64,000 nt of DNA from Periplaneta americana (taxonomy: Eukaryota > Arthropoda > Insecta > Blattodea > Blattidae): contig NC_091119.1 of assembly GCF_040183065.1 (NCBI RefSeq), positions 66,714,892 through 66,778,891 on the forward strand, read 5' to 3'. The translations under genes and the position numbers were made by a program. Below are positions 1 to 64,000 of this stretch, piece by piece (position 1 is the stretch's first letter; the number at the start of each line of letters is the position of its first letter). The notes under the pieces are model-generated. The model worked only from the letters and a program-made list of their open reading frames with translations, was not told where the DNA came from and did not search any database.

Positions 1-576
1 TGAAGGCAAAAATTATATCTCCGTGCTCATGAAATAGCTAAAAGCCATTAAAAAAAAAGGGTGTTGGTTTAAGGTTGAGTGAAAACCATTGTCATGTTTC
101 GAATCTCATTCATAATTAATTATTGTCCAGCTCCTCTGATATCTCAATACCGGGATACGGGTTCACTGAATTGCGACATGCGGTATACAAGCCAGGAGGC
201 TGAGAGTATGCATACAGGTACACTCGATGCCTCAGCTTTATAAATTTCCTTTATCTCCTTTCTGTAAAAAGTTTACGGTACCGATAGTTGGCGAAACTCT
301 CTTGTTGCTAACAGACGGACGCCCTAGTGACGAGGTTCGTTAGCATACGAGAGACGATCAAGATTTCAGTCAAAGAACGGCAGGTTGGCAAAATCTGAAG
401 CTATATGAAAAGATTTGTAACATCAGGTGACTTATTTTATTTAACTACATGAACCATTTCTGTGAAACATCTGAAACGGTAACCCTATATCCACATGCTC
501 TTCTTTCGTGTTGTACGCAGCAGTGATCTAAATGCACCTTGACTTCTATCAGTCTACTAGGTACATATGTCCGTTT

Positions 577-725
577 AACATCAGTTCGAATGCTGGGTAA
601 CTTTCGGTGCTGGACCCCGGACTCATTTCACCGGCATTATCACCTTCATATCATTCAGACGCTAAATAACCTAGATGTTGATACAGCGTCGTAAAATAAC
701 CCAATAAAAAAAACATCAGTTCGAA
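577..725 (+). mobile_element. 5'-truncated SINE with 14-bp target-site duplication
   Basis: The body (591-711) reads from TGCTGGGTAACTTTCGGTGC through the GCTAAATAACCTAG...GCGTCGTAAAATAAC 3' end that also occurs at 26594 in the other orientation. It ends in an A-rich tail. AACATCAGTTCGAA flanks it exactly at 577-590 and 712-725, a perfect target-site duplication. The tRNA-like head is missing, so this is a truncated retro-insertion by LINE machinery. Confidence 0.85.
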
Positions 726-1375
726 AGAAAAAAAAACGTTAGACGTCGAAACAGTTGTGGAAGGAAAAATTGTCTTTATACATACGGATTAGAGATAAAC
801 AACGATCGAGAAAACGAGACTAACAGCGCCCGCAAAGCCGAAAACCCGTACGACAAAGTTGTATTACGTCGCGTACTTGACGTAAAGACTGTTTGTTAGT
901 CTTCCGAGACTCGATATTGATCATCTCCCGAAGTCCCGAAGTCAGCAGTTGTTCATACCTGACCGAACTTCTATCTACTTTGGCAACTGTTATATATGTG
1001 TAAACACTCAAGTAGCCTATTTGAAACATCATCTATACCTTTCAGTGTATCATAATCCGTTCCCCAGTCTTTATTTAATTACCTTATTAAAAGGCTAGGA
1101 ATATTCTTTTCATATGTTTAAGATCAAGTGTGCAATCTCAAGTAAAAAGATATTAATGTCATGTTTTATGTTTCTTAGAAATACAAATTTATTTGAGAAT
1201 TATTTTTTATTTATATAACCATAAGTTATATCATATAACAGAACCAGAACATTTTGATAACTAAGATACTGTTCTGTTTTGTCTTTTTGTTTCATTTAGA
1301 CATTTTTGTTATTTATTTCAATGATGTATGTTATTCAAAGTTACGAAATCTTTCCACGCCGAACAAATGCTATTT

Positions 1376-1465
1376 CGAGAATGATGAGCGAGACTCGAAG
1401 AGCACGAGAATGACGAGCGAGACTCGAAGCGCAGCGAGAATGACTAGCCGAGACTCGAAAGACAA
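1376..1465 (+). repeat. Three-unit 29-30 bp tandem repeat
   Basis: Three diverged units begin CGAGAATGA and carry GCGAGACTCGAA, starting at 1376, 1405 and 1435. An ORF of 130 codons runs across it, but its composition and lack of any recognisable domain argue against a protein. Confidence 0.7.
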
Positions 1466-1737
1466 ATGCAGAGAACACAGCGAGCGAGACATACCGAAAC
1501 ACGTACAGTATGTAAACAACATGCATTTATGTAAAAAGTGTATAATGCATTCATGCCCAAACCCCGGACAAAGGCCTAAAAAGGAGGATATATCCGGACA
1601 AAAGAGGACGTCTGGTCACCCTACATACACATACATAAAAACATGACCTAACGTACATAACGTAACATGACATAAATAATATAACATACATACTAAAGTT
1701 CTCTTTTTCCAGTACTCAAATGTCACTATTGTTACAG

Positions 1738-1878
1738 ATTCTCCTCGTCCTGGCCCTCATCGCTGTGGCTGCCGCCCAGTACCCCTACTACGCCGGATAC
1801 TACGGCACTGGATACTACGGCGCCTATGCCCACCCCTATGCCTACTCTGGTCTGGGCTACGGAATCTATGGACGTTAA
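1738..1878 (+). CDS. Tyr/Gly-rich secreted mini-peptide, copy A (exon 2; exon 1 outside window)
   Basis: Seen: a splice acceptor (TTGTTACAG) followed by 46 codons and TAA, identical in protein to exon 2 of copies B and C. The exon opens with the hydrophobic rest of a signal peptide (ILLVLALIAVAAA), probably cleaved before Gln. The mature 33 residues contain 12 Tyr and 8 Gly and end GIYGR. A donor GTGAGT follows at 1882. Family knowledge: this layout resembles insect neuropeptide-like precursor 4 / small cuticular peptides, which are secreted. Inference: a structural cuticle-type peptide or a processed peptide. The start ATG should come from a four-codon exon 1, as in the other copies, which is not in this window. 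Codons are GC-rich and C-ending within AT-rich surroundings, suggesting strong expression. Confidence 0.88.
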   Translation: MLLVLALIAVAAAQYPYYAGYYGTGYYGAYAHPYAYSGLGYGIYGR

Positions 1879-2374
1879 AGTGTGAGTTTTTAATTCTCTA
1901 TGTTCGTCGGTATCCGCGTAATCACTGTGCTCGACAGGAGAGATAAAATTACCACACATCCAGAAGATAAGATACCAAACAAAAGTTACAGTCCATTTGT
2001 CATCCATGCCAAATTCGAGTCTGATAGTGATCATTATCGCCTATCACCCTATCATCGAGTGTAATGAAATTCGCTGTCTACAGCATATGCATCTCGCAAC
2101 AGAAACAGAATTCAAATCTTATCAGACTACCAGAATTCATAAAAAAATTTCACTTAATTACATCCGAACACACTGGAAACCGTCCAATAAATTTTAACAT
2201 ACATATCCATATTAATTACGTCATACTTCCATTTTTAGACTTAAATCAAGTTTTATTGTTAGGCTATAAACACAAACACATTTGGCATTAATGTTAATTT
2301 CTATCGCGTCACACACAATAATAACTTTTTTAATAATTTTTCAAGACGGTTAAAGTTCTTTTCTTTTGTTTCAG

Positions 2375-2480
2375 TTGTCGGAGACTCTACTGACTGGTGT
2401 CGTCAAATCTGCATTAGGTTTTATTTTCATGGAATTGTATTGCATATTTCATAAAAATAAACACTTCAGTCCTGATTGAC
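2375..2480 (+). other. 3' UTR exon and polyadenylation signal of copy A
   Basis: A pyrimidine-rich acceptor (TTCTTTTGTTTCAG) ends at 2374, and AATAAA lies at 2456-2461. The intron between the donor at 1882 and this acceptor is 493 bp. The same non-coding third exon is seen in copies B and C, so the layout is conserved although the UTR sequence is not. The exact cleavage point is uncertain. Confidence 0.7.
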
Positions 2481-2535
2481 ACTTATATATGTCTATTTTA
2501 TTGTTTTGGCCACATTTTCTCTTCAATCTTATGAT

Positions 2536-3352
2536 ATGAAAAATAATCCAGTTCCTAGCATCATATCCCACGTCCCAGAAATCCGTTTTAATATTATACT
2601 CCGATTTACGTCTTGGTCTCCCTAAAGGTCTTTTTCCCTCAGGTCTTCCAACTAACACTCTACAGCCTGTATTTCTAGATTTACCCATACGTGCTACATA
2701 CCCTGCCCATCTCAAACGTCTGGATGTAATATCCCTAATTATGTTAGGTGAAGAATACAATGCGTGCAGTTTTGCATTGTGCAATTTTCTCCATTCTCCT
2801 GTAACGTCATCTCTCTTAGCCCCAAATATTTTTCTAAGCACCTTATTCTCGAATAGACTTAAACTCTATATTCACATGTAGGCTTCCACGGCCGGTGTCA
2901 ATAGGAGAAAAGTTTTTCGAGCTGTCCGTTGGTTATGTGACCAAACGTTTCGTTCACTGCTGCGGTGAACATCTTCAGTGATGTAGAGTACGGCACGCGC
3001 AGCAGAACTAACCGCATCAGTACCCTACACCACTGAAGATATTCACCGCACCAGTGAACGAAACGTTTGGTCACACAACCAACGAACCACGGCCTGATAG
3101 CCCAAAAAACGTTTCTCCTATAGTCTTTACCTCTGTTTCTTTCTCAAAGTGAGAATCAAAGTTCCATGGTCATACAGAACAACCGGTAACATAACTGTTT
3201 TATAAATATTCTAACTTTAAATATTTTTGAAAGCAGACTGGATGACAAAATCTTCTCAACCAAATAATAGCAGGCATTTCCTATATTTATTCTGCGTTTA
3301 ATTTTCTCTAGAGAGTCATTTATATTTTTTGTTACTGTTGCTCCAAGGTATT
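2536..3352 (-). mobile_element. LINE fragment (RTE-like family), split by a hairpin element
   Basis: On the minus strand the left half encodes the LRKIFGAKRDDVTGEW...LRWAGYVARMG...GRPEGKRPLGRPRRK segment of a non-LTR retrotransposon C-terminus. The right half (3129-3352) resumes the upstream part, matching the copies at 14909 and 51641. The two halves are separated by the hairpin insert at 2868-3128. The 3' terminus of the LINE is missing and several changes interrupt the frame. The RTE assignment is from recollection of arthropod CFDP2/BovB-like proteins. Confidence 0.8.
2868..3128. mobile_element. Hairpin (foldback-type) element inserted in LINE
   Basis: Two arms are inverted copies: about 2930-2987 pairs with about 3024-3080 at roughly 90% identity, around a 35-bp centre. 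The outermost parts (ATAGGAGAAA near 2901 and TTTCTCCTAT near 3113) also pair. It interrupts a LINE whose sequence resumes on the other side. No transposase is seen, so it is a non-autonomous palindromic insert. Its family is unknown, and no clear target-site duplication was found. Confidence 0.75.
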
Positions 3353-3696
3353 ACAGCTATGTTAATTGTTGCTTTAAGAACTTTGAGCTCGCAGTTCGAT
3401 GCTGTAAAAGGAGAAATTGTATAAAAGAGGGACAGAGCAAAAGAGAGAGACAGAGAGAGAGAGCATTTTTCGATAATTATTCAAAGGAAACAAACTATCT
3501 GCGTTGGATGGGCTACTGTATATGAACCACAAATTGAACTATGGATGATTTTAAGAATCGGACGTAGAATAGTAGGCTACGGCTAAAATTTGGAGGTACT
3601 GTCAGAGCTGAAGATATTCCACCTCAAATAATTACCAACTAACTAATGAATGAGTAGGCCATCTGCATAGTATATGATATGCTTTATGTAAGCATC

Positions 3697-3936
3697 AATT
3701 CGCGGGTGCTCGTGTAAAGGGGGTTAAGTCAAATTGTAAGGTATGTAAACTTCTCTCCTTTGGTACTGAACAAAACCCCTTTGTCACAAAATATGGAGCA
3801 CTGTAACTGATCATAGATGGAAGAATGACTTAACCCCTTTAACACAAGAGGAAAGTAATTGTGGATAGTTCAAATCTGTACTTATTCCAGTTTAGCCAAA
3901 TCAACTTAACCCCATTTACACGAGCACCCGCGAATT
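3697..3936. mobile_element. 240-bp MITE with ~33-bp terminal inverted repeats
   Basis: AATTCGCGGGTGCTCGTGTA begins the left end, and its reverse complement closes the right end; near-identity continues through the GGGGTTAAGT block. There is no coding capacity. The family is not assigned because no unambiguous target-site duplication is seen. Confidence 0.85.
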
Positions 3937-4410
3937 ATTCTCCCCCTTCTTCAAGTACTATACTTTATTGTGCATAGATTTTATTATTTTTTAGGCGAAT
4001 TCGTTTTATTCATATGACAGTAACTTCAAATTATGCGTTATTTTATTACATTTTATACCAAGTTTGAATGAAAATAAACCTTGCTTGTCACATGATTATT
4101 AGTCGAATTCAATAAACGAATTGTTTATTTTATTGAGATTGTTAAAATAAATTTCACCTTTCCAATAATTTCTGTTTAGAAGAGGAGATAGCTTATTTTT
4201 TCAGAAGTATGTGTTACAACATTATTACTAAGTAGAGAAAAAAATCAACAATATAAAATTACAAAATGATTAAGCGAACTACTTTACATCTAAAAGTAGC
4301 TGGCAGTTGATTTTCACTCTTGTAAGATTGGTTGGAGATTATAACGTTATTGCTATAAAGTTTTGATATTATACTTCACAATTTCTTACGAGATTCAGAA
4401 ATGGAATACC

Positions 4411-4642
4411 CGTCGTCGATTTGCAAAAGGGGACACATCCAAAATAACAAATTGTTGGGAAATCGCAAAAAATTCATAACAGACTTAAAATATTAAAATA
4501 TTCATAGATCCTGAACGTATGTATCCATAGTTATCCAATCATAAAACAAATATATGAACATTTTAATTTGTTAACTTATAGTTTTTGCGGTTTCCCAACA
4601 CTTTGCTATTTTGGACATGTCCCTTTTTGCAAATCGATGACA
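4411..4642. mobile_element. Hairpin MITE with ~60-bp inverted arms
   Basis: The left arm (CGATTTGCAAAAGGGGACAC... to about 4475) is the inverted partner of the right arm (about 4578-4640, GACATGTCCCTTTTTGCAAA) at roughly 85% identity. The centre is AT-rich and non-coding. Confidence 0.8.
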
Positions 4643-5404
4643 GATATCAAGTATTATGTTTTATGCTTTGTACTTTAATTTTCTGATGCTTTATTGTGAT
4701 CTTAAATATTACATATTCCTGACTATGAAATTAAACGTTACATATCGTGGGCTTATTGCAAAAAGTCCGTAAGTACATAGGAAAGCAATGAGGCTCACCA
4801 CCTTTTTCCAGTAAGCATACGATGTTTCAAATCATAAAGCCGTATACCGGAAATTGTCACTACGTTTAATAATCGTGAAATAGCTAATAATCATTGAAAA
4901 TTAAAACTATACCCAATGAGAAGCAAGAATTCTGTGATTCGTGCACTCTTAAATCAACTTTCATAACATTGATTAACGCTTCCAAGACTCTCAGACTATC
5001 CACGCTGCTCCTTGGTCAATGCCAACCTTACTTTCGAAGATCTCGTTAAAACTCCAACCACAAAACCCCGCTTCTCTCTCTGGTCTAACTTCACCACGCA
5101 AACACTTATCGTATCAAATAATGATCTGTGCACTATCACCGTTATTGTCCTGAATGGAACATAGTGAAGTTGAAAATTTATGATTTTATAGTTAGTTAAT
5201 TTAAAGATATTGCACGTTAGATGGTTTTTACACTTCGCATTAGGCCTACAGGAATTATAAAATTCAAGTACTGAGATGCAGCAAAACTCGATTTCCAGAT
5301 TTTCCAACAAATACACGTTACTTGCAATCCCGAAACCGCACAATTAGTTTCCTGCATTCCGTCTATCTTTCGCAGCTCATCGTTCACTTGTGACTGCAGG
5401 AAGA

Positions 5405-5790
5405 AGAAGAGAGTCCATTTTTCAGCAAGATGGTGCACCATCTCACTTCCACCATCATGTGCGTGAATACCTTAGCGAGGCTCTCCCTCAATGTTGGATT
5501 GGCCATTACACTATCGCAGACCAAACATTGGTGAAGAGGCCTCCGTACTCACCTGACTTAAACCCGTATACTTTTTTTCTGTGGGGTATGTAAAAACAAT
5601 GTTTACGTTCCTCCTTTGGTCAATAATCTACAGGAGCAACGGCGTTGCATCACAGCTGCAGTGCAGGCAATAGATTGGGATACTCTGCGTAGTGTGGAAG
5701 GAATTTAAATGTTGCCTAGATATGTGTTGTGTGACCAGAGGTTCACATATCGAGAATTTTTAAGGTATCAAACAAACTTTGGAAAGATTA
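5405..5790 (+). pseudogene. Mariner-type transposase C-terminal fragment
   Basis: Reads IFQQDGAPSHFHHHVREYL, then PPYSPDLN and FFLWG, then further matches such as VPPLVNNLQEQRR in shifted frame and CCVTRGSHIE. These are the second and third catalytic-Asp neighbourhoods and the tail of a DDE/D transposase of the Tc1/mariner superfamily. The N-terminal DNA-binding half and first catalytic Asp are absent, and the frame is broken after FFLWG. A MITE begins immediately downstream. Confidence 0.8.
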
Positions 5791-5808
5791 CCTGTCCATT
5801 GTCACTTA

Positions 5809-6645
5809 TTAGAGAGTTTTCGCACCCTAAACGGTTAACGATATCTCGACGTCATTGATGAAAGAGCAAATCAGAGGCATTCATCTCACGTTATTTCAGT
5901 ATCGGATCCGCTTTCTCTGGACGGTTAATGTGCAAGTAAACAGAGTTTACAGTAGGCCTAATTCGGTATTAAAACATAGCATCTCCTTTGATATTTACTA
6001 CTCTGGACGATATTCATGAATTTAGAACAGCTCAATATGGATAAATTATTCAGACCGAAGTATGAGAAGGCTGAGAAAAAAATTTTTCGTCGATATTTCA
6101 AAAGACAAAAGGCTGAGTCGTGAGTACTCCGTCAAGCGAAAACGCTCCTTTGTATAACTCGCCGTAACTCGGAAACTAGTAAAAATGTTGAGTAGCGACC
6201 AATAGTAAAAGTAATTTCCATTCTTTCTCAACATTTCTCTCGCTTTGGCTCCCAATTTAATGTGAAAAATAAAAAAGTTTTCCGCTTTCTAAATTTTGAT
6301 GGTGTAAATGTTTATTCTGAATAGTTCACAACGAAGTTAGTATTTTTTCTCACTTTGCAGAAAATATTTTCATTTATATTTTTGTCATGCATTCCTTAGA
6401 CATCGAGCTATCAATTACAAAAATACAGCGCTATTGATTAACGATCATAAGAGCTACGACATGATGTTTAATACAGCGGGAAATATCGTATAATAGAGTC
6501 TTGCGTTAAAGAAATACGTGCACCGATTCTTAACGATTATTTCCGAAGTTTATTACGAACATAAACATGTTACCAAATACGTCACTACTTACGTCAACAT
6601 AGCATTAACCATTTAGCGGACCAGTAGGGTGCGAAAACTCTCTAA
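5809..6645. mobile_element. Non-autonomous TIR element with TA duplication
   Basis: TTAGAGAGTTTTCGCACCCT opens the left end and is perfectly inverted at the right end; the inverted match including the flanking TA spans 5807-5829 and 6625-6647. TA on both sides fits Tc1/mariner-type insertion. The interior has no transposase, but about 370 bp of it (6130-6500) recurs at 62490-62850. Confidence 0.8.
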
Positions 6646-6649
6646 TATG

Positions 6650-8029
6650 TGGTTTCAGCAATAATAGTCATATAGATAAAGTATTGTGAAATTGGAGCAA
6701 TAATTTTGGCACATGATGCACTATAAATTGCAGTGTCATTCGCAACATTTTATGGGCATTCGTTCTCATATGCACCGCGTGCAGTCAGTGCTCTTATTCG
6801 TGTACAAAACATGTCTCTGTGTTGAGTTGTTAGTGGTACTCTTTATTCCAAATACATTATATCGTTCACGTGAACTCTTATACACCACGTATAAGCTATA
6901 CCACTGGTTACCTAGGCGACGCTGTCTAAACTATCAGATGTCAATAATACGCAGACACAGGATATAGTTCTCTCTTTTCTATGTTTTTCATCCCTTTCCC
7001 TTAACCATCCCCAACGGCACTGTTTTAGAGCACGGGTTAAAAGTGTTCTGCGTGACAGAATATTACAGTCCGTACAGTACACAATTTCAGTGAAAATAAC
7101 CTTCTCATATTAACATTTTGTAATATAACAGCTGAGTATAAATTTCTGGTAAAAATTGTCTATAATTTTAAAAAGTGTAGAAGAGGTAGTAAACGGGATA
7201 CATGAAAAGAAACAGGCAATTCAAAGCTCTTTTGAAACAAGTTAAAGGGGCTGAAGCTGATGGAGTTCCTATGAATACAAAATTAAAGTTGCTTAAAATA
7301 ATGCTAGTGAAATATAGAGCATATCCATATTTAACACACTTAAATTAGTTTTCTAATATACGTTGAACACAAAACTACGGAATATTAAGCACATATCGCA
7401 AGCTCTTACAGCAGCTATGCTTATTTTTTACTCCTCCCGATATGTTATCACAAGATTATAGAGAAAATGTGATGATTTTTTAACATTAAAATAGTGTTTT
7501 TATTAATTTTAAGCGAAACATGTAACATATACATTAACAGTATAAAACCACGAATCTGCTCACAAGTCCTTTTCGACGTGGTTTCGAAGCTGTTAAGGAG
7601 AATTGGTTTGTTTTGGAATGTATGTGCAGTAATGGAAATCAATTTGGTTAAGTGGTTTTGAAAAGACAAACAAAAATATACAGTAAAATATACTCATGAC
7701 ATTTTGACAATTTATGTGAATTTTTGCTTGTTTAAGTTGCTGCATCAAAGAAGTAGAATCGGTTGAGAAAATAAACATGTCCTTAACTATAACTTTTGAG
7801 AAAACAACAGAAAACTGTCTGCAGCTAACAAATATTGAAGACATGTTCTTATTTTTTAGAGTTTATTTTTAATATTAATTGTAGTATTTTTAAATATTTT
7901 AAATAACAGTCTATTTTTATTTAAGAGCGCCAGGGTGCCCTAAATATCGTGAACTTCTGTTGGTTCTCAAATACTCAGTTTACAATGCCTTTTGACATTT
8001 TCTGACAGCCAAATATTAATTTACAGTCA
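6650..8029. other. No recognised gene; AT-rich interval
   Basis: I see no known coding region or repeat here. One 48-codon ORF (7202-7348, beginning MKRNRQFKALLKQVKGAEAD) reads like protein rather than noise, but I do not recognise it and it has no visible splice or promoter context. Confidence 0.4.
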
Positions 8030-8960
8030 CTGATAAATGTATCGCACTGCAAGATACCACTCCCCTCTATCTCTCCATAGGTCTTCTCCTAATTGTCTTC
8101 TTTCCATAGCTTCCAGAATGCCCTTTTTCCATGTTCTCATAGGCTTTCTCTTTTTCTTCTTCTTGATGAGGTCCAATCATATGCCAACCTTCAACCTTGA
8201 TAATCTTTCCGTATTCATTCGCATCATATGCACATACCATATTAGTTGTTTTGTGAAAATATCCTCTACAATATCATTCTTAACTTGCATTTCCTCTCTG
8301 ATTATATCGTTTCTAATTTCTTGAAATGCCTGCTGATCGTCTCCAATAATTCATTTCTAAGGTCAAAAATTTATTTCTGAATGCGTTTTGCAATTGTCAA
8401 GTTTCTGCAAGGTTATACTTCTCACAATTGATTTATAAATTTTATGTTTAGTTTCAATTCTGATTTTATTACCCCATAATACTTGATTAAGAGTGGATAT
8501 TGTACATTTTCCTTTCTTCAAAAGTTCTTTCATTTCTACATGGTTTCTTCCATCATCTGTGATTGTGACACCTAAATATTTGTATTTATTACTATATTTA
8601 TTAACACCTTTATTTTCAAGTATCAGATTTTATTTCTTTTCCCCAATAACCATATAATGAGATTTTGCAAAATTAAATTTTAATCCAGATTTTTCATATT
8701 CTTCAATAGTTTTCTGCTCATGTATTCAATATCATCATAGTCTTCTGCTAGTATAATTTGATCATCAGCAAATTGTAGAGTATATATATTTTTGTCACCA
8801 ACCAAAACACCCATATGCCTACATTTCTTCTTCCATCCTTTCAGAGCTTCTTCCAGGTAAATTTTAAACAGTGTTGGAGACAGGCAGTATCCCTGGCGTA
8901 ATCCTTTAGTAATACGAAATTCAGTTCATACCTTATTTTTTATTTTTATTCTTGCCAAAG
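8030..8960 (-). mobile_element. Decayed LINE reverse transcriptase (second family)
   Basis: Minus-strand translation, crossing several frameshifts, shows reverse-transcriptase motif B (GLRQGYCLSPTLF), motif C (LQFADDQIILAEDYDD), YKYLGVTITDDGR, and a C-terminal WYGHMMRM-like region with MRTWKKGILEA. The order fits the 3' half of a non-LTR retrotransposon. It is 5'-truncated around 8960 and has at least three frame breaks or stops. The plus-strand reading of the same stretch is only a shadow. Confidence 0.8.
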
Positions 8961-10059
8961 ATAATGAGAGAAAATATTTAAGTACAAATTTAGTACATAA
9001 TGTATCATTGCACTTCATTACAAAATGAAAAACAAAATTCTAGAACACTGTAAAATGAAAACACTTATATCTAATTGAATCCCACAATATAGCACCTCAG
9101 GGCGTCACCTCTGTTATGAGTAAGCCAGGAAAATATCTACTCATAAAATCTTTTGATGTCATCCTCTTCAGAAAAATACTGTCATGACATCATCACTTAA
9201 AATAAGGCGGACATGTATACTTTATCTTACAGACATGCAAATGTATGTATATCAGAACGAAAGTAAACTCATTTTGGCTAAAAATGGAATTTTATGGTTT
9301 CTCAAATAACCTAATTTACTTATTTACTTATTTGTAACTTTTGTTCCGAACATATTAAAAAGTATAGCATATTTTCCACGGGCGAATATGCTGCTAATAG
9401 AAACTAATATGCAATGACTGGGTTTCGAAAAATTCTTTAAGTTGAGCTTGATGATTAAAATGTTCCAAGTACATCCACAGTTCACCTGTTAACTAGTAGA
9501 AGTAGGAACTCGAAAACTTAGTAGACATAGAAATGAAGAAGAGTAACCACGTTCTCACAGAGGAAATATCAAATTAATCAGAAGCATCATTTCGACATCA
9601 TCACAAGCATATTACATTTTCTTCGATACAAGTTCTAGGATTATCTCCTGCCACAACTTCAGCTTGCCATCTCTTTTGTGTGCGACCAACGTCTTACTTT
9701 TATCGTTTATTATATTCGTACATTCTACATGGTCTTAGCAGTCAACTATGTGCTGTAATACAATGTTATGCACTGTAATAATGTAATGATGCCAATACCT
9801 GTCGACCAATTTAGAATCAGCCGAACGTGCTTCCTTGCAGACACAAACGTAATTGAGAGTTCTGTAGAAGGATGTTATAAAATAGAGAGAGAAATATTCC
9901 ATTTCGATATTACGTAATTTGTAATCTGTAAAACTCGTATAAGTTACAGCTTCTTTAAATAATATTTCACTAGTGTTACATTTTCAGTTAAAAACTCAGG
10001 TAGATCCTACTATGAAAAACAGACCTGATATTTCTTACGATTGTGATCCGATCACTAAT
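8961..10059. other. No recognised gene or repeat
   Basis: AT-rich sequence without a supportable ORF, splice structure or terminal repeats. It leads directly into the minisatellite. Confidence 0.4.
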
Positions 10060-13000
10060 CAATATATCTGCCTATCTAATGACCCACATATCTAACCCTT
10101 CTTCCTACCCGAATAATTGACTGGCTGCACTGAACAACTTACTGTCTATTGCCTACCCATCTTTCAGTATAACTGTCTACACTTAGTATATCTGCCTACT
10201 CATCTATCAGTATAACTGTCTACCCATCTATTAGTATAAACTGCCTATACATCTATTAATATATCTGTATCTAACTGCCTACCCATCTCTCAGTATATCT
10301 GTCTACTCATCTATCAGTATAACTGCCTACCCCTCTATTAGTATATCTGCCTACTTATCTATTAGTATAACTGTCTACCCATCTATTAGTGTAACTGCCT
10401 ATACATCTATCAATATATATCTGTCTATAACTGCCTACCCATCTCTCAGTTTATCTGTCTACCCATCTTTCAGTATAACTGTCTACACATTTGTTAGTAT
10501 ATCTGCCTACTCATCTATCAGTATAACTGCCTACCCCTCTATTAGTATATCTGCCTACTCATCTATCAGTATAACTGCCTACCCCTCTATTAGTATATCT
10601 GCCTACTCATCTATCAGTATAACTGCCTACCCCTCTATTAGTATATCTGCCTACTCATCTATCAGTATAACTGCCTACCCCTCTATTAGTATATCTGTCT
10701 ACTCATCTATCAGTATAACTGCCTACCCCTCTATTAGTATATCTGTCTACTCATCTATCAGTATAACTGCCTACCCCTCTATTAGTATATCTGCCTACTC
10801 ATCTATCAGTATAACTGCCTACCCCTCTATTAGTATATCTGTCTACTCATCTATCAGTATAACTGCCTACCCCTCTATTAGTATATCTGCCTACTCATCT
10901 ATCAGTATAACTGCCTACCCCTCTATTAGTATATCTGCCTACTCATCTATCAGTATAACTGCCTACCCCTCTATTAGTATATCTGCCTACTCATCTATCA
11001 GTATAACTGCCTACCCCTCTATTAGTATATCTGCCTACTCATCTATCAGTATAACTGCCTACCCCTCTATTAGTATATCTGTCTACTCATCTATCAGTAT
11101 AACTGCCTACCCCTCTATTAGTATATCTGCCTACTCATCTATCAGTATAACTGCCTACCCCTCTATTAGTATATCTGTCTACTCATCTATCAGTATAACT
11201 GCCTACCCCTATATTAGTATATCTGTCTACTCATCTATTAGTATAACTGCCTACCCCTCTATTAGTATATCTGTCTACTCATCTATCAGTATAACTGCCT
11301 ACCCCTCTATTAGTATATCTGTCTACTCATCTATCAGTATAACTGCCTACCCCTCTATTAGTATATCTGTCTACTCATCTATCAGTATAACTGCCTACTC
11401 CTCTATTAGTATATCTGCCTACTCATCTATCAGTATAACTGCCTACCCCTCTATTAGTATATCTGCCTACTCATCTATTAGTATAACTGTCTACCCATCT
11501 ATTAGTGTAAATGCCTATACATCTATCAATATATATCTGTCTGTAACTGCCTACCCATCTCTCAGTTTATCTGTCTACCCATCTTTCAGTATAACTGTCT
11601 ACACATTTGTTAGTATATCTGCCTACTCATCTATCAGTATAACTGGCTACCCTCTATTAGTATATCTGTCTACTCATGTATCAGTGTAACTGCCTACCCC
11701 TCTATTAGTATATCTGTCTACTCATGTATCAGTGTAACTGCCTACCCCTCTATTAGTATATCTGCCCATTCATCTATCAGTATAACTGTCTACCCATCTA
11801 TTAGTGTAACTGCCTATACATCTATTAATATATCTGTCTATAACTGCCTACCCATCTCTCAGTATATCTGCCTCCCCATTCCTCAGTATATCTGTCAACC
11901 CATTTCTCAGTGTATGTGTCTTCCCATCTTTCAGTATAACTGTCTACACATTTGTTAGTATATCTGCCTACTCATATATCAATATAACTGCCTGCCCATC
12001 TCTTAGTATATCTGCCTCCCCATCCCTCAGTATATCTGTCAACCCATCTCTCAGTATATCTGTCTTCCCTCTTTCAGTATAACTGTCTACACATTTTTAG
12101 TATATCTGCCTACTCATCAATCAGTATAATTGCCTACCCATCTCTTAGTATATCTGCTTCCCCATCTCTCAGTATATCAGCCAACCCATCTATCATTATA
12201 TCTGTCTAACCATCTTTCAGTATAACTGTCTACACATTGGTTAGGATATGTGCCTACTCATATATCAATATAACTGCCTACCCACCTCTTAGTATATCTG
12301 CCTCCCCATCTCTCAGTATATCTGTCTTCCCATCTTTCAGTATAACTGTCTACACATTGGTTAGGATATGTGCCTACTCATATATCAATATAACTGCCTA
12401 CCCACCTCTTAGTATATCTGCCTCCCCATCTCTCAGTATATCTGTCTTCCCATCTTTCAGTATAACTGTCTACACATTTGTTAGGATATCTGCCTACTCA
12501 TATATCAATATAACTGCCTACCCACCTCTTAGTATATCTGCCTCCCCATCTCTCAGTATATCTGTCTTCCCATCTTTCAGTATAACTGTCTACACATTTG
12601 TTAGGATATCTGCCTACTCATATATCAATATAACTGCCTACCCATCTCTTAGTATATCTGCCTCACCATCTCTCAGTATATCTGTCAACCTTTCTCTCAG
12701 TATATCTGTCTACCCATCTTTCAGTATAACTGTCTACACATTTGTTAGTATATCTATCATTATAACTCCTACACATTTGCAAGTATATATCTTTATCCAA
12801 TCAGTATAACTCCCTACAAATCTATTAGTATACCTCCTACTTATCCATCAGTATAACAGTCTTCCTATTTATCAGTATAACTGCCTGTCCACCTACCAGT
12901 AAATTTGTGTACCCATCTTTCAGTATAACTCTATATCCATCTATAAGTATATCTGTCTACCCATTTAGCAGTATAACTGCCTACCCACCTATCAATATAT

Positions 13001-13370
13001 CTACGTACTCATCTATCAGTGTAACTGCTAACTCATCAATTAGCCTATCTGCCTACCCATCTATCATTGTATTGCTTAGCAATATATCTGCTGACCTATC
13101 CATCGGTATACCTACCCACCTATCAATATATTTGCCTACCCTATATAGGTATATCTACCCATCTCGATCTATCAGTATATCTACCTACCGACCTATCGAT
13201 ATATCTGCATATCTATGTATGAATATATGTGCCTATCATCTGTCAGCATGCGTACCTATCTGTCAATATACCTGTCCACCCATTTATCAATATATCTGCC
13301 TAACTATTTACCAATATACATACCTTTCCATCTGTTAGTATATTTTCCTATCTATCTACCTACCTCTTTA
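10060..13370. repeat. 3.3-kb minisatellite, 24-bp unit with 48- and 120-bp higher orders
   Basis: The basic unit is about CTGCCTACCCATCTATCAGT plus ATAT (24 bp). From about 10500 to 11460 two unit types alternate, giving an almost perfect 48-bp period. At 12241, 12361, 12481 and 12601 blocks of exactly 120 bp (five units) repeat. Outer units (before 10300 and after 12750) are the most diverged, as expected when new copies arise in the middle. Because 24 is divisible by three, long open frames arise by chance; these are not genes. Confidence 0.97.
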
Positions 13371-14164
13371 TAATTCTATTATCTGTCTGGGCTTATATAT
13401 GTATGCGTATATGTCATTCTACTCTGGCTCACTTTTACTTGTGACAAATGGCTACATGATAGTAACCTGGCGGAGTGAGATCGACATCACATCAGGTCTC
13501 CAGCTCTAAATTTCTCTACGTTAATTTAAAGTGATTTATCCATTGTTTCTCCGAGAAATATTTTGGAAATTATTATTAGTAATTTTCAGTAATTGAAAAT
13601 TAAGTGATAAAAGCATCAGTGAAACAATGTTGGTGTAAAAATAGTAGGAATGATCGACTCGCAAATAGTCTGTTCCTCAATTCCTTTACAAAATACAAAT
13701 CTCATAGGACCCGTCAGAGAATCAAATACTGATCTCCTTTGCTGTTGAGTTATCAGCTCATTAAGGTACAGCTGAACTTGAAACGCTTCTATCATTCAGT
13801 AATGACATGTTTCGTCTTTCAGAAGAATTTCAAAACACTCTGATACATCACACCTGCAATGATCTTATACTCCAATACTGCAAGCAATGAAGAATAATGG
13901 GCTATTGTCTATAATTTATATTTTATCCTTGACATTTCTGTCGAATGGACAGACCACGTGAACAGCTAGATATTAAATATAAGCAATAACCGGTTCGACA
14001 CCCGAATCTACGACATTAGTCTCGCTAAATATGTTTCCTTGCTGTCATTTACTTTAACGATTACATGAGCCTATCATCTAATTATAAGATCAGATTTCTA
14101 AGACAGTAGTTTTTCCTTAGATTAATCCTAATCTATGTGTACGATATTAGTAGTTAATTCTTTA
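13371..14164. other. No recognised gene
   Basis: Unique-looking AT-rich sequence. No ORF, inverted repeat or transposon motif stands out. Confidence 0.4.
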
Positions 14165-14325
14165 TTTAACACTTATTTTCCAGTTAAACGGGAAAATCTC
14201 GGGAAAAACCCAACTGCGACCTTGTATCCCACAAACATTAACTACTGAGTTCGCAATGAAATATTACAAGCCTGACTGGGACTCGAACCTGGATTACCTG
14301 CGTGTTAGAATGGTAGTTAGCTACA
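14165..14325 (-). mobile_element. tRNA-derived SINE fragment
   Basis: On the minus strand a pol III box-B-like GGTTCGAGTCCCAG (near 14277-14290) is followed by a GGTTTTTCCCGAGATTTTCC motif and GTTAAATAA-type 3' sequence common to other SINEs in the window. It is a partial copy; the limits are approximate. Confidence 0.65.
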
Positions 14326-14908
14326 TTGAAGAAGTAACCTCGGTGTACGAAATTTCGCCTTACTGACGTTAAGGTGCCTGTAACAAGATATGCATTTGTG
14401 ATCATTTCAGAAGGGTTCACGTGAAAATAGAGAGCATCTTCAGAATTTTAGGCCTATATTAAATAGCAATCCAGATCTGCCCATAAAATAAATCTCTCCA
14501 TACTTCTTCAAATCCGGCTTCTAACGCGCCAAGGGGATGTAATGAGACATATAAACCGGAAATAAAAAAATAGGAATCCGCCATGGCTGAAATGAGGTGT
14601 CCTTTTAAAAGGACAGTGGGCAAATTGGGTGCTATTTTAAGGTAATTTTTTCTGAGTTTGATTAAAATGTATTTATGAGAGTTTACGATATATTTAAGTT
14701 TTTGTATATTTTACTGTTCCTAAAATAGTGCACTGTTACAAAATGCAATGTGAAACGTATAACTGACTGTTCTCAAATGTATAACATATAAACAACATTT
14801 AACATGGTATATTTTGGTAAAGAGAAAATATTAATTGCAATATACATTAATTAATTTTACAAAAGAAAACACGAATACTACATCTTGCATTGGCACAGTT
14901 TGCTTTAC

Positions 14909-15830
14909 TTACTCACAAATGACTTTTAAGGAACCCGCAGGTTCATTGCCACCCTCACATAAGCCCGCCATCAGTCCCTATCCTGTGCAAGTTTAATCCA
15001 GTCTCTATCATCATATCCCACTTCCCTCAAATCCATTTTAATATTATCCTCCCATCTACGTCTCGTCCTCCCCAAAGGTCTTTTTCCCTCCGGTCTCCCA
15101 ACTAACACTCTATATGCATTTCTGGATTCGCCCATAAGTGCTACATGCCCTGCCCATCTCAAAAGTCTGGATTTAATGTTCCTAATTGTGTCAGGTGAAG
15201 AATACAATGCGTGCAGTTCTGTGTAGTGTAACTTTCTCCATTCTCATGTAACTTCATCCTTTTTAGCCCCAAATATTTTCCTAAGAGCCTTATTCTCAAA
15301 CATAATTAATCTCTGTTTCTCTCTCAAAGTAGAGTCCAAGTTTCACAACCGTACAGAACAACCATTAATATAACTGTTTTATAAATTCCAACTTTCAGAC
15401 TTTTTGACAGCAGACTAGATGACAAAAGCTTCCCAACCGAATAATAACACGCATTTCCCATATTTATTCTGCGTTTAATTTCCTCCAAAGTGTCATTTGT
15501 ATCTGTTACTGCTGCTCCAAGATATTTGAATTTATCCACCTCTTCGAAGAATAAATCTCCAATTTTTATATTTTCATTTCGTACAATATTGTGGTCATGA
15601 GACATATTCATATACTTTGTCTTTTTGGGATTTACTTCCAAACCTATCGCTTTACTTGCTTCCAGTAAAATTTCCGTTTTCCCTAATCGTTTGTGGATTT
15701 TCTCATAACATACTCGCGTCATTCGCATAGACAAGCAGCTGATGTAACCCGTTCAATTCCAAACCCTGTCTGTTATCCTGAACTTCCCTAATGGCATATT
15801 CTAGAGCGAAGTTAAAAATTAAAGGTGACA
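14909..15830 (-). mobile_element. 5'-truncated RTE-like LINE with 14-bp flanking duplication
   Basis: Minus-strand pieces match the copy at 51641: LLEASKAIGLEVNPKKTKYM, FKYLGAAVTDTND, YGCETWTL, and GRPEGKRPLGRTRRRWEDNI. The same ACAGTTTGCTTTAC occurs at 14895-14908 and 15828-15841, flanking the fragment exactly and serving as target-site duplication (one end overlaps LINE sequence by a few bases). Frameshifts separate the two main open pieces. The 3' end carries a TTAC-rich tail. Confidence 0.88.
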
Positions 15831-15841
15831 GTTTGCTTTAC

Positions 15842-16743
15842 AATCAATAATTTACTTTGTATGGTAGATAGAAAAACACATAACATGTAGGGCAACCGAA
15901 ACTTCGGTATGTTATTGAAGTCTTCTTCCGACAAATCCTGCATGGTGCTTGTTTGACCTGAGATGTTATCAAATGATCGGTGCGATCATAGCTTGAATCT
16001 GCATGTTCGAAAGATGATGGTCGTCTTCTCTTCCTACTGTCCACTGGAGAAAGATTATTTTGGAACAGAACTCATCTCAGTCCAGTCTACATAGTCTATT
16101 TCTATGTCACCATTTTTTCAAGCATGTTTTTTTTTCGTAACAATTCACAGGTAATATCCTAACCAATGTTATATTCTTTGCCGTTGTACCTTCAATGCCG
16201 TTTATTCCAACTTCAGCACTAAACATTCCTTAGTTACCTTCTTCGTCATTTATTTCAGCTTCAGCACGAAGCTTTGATCCGGGTAAATAGTGATATTTAC
16301 TTATATCTTCTTCACCTGAATCTTCATCTGCGGCAGCATCATCTTCCAGAGGAAGCGGGAATATCGTAACAGCTATTCAATTTATATCAACCATCTCATT
16401 ATCATTCTCCGTCAATGTCACAATTTCGTGGACAGTAAAATAACTGAAACAATACTACGTACACTGACTCACAAAACTTGTGTCCTATGAAATAACGTGG
16501 AAGTGAACTCTCTGAGACATTATGTTGGCAGTATGCCTATATACCCTACGCCACATGTCGTCCTGGGGAGGGAGGTATTCAAACTCTGAGTTCCAGGTAT
16601 ATACCGAGCTAATCGAACTAAAAATAAACTTTTAGAGCAATAACGGTATAATGTAACCTACAGAAATAAAAACATTGAGTCCATTTTGTTTAAATCATGT
16701 TGTTTATTTCTCTTGAGAAATATAGAACATTCTAGGAGTTCTC
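15842..16743. other. No recognised gene
   Basis: A 66-codon minus-strand ORF near 15844-16044 contains a CxxC-like CRICRKK segment, but I recognise no family. The rest is non-coding in appearance. Confidence 0.35.
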
Positions 16744-16892
16744 TCGCAGGAGTTATTTTACATGCCAGTAAACCTACTGACATGAGCCTGTCGCACTTAA
16801 GCACACTTAAATGTCATCGATCTGGGCCGGGATCGAACCCGCAACCTCGAGCACAGAAGGCCAGCGCTATACCGACTATGCAGGCCGACTAT
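16744..16892 (-). mobile_element. tRNA-derived SINE fragment
   Basis: Shares the run ACATGCCAGTAAACCTACTG, the block GGGCCGGGATCGAACCCGCA (a minus-strand box B) and AAGGCCAGCGCTATACC with the copy at 22565-22787. The tRNA-like head is at the right, so it reads on the minus strand. Confidence 0.8.
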
Positions 16893-17479
16893 ATTCGTAA
16901 ATGTCAGGAGGAGTACGACAGAAATATATCAACCGATTACAGTTTCTAAAGAAGGTCAGTCGACTAAACTTGCCCGTAAACTGAAATCGCAGACGCGTGT
17001 TTACATGATCTACGAGATTTCAACGCGAAAAATTTTTAAGTAACCCTAGACTCTAAGCCTATTAGGAACTAAAATTTTACATTCTTTTATGGTGATTAAC
17101 AGTACACAGTCCTAAGTCTGTAAAAGTGGGAAGGAAAATTTTTTGTGCTTTTAATACGTTCCGCGATGCGTTTAAGAAGTATTTCCAGTGGTATTTTGTT
17201 CCGATTTTGATAGAAAAAAAAATACAATATTTGGTGCACTTCCAATGTTCTCCGATGATTCGAACATTGGAAACCAGCATGTATTTTAAATTATTTTTCA
17301 TCTTAGACCTGGATAGTGGGATGAAATGCTTCTAGACTACCTTTTCCAAGTGATACACAGAATTTAAGTGTAATGTTGACTTTATAGGCCTATTGGCGGA
17401 ATATCTAATTGTCCTGAATTTTGGAATGGTTATATTAAAATTATAATTGTTCAACTTTAGCAATAACAACAAATTAGTA

Positions 17480-17730
17480 CAACCCTAGATCACATATTCA
17501 TATATATCCTATTGCTCGGCCTTATAAGCTTTGACAGTAACACCTTTTGTCAGGTTTACTATACTGCCATCTAGTTGTTACATAAGGAGTCACGTCATAA
17601 CTCCCATTTGAATTGCATTAGCGACTGTACTGCCATCTCGTGTTCATTTATGGTGGACGTGTGGCGATACTGGCGGTTGTTCTCTTCAAAGTGCTACCGA
17701 TTTTAACATAGGCATATATGTGATCTGGGG
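17480..17730. mobile_element. 251-bp MITE with AGATCACATAT inverted ends
   Basis: CCCTAGATCACATAT near the left end is mirrored by ATATGTGATCTGGGG at the right end. TA flanks both sides (17478-17479 and 17731-17732). Inside, TACTGCCATCT occurs twice as a direct repeat. There is no coding capacity. Confidence 0.65.
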
Positions 17731-17769
17731 TAGGCCTACAACATAGCCACGTAAAACATGTGCAACTCA

Positions 17770-18345
17770 TTCATTCAGTGTTCTGTCCAAGGGCAGATAT
17801 TTCACTGCAAACCCAGCTTTCTGCAATCTTTCCTATTTTCTGTCTTTATTTTCTTTTCCTCATATGATTCATATATCTTAATGTCGTCTATGATCTGATA
17901 TCTTCTTCTACTCCGAACTCTTCTCCCGTTCTTTCCAGTGCATCTTTCAGTAGGCAGGTTCTTCTCAGCCAGTGACTCAACCAATTCCTTTTCCTCTTCT
18001 TGATCAATTTCAGTATCATTCTTTCTTCACTAACTCTTTTCAACACAGATTCATTTCTTACTCTCTCTCTGTCCACTTCACACGTTCCATTCTTGTCCAT
18101 ATCCATATTTAAAATGCTTCTATTCCCTTCTCATCACTTCGTCGTAATATCCATGTTTCTGTCCCATACAATGCCACACTTCATACAAAGCACTTCACCA
18201 GTCCCTTCCTTAGTTGCTTTTCCAGAGATCCGCAGAAGATGCTCCTTTTTATACTAAGCTTCCTTGGACATTGCTATCCTCCTTTTGACTTCCTGGCAGC
18301 AGCTCATGTTACTGCTTATGGTACACCCAAGTATGTGCAACTGTA
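17770..18345 (-). mobile_element. LINE 3' fragment (family shared with 32527)
   Basis: The minus strand encodes RVRNESVLKRVSEERMILKL and WLSHWLRRTCLLKDALE, a charged C-terminal segment found in arthropod non-LTR elements. It is then shifted into a RRRYQIIDDIKIYESYEE reading. The copy at 32527-33418 matches it closely. It is 5'-truncated with at least one frameshift. Confidence 0.75.
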
Positions 18346-18832
18346 TTAAAAAAAATAATGATTTAGTGTTTATTTTCCCATTAGGCTACTGCCAGTCCAG
18401 AAATATTTCTAACGACCTACGCATTTTAGTCATGTTACTCGTGATTCGCTAATGATTCATCCGTGTAACCAGTCGTCGGTGGTGTTGCGGTTACCTCGCT
18501 GGCTGTTGGATCCGAAAATCTTGCTTAGCATGGATTTCCCCGAGATGGAAGTAAAGTTGTGGATATAGATTTTTGTCACGAAGAACTTTTCTGATAGAGG
18601 ACGCCAGGAAAAATTTGTCTGTCATTTCCCGCCCATACAGAGTTTGGACACTGAAGTAATCTCTCCAGTTGAAGACGTAGTTAAAGAAAATACTGCTATT
18701 ATTAATATTCCCATAGGTCCATTGAATATGATATTACCATACATTTCATTTCCTGCATCTATCTCTTCGAACTACAGCCGCTGTAGGTTCAGCAAACAAG
18801 CATGTAATACAATAGGTTCAGGCCCACTTGCC

Positions 18833-18849
18833 TTGACCAAGGCCAAGGT
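18833..18849 (+). promoter_or_regulatory. Shared upstream block of copy B, FTZ-F1-like site
   Basis: TTGACCAAGGCCAAGGT is identical to the block upstream of copy C and lies 112 bp before the TATA box. It contains CCAAGGCCA (18837-18845), which fits the published FTZ-F1 consensus YCAAGGYCR. The neighbouring promoter sequence is otherwise different between B and C, so conservation of this block is notable. Function is inferred. Confidence 0.65.
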
Positions 18850-18944
18850 AGATGGGAACCAGTATTTGTCAATACGTTTACCATTCCTATAACCATATTT
18901 ATTACGTCAAAGGTTGTTACCTTGTATTACGCTGCCGATCGGCC

Positions 18945-18981
18945 TATATAAAGCCACAGCAGCTCATGTAACAGCATTAGT
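18945..18981 (+). promoter_or_regulatory. TATA box and initiator of copy B
   Basis: TATATAAAG starts at 18945. An initiator-like TTAGTC has its A at 18979, 34 bp downstream, matching the geometry in copy C. The inferred 5' UTR is about 33 bases before the ATG at 19012. Confidence 0.75.
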
Positions 18982-19011
18982 CTCTCACAGTTAGACAAAT
19001 CTACAACAATC

Positions 19012-21123
19012 ATGTACAAGCTGGTAAGTTACCACTTATACCTGCACTTTCAGAGTTTGTACGTTCAATTCCATAATTCTCGCTTGGAGAAATTTCTCAC
19101 CCACGTTGTATTTCAACGCTGAATAATTAACAACTTTCAGTATTTTATTTAACGACTTTTTCAAGTGCGAAGGTTATTTACTCGGAATTCAAAAATTCAA
19201 CGTGGATGAGAAATGCTCACAAATTTTTTCTGGAATCCTCTATCAGAATCAGAATTTTTGCAAGTGCTGTACATATATCACAGCTTTATTTCCCTTCTTG
19301 AGGAAGAAATGCTGAGGAGTTTGCCCTTTTAAATCCCTTTCGTACGATACGGTCTTAGCTACAAAGCCTGGAACCAAACGGATAGCATTGTAACGCCTAG
19401 TTCTCGTTTATCAAGAGCAAGTAAGTTCAATATAACTGTAGTGAATTCTAATCTTATTACTACTCTTCTCTGGGACTACCATATTGCTTCCCTGCCAGAG
19501 TTGAGCTCGAGCGTGAGTTCAATTCCCACTTGGGCTGATCTGGTTTTTCCGAGGTTTTCTCAAACCGGAAGGCGAATGTCAGGTAATCTATGGTGAATCC
19601 TCGGCCTCATGTCGTCAATCTCAAGGACGACGCTAAATAACTTAGAAGTTGATATAGCGTCGTTTAATAACGAAGTAAAATTAAAAAAAAAACGCTACCA
19701 TATTTTTTTTAATTTCACGTATTGTTTTTTTTCATTAAAGGTTTCAGCCGTCTACCGTTGTTGAATAACGGTTAGCACGTCAGACCGTGAAACAAGTAGG
19801 CCCGAGTTCAAATTCTGGTTGGTTTTTTTCCGGGGTTTTCCATCAATCAATTGAAGCAGAATTGCTGGGTAACTTTCGCCGTTAGACATCGGACTCATTT
19901 CGCCATCAGTAATTCACATATCATCATCATCATCCATAACCCGGGTTAAGTTCATGGTGCGGCGTGCTGTACTTGTAATTACAAGAGCGCACCCGTTCGG
20001 CTACTCAATCATTCACAGAATAGAAGTGCAAGCCTTCGGGTCCCTCCTTCGTTCAAGAGAAAAAAAAAAAAGAGTTTCAGCCAAGCGAGTTGCAAATAAA
20101 ATTATAGATGCAGTAGAAGTATAAAATACAAATATTTGAAATAACTGTAGTGTTCTCGCTTGTTGCAAAAGTGGTAGCGTTTCTACCTGCAAAAATAACA
20201 GGCACAGCTTCAACTCCTAACAGGGAAGTGATTAATCTTTCTCCCACACGGATTAAGTAAGGTCGCCTTGTCTTCTACAGTATATGTTACGTGTTGTTCT
20301 AAAATAAAAGTCCGCACTATGGTGACCACATGAATTGGAACTTGAATTCTAGATGAGACCTGACATTGGTTCATAAATTTCATAGGAATAAGGATGAACG
20401 GAGTCGAAGGGCTCAGTCTATGAAATTGAAAGCTGGTAATGATAGTGATAATACATGGTGAGAAAGTTGTTCTACATTGAATAACCCACTCGAAAGTCTG
20501 TTGAGGATTAATATGATGATAAAACAATCAAAATTGAAATGAAGTGGCATGTAAAGTCGAAATATTCAGGAAAAAAATTAATCACATCAGTTCTTTCCGT
20601 ATGAAAGCACATATTGAGAAGTCATCAGACAACCGAAGCAGGGCTGAATGGTTTAGGGTATCTTAACATTCAATGACACTTCCATTTACGGTCTTCAAAA
20701 GTGTGAACGACTACATTAATTTTAGTTTCTCTAGTGTAAACTATGCCAACTGCAGAAAGGAAATATTCTGTTAATTAAGAAATTTGAGAGAAAATTAGAA
20801 AAATTAATACTGAAAGTGAGATTTTATTCCCTAGTGACTAATCATAATTTCAAAAAATATTTCCAGAACAATAGACATTTCCTCCGATCTTAAAGAACGA
20901 AATATCCTGTCGATGTTTTACGTACCGTATTTGTAAATTTGGCGACATATACCTCAACAGCATTGTTATACTTTGTTTGCAGATTCTCCTCGTCCTGGCC
21001 CTCATCGCCGTGGCTGCCGCCCAGTACCCCTACTATGCCGGATACTACGGCACTGGATACTACGGCGCCTACGCCCACCCTTATGCCTACTCTGGTCTGG
21101 GCTATGGAATCTATGGACGTTAA
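19012..21123 (+). CDS. Tyr/Gly-rich secreted mini-peptide, copy B (spliced)
   Basis: Exons: 19012-19023 (ATG TAC AAG CTG, then GTAAGT) and 20983-21123 (after TTTGTTTGCAG), joined in phase 0; a donor at 21134 leads to a 3' UTR exon. The predicted 50-residue protein begins MYKL, has a hydrophobic signal segment to about residue 17, and a mature part beginning QYPYYAGYYG and ending GIYGR with 12 Tyr among 33 residues. Secretion follows from the signal peptide; similarity to neuropeptide-like precursor 4 or small cuticle peptides is by composition only. The 1.96-kb intron holds three SINEs. Exon 2 differs from copy A at five bases, all synonymous. The TATA/initiator pair and FTZ-F1-like block support a live gene. 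Confidence 0.92.
19138..19335 (-). mobile_element. SINE-like repeat within intron 1 of copy B
   Basis: TATTTTATTTAACGAC at the left is the reverse of the GTCGTTAAATAA 3' end shared by several SINEs here. The interior, including AGCTTTATTTCC near the right end, matches 51338-51540. An internal inverted repeat around GAGAAATT...CAACGTGG lies across its left edge. Limits are approximate. Confidence 0.55.
19485..19690 (+). mobile_element. SINE copy within intron 1 of copy B
   Basis: GTGAGTTCAATTCCCACTTG acts as a degenerate box B. It is followed by GGTTTTTCCGAGGTTTTCTC, AGGCGAATGTCAGGTAATCT and an ACGCTAAATAACTT...GATATAGCGTCGTTTAATAAC 3' end plus A-rich tail. The copy at 54790-55045 matches throughout. 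Confidence 0.8.
19741..20082 (+). mobile_element. tRNA-derived SINE with 9-bp duplication in intron 1 of copy B
   Basis: GTTTCAGCC occurs at 19741-19749 and 20074-20082, flanking the insert. The head contains AATAACGGTTAGCACGTC (box A region) and GAGTTCAAATTCTGG (box B). The body matches the SINE at 33021-33379 (TTGAAGCAGAATTGCTGGGT, CGGCTACTCAATCATTCACA). It ends in a poly(A) run. Confidence 0.9.
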
Positions 21124-21526
21124 ATTATCATACGTAAGTAATAAAAAAACTGATTCTTACTTGTAACATTTGTACATCAATAGACCTATATTATTGTTTT
21201 TGTTATTAGTTATTGTATTAGTTTAAGTACTTTTGTATATCTAAAAACTACAACGAATATAGAATACACAAGTTCTCGAACTTATTGCATTAAACGTTAG
21301 GCGATACTGTTTATAGGACATAAATTTTCTTATGACATTGCAAGTATTCATTAAAGAGATGTTCATATTGGTAGGATGTCAAATATGATATCCAATTATT
21401 GCACTGTTGGCCTACTCTTTCGTAATATATTAGGATTGAGTGGATTTTTGTTCTACGTTCCACATATTTCTTACTCTACCACTATCTACGGGTACGTAAA
21501 CCGTATGAATGTAGAACTACTACCAC

Positions 21527-21597
<71 letters not shown>
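21527..21597. repeat. (TTA)n microsatellite in intron 2 of copy B
   Basis: About 23 uninterrupted ATT repeats. The poly-Leu and poly-Asn frames across it are artefacts of the repeat. Confidence 0.97.
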
Positions 21598-21598
<1 letters not shown>

Positions 21599-21861
21599 AC
21601 CCTCCTATACGGCCAAAGTGGTAACGATTCCAGTCACAAATCAAAGAACTCTGGCTCGATTTTAGAAAGAGAGACGTATATTTACACCTCCCCCTCACAG
21701 CATCCAGTTTTTTGCCTTTCCTTGCGAATGTTAAAAGTATCGTCCGAAGTAATAGTTTTGAGTCTTTGTGGATGTCTAGTGCTGCATCAGAATCGTCACC
21801 AGAGTGAGGAAGGGATAAGCCAAATGGCCCAATTCTTGAAATAGGTGATTGCGATGGTGAT

Positions 21862-21955
21862 GATGGCCTTCATGATGATGATGATGATGATGATGACGAC
21901 GACGACGATAACGATGATAATAATAATAATCATCATCATAATCATCATCAATTTA
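21862..21955. repeat. GAT/GAC and AAT/ATC trinucleotide-rich tract
   Basis: A run of GATGATGAT passes into GACGACGAC and then AATAATAATCATCAT. It is low complexity inside intron 2 of copy B. Confidence 0.9.
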
Positions 21956-22002
21956 TATTATCATTATGATGTAAATTCTATTTATATTTATTTTTGTTTC
22001 AG

Positions 22003-22115
22003 GATGTACAGCCTGTCCCCAGTTCCTAACGACATGACTTCGATAAATTATTGGCCTATGTGTTTTTTTTAAATTGGCATGTATATTCCGAAATAAATAT
22101 TCCTGACATGTTTCA
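22003..22115 (+). other. 3' UTR exon and polyadenylation signal of copy B
   Basis: The acceptor TTTTTGTTTCAG ends at 22002 and AATAAA lies at 22092-22097. The intron from the donor at 21134 is 869 bp, swollen by trinucleotide repeats. The cleavage site is assumed 10-25 bases after the signal. Confidence 0.65.
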
Positions 22116-22184
22116 AATTGCTCCTATGAATTCTTTACTGAAACCCATCCCACATTCCTGATGCACAATTACATTACATACATA

Positions 22185-22395
22185 CACTACCGGTCAAAAG
22201 TTTTCAATCACCTATCACAGCTATGGATTTGTGGTTAAAACATGGATTTCATTTTGAATATTCTACCATATCATAATGTTAGAGAGAAAAAAATATTCAT
22301 TTTGTTGGTCTATTTAGTTTTTCCGGTGTGTTTTTACATTGAAATAAAGTATATTGTTGTTTTCATAGCTGATCGAAAACTTTTGACCGGTAGTG
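22185..22395. mobile_element. Tc1-type MITE, 211 bp
   Basis: CACTACCGGTCAAAAGTTTT is inverted at the other end (AAAACTTTTGACCGGTAGTG), and TA flanks both sides. ACCGGTCAAAAGT-type ends are well known in Tc1-like elements. No transposase is present. Confidence 0.92.
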
Positions 22396-22417
22396 TATAT
22401 AACATTATATACATACA

Positions 22418-22546
22418 TAACATAACATAACATAACATAACATAACATAACATAACATAACATAACATACACAACACAAATACATACATACTCGTACATA
22501 CATATATAGGCTACTCGTACATACATACATACATACATACATACAT
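22418..22546. repeat. (ACATA)n and (CATA)n microsatellites
   Basis: A pentanucleotide CATAA run is followed, after a short break, by a tetranucleotide run of CATA. Confidence 0.95.
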
Positions 22547-22564
22547 AGGCCTACATGGTTTTTT

Positions 22565-22787
22565 AGTTTTTTTTATTTAACGACGCTCGCAACTGCTGAG
22601 GTTATATCAGCCTCGCCGGTGCGCCGGGATTTTGTCCCGCAGAAGTTCTTTTACATGCCAGTAAATCTACTGACATGAGCCTGTCGCATTTAAACACACT
22701 TAAATGCCATCGACCTGGGCCGGGATCGAACCCGCAACCTCAAATATAGAAGGCCAGCGCTATACCAAGTACGCTACCGAAGCCGAC
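22565..22787 (-). mobile_element. tRNA-derived SINE, minus orientation
   Basis: The minus strand starts near the right end with a tRNA-like head, has box B TGCGGGTTCGATCCCGG, and closes at the left with GTCGTTAAATAAA. It sits within CATA repeats, which probably served as target. The head and body match 16744-16892. Confidence 0.85.
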
Positions 22788-22874
22788 TACATACATACAT
22801 ACATACATACATACATACATACATACATACATACATACATACATACATACATACATACATACATACATACATAC
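22786..22874. repeat. (CATA)n microsatellite
   Basis: About 22 near-perfect CATA repeats directly abutting the SINE. Confidence 0.97.
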
Positions 22875-24193
22875 ATTCATATAGTACATATACCACGGTA
22901 TAGTACTTTCAGTGGGAAAAAAAAAGAAATGGAACACTTCAAAATTTTTATGAGAATTTTGATTTAATATAGTAAACTATTTTTTCCTCCAAATGTTCAT
23001 GGTAATTTTATTAATACTACATATTTTATTATGGGATAGGTTGAAAAAATTATTAGCAACATGTATAAAAATTATAATTTTCTTCATTTTTTTGTTTTAT
23101 TTGTCGGAGTCCTTCGTAAAGAAGGATCTGGCCGTCCGGCATCCTCGAAAGAAACACATCATACAACCCCTGATATCTCTCTCTTCCTCTTCCTCTCTGC
23201 GTCTCTCTTTCCCTCTCTCTCTCTCTCTCTCTGTCTCTCTCCCCCTCTCTCTGTGTCTCTCCCTCTATCTCTTTCTCCCTCCCTCCCTCTCTCTATGTTT
23301 CTCCCTCTGTCTCTCTCACATACACAAACACACATACAAATGCACAAAAACACACACACTTTTTTTTTAATTTTGTCTGATATTTATTTTTTTCATTATT
23401 TAATATTATGTGTGCACACTACCTTAGTTGGAATATCTCCGCTTATAGCTATACTGAATATTGGTGATCTTTAGTCATTCAATTTCTGTATAGTATTTGC
23501 TATTATAGAGGAAATAGTTTTTTTTAGTGATTGTTGCTGTAAAATATATTTCCTTATATTATGTGGTCAGGGTGTGAGTATATGTATTTCTTCCCTCCTT
23601 TTTCAACTATTGTTACAGTATACAGCATTCAGTGTTTTTGTAGGTAATTCGGAAGTGCTGTATAAGACACACACACCTCAGATTGACCGTTCCCATGTTA
23701 TAACTGTTATAAAGATGGGTGTCCCTCATCGTAGATTTAAGGTACTTGAAATATTTCTGCCTATAGTAGAGGGCTACAAATTTTCCTACAATTTCACGCT
23801 ACTATCAAAATTTCAACTTAGCGCAATGGTCCCATATCAGCATCTTAAGTACTCGTGAGGTTGTATTAGCCCTCGGATAGGCCCATTGTACTGCCCGCGA
23901 GGGAATGGTGCGCATGCCATAAGATCCCCCCACCCTACAATTCCCCCTGCGAGCCGCCTATAAATTCCCCTAAAACCTTCATGATCCATTTACCTTTCCG
24001 CGTAGGTCTTACCACAGCCTCTCATCCCCGGTCCCAAGAGCTACCACGAGGCCAATGGAGAGCCCACGGTACATAACACTACCACCAGCATCTAATGACC
24101 ATCCACGGGATCCAAGTTCGTCGACGGCTCGCAGTCGACTCTATAAGCGCGGAATGTAGGAAAGAAAGGAAGATGGAAATGATGATGATAATG

Positions 24194-24229
<36 letters not shown>

Positions 24230-24235
24230 GAGGGG
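22875..24235. other. No gene; CT-rich tract and SINE-like remnant
   Basis: Includes a long CT-rich simple tract (about 23165-23320) followed by CACA-rich sequence. A stretch near 23870-24090 shares AGGCCCATTGTACT with the SINE at 61033. A (TAA)n run lies at 24193-24228. Open frames through the CT tract are compositional. Confidence 0.6.
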
Positions 24236-24425
24236 AGGTGTAATTATAATGGCGAAATGAATCCGAAGTCCAACGCCGAAAAATACCCAGCAATTCTTCT
24301 TCAATTGATTGTGAGGAAACGTCGGAAAAAAAAATCAACTAGGTAACTTGTCTGAAACAGGATTTGAACCCAGGACCGCTCGTTTCAATATTAGACGTGC
24401 TAACCGTTACTCCACAGCGGTGGAC
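24236..24425 (-). mobile_element. tRNA-derived SINE, minus orientation
   Basis: The minus strand shows CCGCTGTGGAGTAACGGTTA (head with box A), GGGTTCAAATCCTG (box B), and ACTTCGGATTCATTTCGCCA in the body. It is the same family as 57959-58195 and 33021-33379 in its head. Confidence 0.85.
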
Positions 24426-24445
24426 CGCCCTCCACTAGTCTGCGT

Positions 24446-24835
24446 TTTGGAGGGCTGGATCCTGCATGGATCATACTCTACATAGGCTTACAGTGACCCA
24501 TCGTGCGCTTTACATAGAGCTCTGTGATGACTGCCCAGTCAGGTGGTCTATGTGGCATTCTTGAATCCAATAATGACAGTTGGGCCTCTCTGCCTTAGCC
24601 TTAAAAGATTGAAATCTCATATCCAGGCGAATATTTGATAAATTCCAGGATCCGAGCCACAAGCCCTTCGTATATCAGCATTGGAAACCCGTACTATTTT
24701 TAACTACTGCGGATGATAGATGAAAAGAGGGGGAGATGGACAGTGTTGGAGGAACGATAGCGAGCAACAAGAGTATACCAAAAAAAATTGTGTTTCATCC
24801 ATTACAAATTTCATCCGGTGCCTAGCCATCGTAGG
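24446..24835 (-). mobile_element. SINE-like repeat, minus orientation
   Basis: Colinear with 61033-61490: GGGCTGGATCC near the left end, a GGAAACCCGTACTATT block, and TTTCATCC...ACAAATTTCATCC near the right. The copy is diverged; a tRNA-like head is not clear. Confidence 0.6.
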
Positions 24836-25029
24836 AAAGAATTCGGGAATAAGTAGCCTAACTAAATCCGATTTCGTGTAACGCCTGGATGATTATCGTG
24901 CTGACCGCAGTAACCTCCGTATTAATAACATTGGGATGATCTTCTCTCTTTGTTGAGGCTTATGGACGTGAGGCCTGCACTCGACATTGGCTCTTCATGG
25001 GCTGTCGCACCACTGAAATCAGACACTTA

Positions 25030-25209
25030 GGGTGCTATTCATAGACATTTCGCAGCACTCGCTACGAGCGAGCTAAGCTAGCTCCGGTTATCCACTGGTT
25101 ACTTGTACAGAATTAAAATTATATCCTATCGCTAACACTGGTTTATGAATACGAAAAACGCTGATCATCCACCGGAAGCCCGCATTAAAAATGTCTATGA
25201 ATACGGCCC
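25030..25209. mobile_element. 180-bp MITE with TATTCATAGACATTT inverted ends
   Basis: GGGTGCTATTCATAGACATT at the left is inverted as AATGTCTATGAATACGGCCC at the right. TA lies on both sides. It is short, non-coding, and a typical arthropod MITE layout. Confidence 0.85.
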
Positions 25210-25610
25210 TAGGTTACTTGTGGGTTAGACCACTGTTATTTGAATACGGCAGTGGTAATTCGTTTACTTTTATGACTTAATTTTTCACAATGACGTGTAG
25301 AGTTGAAAAATGCTACTTTTATTTTCCTTACTTCTCCATATTCCAGAATTTTAGTATATTTTAATTAATTTCCATGTAATTTACATATTTCGTACTCTAT
25401 AGAACAGTCCATATTACATTAAGCTTAAGAATAAAATAAAATTCCATTAACGTTTAAAAATGCATCTCATCAACAGACTTTAAACATTTTCAGTAACTCC
25501 TCTGAAATCGGAGTTATGTGAAAATTAACAGTCCTCTCAACAATGGGAAAGCAAGTTAAGAAACTGTATTATTTTAATTCTGAAATTTGTAACAGAAAAC
25601 AGATGTTCAG

Positions 25611-26542
25611 CTCCACAGCTGTGTTGCCACTTTTGGTACAATAATTGTACGTATCTGGTACAATTTTAAGTGATCTGTACCCTGGTGCGTATAACTACTT
25701 TTTTGGTACAATTTTCAATTACTTGGTACAATCTGTACTTTCTTATACTTTTTTCAGTATGAAAACAGACATTATTATAACTGGCTTTAATAAAGTTGAA
25801 AAAAAAAATATTATGATTGCTACCAAATTGGTGATTATTATCGGCAGCCGACAATCAAATTTATAGCTCACTTTAAGGTCAACACATTAACAGAGAACGT
25901 AAATAATAATTAGAAACTGGTATTCAAGTTTTATCTTCTTTCATTCATTGTTGACATAGATTACTACGATAACTGGCACTGCTGCAAAAAGCAGGACTGG
26001 ACTGGTTATTATCATGTCATTTGTCTGTAATTCTGTGTATGGTATTACATTTTTCACTATAGCTAGTTACTATTTGTTTTTGTTGTTTATTTTTGCTGTA
26101 ATTCGCAATATGGTATTTGCCGCAATCCATAGGCGTAAACACTATTTATGACTTTGTTATTCTAGTGTCCTAAATATTTTATCAACTTTGGCAACGTTGA
26201 TATGATTATTAATCTATTTCAATTCTGTATTTTTCAGTAATGGTTATCATCAATATTACAAGATTAAAATAAAGTTGGAGAGTGTTTTTTAGTGTTTGTG
26301 ATTTTGTTTGTTAAAATTAAACATTGTTTGCAGACGCATGTACTCGTATTTCTTATTTTCGTAATCTTCGTTGTCTATGTAAATGTGTTCATGTTTCTTT
26401 TTCTATAATTGTAATTTTTACACGAGAAAATTGGGTTGGCACAAATTTGGTATATTATAGAAAAAAAATCTTTACAATTTGGTACAATTTGCAGAGAAAT
26501 CTGGTACATTTTATTTTCGGCCAGTGGAAAACTGCTCCACAG
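25611..26542. mobile_element. hAT-like non-autonomous element with CTCCACAG duplication
   Basis: CTCCACAG (with a preceding G, 9 bp) flanks the insert at 25610-25618 and 26534-26542. Ends are loosely inverted (CTGTGTTGCCACT versus CAGTTTTCCACTG). GGTACAAT occurs four times near the left end (25635, 25657, 25705, 25725) and again at 26481, with a variant at 26503, all in one direction. No transposase is recognised. An 8-bp duplication and subterminal repeats suggest hAT. Confidence 0.7.
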
Positions 26543-26593
26543 TTACATGTCAGTCGGATTACACTTGATTCAGTTCCGTTAATCATTTTAGTA

Positions 26594-26835
26594 GGTTATT
26601 TTACGACGCTTTATCAACAACTTAGGTTATTTAGCGTCTGAATGACATGAAGGTGATAATGCCGATGAAATGAGTCCGGGGTCCAGCACCGAAAGTAACC
26701 CAGCATTTGCTCATATTGGGTTGAGGGGAAAACCCGGAAAATCCTCAACCAGGTAACTTGCCCCGATCGGGAATCGAATCCGGGCCACCGGGTTTCGCGG
26801 CCAGACGCGCTAACCGTTACTCCACAGGTGTGGAC
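26594..26835 (-). mobile_element. tRNA-derived SINE, minus orientation
   Basis: The minus strand has CACCTGTGGAGTAACGGTTA, box B GGATTCGATTCCCG, GGTTTTCCCCTCAACC, and the GACGCTAAATAACCTAAG...GCGTCGTAAAATAACCT 3' end that is also seen at 591-711. Nearly full length. Confidence 0.9.
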
Positions 26836-27599
26836 TGTGCCGTTCTCTCATCTCTGTCGACATTCCTCTCCACAAACTGAAGAATGAATGCTTTAGGGAA
26901 TTCCTTGAGAAATACTGTATAGGCCTACTCAACATACAACCTCGGATAAGTCAACGCTTAGGAAGACGTATGTTCCATCCATCTACCATGAGAGAGTACA
27001 GAAGATAAGAAATGTAATTAAAGATGGTCCAATTTGGGTCTCCATCGATGACTTTACCGACAAGGAAGGTAGACTTGTTGGCAACGTAGTTATTGGTTTG
27101 TTAAGTGAACAATATTCACATAACAAAATAGTACAATGAAAGATAAGGTAGGTACGTCCATTATATTCTTTGCATAATTTGATTAAACTATACTAGTATT
27201 TAACGTAGATAATAATTTTTTTTATCATTTAGGCCTACGTCCATTATATTCTTTCTTTAGTTTAATTAAACTGTATCAATGTTTAACGTAGACGTAATTT
27301 TTTTATTATTTTAAATCAATATTTAATGCCATATTTTGATAAAAATAAGTACATAATATATATTTATATATTTCATACATTTTTAGTCCATATAGCCTAA
27401 ATCCAGGGTGCGAATTAACGGGGGGATGGGGGGATTTCCCCCCAGTTGGAAAGTTATTCCTCTCTCAAAAAATCCTATTAACATCCCTGCTAGGGGTAAC
27501 TTCTATCCCCTTCACAAAATATAATCGTTTCAATACGAATATACTTTATAAAGTACAGTATGAAGTAAGCAAAGAAAATAATATTGATGTATTATCATC

Positions 27600-28420
27600 A
27601 CCGGCGGCACTCCAGAAGAAATGCTGACAATAACGGAACAAGAAACACGGGCGCTAGAAAAAAGGCGAGGGGTGATAAAAAAGAGAAACCAAGAGTCAGG
27701 AAGTGATAGGGAAGAAAGTAGTGAAAAGAATAAGGGTGCAAGTGTAAGTGGAAATATAGTATATGAAAGTGAAAGCGTGGGGGGGGGGGAATAAAAGAGG
27801 AATAGAAGAAGAAATAAATAGAAAGAAAGACAGAGATAGAAATAAGGCAGAGACGAACAGTAAAGAAAGGTCAGAACCTGCGACAGCTGAGGATATAGCA
27901 GAGGCATTAGATATGATTTAAAAAAATGTGGGAATGTGATCAAAAAGTGCAAGTAAAGTGAAACTGGAAAAGATCGAGAAGTATAGGGGAGAGAGAAAGT
28001 GTACAAGCAGATGTGTAGAATAAAATATAAGTATTTATAGGAAGTGAGAATAGTGACAAAGGATTAGGTGTAAGCAGAATAGTGAGAAAGTGAAAGTGAG
28101 CGCAAATAGGAATGAGTGAAAATAGTGAGAAAGGGTTAAGAGAAGCGAACAAGTGACAGCATAAAATTAGTACTAACATTTGAACGCTGGAACAATAAAT
28201 GAATATAAGAGAAAGATAGGAGAAAAGGTCAAAGAACAAATAGGAAAAATAATTCAATATGATAATTTATAGAGAAAAATGGAAATTGAGATTTTAGCAA
28301 ATAAGTTAGAGGAAAAAGGGCGTTTGAAAGGAGTATATAATATTAGATATATTAGGATTAATGAACAAATAGAGAATAGCAAATGAAATGTAGGAGAAAT
28401 ACTGAAGGGGAGATTGACCA
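27600..28420 (+). pseudogene. Purine-rich, charged coding-like remnant (possible LINE ORF1)
   Basis: The strand is strongly purine-rich. Pieces read as charged protein, e.g. ITEQETRALEKRRGVIKKRN and, after a G homopolymer that shifts the frame, SKERSEPATAEDIAEALDMI. The composition is like coiled-coil ORF1 proteins of some insect LINEs, but I cannot assign it firmly. Many stops follow. It lies inside the hAT-like element, upstream of the LINE ORF2 fragment. The antisense Phe/Leu-rich frames are shadows. Confidence 0.3.
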
Positions 28421-28592
28421 AGTAACAAAATAGGTACATAGTGTAATTGGGAGTATTTGTGTAGACGTGTACTGCAAATAATGTGTTATTGTAATAATAT
28501 GTTAATGGTGGCACCGGATACAGAAATGTGAGGTACACCATTACATGTAAAGAAGTGCTGTGACGAAATATATCATATCATATATCATATCA

Positions 28593-29747
28593 TGCCAATG
28601 TAGGTATAAATTTGATCAAAAACTGGCTTGATGCAAATTTGCTATCTCTAAATATAACTAAAACTAATTTGGTGCCATTTTCTTTAACAGTCTCTGGATT
28701 GAACAAATTGAAATCACTTTCTCATTTAAAATTAATAATCCACAACTCATTTTGTAAACTCTCTACAACCTGTAAATGCCCTTGCCTGAAAGAATCTGTA
28801 GATGTGAAATACCTGGGAATTATTGTTGATCAGCACTTGAAATGGGATAGACAAATCACCTTTTTATGTAACAGGATCCGTAAAACAATTTACAAATTTG
28901 TAAACCTTCGCCATTACTTGCCTACTCATGTATTACGTTTGGTTTACTTGGCTATAGTTGAATCTGTTATCCAATATGTTATAACTGGATGGGGAGGCAT
29001 TACAAAAACTGCTCTTTTTCCTCTAATTATGTTGAAAAAACGTATAATCAAAATTTGTTTGAAAAGGCGACTGGATTATCAAACAAATTTTATCCATTCC
29101 GAATTGAATGTTTTTAGAATTGACCAAATTTATAAATACTCTTTAATGAAATTCTATCATAAAAATATAATGAAATTTGTAGCTCAGCCACATGCTCATA
29201 ATACAAGACGAAATGAAATTCTTAAATTAGTTGAACCTAAATATGTCACATCTGTTGCTTTACTACACAGTAGGCCTACAAATTATGGTCCACGTCTATA
29301 TAATTCGATAATAAAAATTCATCCAGAATTAACTACTTTAAGCAATGACATTTTCAGATCCAGAATTAAAAAATTTATATGACAGACTTCCCTCTATATA
29401 TATTATGTACCATATATTGTAAAACAAAGTTTATTTCTATCCTAAGTGTATTTTTCTATTTTATCTTGGTTACTATATCAACATGACCTGCACTAATTAT
29501 ACTACTAATAATAATTTAATATTAATCTCAACATCGTCTCTTTTTTCACTCAGTTATTACTAGAATTATTATTTACTAATTTTATTATCATCTTTATGTG
29601 AGCTTTTTTCTTAAGTATTTTGTCTACAAAGTATGTATATCTATGTAACGGAACTGTCCCCGAACACGAGCTTTGCTCTTTCGGGGTATTTTAATGTAAC
29701 GTTTTTATGTATATGTTATTATTAAAATATATATTAATGTTGTCTTA
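28593..29747 (+). mobile_element. 5'-truncated LINE (CR1/jockey-like) with 11-bp flanking duplication
   Basis: An open frame of about 256 codons (28612-29382) starts just after the missing YADD motif. It reads NWLDANLLSLNITKTNLVPF, VKYLGIIVDQHLKWDRQI and AIVESVIQYVITGWGG, ending RSRIKKFI. This is the thumb/C-terminal part of a non-LTR reverse transcriptase. It is intact after truncation, so a young insertion. ATATCATATCA occurs at 28582-28592 and 29748-29758; the left flank is itself TATCA-repetitive, so the duplication is probable rather than certain. Confidence 0.88.
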
Positions 29748-29995
29748 ATATCATATCACCGGCAAGCTGACAGCAATCAATAACTTAGGAATTACACATC
29801 TTATCTTAAGCTTGCTCATGGATATAATTATTATTATAATCAAGATGCAAGACAAGCATCTCAGTGCAACCATGCGTTGAGTTGTATCGAATGAGGGAAA
29901 TAATTTTATGTATGGTATTCTCTATCTAGAATTCTATTAAGATTTCTGATGAGGTGGGGGCCATCAGAAATCTTAATTCGCACCCTGCCTAAATC

Positions 29996-31028
29996 CGTTC
30001 CCTGGCACTTACGTCCATGCGCCACGCACACTATTTTCGTTCCAGATTACGATGTACGATTTAGGTTATCCTTCACGGTTACAAGAATGGGATTAATCCT
30101 CTGATCAAAAAACCTACCAATTACCATATGACACCTTATTTATGGAAATCTGACGGGAAATTGCATGTTTAACAACGCCCACTCTTATCCTACTTGGAAT
30201 TCCAATCGGGGAAGCAATAATTTCAGTATTAATGCTGAATATATACTTGCAGTTGCGGACCTGCCTGGAACGAACAAGAGATCACGATCACTTCACGCAA
30301 ACACGAGCAGTTAGGCATGTCTGGCAGCTATCACGTGTCACACGCATTTCACCACGAAGAGCGCGGTGCAGTCATTTCGACAGTGTCACGAGAAGTTTGC
30401 AGCGCTTCCGAGGTGAACATTATCTCAAGCACCCGAGGGCAATATATTTCATTGTAATTTATCTGCCGTGGTAATAAGTCAAGTCGCTGCGTTAACACGA
30501 CTCCACACACCTGCGCATGCCTCACTGACCTTGTGCTCTGCACCGGGACCCACCTTTCCTGCAGTTTAACAAATTCACGGACCCCTTTAAAGGTATGAAG
30601 GGGCGGTCCCCTCCTTAATGCCACACCTGTTGATACTCCTTAGTGGTCTGTAATCTGTAACACTAATCTTGAAACACGAGCAATAGAAGCCAGGATTGTT
30701 AATCATACTAAAGCATATTACTTCCCACAAAAAAATATTTTAGGTTAAAATAAATAAAACAACAAAGACATTTATACACAACATCAATGAAATCAATATT
30801 CCACAATGAAAATAATTGTCTATGAGTAGGGGGACGCTAATTAATCAAATATAGTGACGGAATGTATAGTTTCTACGAGGACCTGAGTAATATTTCGAAT
30901 AGGAGACATACATAAGCAGGGTATCTCTAAAGTGTAGGAGCAGGAAGAATCCTTGAAAGTAGCCCTGAGCGTAATGTTATATGATCCATAGTAAGAACAT
31001 TAATGGTCATGTATTTTTATGGGATACT
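29996..31028. other. No recognised gene
   Basis: Two modest ORFs on opposite strands near 30232-30624 overlap each other and resemble nothing I know. No terminal repeats were noticed. Confidence 0.35.
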
Positions 31029-31030
31029 TA

Positions 31031-32357
31031 CACAGGTGCAGCATAGGAATCGGGCGATTTTAAAATGGAAATAACTCAGTAGAACTCTAACTCTATTAGA
31101 ACAAATCTATTACTGCCAAAAAAAACTGGCTATGTACGCCATTTTATTGAAATACATTTAGATTCTCTCGAAAATTATGTTCTTCATATGATGTCCGTCT
31201 CTCTCTATGCACTCTTCCAGTCTTTCCCTGAAGTTGCGTGTCGCTCTTTCCAACACTTCGCCATCAATGTTGGCGATTTCCTGAGCAATGGCAATCTTCA
31301 CGTCATCAGTTGTTTGGGGCCTGTTTACGTACATTTTTAACTTCAGGTAACCCCACAGAAAGTAGTCGCAGACGGTAAGGTCAGGTGAGGTGAGCGGGAA
31401 GGCCAGGGAATGTCGCCACGCCGAGAAGTGATGTGCCCTGGAAACATGCGGCGCAGAACTTTCATTGAATTTTCTGCCCTATGAGCCGTGGCTCCATCTT
31501 GCTCAAACCATACCATTTGTCTATCATTCCCACGTAGACGACTACGCAGTTCTGGTTGAAGAAATGTCCTCAGGATTTCGACGTAGCGTTCACTATTCAC
31601 TGTCACAGTGCTCTCGTTCCCCTAAAAAAAATACGGGCCTATGACGCAGTATCTAGACCCAGCACACCAAACTGTAACTTTCGTACAGTGAAGCGGATGC
31701 TTGTGTAGTTAGGATTTTCGGGCCCCCAGTGTCTAAAGTTCTGCGTATTAATTTAAATGGAAATGTGCCTCATCACTCATGAACATGACTTCGTCAGCAA
31801 AATTTCCACCATTCTCTCGGCGAATGTCCTGAGTTGGACATGTCTCCCTCATTCAATTGCTGAACTATCATAAGTTTATATGGATGAAACTTAAGATCTG
31901 AATGCAATATTCGGCGCACAGAAACTTCTGAAAGTCGCAGTGCTATAACCTGTCGTCTAGCTGATCGATGTGGAGTCCTCGTAACAACCACTCTCACTCG
32001 CTCAATGTTATCTGGCGTTCGTACACTTGGAACGTGTCCTGGTGGTTTTTTCTTACAAGCTGATGCTGATAATCGAAAGTTTTGTACCCATCTCAATATA
32101 TTATTGCGAGCAGGAACGGCTCCGTGGCGGCCAACATTAAATTGGAGACGAAAGACATGCTGGGTTTTCACAACTGAATCATCATTCTTGAAAAATATCT
32201 CGATAACGAAAGCACGATGCTCCGAGCTCCATACTTCCATGATTACACAAAATGGCATCAAAAATGATAACAAACGACGGTCGATCGATATCCATAACCC
32301 CTCATATTGCTCAGTAAACGGCCTTCTAAAACCATCCGATTTCTTTGCCGCACCTTG
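31031..32357 (-). mobile_element. Nearly complete mariner-type element (DD41D-like), decayed
   Basis: Ends are inverted (about AGGTGCAGCATAGGAATCGG at the left, its diverged mirror at the right) and TA flanks both sides (31029-31030, 32358-32359). The transposase reads on the minus strand from about 32253 to 31158. Length 1327 bp fits the superfamily. Frame breaks separate at least three segments, so it is inactive. Confidence 0.92.
31158..32253 (-). pseudogene. Mariner-type transposase
   Basis: The N-terminal part holds an HTH-like region (EHRAFVIEIFFKNDDSVVKT) and RTPDNIERVR. The catalytic region shows FMSDEAHFH (first Asp), WFEQDGATAH (second Asp) and a SPDLTVCDYFLWGY-type third site in a shifted frame. 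If read across, 41 residues separate the second and third Asp, which suggests DD41D rather than the usual DD34D. The C-terminus ends near ERDGHHMKNIIFERI. Several frameshifts and in-frame stops interrupt it. Confidence 0.85.
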
Positions 32358-32526
32358 TATTAAAGATTTTAAAAATGCCAGGATGTAGGAGAAGAGCTTA
32401 ACATCAAGGAATAGACGTTTTTGTTAGTGATGGGACAACATCGAAGAGGAATGCAAGGTAATGCCCTTAGGAGGCATATATTACATAGTGTTTCTTTGAT
32501 GATACCGGTATATGTGATACGATATA

Positions 32527-33418
32527 TTTATTCACAGTTTTCTGCCCAAGGGCAGTTCTTTCATTGCAAACCCAATCTTTCCTCTTTCTGCCTTCCTCTC
32601 AGTCTCCGCATACGATCTATAATATTTCTTGAAGTCGTCTATCATGTGATATTTTCTCCTGCCCGAACTTTACTCCGGTCCACCATTCCTTCTACTGCAT
32701 CCTTCAGTAGGCAGTTTCTTCTCAGTCAGTGACCCAACTGATTCCTTTTTCTCTTTCTGGTCAGTTTTAGCATCATTCTTTCTTCACCAACTCTTTCCAG
32801 CACAGCTTCATTTCTTATTCTGTCTGTGCATTTTACACGCTCTTTTTTCCTCCATATTCACATTTCAAATGCTTCTATCGCTTCTCTTCACTTTGTCGTA
32901 ATATTCATGTTTCTGTCCCATACAATGTCACACTCCACACAAAGCACTTCGCTAGTCCCTTTCTTAATTCTTTTGCCATAGGTTGGCACAAGATATTCCT
33001 TTTTCTATTAAAAGCTTTCTTTGTCCACCGCTATGGAGTAATGGTTAACACGTCCGGCCATGAAACGAGCAGGCCTGGGTTCAAATACTGGTTGGAACAA
33101 ATTCCCTCGTTGGGGTTTTTCCGGGGTTTCCCTCAACTAATTGAAGCAGAATTGCTGGGTAACTTTCAGGTTGGACTTCGGAATCATTTCGCCATCATTA
33201 ATTCACATATTATCAGCCATACCACAGCCTGGGTTAAGTTCACGGTGAGACGTGCTGTACAAGAGCGCGGCCGCTCGGCTACTCAATCATTCACAGAACA
33301 GGAATGATAAGCACAATAAGCCTCAGGCTGCAGGGCAAGTCTTCGAGTCCCTCCACCGTACAAGAGTAAAAAAAAAAAAAAAGCTTTCTCCTTTTGACTT
33401 CCTGGCAACATCTCTTGT
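32527..33418 (-). mobile_element. LINE 3' fragment (family of 17770), split by a SINE
   Basis: Colinear with 17770-18345: TTCTGCCCAAGGGCAG, CTTCAGTAGGCAG, CATTCTTTCTTCAC and CCTTTTGACTTCCTGGCA blocks all recur in order. A SINE at 33021-33379 interrupts it, and the LINE resumes at 33390. It is more decayed than its sister copy. Confidence 0.8.
33011..33389 (+). mobile_element. tRNA-derived SINE with 10-bp duplication inside a LINE
   Basis: AAAGCTTTCT flanks the insert (33011-33020 and 33380-33389). The head has CGCTATGGAGTAATGGTTAA (box A region) and TGGGTTCAAATACTGG (box B). The body matches 19750-20073, and a poly(A) run ends it. The host LINE resumes immediately after. Confidence 0.93.
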
Positions 33419-33423
33419 TAAGC

Positions 33424-33426
<3 letters not shown>

Positions 33427-33482
<56 letters not shown>
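33427..33482. repeat. (TAA)n microsatellite
   Basis: About 18 perfect repeats; further AAT and TTTA repeats follow to 33530. Confidence 0.97.
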
Positions 33483-33485
<3 letters not shown>

Positions 33486-33519
33486 ATTGGTAATAAAAAT
33501 AATAATAATAATTTATTTA

Positions 33520-33660
33520 TTTATTTATTTATATTAGCAGAGTTAAGGCCATAGGGCCTTCTCTTACTCTCTACCAGGTCACAAAGTATACAAGCAGTGA
33601 AAATGTAACAAAAACTTAAAGAACAGACTACTAACATGTTACAAAAAAACATGAAAATAA
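33520..33660 (-). mobile_element. Probable LINE 3' UTR remnant with hairpin
   Basis: AAGGCCATAGGGCCTTCTCT next to CTCTACCAGGTC recurs near 57365-57412 (CCTGGTAGAGATAAGGCCAT...). On the minus strand it is followed by TAAA-type repeats, as at LINE 3' ends. No coding part is seen. Confidence 0.45.
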
Positions 33661-34202
33661 TACCATAATAGAAAAAAAAAGAAAGTAAAATACATTGGAA
33701 TACAGTAAAAGCAACTCATTTAGTGCAAATAGTTAATATGGAAAACGTAAGGAAGAATATAAGAAAATTGAATTTAATAAAATGATAATGAAAAAGAAAA
33801 GAAATACGAAAATTAAATAAAATTCACAATAAAAAAGGTTTGATAATAAATTCATCTGTTATTAAGGGAACAAAAAAAGGGGAAAGGAAGGAAAAGAAAT
33901 ATAGGTCTATATATTTAAAAAAATATATCGAGAGAAAAGGCTTATAACTAATAGGAATCTGAATTGAAAATGTGCAATTTTAGTTTATTTTTGAAACTAA
34001 ACAATGTCCGACAGTCTCTGACATGTTATAGTCCGTCTCAGTTATTTTCAGCTCTCCACTTGCTCTACTGCCTCGTTTACAATAACATGTTTACCTTCTT
34101 TATTTTTCTTCCGATAATAATGGGCTTGTTTGTATTTATCTGCATCCCATACTGCTAACACCTGTCATTTAGTTCCAGTAGCATATTTAGTAGCTTATCT
34201 CT

Positions 34203-34264
34203 ACATACATACATACATACATACATACATACATACATACATACATACATACATACATACATAC
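34203..34264. repeat. (CATA)n microsatellite
   Basis: About 15 perfect repeats, 200 bp upstream of the promoter block of copy C. Confidence 0.97.
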
Positions 34265-34464
34265 AAATAATAAAAGATGATTATATGATTTCTGTAGTTA
34301 TAATACCAAGTCATTCACGTTGCTATTTTCACGTGTCTTGTTACGCGTTATCAGGGAGCAGCACGGATTAACAAGCGGGCGTTTTCCGCGATATTCTAAC
34401 CGATTCGCTTCACATTACCAATCTAAATTAAGTTTATTGCGAAAGAGCGACTAGTCCAGTTGTT

Positions 34465-34481
34465 TTGACCAAGGCCAAGGT
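34465..34481 (+). promoter_or_regulatory. Shared upstream block of copy C, FTZ-F1-like site
   Basis: TTGACCAAGGCCAAGGT, identical over 17 bp to the block at 18833, 101 bp before the TATA box. CCAAGGCCA at 34469-34477 fits YCAAGGYCR. Confidence 0.65.
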
Positions 34482-34565
34482 GCCGCCGAGTCGAGCGACC
34501 AACACGACTTGCAGCTTGTATTTCTTTTTGTATGTGCGTCACCAACCATGAGGCTCGGACTCCAG

Positions 34566-34601
34566 TATATAAACCCCCTGGACGGACTGCCCAGCATCAG
34601 T
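34566..34601 (+). promoter_or_regulatory. TATA box and arthropod initiator of copy C
   Basis: TATATAAA at 34566-34573 and TCAGTC with its A at 34599, 33 bp downstream. TCAGT is the typical arthropod initiator. The inferred 5' UTR is about 39 bases. Confidence 0.82.
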
Positions 34602-34637
34602 CTTCTGCAGTAAAGACAGAGCAAACAAACCACAACC

Positions 34638-36423
34638 ATGTACCAGCTGGTAAGTTTCTGCAATTCTTAAAAAAAATACACTTAATTTTTTTTAGTTTTG
34701 AAAACTAATGTAATGCTATAAGTAAATATTAGCAGTTTAATTTACTTACTAAAATGAATCGAGAGAAATTAATACTTAAATTCTCTTTACGAACTTCAAC
34801 TCTAATACTAAAGGTTAGATGGTTTGAAATCAGTAGTGGCATTATGCGAGGTGTAGTGATCCTGCGGTCAAATACTGAGAATTTCAACTTGTGCTACATA
34901 TTTAATATCCTATGAAATATGAAAAGCCTGAGATCCTATAAGGGCAAAGGACTTCTACAGCAGGTAGAGTGAGCTGAAGGTCTACTACACTTGGGGAGCC
35001 AGTGCAAGAGAACTTGCACTATACACTTACATACTAAACATATAAACAAACTATACAGACTAAACACGAAAATCTATACAGACTAAACACATAAATTAAT
35101 ATCCTATAGCAATTTCTTAAAATGTAAGGCATTTGGGATTATTTTCCTTATTCTCTGAAACATAGAAACATATTTCAAATTGTTTATTTATATAAGAAAA
35201 AATTCTAAGCCTGTATGAAATATTAACAAAGTAATGTAATTATTTCATAACATTTTGAAGCTACGAAATTCAATATACTTCACTATGTTTATGTTCTATG
35301 ACCAGTTATTGTTTATAAAACAAGCTTTTTATTTACTGAATTTGTTATTTTTCGAAAATTTAAATTTCTATTAAATGGACGACATGTTCATTATTTCGTA
35401 TTATAATTTATACTTACCTAGTATTTGTTTATTGAATCTGACGCTTTTTTATACTAACAAATTTTTTTTTACGTTATGTTTTGATTTTTCGGAGTTTAAA
35501 TTTTCACCAAAAATTCCCACCTTTATATTTTTATACAATTTACATTTACAATTTTTAAGTTGTATACAAGTTACTATGTCTGTGTATACATATATCTGTG
35601 CATTTCTGCGAAAGTTTAATACACAAAGATAGTCAAATTACAAATACTTAACTTTGAATTCATGTGTACTAATTTTTAAACATATCTATTATTAATAGGT
35701 CTAAATATATTACATTCAATTTCAATTGCTTCGAGATATAAGTGAGAAGTGATTTATTTCAATAGTATCCTGGAGTGGGATTTACGGATTGAAGTCAATG
35801 ATGTAACATTTTGCTTCTTTCTTTTTTACTACTAAATTTGCTTTACAGTCTCTGTAAAAAGTTACTTTCAATACACGAAACTTGGAATTTTTCTAGTAAT
35901 TCAATCGTTGACTAAATTTGCCATTATAAAAACTCACTTTCCATAATAAAATACAAATTAACTGAACATTCCAAATATGTACAAAATTCAGTTGTTCAGT
36001 ACTAGCTTTAAAAACTAAATATTTGGATAGTCAATAAATATAATTGTAACGCAATTCTTTATAATCTTAGAAGTAACTTTATGTCTACATGAATAACGTA
36101 AGGGATGGTAAGGGATGTAATTATTTTAGTGTTAAGTTCAAGATTTTATTATTTTCTTAATTTGTAAATCCGAAAAACATAAATAAAGCTCTATCATAAG
36201 AGATGAAATCTTTGTACAACAAACGTTAATGCTTCAGACATAGCGTGAGCAAGTAACTTGAAAACTGTCCTTTCTGCTGCAGATTCTCCTCGTCCTGGCC
36301 CTCATCGCCGTGGCCGCCGCCCAGTACCCCTACTATGCCGGATACTACGGCACTGGATACTACGGCGCCTATGCCCACCCCTATGCCTACTCCGGTCTTG
36401 GCTACGGAATCTATGGTCGTTAA
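34638..36423 (+). CDS. Tyr/Gly-rich secreted mini-peptide, copy C (spliced)
   Basis: Exons: 34638-34649 (ATG TAC CAG CTG, then GTAAGT) and 36283-36423 (after CTTTCTGCTGCAG), joined in phase 0. The 50-residue product differs from copy B only at residue 3 (Gln for Lys). Signal segment to about residue 17; mature part QYPYYAGYYG to GIYGR. Exon 2 differs from A at six and from B at seven bases, all synonymous. The intron (1.63 kb) is AT-rich and free of recognised transposons, unlike copy B. TATA, initiator and the shared upstream block sit in the expected order. Donor GTGAGT at 36427 leads to a 3' UTR exon. Function is inferred as a secreted cuticular or peptide-signalling product. Confidence 0.94.
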
Positions 36424-36614
36424 GGGGTGAGTGTATGCATAACTTGATATTCACTGTAATTCCAGAATTTCTTTTGTGTTACCTTAGACCAATTTCACAT
36501 TTTAAGTAGTACACGAGATTTAAAATTTATCCTTAGCAGTGCTGTGATAATTCATATGCATAAACTTTAAATATTAAATTTGAAACTGAGCGTTATTTTA
36601 TTTGTTTGTTGCAG

Positions 36615-36725
36615 GTTGTGGGGTCTGTCTTCTCTCCATTCCTTCTTCTTCTGACTTCGCTCTGTTTCCGTCTCTTGTGTTTGGAATGTGTACTCGGAAA
36701 TTAATAAACTTTACTCTATTATTTT
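36615..36725 (+). other. 3' UTR exon and polyadenylation signal of copy C
   Basis: The acceptor TTTGTTTGTTGCAG ends at 36614; AATAAA lies at 36703-36708. The intron is only 188 bp. The cleavage position is approximate. Confidence 0.75.
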
Positions 36726-36994
36726 AAAGTTACTTGAGTTGTATTTATTTTTCATACATAATTCCTGTTCCCAAGTATATCAGAACCTTTCATAATAGAT
36801 CTCCGATCAACAGAATTCAGGCAATAACCGATCCTATTCTCTATTTATATCTGATCAACCAATTGCAAATATTATCAGAATATTTTCCTTACTTACCTAT
36901 AATCAACCGACTACACACATCATTCGTTCCTGTCTTTTTTTTTTACCTCCGATCAACAACTTTCATATATTATCCGATCTTGTGCCCTGTATAC

Positions 36995-37982
36995 TAGGGT
37001 GGAGTGAAAATATGAAGTTTATGAAATCAAAATGTAATACCAAGGAAAAGTTGTGGGGTGATGTCATAAAGAACAGAGCAAACATTTTTTTCTCTAGCTT
37101 AATATTTAGAGGTGCCCCAAGAGCACATATTCTGAAATTTTCACAAAATTTAGAGGTTCAGATTTTTTAGCGAGAGAACTTTCTCGACTGGTTTAATCTG
37201 AACAGGATACCAGGAAAATGTCTACAAAATATATGTTAAAAGACTCTGCATATTTTTGGCTCCCTGTTATTTCATCTTGAAATGTCACAGAAACTTCAGT
37301 TTATAAGGCAATTGGGCATAATCATAAAATATTTAGGTATGATATAACTAATAAAATTAATGGAAATTCATACTTCTGATGTTACAGGATGTTTAAATCA
37401 GAACAATGGCTCTAATTAAGACGGGAAATCTGACCTTCTGACCTGTCCTGTATTCGGAATCCTGGAGGGGCTGAACCCATCACAATTATCTATCATGACG
37501 TAATGAAATATTATCTATGGATCAAAAATGAATTAAAACCTGACTTACAATCAAAAGAACCTATTGTTGGAGAGATTTCAGAAAGAGTTGCTATGAAAAG
37601 TAAGGTAATCCAGGTAAAGGCATCTATTCCGATAGTCAGTCATGCAAGAACATTATATTTGATTCGTGCTTACCATGATAAATACAGAAAAATACTGTTT
37701 ACTGCAATCCCAAATTAAAGTCTTCCAAATAAAGTTTAAATGTGTGATTTTACAGCAATTCACTAGCTATATAATAAAAACAAAATAATAGAACAAATAT
37801 ACAAAAAGGGGAAAAAATTATAATTTTAAAAAACTTCAAAGCTCTTGGGGCACCTCAAAAATTAAATATAGAAACTCCATATTTTTCACATTCCTAAGTT
37901 AAGTGAAAAGACAGATTTTTGCAACTATTACATTTAGAAAACAGATAAAAAACCATTTCATGTAAAGATTCACTCCACACTA
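36995..37982. mobile_element. TIR element with long degenerate inverted ends and a small ORF
   Basis: TAGGGTGGAGTGAA opens and TTCACTCCACACTA closes it. GAGGTGCCCCAAGAGC near 37111 is inverted near 37838, so similarity of the ends extends over about 150 bp. Inside, a plus-strand ORF (37503-37718) reads VQVKASIPIVSHARTLYLIR and AYHDKYRKIL; I recall similar repeated genes in arthropods but cannot name the family. The target-site duplication is unclear. Confidence 0.6.
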
Positions 37983-38879
37983 CTCTATACTTCTGATAAA
38001 CAGGCTCCACACATTAATCGAGTCTATTCCTTATGTCCCCTGAACAGTCAAGTAAAAGCATTGTCCTACTTTGTTCCTTGTTCAGCCGTGTCATTTGCTC
38101 AGATTCCATCTAGACGGTCTAGGATGGATTCCTGGTCAGGTCCTGATGTAATTCGTGGTTGACAAAGCAAACGTTGCCGTGGTTTTTTCTCGGGGTACTC
38201 CCGTTTCCCTCTATAATTCCATCTGCACTATCCACCTTCCCGTTTTTCGTCTATTATCTACAATAGTTAAAATAAAGTTAGAGTGAAATCTTCAGTGCAG
38301 TTCGGGTCTCCATGCTTTGGTATGATTTAAAAGCTTCAGTCTCCGGGCTGTAGGATTCACGACTGGAGATCAGACCTGGCTCATTCAGGGATGAGGCAGG
38401 ATGGACTTCCTGTCAGAATTGATGTCACAAATGCCATCCGGTTCACCTGCTGGTGTGGAACAACCATGATAATTGTATGGTTCCAATCCTTTTCCGTTCT
38501 CGAAAAGCTAGTCAGCGAGACAATTCCTTTCTTACTTCTCGAACTTTGGTTTGCCTCTGGTCGTCCCTGTCCCTTGCTTACCTGCCTATTCCGAGAATAA
38601 ATATTTGACATCTTACCTGACGGCAGATAGCTCTTTCTCTCTCATAAAATAGATTTAATTAAAATCAAGAGTATTAAATAATATACCGGTAGTTAAAGTT
38701 GCGCGGTAACATCGCCATCTTGTATTTGGGTTCGATTCCGAGAGATGTCTTTCCTGACATACTTTTCGTAGTTTCTCAAATTTTCCCATGTGGATAATGG
38801 GGTAGGACCTATTGTATTACAAAGAACTACGATACGTTTCCTTTCAAATCTTATTATAACCCTTCTCAACAACCACACT
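37983..38879. other. No recognised gene; possible SINE remnant
   Basis: GTGGTTTTTTCTCGGGGTAC and CCCGTTTCCCTC near 38180-38215 recall SINE bodies elsewhere in the window, but no head or duplication is visible. The ORFs at 38391-38611 overlap on opposite strands and are not supported. Confidence 0.35.
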
Positions 38880-39803
38880 CTATCACAGATGGCTTTATGA
38901 TTTGAATCTAATGGTTTCTTGCTTAATAAAGAAAAAACTATCAACATAACTTTCAGCCTAAATTATCTAATAAATAAGAACAACAGACTCAACTACACAA
39001 AATTTCTAGAACTTTTTATAGACTCCAGTTTAACATGGGATAAGCACATCGAATACATATCCACAAAGCTATCAAGAGTTTTATTTTGTTAAAGAAATTA
39101 ACTACTTGAGTTTCTAAAAATTATTTAAGATGTGCCTACTTTTCTTTCTTTCAGTCGATAATCCGATATGCCCTAAATTTCTGGAGAAATGGAACCAAAA
39201 TTGGAAGCGTCTTGATTTTACAAAAGAAAGCCATTGCAATTTTATGTAAATCAAACTATCTGGAACATTGTCGGCCACTTTTCAGACAATCACGGATTTT
39301 AACAATCATAAATTTGTATATATATGATCTAGTACTTTACACTCGACAAAATATCGACAATTACTCATTAGTGGCCAATATACATGATCATGAAATTAGA
39401 AATAGTGAACAAATTAATATTCCACATTGTAGATTACACAAGAGCAACACAAACTTTTTAATTATGGGGAAGAAATTATATAATAAGCTCCCAAGTCAAT
39501 ATTATAAATTACCAATCAATAGCTTTAAAACTAGATTTTACAATTGGTTATTAAATAATCCTTTTTATTCTGTTGCTGAGTTTTTCAACACAAATTTGTG
39601 CGAAATTGTATTTTAATAAACAAGTTTAATTGCAGTTTAGTTAGTTTTCTTTAATTTAAAAGTTTCAAATTATTTCATGTTTTCATATATTATTTAAATT
39701 TTACTGTTTCTATTATTAGTGTTTCTTTAAAATGTTTTTCATTGTATTCTGACGAAGCCTAAAACTGTATGTCTAATGGCCAAATAAATTGAATTGAATT
39801 GAA
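38880..39803 (+). mobile_element. 5'-truncated LINE (CR1-like) with (AATTG)n tail
   Basis: Reads FESNGFLLNKEKTINITFSL, YTKFLELFIDSSLTWDKHIE, then after an interruption LQKKAIAILCKSNYLEHCRP and a 134-codon frame ending FFNTNLCEIVF. These are the thumb and C-terminal parts of a non-LTR reverse transcriptase. The 3' end is a short AATTG tandem rather than poly(A). At least two frame breaks occur in the first half, while the last 400 bp is open. Confidence 0.87.
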
Positions 39804-40209
39804 TATAACATAATTTCATATCGATTGTGTTGAACAGCAGCCTCGTATGGCAAAATATTCAATTTTACAGCGAAAAAAAACATTTTAATAGCTTTACAAC
39901 CAACAAATCTCACATAAGAAGTTATTTAAATATATTCTTGTAAAGTTTGCACCAATGACTGTACATAAGATATTTATTGAAGATTCGGAAATATTTTTTA
40001 TAGCGATGAAGTGAAACTTAATTTCGTTATTTTAATTTTTTATTTCATTTTATATATATTGCTGTTCAACACCGTTGATATGTTATTCATAAATTTTTTG
40101 CGACAAACCTGTCATCTGTCTGAGAAATACCGCAACTGCTGAGTTATACAGACCTGCCATCTGTCCGAGAAATATCGTAACTGGTTGAGTTATTCCCATT
40201 ACTTCGTTA
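39804..40209. other. No recognised gene
   Basis: AT-rich. GACCTGCCATCTGTC(C/T)GAGAAAT-type text occurs twice (near 40106 and 40160), a short direct repeat. Confidence 0.4.
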
Positions 40210-41941
40210 AGGTGCGTACACACTTAGCGAACGAACAACGAATGAATGATGAAGCAAAACGTCATTGTTCGTTCGCTGTTTGAAGCGACGTACAAATCAT
40301 CAGCAAATTGTCAGAAAACATTCACATTCGCTGATTGTCTGCTATAAAGGCAGACGAAAATATAATTATAGCAAGTGCAGGCTTGTTTCATAAACACTAA
40401 TAATATTAAGTAATAGTAGGCTATTACAGTCATAAAAACAATTATATTAACCGACTAAATTCTGTTTCATAAACGTTTTGCACGAGTCATAAAATACGTA
40501 CAGTAGCCAGATGATTTGAGGTTAAGGCTGATAAACATAATCAAGTTGATCTGCACTCTACAGCTATTTATATTATTCTCTCTGTTAACAGTTGTTGAAT
40601 GAAATAAGTTTTGAAGTACTATCTTTAATAGCAACAACAGAGTAAATCGTAATATGTGTGAAGGTTTGGGAGACAATTTATTTCAGATAAGATTGTAAAT
40701 CACTGCAACTCGAAGTTATTGTTTCTGTTATTTTGATTCAGTTCATTTACGAGTAAAAGAAACAATATGATACATCTAAAATATTGTGAACAGATATTTA
40801 TCATTCCTAATTGTTCACGTCTCTGCTGTTGTAAAGTTTGCAATTCCAAAAACAGTGTATCAGTGACAGAAGCATGTGTGTGCGCGCGCGCGTGTGTAAA
40901 ACTTGCACCTCGTTATCTAAAGAAGTACCATATGAAAATGTTAAGCAGTGAAAACTTTTGATGACAATATTGTAGCAGCCTTAAGGACAGTGTTAACGAC
41001 AGGGTTGGTGGACCCTGCAAAGCGTCTTATGTAAGATATTTTCAAGTTCCATTATAATTCGGAATACTGCGCAAGTATTTATTGGTGCAAGCGTAAATAA
41101 ATACACATAAAAATTACTCTTTTACCAAAAAATAAATAAGTAATGCAATAACGACATAAGTATTTACGCGGTGAAGTCGTTCCTAGAAAATATCGTGTTT
41201 GAGTTTGAAAGTGTGGATGTTGTAGAAGATTAATGTTATGACGAAATTAATAAAAATACTGAAATTGTCTTAATGGGTTTTTATTGCTGATTATGTTGTA
41301 AGTAGTATTTTCAAGAAGTTACCTGACTATACAAAATGCAAATATGTTCTAATTAGAGATTGTGATGTGGAATTGTAGTTACAGTACCTATAAATCTCGT
41401 AAGTTAATTTTAGTTTATGCCCTCAATAGGGGTGGTTTAAAGTAATCCATATATTTTGTAATAGATCTACTTGTTGATATATGTCTGCAAAAGATTTTGG
41501 CTCACCAAGATCTTCACAATGTTAATTAGTGAAGAATATATAGATTCAGGTTGCCACAAGTATACATTGAAAAAACATTTCAATAGGTACAGAAAATATT
41601 AATATTACTGTATTTTGTGGTGTAAATGTCCCATAGGCATATATTTCTGAACAATTATTATAATTTAAAAAATGACGAGAAAGGAGGGAAAAAATGTTAA
41701 GTTCAATCATTCAAATAACATAAAATAATGTAAAATATACAGTAATTACTTTCTAACAGTTCTATACTGTAATTGAATTTAATTTAGGTTTCACCCTTTC
41801 CAATTGTTCCTCTTTTACAATAAGATAAGATAGTTTTCAATTTCAGCCTGGTCCATCTACATTGGCGCCTATGACAGTTTGTAAGTATTTGTAAGTATGG
41901 AGAAGGACTTTGTTAATAATTCATTTTGTCTCTGATGCTTT

Positions 41942-42136
41942 TTAAAATGGGGAAAAGACGTGAAAATAACTTGAAGAAACAGAGTTTTTTGCGAAAAGTT
42001 CTCGAATTGAAAGGTCAACTATTTCATTATATTCATAACTTTCTTGCATATGGTTGTAGGATATTCGTTGTCTAAAATTTCTTGGACGTCGGACAAACGC
42101 TCCCTCTTCATCACTATTTGAGTCAGAATTGTCCAT
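41942..42136 (-). pseudogene. PIF/Harbinger nuclease N-terminal remnant
   Basis: Reads MDNSDSNSDEEGAF, then RRPRNFRQRISYNHMQESYE. Acidic leader followed by RPRxFRxR is typical of HARBI1-like transposases. The reading frame ends soon after LFAKNSV, and the rest is not recognised. Confidence 0.65.
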
Positions 42137-42551
42137 TTCAAATGTTTTCACGGTTTTATCTTCAAAATCTAACCCTACATTGGCATTTACTTTTTACAAA
42201 TTATTAAACTATAACTTAAAATACAGACATGGAACTAACGTTAATATTATTAATAAATTTAATTATCTTTGCTGCTTTATGAAACACTTTAGTAATATTG
42301 TTATTTATTTTAGTAATAATATGAGCGTTTACAGTAATAAATAATATTATTAACTATTACTTCTATGAAACAGAACAGTAATAATATTACTTAATGTTAT
42401 TACTTTTTCAGTAATGGTATTAAATTATTACTTTTATGAAATAGGCCCCAGGGGAAAGTTTCAGTACACGGATACCTCACTGACAATAATTATCTTAAAA
42501 TACTGTACTAAAAAGAGAGATTTGTCTGTGTTTGTCGTATGCGCATCATGC

Positions 42552-43019
42552 TTACGAAAAGACACTTTTCAGTGCCAATAATTTATTTTGTGTGCACAAT
42601 GTTGGAACTTTGTTATTTCTGGGCGTGACTTTGTCCAAAAGGAACGACATATGTTTATACGCGAACCAAGTTGACTCGTACACTTCATCACTCCCCATTT
42701 CATATCTTTTTGTGGACTTCTGTCTTTCCCTCCGGAATGATGTCAGTAGGGATTCAATTTTCTTTTTGACTTCTGCTCCCTACAATAAAAAAAAAACATG
42801 TATCTACTGAAAATAAATAAACAAAAATAATTTTCAAATTTTGGACGTGTTTGACTCTCCTATCTTGCAGCTGAACATCTTTCCAATAGGTTCCTAAACA
42901 TCATGTTTTCTTACTTTATTGTGGTAAGTAGGATGCTTGGGATTCCATGAAGTTTCCTGCTCCCTATATGCATTAATAAGATTTATAACAGCGCCTTCCG
43001 TCCACTCCAGTTTCGACAT
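42552..43019 (-). pseudogene. MADF/Myb-SANT-like DNA-binding protein of PIF/Harbinger
   Basis: The first part from ATG at 43019 reads MSKLEWTEGAVINLINAYRE and WNPKHPTYHNK, the helix-rich MADF core, with an in-frame TAG after RKHDV. A second part (42774-42552) after a likely acceptor reads EVKKKIESLLTSFRRERQKS and STWFAYKHMSFLLDK. In PIF/Harbinger elements this second protein helps the nuclease reach the ends. It lies in the element's right half on the same strand as the nuclease remnant. Confidence 0.82.
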
Positions 43020-43373
43020 CCTGTTAGTGAAATTGAACTAAGCGCTGCGTTCTGCTACGAACTACAAGCTAGTGGCAAATACCGTCCACAACGAATACCA
43101 ACTTCCTTTGATGTACCGACAAGCGACGGATCACTTCCGAAGGCAAACCAAACGATCGGTTTGCCTTTGTTGCGACGTACACACGTACCGATTTCAATCA
43201 ACGAACGCAATCGTTTGTCGTTCGTTCGTTGTTCGTTCGCTTAGTGTGTACGCACCTTTAGAGATAAGGGAGGCAACAAAGTCACGGAGCATGAAGCGGT
43301 TACCATTTGTAAGAATTGCAAACAATTTTAAAAAGGCAATGCTATAAAGTACTGGCAAAAGTAAAAAAAAAGG

Positions 43374-43655
43374 TAAAGGTATCCCCGTAACATGCCATGA
43401 AGGCACTTGGGGGGCATGGAGGTAGAGCCCCATGCTTTCCATGACCTCGGCACTAGAATGAGGTGGTGTGGTCGGCACCACGCTCTGACCGCCTTTTACC
43501 CCCGGGAAAGACGCGGTACTCAATTTTATAGGAGGCTGAGTGAACCTCGAGGCAAGTTTGGCAACGAGAAAAAAACCTGTCATCACCTGGGATCGAACCC
43601 CGGACCTTCCAGTCCGTAGCCAGCTGCTCTACCAACTGAGCTACCCGGCAGACAA
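43374..43655 (-). mobile_element. tRNA-derived SINE with well-preserved tRNA-like head
   Basis: On the minus strand the head reads TGCCGGGTAGCTCAGTTGGT AGAGC (box A) and CCGGGGTTCGATCCC (box B). The acceptor 3' side does not pair, and the body continues to about 43374, so it is a SINE and not a tRNA gene. It sits just outside the Harbinger element. Confidence 0.85.
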
Positions 43656-44152
43656 ATATATGACTTTATTGATCAATTGTAATAGATATTTCAGTATTAA
43701 TTTCTCTTTACTCTTCTCAGTCAATAAATGAAGTTGCGAGTGTCAACCCTTGACATTATTTAAGTTTCCAAGATTAAAAAAAGAAGAAGAAGAAGAAGAA
43801 GAAAAAGAAGTGCCTGCAGAAATGTAGATTCTCTGCCTTCAATACTGTTCAATACTAACCAAAAATAAATTAAAATTGGTAGCTGTATTTATTGCTCTAC
43901 TCAGTTTCTCGTTTGGGGGGAGGAAGAATAGACCACTCGCTATTTCACAGATATCCCAACCGATTAGAGCCATATTACTATTCTAAATTAAGTCTATTAA
44001 AGTGCTAGCCAGATTGTTCGCGGGGTTTTGAGTTACATCATATACTCACGTCCGACACACTTTTAATACTAGAGAAACGCGTAACAAGTGTACAACTAAC
44101 GAATAATTTCTTGTAGCTGCACAAATCACAAATATTGTGATATTAGTTATGC

Positions 44153-44192
<40 letters not shown>
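44153..44192. repeat. (TAA)n microsatellite
   Basis: About 13 repeats. Confidence 0.95.
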
Positions 44193-44193
<1 letters not shown>

Positions 44194-44204
44194 GACAAAG
44201 CTGT

Positions 44205-44451
44205 CACGGTGCTCCTGTGACTAGAGTTATGTACTCATAAATAATCCTGTGAACCCGGGTTCGATCCCTGGCGTAGGCCCTCCCCTTTATGACTATGTAT
44301 GGCAAGCCCGTAGTCTAGATAACAGAGGGACTTCCTGCGGGAGCTCCGGTTCCCCTGTAACACCTAAAGAATTATTCTTTTACCTCATCCCGTAGACCAG
44401 CCTCCTGTAGCGCACCCTAGCAACGACTCCGTCGGTAAATTGGTCTCCAGA
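44205..44451 (+). mobile_element. Probable tRNA-derived SINE, cut by a hAT insertion
   Basis: A CCCGGGTTCGATCCCTGG box B near 44256 and a GC-richer body ending at the hAT duplication (44444-44451). The body may resume at 46866. Head and limits are approximate. Confidence 0.6.
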
Positions 44452-45031
44452 CAGGGCCGGATTTAGGTATAGTGCCGGCCCTAGGCAGTGTTAAAATTTG
44501 CCGCCCCCAACTCCCACAAACAGTTTATGAGCAGCTATTATACAGGTCATGTTTAGTTTAAAATAGTTTTAAATGAAATGTTACAATTCAGAAAATAATG
44601 AATTACTGAAATCAAAATATATGCTTCTTACTTCTGGATTGTAAAGATTTCCTTCGCACTTTTTTTCACAGAGAAAGCATAGATGATGTCATCAACTTGA
44701 TCTGACGAAACACATCAAAGTCGATGGAAAGAAACATATTCAAACTTATTCATTGTTGAAACAAAATTGATTTGTGAGAGGCAGGCCACGGGCAGGCTAT
44801 AGTTTATTTTTAAGCATTGGTTTAGTTGGTGGTATAATTATTACCAGCATTTCTTACTTCGATTGTAAGTATAAAGTAAAATGAAAAATAAACTCCCACT
44901 CTTAGCTGAATAAACCTTTCATATCGAATTATATAGTGCATATGCTGGAAAGTGATTAAATAGATTGTTGACGATATACATGTTATATCGGAAATGTAAC
45001 TGAGAGTTGTGATTACACGATAAATTAATAA

Positions 45032-46501
45032 AATATATCCAGTAGCGTAGCCAGACTAATTATTTTGGATGGGCCAGATATGCGGGGTTTAGAAAGTACC
45101 TGATACATCTCCTGACAATGCCGCTGCTGTCAACTCTCTCTTGAAACTCATTCTCGGAAGTCTTATTTAATAACATGCAAAATTATGATAAACAATCATG
45201 CAAGGCATACCTATACTGTTTTCGCTGTAAGAAAAATCCTAATGTAAACATAAGCACGTCGCTATCATACCCGTGATTGGCTCCCAGTCGAAACACTCAC
45301 ACGACGCAGGAAAATATAGTTCCGCACTTGGAAACCATAACGTTGTATTATTTGAAAATAAAAAATTGAATTCTAAAATACGATGAAACATATAACTTCA
45401 CTCATATATAAAACGCTATGTAAAAGAAAAACTACTTTTATATTTTATTATGTACTATGAACGCGGATGAATACCAAAAGTAATACCGAGATAATCTGTT
45501 CTTGTAACAAGCTGGCGTCACTCGAGCTCGTAGTTGTTCATGTAAGCACGTGGTACTGAAGTATAGTTTCTGCATCCTCGGTGTGTGTGATTATTAAACG
45601 TAAGAGTGGAAACCCTCTCAATAGCGCAAAAAACAAATAGTCTTAAATGTATATAATAAGTTAAGTGAATTTTAATTACAGTAATTATAAAGTAAATGTT
45701 TCCTAAGCAAACGAATGCATAGTAGTGAGGTTAGGCCTACTTGACGAGTAACGGAATATGTTTAACATGAAACAGAATATACAACAGTGGGCGGGAACAC
45801 GTACTGAGAATCTATGGCGCCAAACAGCTGCCAATGAAGCCTCACTTCAGTCACGTACTACTGTTTATATTAGGATTTTTCTTACAGCGAAAAGATTATA
45901 TATAAACGTTTCATAAGGTGAACTGGAGCTGTCGAGATTTCCTAGCAACGAATTTGTCGATCGCTGATGATGGGTCCTTCAACAAATCCCAACTTTTCTC
46001 CCTCTCATGGATAGAACTGCTAGATTACAAAGCCTTGTGCTTGACATGATTGTCAAATTTTTCTTCGTTTCAGAGCTTTGAAAAGTTTTATATCATTGCC
46101 TTAATGAAGGACGAACATTTACTAATATCCATTTTTGGAGACTGAGGTGCTTCCGATAATGAATTTGCAAGAGCAAGAATATCATCTAAACATACCAAAA
46201 AAAAAAATAAGGTGTCAAATTTTTCTAGCTGATATAACAATTCAGTAGCCTCCACGGCTTCCTTCTTTTTATCGCTGCCAGACAATTTTTAGGCCCAACC
46301 CAACACAGTTAAATTGGCTCTTGAAGAAATGAACGCATTTTGACTTCTTACCTTAATGCTATCGATTGTAACTATCGCTCTGCATCCATGATTTAGTTTT
46401 AATATCGAGTATTTTCCATAAAAAACCGCAAAAATTCGCATATTTTTTGGGTGGGCCTGGGCCCACCTGGCCCACCCGCTGGCTACGCCACTGAATACAT
46501 C
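45032..46501 (-). mobile_element. Inner hAT element nested in the outer one
   Basis: The element spans 45040-46493. CAGTAGCGTAGCCAG at the left is inverted as CTGGCTACGCCACTG at the right. The flanks AATATATC and AATACATC agree at 7 of 8. A transposase remnant lies on the minus strand. It split the outer hAT, so it is younger. Confidence 0.92.
46088..46285 (-). pseudogene. hAT transposase fragment (ZMYM/DUF4371-like)
   Basis: Reads EAVEATELLYQLEKFDTLFF, then LVCLDDILALANSLSEAPQS. This resembles the mid-part of hAT-type transposases seen in ZMYM-like host proteins. The upstream and downstream frames are broken. Confidence 0.6.
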
Positions 46502-46976
46502 CAAATTTGGTTTTCAACAATGCATTCTTGTTTATATAAACAGTTAAATTTAAGTAGTTTGATAGTGTAATAACGTGATACCGGCATTACAATATAATTA
46601 TGCAGCTGCACACTTTCCTTTTGCTCTCGCCGCTACCGCGACAATGCGATAACAAAATAATATCAAAATTTCACAAGGTGTTCAAGAACAAACTTCAGAA
46701 AAGATTTACCAACAAGTTTTTAAAAACAAATTATACTTTAAAATAAAAATGGAAAAAGGAAAGAAAAAACAGAGAGAGAGAGAGAATGCCGCCCACCCCC
46801 CTGGAAATTACCGCCCTAGGCAGCTACCTAGGTTGCCTAGACCTATATCCGGCACTGTCTACAGAAGTAGCTTAATATGGGTTAATGACGGACAGTAAAA
46901 GTAACAGTCATTAGAAAAAATAAATAATAATTTCGTACATACCGTTTTCAAAATTATGGTGCCGGTAACACTTTGA

Positions 46977-46978
<2 letters not shown>

Positions 46979-47046
<68 letters not shown>
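46979..47046. repeat. (TTA)n microsatellite
   Basis: About 22 repeats. Confidence 0.97.
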
Positions 47047-47054
47047 GAGTGTTA

Positions 47055-47420
47055 ATCATACAATAACTTTGTGTACATAATTTGTTTAAGAAATTCTCAA
47101 AGTTTCTATTGGCACGTTCTAAACACTCAATGTCAGAAATCCTAGTTAAACGGCATATATCAACACGATAGTTAAATCTTGTCACACTCTTTCCAAAATA
47201 TCTCTGTTCATGGATGCAATCGCAGAAATGATCTGATGTTTTACTTCTTCAAGGTATTGAGGTAGAGATAACACACAAACTGCATCCCTCACGTACCTCA
47301 AAGAAAACAGTGACATGGTGTCAAGCCTGGAGACCTGACAGGCGAAGAACGATAGGCCAGTCATCAGCGGTAGCATGTCCAATCCAACGATGTGGTAGAT
47401 GGTCAATTCGAAAATGTTTA
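47055..47420 (-). pseudogene. Mariner-type transposase C-terminal fragment
   Basis: The minus strand reads RWIGHATADDWPI, RYVRDAVCVLSLPQYLEEVK and AIASMNRDILERV, then in another frame FNYRVDICRLTRISDIECLE. The order matches the tail of the transposase family at 5405. At least three frameshifts. No terminal repeats were found. Confidence 0.72.
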
Positions 47421-48427
47421 CAATGTTTACGAAACAACCTTTGTATACCATTGTTACTGCGTTTGTTTTCGCAAGCTGCAGAACGCGAATAATTTGCCTT
47501 TTTTTTTTCCTCTCTCTCTCTCTCCCAATAATGCTTTGTTATGGTAATAAAGATAGTATGTTTTCCGAAACTTGGAATTTTAAAGTTTTGAAATTTAACT
47601 ATCGAATGACGTGTAACGTGTTAAGTCTCATTTATACTTAATAACAACCATAATTATGAAAATTTGAATACCACTTTGAAACACGGTATGTATACTTAAA
47701 ATATAACGGAAGTGATATAAATGTGCAGATTGAAGGGGTTAATAGAATAGGCTACATTAAAATAAATAAAAATAAACCTATGATGGATTTTGTAATAAAA
47801 TTCGTCGTTAATTAGAAAATTTGGCTGAAAAACTGCGTAGTTCGGCAAGAGCGCATCGCTGGCTCACCTAAAATAGACACGATCTCAGGTCTGAATAGCA
47901 GCATTCCGTCCCTTAGCCACTGCAGAAAACTACGAGACTTTCTATTTGCAGGAAATAACGATACATGTTAATAAGTTTATTTAATTTTCTAGAAAACCGT
48001 ACATTTTATTTAAAAACTACAAAGAGATAAATCATTCCTTATATCCGAGGAGTTACGTAAAATGTTAAATGAGTCGATAGGGAAGAGTAAAGGAAGCGAA
48101 AGGTATGGGGAGAGAACGAGTTAGGATAGCAAATCACAGTATAAGGAAGACGAGTGAGTGAAGTGCAAAGGCGAGTGAAAATAAGTGGTTAATGAACATT
48201 TGGAAGAATCAAACAGTCTGTGCATTTCGAACTGTCGGAACAAGGTCATTTCGTCTCCACCACATTGTACCCCTTCTCCTACGCTCTGACTGGTCGGTCC
48301 CCTTCCCCTCTAACATGCCGCGACTTTTCTTGAGGAGAACGGTCCAGGAGTGGGGGGTAAGCACGCATGGCAAATGCTGTCCATTGCTTGACCTTGAAAT
48401 GCACAGACTATAGATGATGGAATAATG
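47421..48427. other. No recognised gene
   Basis: Includes a purine-rich stretch near 48080-48185 and small ORFs on both strands near 48192-48520 without family resemblance. Confidence 0.35.
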
Positions 48428-48435
48428 ACTAGTGA

Positions 48436-49706
48436 CAAGTAAGGAGCTGATTCCTATGTAATTAAATATTATTTTTGCGTGTGATAAAATACAATTAACA
48501 AAGTTAAAAATTCCGAACATGAAGTTTCAAGTTTAAAACCCGAATTTTATTTTACATAAAAACACATATTTTCACAAAAGATTATGTAAATACATATTTT
48601 CAGGAACTCTATTATAAACATATACATTTTGGAGTTTTTTTACTTAAATAATTTTTTTACAAGAACTTTTAAACATTTTGATACTAAATCAATTATGTCA
48701 CTCAAAAGTACGTTATCTTTTTAAGAATTCTTGGTTTCTTCGTGTTTCTAAGCGCTGTGTGATGTATCCGTGATCCATTTTTGTAATAGTATCGCCTCAA
48801 GTTCTGAGAACTGCTAGGCAGCATATCAATGTTATTATTAGAGAATAAATTAAATGGACAAGGAGGAGAGATCTTGCAACACATAATTAGGAATGTTTAT
48901 TGTTGCTGAAGATGATTTCATTCCACGCTTTGTCTGTGAAACACAACAGATAAGAGCTCGGGTATGAACATTATTTAATTTAAACAAATCTCTCGCCTCT
49001 CGCTCATGTCCATCAAGTAAGGCAATACGTCTTGTTGTGATTCCCTGTTATCGGGCTTCGTCAATCGATATCCTTCAAGATATACTGAAAGATGGTCGTT
49101 TAAAAAACGATTTGGCTTTCCTATTAGCAAATCTAAGCTTTTTGTGTGACTCCATAAAAAAACTCGAAACATCCAAAAACCTGTTCTCTGAAATAGAGAG
49201 GTGCGTGCCGTGAAAATTAAACTAGACTCGCTACCAAGTTCAGAAGTACAAGTACTAAGGGGCAAATTCCAGAGGTGTTTGGGAAAAACAGTGGATATAA
49301 AAAATGTGTAAAGTTGCTCAAGTATTGGAGGGTGTGCCTGTAGGTGAAATTGACGGTGCATGTGTTTGTAACATTCCTCTCTATATATATGCACGTCTGA
49401 CGTCCTGTGATGTGGAAAGATCGTTTTCACAGTATAATTCGTTGTTCAGAGATAATCGGCATGCATTTGTGATGGAGAATTTGGAGATGATCTTTGTTGT
49501 TCACTGCAATTCTCGGCCAACTACTAGCACTCAAGTGTGGTTGGTGAGTACCTTGTAACAGTTTTAAGCTAAGTAAGGTATATTTGTCACATTTAAAAAA
49601 ATATATATTTTTTTTATTTTTAGCAAATATTTTCGTACAGTACTTTTAGCACATAAAAAATAAATATATTTAAATTTTTTAGCACATAAAAATCCGCTCC
49701 CTAGTG
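48436..49706 (+). mobile_element. hAT-like element with transposase C-terminus
   Basis: Possible ends: AAGGAGCTGATTCCTATGT near 48440 and its loose mirror ACATAAAAATCCGCTCC near 49684. CTAGTGA flanks both (48429-48435, 49701-49707), 7 of a possible 8 bp. The transposase dimerisation region lies between them. The boundaries are tentative because the inverted match is only about 75%. Confidence 0.55.
49000..49558 (+). pseudogene. hAT transposase C-terminal (dimerisation) region
   Basis: Reads KDGRLKNDLAFLLANLSFLC, SLPSSEVQVLRGKFQRCLGK and, after a frameshift near 49300, YARLTSCDVERSFSQYNSLF, then FVMENLEMIFVVHCNSRP. The SCDVERSFS...NRHAF pattern is the signature of the hAT C-terminal domain. 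The last frame is open for 84 codons. Confidence 0.8.
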
Positions 49707-49707
49707 A

Positions 49708-50191
49708 TACGCATTATTAGTAAGCAAAGAGAGACAAATGTAACGAAAGTATTGAGGAGTTGAAGAACTGGGATAACTAATAACAGAATAAAGAAAACAA
49801 GAGTGCAATTATTTAGTGCAAGGAACGAAGGAGTAAAATTAGGAACTAGTGGTTTACTGTAATAAAGACCCTATTTGTAAAGGACAAAGCAACGATTAGT
49901 GATTAGTAGTAAGCAAACTGAGATCGAGATAAGTGAACTAAAAGAAAAAGGGGATCAAGAAAGGGATAGTGGTAGTGACAATTTTGAATAGGTTAACTTA
50001 AGAAATTAATCACTTATGAGGCAACTAGGTCAGGAGATAATGAGATAAGGTGGCCAGTTCCTTTCCCCCTCCCTTGCATACATCGCCAACTAGCTACATA
50101 TTACACTAGTCAGACTTCAGATGCATACAAACAATATTGTTCTTCCTCTGACACATATCGTCAAGTGAGATGTACTGCCTGATAATAGATG
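49708..50191. other. No recognised gene; purine-rich
   Basis: The plus strand is rich in A and G between about 49720 and 50000, with no supportable ORF. Confidence 0.4.
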
Positions 50192-50193
50192 TA

Positions 50194-50578
50194 CAGTAGT
50201 GGAAAAAAAAATCGGACCGACCCTTGTAGCTGATTTCCGAGCCTGGTTCATAGTGACAGCACGATAGACTGGTAACTAAGACTTTCGTGGTTCGAATTCT
50301 GCCTGGGAAGGAAACTTTTTTTGTTCCTTATTCAAATTTATTTCCAATACTTTTCGGTTGCAGCGATATTTAACTACTTAATTAACTTATTATTCCCAGA
50401 ACATGAATTTTACCAGCTTATTTTTAATGGCTTTCGAAATGGACTACGTCAGCAGTCGAAACTTCAATAATTTCAATAGATTACTTGCTATCTTGTGAAT
50501 GCGGGCGTGACATGCGCAGTGGCTCATTTCAGGGACTTAGATTATACCGTCGGTCTGGTTTTTTTTTTGCCACTGCTG
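50194..50578. mobile_element. TIR element (TA duplication) carrying a tRNA-like segment
   Basis: CAGTAGTGGAAAAAAAAATC at the left is mirrored at the right by a pyrimidine run ending CCACTGCTG, with GGACCGAC/GTCGGTC also inverted; TA flanks both sides. Inside on the plus strand, CCTGGTTCATAGTGACAGCA, GACTGGTAACTAAGA and GTGGTTCGAATTCTGCC follow tRNA order. Confidence 0.7.
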
Positions 50579-50719
50579 TACATATCAGCCAGAACCTCAA
50601 CCAGAGGATATTTTTATATCAGATCTCTGAAATTTTGTAAAGTGGAAGTTATAGACTATAACCACTTCCGATATATCGCAGGAGTTAAGTATGTTCCCCA
50701 ACAATCGCGCTATATCGGG

Positions 50720-51129
50720 ATTTTACTGTAATGGTCAAGAATGGGTAGAACAGAGAAAAATTCTGGCCGGCACCGAGACTCGAATCCGAAGTTTCAGCTC
50801 CATGTGCTGACGCTTTATCCACTAAGCCACACCGGATTCCAATTTCGATGCCGGATTGAATCCTTCTCAGTTTAAGTTCCCTTTTGGTGACTTACCCTCC
50901 TGTAGGCCTACTGTGTCACAGAATACTTGACAGTGGCACAATGTCCAATACTATGTACAGAGGTGCTCTCATTACGAGTGACTAAGTGGCGGGGGTCCGA
51001 CGGAACAAGGCAGCGTCTTGAATGACGAACTGACTACTTACGCTCTGGTGACCGAAAGAATTTTTCTTCGTTCTACCCATTCTTCACCATAAGGTAATGC
51101 AGAATTTCTAGTAATAATTTTACTGTAAT
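50720..51129. mobile_element. Inverted-repeat insert carrying a tRNA-like segment, 13-bp direct flanks
   Basis: ATTTTACTGTAAT flanks the insert exactly (50720-50732, 51117-51129). A 33-bp inverted repeat (50731-50763 and 51058-51090, core AATGGGTAGAAC) lies near the ends. On the minus strand, 50835-50764 reads tRNA-like: GGTGTGGCTTAGTGGATAAA (box A) and GGATTCGAGTCTCGG (box B). Only 31 bp lie downstream of that head, unlike a normal SINE. Confidence 0.65.
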
Positions 51130-51199
51130 ATCAAAAGGATTACCTTCTTCACCCCAAAGAGAATGCCACTAGTACTAATTTTGTCAGAGGCTTATTAAA

Positions 51200-51310
51200 T
51201 CCTAGACCCATAGTGCGACCGTAAAGACAAAATTACTGGAGAAAATTAATAATCTATAGGAAATTGAACTCGTGACCTTCCAGCTTGCAGCGCAAAATCT
51301 TAACCATGCT
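51200..51310 (-). mobile_element. SINE fragment
   Basis: CCATAGTGCG, GAACTCGTGACCTT and CTTAACCATGCTC match the tRNA-like right half of the SINE at 60182-60487, same orientation. Confidence 0.55.
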
Positions 51311-51337
51311 CTCATTCATCTGCACTACTGGAAGCAA

Positions 51338-51540
51338 TATTTTATTTAACGACACTGAAATACAAGGATTATTCCGTGTCGAAATTCAGCGTGGACCGGA
51401 AAAGCGAACACATTTCGCATGCATTAGAGACAGATTTCTTTTATGTGCCGTAAATATCTGTAACTTGGGATAGGCTACTCAGCTTTATTTCCTCCCGAAG
51501 GAAGCCATATTAAGGAGTTTATTGATATTAAAACCCATCA
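51338..51540 (-). mobile_element. SINE-like repeat matching 19138-19335
   Basis: TTTTATTTAACGACACTGAA at the left, AAATTCAGCGTGGA in the middle, and CAGCTTTATTTCCTCCCGAA at the right follow the same order as in intron 1 of copy B. Confidence 0.55.
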
Positions 51541-51640
51541 CCCTCGGCGAACCGCACACTGCGGACTCAATTTCCAGGACAAAATCTTGTCTGTATTTGA
51601 ATTCAGTTCATCAGCGTTCGGCTAAAACACATTCCTTACT

Positions 51641-52885
51641 TACTTACTTTACTTACTTACTTACTTACAAATGGCTTTTAAGGAACCCGGAGGTTTATTG
51701 CTGCCCTCACATAAGCCCGCCATTGGTCCCTACCCTGAGCAAGATTAATCCATTCTCTATCGTCATATCCCACCTCCCTCAAATCCATTTTAATATTATC
51801 TTCCCATCTACGTCTCGGCCTCCCCAAAGGTCTTTTTCCCTCTGGCCTCCCAACTAACACCCTATATGCATTTCTGGATTCGCCCATACGTGCTACATGC
51901 CCTGCCCATCTCAAACGTCTGGATTTTATGTTCCTAATTATGTCAGGTGAAGGATACAATGCGTGCAGCTCTGCGTTGTGTAATTTTCTCCATTCTCTTG
52001 TAACTTCATCCCTTTTAGCCCCAAATATTTTCCTAAGAACCTTATTCTCAAAAACCCTCAATCTCTGTTCCTCTCTCAAAGTGAGAGTTCAAGTTTCACA
52101 GCCATACAGAACAACCGGTAATATAACTGTTTTATAAATTCTAACTTTCAGATTTTTTGACAGCACACTAGATGACAAAAGCTTCTCAACCGAATAATAA
52201 CAGGCATTTCCCATATTCATTCTGCGTTTAATTTCCTCCCGAGTGTCATTTATATTTGTTACTGTTGCTCCAAGATATTTGAATTTTTCCACCTCTTCGA
52301 AGGATAAATCTCCAATTTTTATAGTTCCATTTCGTACAATATTCTGATCACGAGACATAATCATATACTTAGTCTTTTCGGGATTTACTTCCAACCCTAT
52401 CTCTTTACTTGCTTCAAGTAGAATTTCCACGTTTTCCCTAATCGTTTGAGGATTTTCTTCTAACTTATTCACGTCATCCGCATAGATAAGAAGCTGATGT
52501 AACCCGTTCAATTCCAAACCCTCTGTGTTATCCTGAACTTTCCTAATAGCATATTCTAGAGAGAAATTAAAAAGTAAAGGTGATAGTGAATCTCCCTGCT
52601 TTAGCCCGCAGTGAATTGGAAAAGAATCAGATAGAAACTTGCCTACACGGACTCTGCTGTAATTTTCACTAAGACACATTTTAATTAATCGAATTAGAGT
52701 CTTGGAATTACCAAATTCAATAAGAATATTGTATAAAACTTCTCTCTTAACCGGGTCATACGCATTTTTTAAATCTATGAATAACTGATGTACTGTACCC
52801 TTATACTTCCATTTTTTCTCCAATATCTGTCGAATACAAAAAATCTGATCAATAGTCGATCTATTACGTCTGAAACCACACTGAT
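51641..52885 (-). mobile_element. Best-preserved RTE-like LINE: reverse transcriptase to 3' end
   Basis: One reading frame runs from about 52937 to 51678, interrupted only by TGA at 52089-52091 where sister copies encode Trp in the CETWTL motif. Visible: [14 protein letters not shown], motif [10 protein letters not shown], motif [15 protein letters not shown], motif C YADD, then [44 protein letters not shown] and a RPRRRWEDNIKMDLREVGYD tail. The 5' endonuclease and fingers are missing; the 5' limit is uncertain. The 3' tail on the minus strand is a (GTAA)n-like microsatellite (51641-51667), as in RTE elements. It is the youngest of four family members here. Confidence 0.92.
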
Positions 52886-54070
52886 GATCCCACATGCCTA
52901 TATATTTTAAAGTTATAAGATTCGAACTAAGGTGCAACAGGTAGTTTACCTCATGAATTCTAACAGCAGCTTCCGCGTAATTATTAAAGATAGGGATTTA
53001 TAAGTTATAGCACAGATATAGCCCATGATCTACCTACGAACTTCAATTAACATTGGCCAATTCGTTTCAAGGCTAAGAATTACACCGACAGAAAGCTTTT
53101 CTCCAAAAGGCGTTTCCCACAAATAGGCTGCCAAAATATGATTTATAACTTCATAGGCACCATTAATAAGATATCCAAGACATATCTGCGTTTCGCACAG
53201 CTACCGGTGTATGGTTTTAACGATCCGCTCGCGGAAACCACAACCACGGAATCCTGGTATCTCCTAGGAAATAAATGTCTTTTTCGAGTTAATGCGATTT
53301 CCTGTGGCGTCATGTTAATAATATCTGACGGGATTAAGCCTACCTCTGAAATGTGAAAAATATAAGAAGATAAATACGCTTTTAGGGACAATATATTATA
53401 CAGTAGGACCGCAAAAATAAAAACAAATTTGAGAAGAAATTTAGTAATTTCATTACCGAAGAAAAGAATGAGCATCATGCGAGGTGGTACATACTTTTTC
53501 ATTATACGCAACAATTCAGTTCATCAATCCTATTGCGAGTGAAATTCTCAATTAAATTTCGTTTTTATTTTCTGCCGCAGTAATTACTTAATTATGTATA
53601 AAGTAAGTACCAACGTGCAAAAATTCAATATGCCTCTACGTAGTAAATTGCAAAATTATGTCAATAGGCCTGCATTTGGATCCGATATATTTTAACTGTC
53701 GATAAAATTATTCTCTGCAAATTATGTGAGTAGCCAGTGAAGTACAAAAGTAAATATTTTTTATCTCTGCATATGCGTACATGCATCGTAACACAAAAAT
53801 GCGCTTTGCGAGGCTACTGGGAGATAATTTCCCTGCTTCCTACGATAATTGCAACATCAAGTCGACAAACACTTTGTCTTCGACAAAGCTTTTCTTGATG
53901 CCGGAATCACCATTATGGAAGTTATAAAATCCTACATGGATACAGTTTATGGAGAAGTAGACCTATACCAACGAATCTTTGCCTAGTGAACCAACTTTCC
54001 AAAAATCTTACTTAAGTAAATGTTACGATGCCGCTATGAAAATTATTCAAGATAAAGCTAAACGTAATAA
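52886..54070. other. No recognised gene
   Basis: Two overlapping ORFs on opposite strands near 53138-53514 and a short AT-rich tract; none matches a known family. The open frame of the LINE extends about 110 bp into this stretch without reverse-transcriptase similarity. Confidence 0.35.
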
Positions 54071-54073
54071 GAA

Positions 54074-54178
54074 GAACAATTGCTCCCGCAGTAATTTTAG
54101 TTTTTATTGCAGTACCATCTTTACGATTATTAAATTCAATAGATGAAATTAATACACCAACAGTCACATTAAAAGCTA
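54074..54178 (+). pseudogene. cox2: numt: nuclear copy of mitochondrial cox2
   Basis: Translated with the invertebrate mitochondrial code it reads TIAPAVILVFIAVPSLRLLN followed by SMDEINTPTVTLKA. This matches the second transmembrane helix and following segment of insect COX2 (family pattern: ...ILVFIALPSLRLLYLLDE...). The match is about 105 bp and both ends stop abruptly. NSM replaces the usual YLLD-preceding residues, so it has diverged since transfer. Confidence 0.82.
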
Positions 54179-54789
54179 ATCAAACAATTTAATCAACGAC
54201 ACATACAAAAACAATAAATTAATTTTAGCATAAATAATAAAATAAATAAATAAATAAAAATAATTTACATAATATTTCAGATCGTACCGATTTCTCAATC
54301 GAAGATTGGACTGATCCTAAGGTCGTTTTTATTCCAAATATCATCTTTGGACCATTAGGTTCTTCTTCGGAAGAGGAATCATTGAAAGCGTTTCTGCTTA
54401 CAACAGAGTGTCTGCGAAAGTTTAACAGATGTCTCAAACACTTCTTTGTGCCCTGCTTATTACACGATCATGGATACTTCCTTCTACAGGGTATCTAAAA
54501 AGAATAAAGAAGGAATGGACCGAAGAACCGTTATCCTTGAAAATATTATTATCATTATCGTCATCAAAGTATGCTCAATTCTACGATATTTTTAGCTGTA
54601 ATCAGTACCTATAGGAACTATTTAGTCATGACACAAGTCCACTAAGGGACGCATACTCACTTCTTGTGGATAGGAATTAAATTTCCGTTTTACATTAAGT
54701 AAACCAACCGGGACCCATTGTTCACTATGACAAAATAAATTTCGCCGCATATGCGCAACAATTATGAGCACTCAAACACTCGCTGAGAG

Positions 54790-55045
54790 CCACCGGCGTA
54801 CCTCGGTCGGTTGAAGCGCTTGCCTGTCGATCCGAAGTTGCGCTAGAACATGAGTTCTATTCCCACTTGAGCTGATTAATGATTAGGGTTCCCCCCCCCC
54901 CGAGGTTTTCTCCAACAGTAAGACGAATGTCAGGTAATCTATGGCGAATCTTCGGTCTCATCTCGCCAAATATGTCTCACTATCATCAATTTCATCGACG
55001 TTAAATAACCGAGTAGTTGATAGAGCGTCGCTAAGTAACAAAAAA
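54790..55045 (+). mobile_element. tRNA-derived SINE, nearly full length
   Basis: The head CGTACCTCGGTCGGTTGAAG (box A region) and GAGTTCTATTCCCAC (box B), then a poly(C) run, GAGGTTTTCTCC, GACGAATGTCAGGTAATCTA and ACGTTAAATAACCGAG...GAGCGTCGCTAAGTAAC. The same family as 19485-19690. Confidence 0.85.
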
Positions 55046-55221
55046 CGCTCTCTGGGATATCCTATTGAAGTTCTACAAAGAAATAGTATAATCCGTTCCG
55101 TTATGTGGTTCTGAGTGCTGGGGCCTGATAACTTCAGTACAAAGGAAAATATATACGCCAGAAATTTGCTTCTTTAGAAATATTTCTGGCTACATTATAT
55201 TTGATCATAAAATAAATTAAA

Positions 55222-56737
55222 TAGTGTTGTGGGATTTAATCGATTAATCCAGCCGATTAACGGATCAATTTCTGTTGTAAGATTAATCTATCAAAAATAT
55301 TTAATCGAATAATCGATTCGATTAAAATTAATCGCTTGTACAGGATATTAATTATTATTTTGTTAATACAAACTCAGACTAAAAATCCGACAGAAATTGC
55401 TTATTTCAAAGCACAATAATAACGTTACAGCAAATCTTTGCACAAACACTTCAGAAAGAGATGGAGATATGAGGACAGTGACCTGTCTACCCTATTGAAA
55501 GTTGAAATACAACGTGAAACCCTTATTAAGCTTTATGGTTTTTCAAGAAAACTTTCACCTTGTTGCCAGCTCGTCTTCCTAGCATATGAAATATATACTT
55601 TTCTGGATTTCGTTCTCCTCATCCCTTAGCCATGGCTACACTGTGTGCAAGTGAGAGAGTCACTATATTCTTCTCTTTCTAAAATTTTGTAACCCGATTA
55701 CAATAGGGGCCAGTCTGCTGTTGTGTTGCAATTTCTGTACTGAGTTTGTAGATGAAGCTTATGTATTCAGTTTGCTAAAGAAAAAATCAAATTTCTGTGG
55801 CCTGTGAAAAGTGAAAACTCCATTATGACATACCATGAGAATTTGAGAGGTAAACTCAGTGAAATATTGGGATTTAAATTGAATGATCGTGGAGAAGTGC
55901 TTGACAAAAAAGTTTTTTTTTTCGTGTTTAGTGATGCAGGAGACATTGTTACTAAATATAGAACTTAATTCGGAGTATGTGAATGTGCTCACATGTTTAA
56001 AATCATACTTTTTTATTTGAGTTTGTCTAAAAAATTCTCGGAGAAATTGGCACAATAAATTATAAGCTTCATAATGAATATGTTAGTAAACTAAAATACT
56101 GTAGTTGTTTTGTAATATAACGATGCAACATTTAATACTTATACTTATCACCGAACACAAGTTAAATTTAATAGTAATAATCGATTAAATTCAAACAGTT
56201 AAATATTTTTCGATCGATCAAAAAATCTTAAGGTCAGAATTTATAAAACAGTTATATTACCAGTTGTTCTATATGGTTGTGAAACTTTAACTCTCACTTT
56301 GAGAGAGGAACTTAGGTTAAGGGTGTTTGAGAATAAGGTGCCTAGGAAAATATTTGTGGCTAAGAGGGATGAAGTTACAGGAGATTGGAGAAAGTTACAT
56401 AACACAGAATTGCACGCATTGTATTCTTCACCTGTCATAATTAGGAACATTAAATCCAGACTTTGAGATGGGCAGGGCATGTAGCACGTATCGAATCCAG
56501 AAATGCATATAGAGTGTTAATTGGGAGGCCGGAGGAAAAAAGACCTTTGGGGAGGCCGAGACGTAGATGGAAAGATAATATTAAAATGGATTTGAGGGAG
56601 GTGGGATATGATGATAGAGACTGGATTAATCTTGCTCAGGATAGGGACCAATGGTGGGTTTATGTGAGGGCAGCAATGAATATCCGGGTTCCTTAAAAGC
56701 CAGTAAGTCAGTAAGTTTTGATCGATCGACAGCACTA
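55222..56737. mobile_element. hAT-like element split by a LINE
   Basis: Ends TAGTGTTGTGGGATTTAATC and, inverted, TAGTGCTGTCGATCGATC. The flanks AAATTAAA and GAATTAAG share six of eight. Subterminal ATCGATTAA-type blocks (55235-55340 and 56178-56219) are dense at both sides. The interior has a 63-codon plus-strand ORF (55438-55629) with no clear hAT motif. Confidence 0.62.
56207..56727 (+). mobile_element. 5'-truncated RTE-like LINE inside the hAT-like element
   Basis: The body 56220-56715 runs from TTATAAAACAGTTATATTAC through CETLTLTLREE-type coding to RPRRRWKDNIKMDLREVGYD and LRVP-stop, ending with CAGTAAGTCAGTAAG. The flanks TTTTCGATCGATC and TTTTGATCGATC are the likely target duplication, differing by one base. 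A single-base loss near 56460 shifts the frame; from 56463 the frame is open for 77 codons. Confidence 0.85.
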
Positions 56738-57260
56738 GAATTAAGACATTAGAAAAAAAAGCTGATTATCTTCAATGTGAACAAGATAGCTACAAAAATA
56801 CAATGAAATATGGTTCCAGCATTGAGAATTTATAACTAACGAAAGAATACATAAGCAATTATTGAACTACAACTCAATTAATAGAATAAGACAGGAAGAG
56901 CGAGGAAGAAGTCAAGATAAACTGCACCTAACACGGTACCTGAACAAGTCTCCTGGTTTCAACCGTGAAGTCGAAGAAGAAACTCCAACATTTAAATCCA
57001 CACAAGATGGCCGACATACTCTGCCCTGCAGGTATATCTTCAATTCCCTACCGTGAATCGAACTCAAATTACCTTAGTTTATACTCGAAAATATTACCTC
57101 AATTATTTGTTTAATTAGTCAACAAGAATTTCATAATATTACTCTCAAACGCCTTAATGTATAGGCAACTTCTTCTACACATGTGAAGAGCATATGTTCT
57201 AACTAGAGTTTTACTTTAATGTTCGTATCAGGTAACTGCTTTATTTTATTGGTGTGTGCA
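56738..57260. other. No recognised gene
   Basis: A 64-codon ORF (56862-57056) is polar and unrecognised. No splice or promoter support. Confidence 0.35.
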
Positions 57261-57525
57261 CAGTCTAGTATATACAGTCACGAAGCGTGAGTTGTTGAGG
57301 GTGCTAGGAACAATAGACTGTGACAGTACTATTTCGCATTAGTATTTAGTATTTATTTATTTAACCTGGTAGAGATAAGGCCATAGGCCTTCTCTGTCCG
57401 TCTACCAGGGGCATTGTCCGTAATGAGGCGATAGTAGCGGTCCTAGTGGTTAGCAACTATAGGCTATATGGATTCATATGCCCTGCGCATTGAGCTTCGT
57501 GACTGTAGCCTATATACTAGACTGT
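57261..57525. mobile_element. MITE with CAGTCTAGTATATA inverted ends
   Basis: CAGTCTAGTATATACAGTCA at the left is inverted at the right as TGACTGTAGCC TATATACTAGACTG, with four extra bases. I recall this end sequence being widespread in arthropods. A LINE-3'-UTR-like hairpin (CCTGGTAGAG...CTACCAGG) lies inside at about 57365-57410. Confidence 0.8.
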
Positions 57526-57910
57526 GGTGTGGGTATTCTCATATTTTACACACATTACCGCTACAGTGACTCAACGCTAGTGTGCTGGGTTTACAAAGAA
57601 GGGGGTACGGGTTCAAATCTCAGGATGGATCCTGAATTTAAAACTGGACGTAAAATGGCTGTAAATGCCAGTAGGCTATCTTTGAAAACAATGTTTTCTA
57701 AAATAGAATCTATGTCCCTGATTCAATCCAGTAGGAAAAGAGGATAAGTCCCATTGTAATTTTATTTAGAACCCAGCTTCTCCCATAGATGTATGATATT
57801 ACATTACTAGTTGCATAAGAAGGCCCTTTTCCAGACCTCAATTTACTGCTTGTGTTGGGGAAGTTCGTGATCTGGGTTTTCTCGGTTTTTCCTGTGACAT
57901 CCCAATAATT

Positions 57911-57914
<4 letters not shown>

Positions 57915-57958
<44 letters not shown>

Positions 57959-58195
57959 TTTTAATGGTTATTTTACGACTGCTATGTTTATCTAACGTGT
58001 GATTGAGATGAAGGTGATAATGCCGGCGAAATGATTTGAAGGTCCAACGCCGAAAATTACCCAGCATTTGCTTTTAATGGGTTGAGGCAAAACCCCCGGA
58101 AAATCTCGACCAGCTAACTCGTACCAATCAGGATTTGAAACGAGCCCGTTCGTTACATGGTTAGACATGCTAACCGTTATTCCACAGCGGTGGAA
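57915..58195 (-). mobile_element. tRNA-derived SINE inserted at a (TCA)n repeat
   Basis: (TCA)n covers 57915-57958 and CATCATCATCATCAAC resumes at 58198. The SINE between them has, on the minus strand, CCACCGCTGTGGAATAACGG, box B TTTCAAATCC, GGTCGAGATTTTCCG and AGTCGTAAAATAACC at the 3' end. The repeated TCA tract probably was the target. Confidence 0.82.
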
Positions 58196-58725
58196 ATCAT
58201 CATCATCATCAACATCGTTCATTCAATCATTATGATTGTAGACTCACCGGCTATGGTGCACTTTGGATAGTCTCTGACGAACAAAGTGGTGTACGCTCTT
58301 AGATTCAGGGCGAATAAAGGCAAGTAAAGGGTCATGAAATTATATGAAAAGTTCCTCCCACATGTTTTTAAATGTGAATTTTATCGGTAAATTGTGATTG
58401 TTTTGTTTCTTACAGGCAAATTAAGAAAATATCTCCAGCTCAACACTGGGAAGTCTGGAATTTACCATTTAGCTACTACAGCACACAGCAGGAATGGACA
58501 AATTGGGTGTTATGATCACAAAAGTTATCGTGATCTAAACCAGGATGCATGACGTCATGAAGCATTGCCCTCTGATTGCATTGCTGACTGTAATTTGGAT
58601 AATTGAAGAACAAAAATTTTGCCGTTGCGAATACGCGTATTTCATACGAAGTTGACCAAAAGTACGGTTTATAAATCATGCCGTAAGATATTTCTCTAAA
58701 CTTTTTTCCATGTGTATGCTGATTA
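58196..58725. other. No recognised gene
   Basis: Nothing supportable on either strand. Confidence 0.4.
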
Positions 58726-59201
58726 GAGTCGAGCAAACAGCCTCTTACTCCCGCTCGTTCTCGAGAATCGTATTCTCGAGATTGGCACTCTCGGGCACGA
58801 GGAATACCGGGTCCCGGGCTGTTATCGCACGGCCGGCTTATCGTTATGAAATGTGTGCACTGACTGCCGGCTTAATTACCGCTCATCACAACAATTCGTG
58901 ACTCTTATTGAAATGTTAATGCTTATAAAGTGTGTAGGCTACACAATAATACAGCATATTATGATGACGACATTCTTGTAGAATTCGCATTATTTTAATT
59001 AACTGCTGCCTTTCTCGGGAGACAAAATATTGCAGCATTTTCAGTATTTGCCTAAGCTCTTCAATAACAAGCTGTGATTGGATCTATAACGTGTTTTCTT
59101 GTTATCAGTATTTCGTTCACATTGTTTTTATTCATTCGATAGTGTTTTCGAATAGCGCAATTGTAATGGATATTACAAGAGGGTATATTTACAATAGTAA
59201 G

Positions 59202-59469
59202 TAAAAGCTAGTCCGCCTCCTTGGTCTGATCAAGATGGACCGGGTTCGATTCTCGGTCGTGAAGTCAGGGGTATTTAATTCGGACCTCTTCACGGGGACT
59301 GGTTGTCTGTCCATTGTCCAAGTGTGTGTGATGTCTCGCAGTGGCCCCCGAATACTCCGACCTAGTAAAGGGGGAAGTCCTGCAGTGTGTGCATGTGTTC
59401 AATATAGTTGTGGGTCTAGGTACAATAAGCCTCAGGCTACGGTTCCGAAATTAGTAAAAATAAAAGCTA
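59202..59469 (+). mobile_element. 5'-truncated SINE with 9-bp duplication
   Basis: TAAAAGCTA flanks at 59202-59210 and 59461-59469. The body begins near box B (CGGGTTCGATTCTCGG) and runs to an A-rich end after AATAAGCCTCAGGCTACGG. Confidence 0.82.
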
Positions 59470-59559
59470 ATTAAACAGTAGGTACTGGACAACAAATTAC
59501 ACGAACGATTTTACAATAAGAGTACATATTACAAAACAAAATGATATAATTTCAGTTAG

Positions 59560-60175
59560 TATGGTTGACAATAATAATTAATACGGCAATATAATATGTT
59601 AGAACGCATAATAGAGTAAGTAGGTATTCGAATTTCATCATTATGAAATAAAATGACTAAAAAATAAATTGAGGTAGTAGAATATTGGCAATAAAAATTA
59701 ATTATAGGACGCATAGTAGACAAGCAAAGTATTCCAATTTTTTCACATGAAATAAAACGTTACAAAATGAAATAAAGTGAGATAGTATAACTGACAATTT
59801 AAAATCATTAATAATAGGAATTTAAATGTTAGAACTCATAAAAGACAAATTATGGTTTCAAATTATATCATTACAAAATTAAATATTACAAAATTAAATA
59901 ATTTGAGATAGTATAATGACAATTTAAAATCATTAATAATAGGAATATAAATGTTCGAACTCATAAAAGACAAATTATGGTTTCAAATTATGACATTACA
60001 AAATTAAATACTACAAAATGAAATAATTTGATATAGTATTTGAGATGGTAAATCAATAATAATAGGAATATAAATGTTAGAACTCATAAAAGACAAATTA
60101 AGGTTTCAAATTATGTCATTACAAAATTAAACACTACAAAATGAGATAATTTGAGATGGTAATTTTAAATATTTA
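59560..60175. repeat. Tandem array of ~123-bp AT-rich unit, about five copies
   Basis: The landmark TTAGAACTCATAAAAGACAA and its variants recur near 59600, 59706, 59829, 59952 and 60076. The last three units are the most similar, spaced 123-124 bp. No coding capacity. Confidence 0.88.
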
Positions 60176-60181
60176 AGATTT

Positions 60182-60487
60182 AAAAACAACCCCATGACAT
60201 GCCAAATAGGTCTAGAGGATGGCGAGAGGTTAAGACTTCCACCTTTACAGACACTCGGCATTTAATGGCAGTAGGGGTGTCAGTCCTACTTGCTCGCCGC
60301 CTTTACCTCCCAATGAAATATGTCTCTGGTACGCCTACTCATTTCTGTTAGAGATTGAGTAGACCTGAGGCCATAGTGCGGCTGGAAGGATTAGATCAGT
60401 GGAAAAATCCATGACCCCATCGGGAATCGAAACCGCGACCTTTTGGCTTGAGCGTTACGCCTTAACAGCGAGGCTACCGTGCGTTTC
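60182..60487 (-). mobile_element. tRNA-derived SINE, minus orientation
   Basis: On the minus strand the head has GTAGCCTCGCTGTTAAGGCG (box A region) and GGTTTCGATTCCCGA (box B); the body contains ATAGTGCGGC mirrored and a GC-rich middle. It is related to 43374-43655 and 51200-51310 by layout. Confidence 0.75.
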
Positions 60488-61032
60488 TTTACATACAGTA
60501 AATACTAGTCTTTAATTCGCGAATTTATAGTATTACCGTGGATTAGGATTAATTTGTCAAAATGAAATATTATAACTAAAGAACAACTTCCTTAACTTCC
60601 TTAAAAATTCATACCTGAAAATTTACCGAACATGCACTTGTTTTGTCATTTACAATCTTTCCCACTAATTTGTAGGTTCCATCCGCTAATTTACTCCTCA
60701 CGGTTTCTTTTGTATTAGACTGCATTGTATTTAGCAAGCGCAACTCATCACCACGTAGGCCTATAGCATACTGGGTTAATGAGTGATCTCTACAGAGTCT
60801 ACACTTCATATATAGCTTGAGATATCGATGACATTTGCTCTTGAGCATATCGTCCAATCTGCGAAAAAATGTGACGGCTGTTATCTCGCATCCAAGTTGA
60901 CCCGTTTTAACCCAAGTAACCATAACACAGATACTTGTCTCCATACGTCCTTATTCCCTGAAGGTTATACAGTTTGTGTTGAAATCGAAGTGAGATGTAC
61001 TATGTTACACTTGAGCTTAATTTTGTGTTTGA

Positions 61033-61490
61033 TTGATTGATTGATTTCACAAGGGCTGGATCCGGGATGGATCCTTGCACTTAGGCCAGTTAGGCCCATT
61101 GTACTCCCTATATGCGATGATTGCCTAACAATAAGTCCGAAAGATGGCCCGGGTGGCATCAGTGTATCGATACTGACAAGCACACCATCCTTCTTGTACC
61201 TTGCAGGCAAGGTCCCATAATCTACTAACAAGCCCAAACCCGGGCCCGGAGCTTCAAGCTCTTACAACCTCGGTAAGCATCGGAAATCCGCACTACTCCT
61301 GGATATCATTCCAGCCTCTTTTTGACTATTACAGATGATAAGTGAAATGAGAGAGGGTGGAGTGTATTGGTGGGATGAGAGAAACGAGAGTAACCCGAGG
61401 AAAACCATTTGCAACGTCTATTTTATCCACCACAAATTCCATCCAGACATGACCGGGGTGTGAACCCGAAACGCCTAGATCAGTGGTATT
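61033..61490 (-). mobile_element. SINE-like repeat with (GATT)n end
   Basis: Begins at TTGATTGATTGATTGATT, then GGGCTGGATCC, TTAGGCCCATTGTACT and, far right, a minus-strand box-B-like GTTCACACCCCGG. The copy at 24446-24835 is colinear. Confidence 0.7.
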
Positions 61491-61584
61491 CACTAGCAAT
61501 TATTGAAGAGCCAACATTGAGAAAAGGTTATTTTCCGAGAGCCACAATGCATTTCATAGTATTGAAGCTTAACAAAATACGTTG

Positions 61585-61585
<1 letters not shown>

Positions 61586-61621
<36 letters not shown>

Positions 61622-61636
61622 GTTATTATGAGTTAT

Positions 61637-61682
<46 letters not shown>
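61586..61682. repeat. (ATT)n followed by (TAA)n
   Basis: Two adjacent complementary trinucleotide runs (61586-61621 and 61641-61682) that could fold together. Confidence 0.95.
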
Positions 61683-61684
<2 letters not shown>

Positions 61685-62489
61685 GTATGTGATTGGTGTT
61701 TCTGAAAATTAAGGGCGAACTTTGCTACTCTTCTGCAAAATCACATCAATAGTACGAGAAGGTTAAATTGTTATTTAATCTGTTTTTAATTTCCAAATTT
61801 TGAAAATAAAGTGTCACATAGGCCTACAGCTGAAAGACACTCCTTTAACAATCTCCGTACCTGTAAATGGCTTAATTTCTGCTACGTGATACGATATTTT
61901 GGTTATAGTTCGTTTTTATGTACAGAGGAATACATTGATTTCTGTTCAGATATGAGACATTTTTAATATTTTCAGCCTTCTGTTCTTGGATGAGAATATT
62001 TTGGACACTTCTTATGAAATTTTGAATGCATGCTATTGTAATATATATTAAGATAAACACGTTTACAACCCATTATTATATCAAGACATAATAAGCACGT
62101 GGGACATCATGACTCTATCCTTTTATAAACAAAACGAATAGCTACGTGTAGTAGCTGAAAATCTTCATTGGCAGTAATGATGCAGGGTAACCAAAGTTTT
62201 CTCCAGTTGCACATTATTACAGATATATATATAATATATATAATAAACAATAATAGTAATAGTAATAGGCCTATTAGTTCAGGGGCCGCAATAAATGTTT
62301 CTGAGAGCCGCAAGCGGGCCGCGGATCGCGTAATGAGTACCACTGGCCTAGATGGAAGGCCAGCCTCATGTTATACATTCTATATTAAAATACCATTTAA
62401 TACCATCCGTACAATAACGGGTTTTCATGCGTTGAAGGGTTCCGTACAAATTTTACGGAACAAACGTTTGAGTCATGAGTCATGCGCCA

Positions 62490-62850
62490 ACAGCTTCTTT
62501 GGTTAACTTGCCGTTATTCGAGAACCGGTAAAGATTTTGAGTGACCATCACTTTTAAAAGTAATTTCCATCTTTTCTCAACATTTCTCTCGCTTTGACCC
62601 CCCATCTAACGTGAAAAACAAAAAAGTTTTCCGCTTACCAGAGGTGAAGTTGCAAATGTCTATTCTGAACAGATCAATCTCCATCGAAGTTAATATTTTT
62701 TTCTCACTTTCCAAAAAAGATTTTCAGTTCGATTTTTTTTTCTATGCTTTCCTTAGACATTGAGCTATCAATCCAAAAAAATTACAGCGCGATTGATTAA
62801 GTATTATAGGAGCTACGATATGATATATATTTAAAGGATCGGGAAATGTA
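62490..62850 (+). repeat. Block shared with 6130-6500
   Basis: AAAGTAATTTCCAT, TCTCAACATTTCTCTCGCTT, AAAAAAGTTTTCCGCTT, TTCCTTAGACAT, GAGCTATCAAT and GAGCTACGA occur in the same order and orientation at both loci. It is non-coding and lies inside a TIR-bounded unit each time. Confidence 0.85.
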
Positions 62851-63224
62851 TAAGCCAATGCTTCCTATAGCAGCACGGCCCGAGCGATATTGCTTCCTTA
62901 TCAGTACTACAGTCCCGTCTAGACCTCCGAGACTGTCGGGAGTGATCTACGTAGTATCGGTAATCTCGGGACCAAGAGAATCTCGTGTTCTCTAGCAATG
63001 AGTCATTTGACTACTTTCGGTACGCGCGCACTAAGCGAGACTGCGGAGATTACGCAACCGAGAACGGGCGATAATATGAGGCAGTCTGCCCGACTCTAAA
63101 CGTATTGTACCTTATAGAAAATTGTATTAAACAATACCTGTATGTTTATGTAGTTTTAAGATTATATTAAGTGATAGCCTGCAATGTTGAAACTAATAAC
63201 GATTAAAAAGTGCAACAATAAACC

Positions 63225-64000
63225 AAGATGACTATATAACAGACGAAACCAAATCGATTCAATAGAAAAGGTCCAACGCAGGGCAGCAAAATATGTCAAA
63301 ATGGGAAAGGGACATGGCGAAGAGATAGTAAAAGATTTAGGGTGGGAATTTCTCAAATCAAGGCGACGAGAAACCAGACTGACCGCATTGTTTAAGGCAC
63401 AATTGGGACACAAAGCATGGACCGACAACAATAATAGGTTAGTGACACCATCATACTTAGGCAGGGCTGATCATATTAGGAAGTTTAAATGCAGAAAACA
63501 AAGAACGGACGTGGCAAAATTTTCCTTTGTTAACCGCACAATAGTAGACTGCAACAGCTTACCTGCGGCATTCTTTCAGGGTGGTCCTCTCAAAATCAAT
63601 ACATTTAAGGAAAGGTTGAGAAGATTAGACTAAAAAATTTAATTGTAGGTGCAGTGTAATTATCTAAGTTGTGCCATGTAATTAAGTTGATATGTAATTA
63701 ATTGTTGATATGTAATTAAGTGGATATGCAATTAATTAAGTTTATATGCAATTACTTAAGTCGATAATAGTTGAGTTTAATAGAAGTACTTACAAGTTAG
63801 ATTTTCTTTTGCTTATAGTAGGCGTTATTATAGCATAGTTCTTATTTATAATCCTATGTTTATTGCATTTATTTACTTCGAGTTAGATTTAAATTTATGT
63901 TTGTTTTATTTTTTTATTACTGATATTACTGTAATTATTGTAATGTTATTATTGTATATTATATATCACTGCCACCGGGTGTATACCCAATTGTAGTGTA
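63225..64000 (+). mobile_element. LINE 3' end, running to the window edge
   Basis: An open frame continuing from before 63301 to 63633 reads SIEKVQRRAAKYVKMGKG, DLGWEFLKSRRRETRLTALF and QRTDVAKFSFVNRTIVDCNS, ending LRRLD. This is the last part of a non-LTR ORF2 (RRAA...FFxxRTI..WN.LP pattern). The 3' UTR has a degenerate TTGATATGTAATTAA tandem. 5'-truncated near 63225; the 3' end lies beyond 64000. Confidence 0.85.

Follow-up and report, generated by a model that had tools for sequence, protein, structure and literature searches.

Exon 2 of a tandem array of small Tyr/Gly-rich peptide genes in Periplaneta americana is likely homogenised by gene conversion

The window, a 64,000-nucleotide stretch of the Periplaneta americana genome (contig NC_091119.1, here C3), holds three related genes, copies A, B and C. 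A whole-genome search for paralogues (3.23 Gb, 91 contigs) placed them on contig C3 in a tandem series of six near-identical genes (c1, c2, c3, A, B and C), which lie on a single strand at a spacing of 11-19 kb, share a predicted exon plan and have first introns of 115 to 2628 bases. Further family members are a diverged seventh gene (c7), an inverted eighth and ninth pair (c8 and c9) and one possible relative on contig C9. The best reading is an old tandem array in which each gene has three predicted exons and encodes a secreted peptide of 50 residues, rich in Tyr and Gly. Exon 1 codes for four residues only, exon 2 supplies what is left of the signal peptide together with the mature peptide, and exon 3 is predicted to carry no coding sequence. 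In all seven genes, and likewise in c8 and c9, the predicted first coding exon contributes 12 coding bases, ends in phase 0 and splits the signal peptide. Rfam and tRNA scans of the whole window gave no matches.

The features mapped in the window for these three copies lie on the forward strand. Exon 2 of copy A occupies 1738-1881, with a coding sequence at 1738-1878 (46 codons and TAA; product ILLVLALIAVAAAQYPYYAGYYGTGYYGAYAHPYAYSGLGYGIYGR) followed by AGT and the donor GTGAGT; its predicted non-coding exon 3 runs from the acceptor at 2375 to 2461, with AATAAA at 2456. Copy B comprises a TATA box at 18945-18950, 67 bases 5' of the ATG, the coding part of exon 1 (ATGTACAAGCTG, MYKL) at 19012-19023 with donor GTAAG, exon 2 at 20983-21133 (coding sequence 20983-21123 including the stop, then 10 more bases and donor GTAAGT), and a predicted non-coding exon 3 at 22003-22097 with AATAAA at 22092. 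Copy C has a TATA box at 34566-34571, 72 bases 5' of the ATG, an initiator TCAGT at 34597, the coding part of exon 1 (ATGTACCAGCTG, MYQL) at 34638-34649 with donor GTAAG, exon 2 at 36283-36426 (coding sequence 36283-36423 including the stop, then three more bases and donor GTGAGT), and a predicted non-coding exon 3 at 36615-36708 with AATAAA at 36703. The sequence-only reading had named Lys/Gln at residue 3 as the sole coding change among the three copies. Within the window this applies to B (Lys) and C (Gln); exon 1 of copy A, which reads MYQL, lies outside at C3:66714844, starting 48 bases to the left of window base 1.

Exon 3 could be assigned in all six genes, clearly for A, c3 and c2 and for C together with c1. 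Copy A exon 3 is 72% identical over 145 bases to that of its neighbour c3, also matched by nhmmer, and copy C exon 3 is related to its c1 counterpart, scoring 41.5 where 200 shuffles reached at most 17.5 (nhmmer alone gave only E 3.6). The assignment is weakest for B (nhmmer E 0.083), where the alignment barely beats the best of 200 shuffles (26.1 versus 23.1 with C; 25.4 versus 24.3 with c1).

The promoters are of a common type. A TATA box at -67 to -72 is present in all seven, as is an initiator-like motif about 30 bases 3' of it (plain TCAGT in five, ACAGT in c3 and GCATT in B). Exact matches to YCAAGGYCR, the FTZ-F1/NR5A type, occur at -161 to -175 in five of the seven promoters, compared to 0.45% of 2000 control windows, although paralogous promoters are non-independent observations. 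They include the candidate sites CCAAGGCCA at 18837-18845 in copy B and CCAAGGCCA at 34469-34477 in copy C. Only one-mismatch sites, of a kind found in 13.7% of control windows, are carried by c2 and c3, and the c8 and c9 promoters contain no exact site. Both the short first coding exon and the TATA box with initiator agree with insect cuticle-type genes, a likeness of gene architecture and not of protein family: a Pfam scan of two family members found no R&R (chitin-binding) domain and only sub-threshold DUF matches, and no family passed the threshold in searches of Pfam, NCBIfam and PDB sequences. To judge from these sequence features, the peptide is probably a structural cuticle component made abundantly by the epidermis around the moult. 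An FTZ-F1-type factor of the ecdysone cascade would drive moult-time expression, and the extra gene copies would raise peptide output.

A different function is possible though doubtful, namely a neuropeptide-like signalling precursor resembling NPLP4, perhaps with amidation at its C-terminal Gly-Arg, or an antimicrobial peptide rich in Gly and Tyr; this choice bears on function and not on homogenisation. Clustered small secreted peptides recall the silkworm NPLP4 genes described in passages of PMC3032748, and the terminus IYGR is also consistent with signalling. In the same passages silkworm NPLP4 expression is found in brain and termed not tissue-specific, and text in PMC5054526 cites flesh fly NPLP4 as diapause-specific. 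However, the gene architecture and the FTZ-F1-type sites match moult-regulated cuticle genes. The C-terminal YYX that passages of PMC3032748 give for silkworm NPLP4 is absent from the family, the C-termini being IYGR in the six, YYGR in c7 and YIYG in c8 and c9. Two-sequence BLASTP against a provisional Drosophila NPLP4 sequence gave E 0.001 for c9 and 0.014 for the peptide of the six, in alignments of just 13-20 residues of low complexity. The cuticle and NPLP4 readings are not exclusive, since silkworm NPLP4B, E and F are high in epidermis at moult onset (PMC3032748, in part).

The nine variable exon-2 codons noted from sequence in A, B and C (13, 15, 22, 34, 37, 41, 43, 45 and 49) were recovered, with five (A-B), six (A-C) and seven (B-C) base differences, and all are synonymous, an outcome with a neutral probability of about 6e-6 to 2e-5. 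The peptide is thus tightly held among these three copies, as had been claimed, but not invariant across the six, where c1 carries Ala35Ser and both c1 and c2 carry Gly42Ala. Exon-2 dN/dS in the six copies is about 0.07, a value open to bias by conversion, and suggests that purifying selection removes most amino-acid changes. Synonymous codon differences average 4.5, compared to 17.2 after codons were shuffled within amino acids, and none of 5000 shuffles was that low. This position-by-position agreement rejects codon bias at saturation, and codon bias alone was ruled out as the cause of exon-2 likeness. Third-position GC was uninformative as a signal of conversion, since c7, c8, c9 and the C9 relative reach the same high level.

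Sequence outside exon 2 behaves differently. In the same six genes, mean divergence is 0.14 at exon-2 synonymous sites, 0.38 in the core promoter and 5'UTR, and 0.45 in exon 3. For c3 and A, two of 141 exon-2 bases differ, compared to 26-29% in exon 3 and 27-28% in the proximal promoter. None of nine comparisons of A, B and C flanks in three regions exceeded z 2.5, and one of 45 pairs of six-copy flanks exceeded z 3 (maximum 3.6), against a simulated median of 21 for divergence 0.13. Likeness among the six breaks off sharply at the splice junctions; so sharp a stop is not something that conversion requires. The sequence-only reading had described introns, UTRs and promoters as unalignable by eye, which is borne out for the sequence beside the exons, but partial alignment is possible for promoters and 3' exons, and of the 21 pairs that seven genes form, 20 show relatedness (z > 2.5) over the 75 bases 5' of the ATG.

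Eight blocks shared between flanks were picked for a closer look. Six recur at three or more places in the 194 kb examined and were taken as dispersed repeats. The block shared by A and c3 is exon 3, and that shared by C and c7, which occurs at two places in the 194 kb and has inverted ends by eye only, was set aside. That insertions are so common (six of the eight tested blocks repeated) would suit young duplicates under strong purifying selection on the peptide, with insertions making their flanks look different. However, sequence touching the exon edges is unalignable too, and the alignable promoters (0.17-0.48) and exon 3 (0.29-0.54) are well diverged, and recent duplication was rejected on these grounds as very improbable. 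Introns as similar as exon 2, which would have signalled recent duplication, were not found. That the copies are old is shown by their strongly diverged promoters and 3' exons and by introns that cannot be aligned next to the exons. Exon 2 is much less diverged than its surroundings in these genes, as concerted evolution by gene conversion would predict.

Two causes had been proposed for this pattern. Selection on the exact peptide alone is insufficient, because synonymous sites are also conserved, flanks are unalignable and each position keeps its own codon; moreover, the peptide itself changes at two residues in array copies that lie outside the window. Exon-limited gene conversion is better supported, though not proven, and the tests directed at it gave mixed results. 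Of 21 informative site pairs, ten are incompatible with any one tree; simulated data lacking conversion gave means of 0.03 to 4.0 such pairs across 20 settings, and divergence-matched draws without conversion reached ten conflicts in at most 2% of cases in any setting. This evidence looked strong at first but was then matched by independent toggling: free toggling of a few sites gives like conflict (seven of 15 pairs observed, random mean 8.3), so the incompatible-site test cannot tell conversion apart from constraint at individual sites. Tree conflict was likewise mixed as proof. Exon 2 alone fails to reject promoter-based groups (p-AU 0.135 for {c2,c3,A}, 0.191 for {c1,C}, 0.055 for {c1,B,C} and 0.252 for {c1,c7}), and how far the promoters speak against a clade of the six varies with the length taken (p 0.006 for 75 bases, 0.139 for 150).

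Position-specific constraint would make conversion unnecessary if most exon-2 synonymous sites were fixed singly, by splicing enhancers, translation or RNA-binding sites, and about a dozen toggled. The site conflict is compatible with this, as are the end of similarity at exon edges and the spread of variable codons, which are dense in 34-50 (nine of 17) and sparse in 5-33 (three of 29; Fisher p 0.004, boundary set post hoc). Between c7 and copy C, all 18 amino-acid-identical codons match in codons 9-27 and six of 14 differ elsewhere (region picked post hoc); this uneven match counts in favour of conversion but fits constraint too, codons 9-27 being the best-agreeing stretch for c7 and all six alike. 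Yet under constraint about two in three synonymous sites would have to be almost fixed, and several codons fixed in the six are broken in c7. RNA folding of the coding sequences is ordinary (z -0.8 to 0.3), which speaks against constraint and gives no sign of RNA secondary structure as its source. We therefore regard constraint of this kind as unlikely.

Conversion is also favoured by c8 and c9, which are separated by about 21 kb and have opposite orientations: they differ at four of 153 exon-2 bases, two of the differences changing amino acids, although their promoters and almost all of intron 1 are unalignable. In the extreme, the exon as such would be what the genes exchange, an island of 141 bases copied over tens of kb, in c8 and c9 between opposite strands, possibly on a template of reverse-transcribed mRNA. 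We consider this very unlikely; against a cDNA-templated route, exon 3 of the predicted transcripts is unhomogenised and the c8/c9 likeness spills past the splice acceptor.

We therefore favour, with some confidence, an old array of cuticle-type peptide genes in which ectopic gene conversion keeps exon 2 homogeneous and purifying selection also acts. Exon 2 of sister genes would repeatedly overwrite one another, and conversion tracts would end near the exon edges because the flanks no longer match. Within an insect genome of 3.2 Gb, the array is a compact natural case of apparent concerted evolution in which the homologous stretch is very short, at 141 bases, and the diverged relatives and inverted pair of this region serve as internal comparisons. 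The array could help to gauge the minimum homology for ectopic conversion in insects, and it adds a cockroach peptide family bearing moult-type promoter sites; the family's peptide strings had no match in the open-licence literature searched.

Concerted evolution limited to the open reading frame is reportedly seen in mosquito Hsp82 genes (Benedict, in 1996, by title), where homogenisation is similarly bounded by the coding region, in heat-shock genes and not small peptide exons. Closer parallels come from cuticle genes. Passages of PMC2259329 describe Anopheles gambiae Agcp2a-c as three tandem cuticle genes with coding sequences at least 98% identical and different UTRs and introns, and report for CPR genes first exons in which 12 coding bases are both the median and the mode, a TATA box and a TCAGT-type initiator. 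The cockroach array shares the alike coding sequences, unlike flanks, 12-base first coding exon and TATA box with initiator, but those CPR genes encode R&R proteins, in contrast to 50-residue peptides without this domain. Likeness to the Bombyx mori NPLP4 cluster, as portions of PMC3032748 present it, is one of layout and not of established homology: small secreted peptide genes are grouped and several are high in epidermis at the moult, but the cockroach peptides have no C-terminal YYX. In the Drosophila 67F and 84A cuticular arrays, parts of PMC2793513 report interlocus conversion, at 84A mainly of part of the coding sequence and tied to repetitive coding sequence. Apparent conversion among tandem cuticle-type genes is common to both insects, although orthologues of many species showed it in Drosophila and the cockroach case rests on one genome. 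By analogy, the cockroach array would add to a kind of exon-wise homogenised array already known in mosquito and fly cuticle genes.

The window covers bases 66714892-66778891 of contig C3. In its three tandem copies (A, B, and C), exon 2 specifies identical 46 residues, and, as an initial sequence-only reading had observed, the differences among them (5, 6, and 7 bases at nine variable codons) are all synonymous. The coding part of exon 1 in B and C comprises 12 bases, with a TATA box ahead, and encodes MYKL in B and MYQL in C; exon 1 of A, whose start lies 48 bases outside the window, also encodes MYQL. We searched the Periplaneta americana genome itself (3,231,669,367 bases in 91 contigs; copy counts are lower bounds) and found at least 7 matches by DNA search and at least 10 by protein search. 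On C3, the order is c1, c2, c3, A, B, C, followed by c7, c8, and c9. The first six genes all lie on the plus strand and have near-identical exons 2. Strong conservation of the peptide was borne out by a mean exon 2 dN/dS of about 0.07, but the exactness claimed for it was not: c1 carries Ala35Ser, and c1 and c2 carry Gly42Ala, so the peptide is constrained rather than invariant.

The diverged c7 gene, about 78 kb from C (first exon to first exon), is significant on sequence alone (E 2.8e-4). The exons 2 of c8 (C3:66869086-66869238, minus strand) and c9 (C3:66890699-66890851, plus strand) encode a second peptide type and match weakly on sequence alone (E 0.18 and 0.28); the MYKL exon 1 with a TATA box ahead in both genes speaks for kinship. 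The c9 exon as query gave at least 7 matches in the genome, none additional. A locus at C9:146276215-146276328, with a donor-like GTGAGT soon after its stop (E 1.6 with A and 0.016 with c9 as query), is possibly a distant family member on another contig.

The predicted gene plan is shared by the seven first-type genes (the six and c7). In all seven, a TATA box precedes the ATG (-67 to -72) and is followed some 30 bases later by an initiator-like motif (TCAGT in five, ACAGT in c3, GCATT in B). All seven also have a donor-like sequence 3 to 10 bases past the stop; that of c1 (GTCAGT) is weak, and c3 would use a GC donor. In c8 and c9, no donor-like sequence past the stop was found within the bases read; AATAAA follows soon after the stop instead. 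The predicted exon 3 was located through homology between copies and spans 79-89 bases from acceptor to AATAAA in the six. A matches c3 at 72% over 145 bases and c2 at 66% over 138. A profile built from these three matched weakly downstream of B (E 0.08), C (3.6), and c1 (4.9), in each case adjoining an acceptor and AATAAA. The alignment of C with c1 is strong (score 41.5; best of 200 shuffles, 17.5), and that of B is marginal.

The surroundings had been described as no longer alignable by eye. This holds for sequence beside the exons, but promoters and exon 3 can be compared. Averaged over all 15 pairs of the six, raw divergence is 0.14 at exon 2 synonymous sites, 0.38 in the 75 bases upstream of the ATG, and 0.45 in predicted exon 3. 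Equally similar flanks were not seen among the six: three regions beside the exons, each 61-69 bases long, gave 45 comparisons, with z above 3 in 1. Homologous flanks simulated at divergence 0.13 had a median z of 21, and the observed range was matched mostly from divergence of about 0.7 upward. Of eight longer shared blocks tested, six are found at least three times in the surrounding 194 kb (GC 35.5%). Positions 589-709 in intron 1 of A are a dispersed repeat (13 matches in 194 kb); c1, B, and c7 carry related stretches in their first introns.

Promoter and exon 3 together define the kin groups {A, c2, c3} and {c1, C}, which are hardly reflected in exon 2. Promoter and exon 3 distances correlate (Mantel 0.55, p 0.05); values for exon 2 are 0.38 (p 0.09) against the promoter and 0.25 (p 0.18) against exon 3. 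In the promoter tree c7 stands beside c1 (support 87/88 to 95/93), and the promoter, tested against monophyly of the six, gave 0.006 or 0.139, depending on its length. Promoter plus exon 1 reject {c1,c2} (0.010), and in AU tests exon 2 rejects none of the groupings tried (0.135, 0.191, 0.055, and 0.252).

The likeness of exon 2 is real and well above chance. Selection on the peptide and exon-limited conversion had both been proposed; conversion is now favored, and peptide selection or codon bias alone is rejected. Were the copies of the age that their flanks suggest, with nothing but the peptide maintained, each position would have had its synonymous codon redrawn. Yet permuting codons within amino acids gave 17.2 mean synonymous codon differences compared to 4.5 observed, with none of 5000 shuffles as low. 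Third-position GC is 0.67-0.72 in the six and equally high in c7, c8, c9, and the C9 relative (0.68-0.81), and is therefore uninformative on conversion.

Instead of conversion, constraint on individual exon 2 sites could hold the codons alike. Conflicts between sites (10 of 21 site pairs) are high against clonal simulation and equal those of free toggling; like the tree tests above, they tell against conversion or are neutral. A point listed for conversion is that c7 matches C at 18 of 18 comparable codons within codons 9-27 but at just 8 of the 14 outside that stretch (Fisher p 0.003, for a region picked after looking; 0.004 to 0.13 with the other five copies), though constraint on codons 9-27 would give the same pattern. 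The inverted pair was also counted in favor of conversion: c8 and c9 have near-identical exons 2 (4/153 differences, two synonymous and two amino-acid changes). About 21 kb separates the two, which occupy opposite strands, and inverted copies are not easily homogenized by unequal crossing-over. Their promoters are unalignable, as is nearly all of intron 1; likeness covers about 38 bases of the intron and more than 130 bases beyond the stop. The 3' UTRs are related and the promoters unrelated. We conclude that gene conversion, rather than site-by-site constraint, probably underlies the likeness of exon 2.

Other elements lie in the window. Between A and B, a 3-kb minisatellite (10150-13318; units of about 24 bases, 48-base higher-order period) leaves a 484-codon frame open (10235-11689). 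A match to the reverse transcriptase domain (Pfam RVT_1) lies at 52092-52997, minus strand. Minus-strand stretches at 51681-52088 and 2452-2865 have no Pfam match, are alike by eye, and resemble remnants of an element of this kind. A helix-turn-helix DUF4817 match (31797-32423, minus strand; E 1.2e-10) is probably a mobile-element fragment.

The N-terminus is signal-peptide-like, and cleavage placed by eye predicts a mature peptide of 33 residues (3747 Da) that contains 12 Tyr and 8 Gly and lacks Cys. YCAAGGYCR, which we take to be a wider form of the FTZ-F1 consensus, occurs exactly in five of seven first-type promoters at -161 to -175, and at one mismatch only in c2 and c3; control windows (n=2000) contain exact sites in 0.45% and one-mismatch sites in 13.7%. 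The c8 and c9 promoters have no exact FTZ-F1-type site, only one-mismatch sites. Passages of PMC3766229 give the narrower consensus YCAAGGTCR, exact here only in A and c7. That paper found honeybee cuticle genes not to be enriched in FTZ-F1 sites, and names FTZ-F1 as a regulator of such genes in silkworm and fly. A cuticle role appears likeliest for the peptide but is unproven.

Most likely, an old array of cuticle-type genes has here undergone ordinary concerted evolution, with a very short homogenized unit as its notable feature. Membership in NPLP4, whose silkworm genes are described in part of PMC3032748 as clustered and partly epidermal at moult, is not established, and the peptides are not CPR members. 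The array works like the cuticle arrays of Anopheles and Drosophila. Portions of PMC2259329 report three tandem Anopheles cuticle genes with coding identity of at least 98% and different UTRs and introns, and a first-exon coding length with median and mode of 12; in Drosophila tandem arrays, according to sections of PMC2793513, cuticle coding sequence is homogenized by conversion, in some tied to coding repeats.
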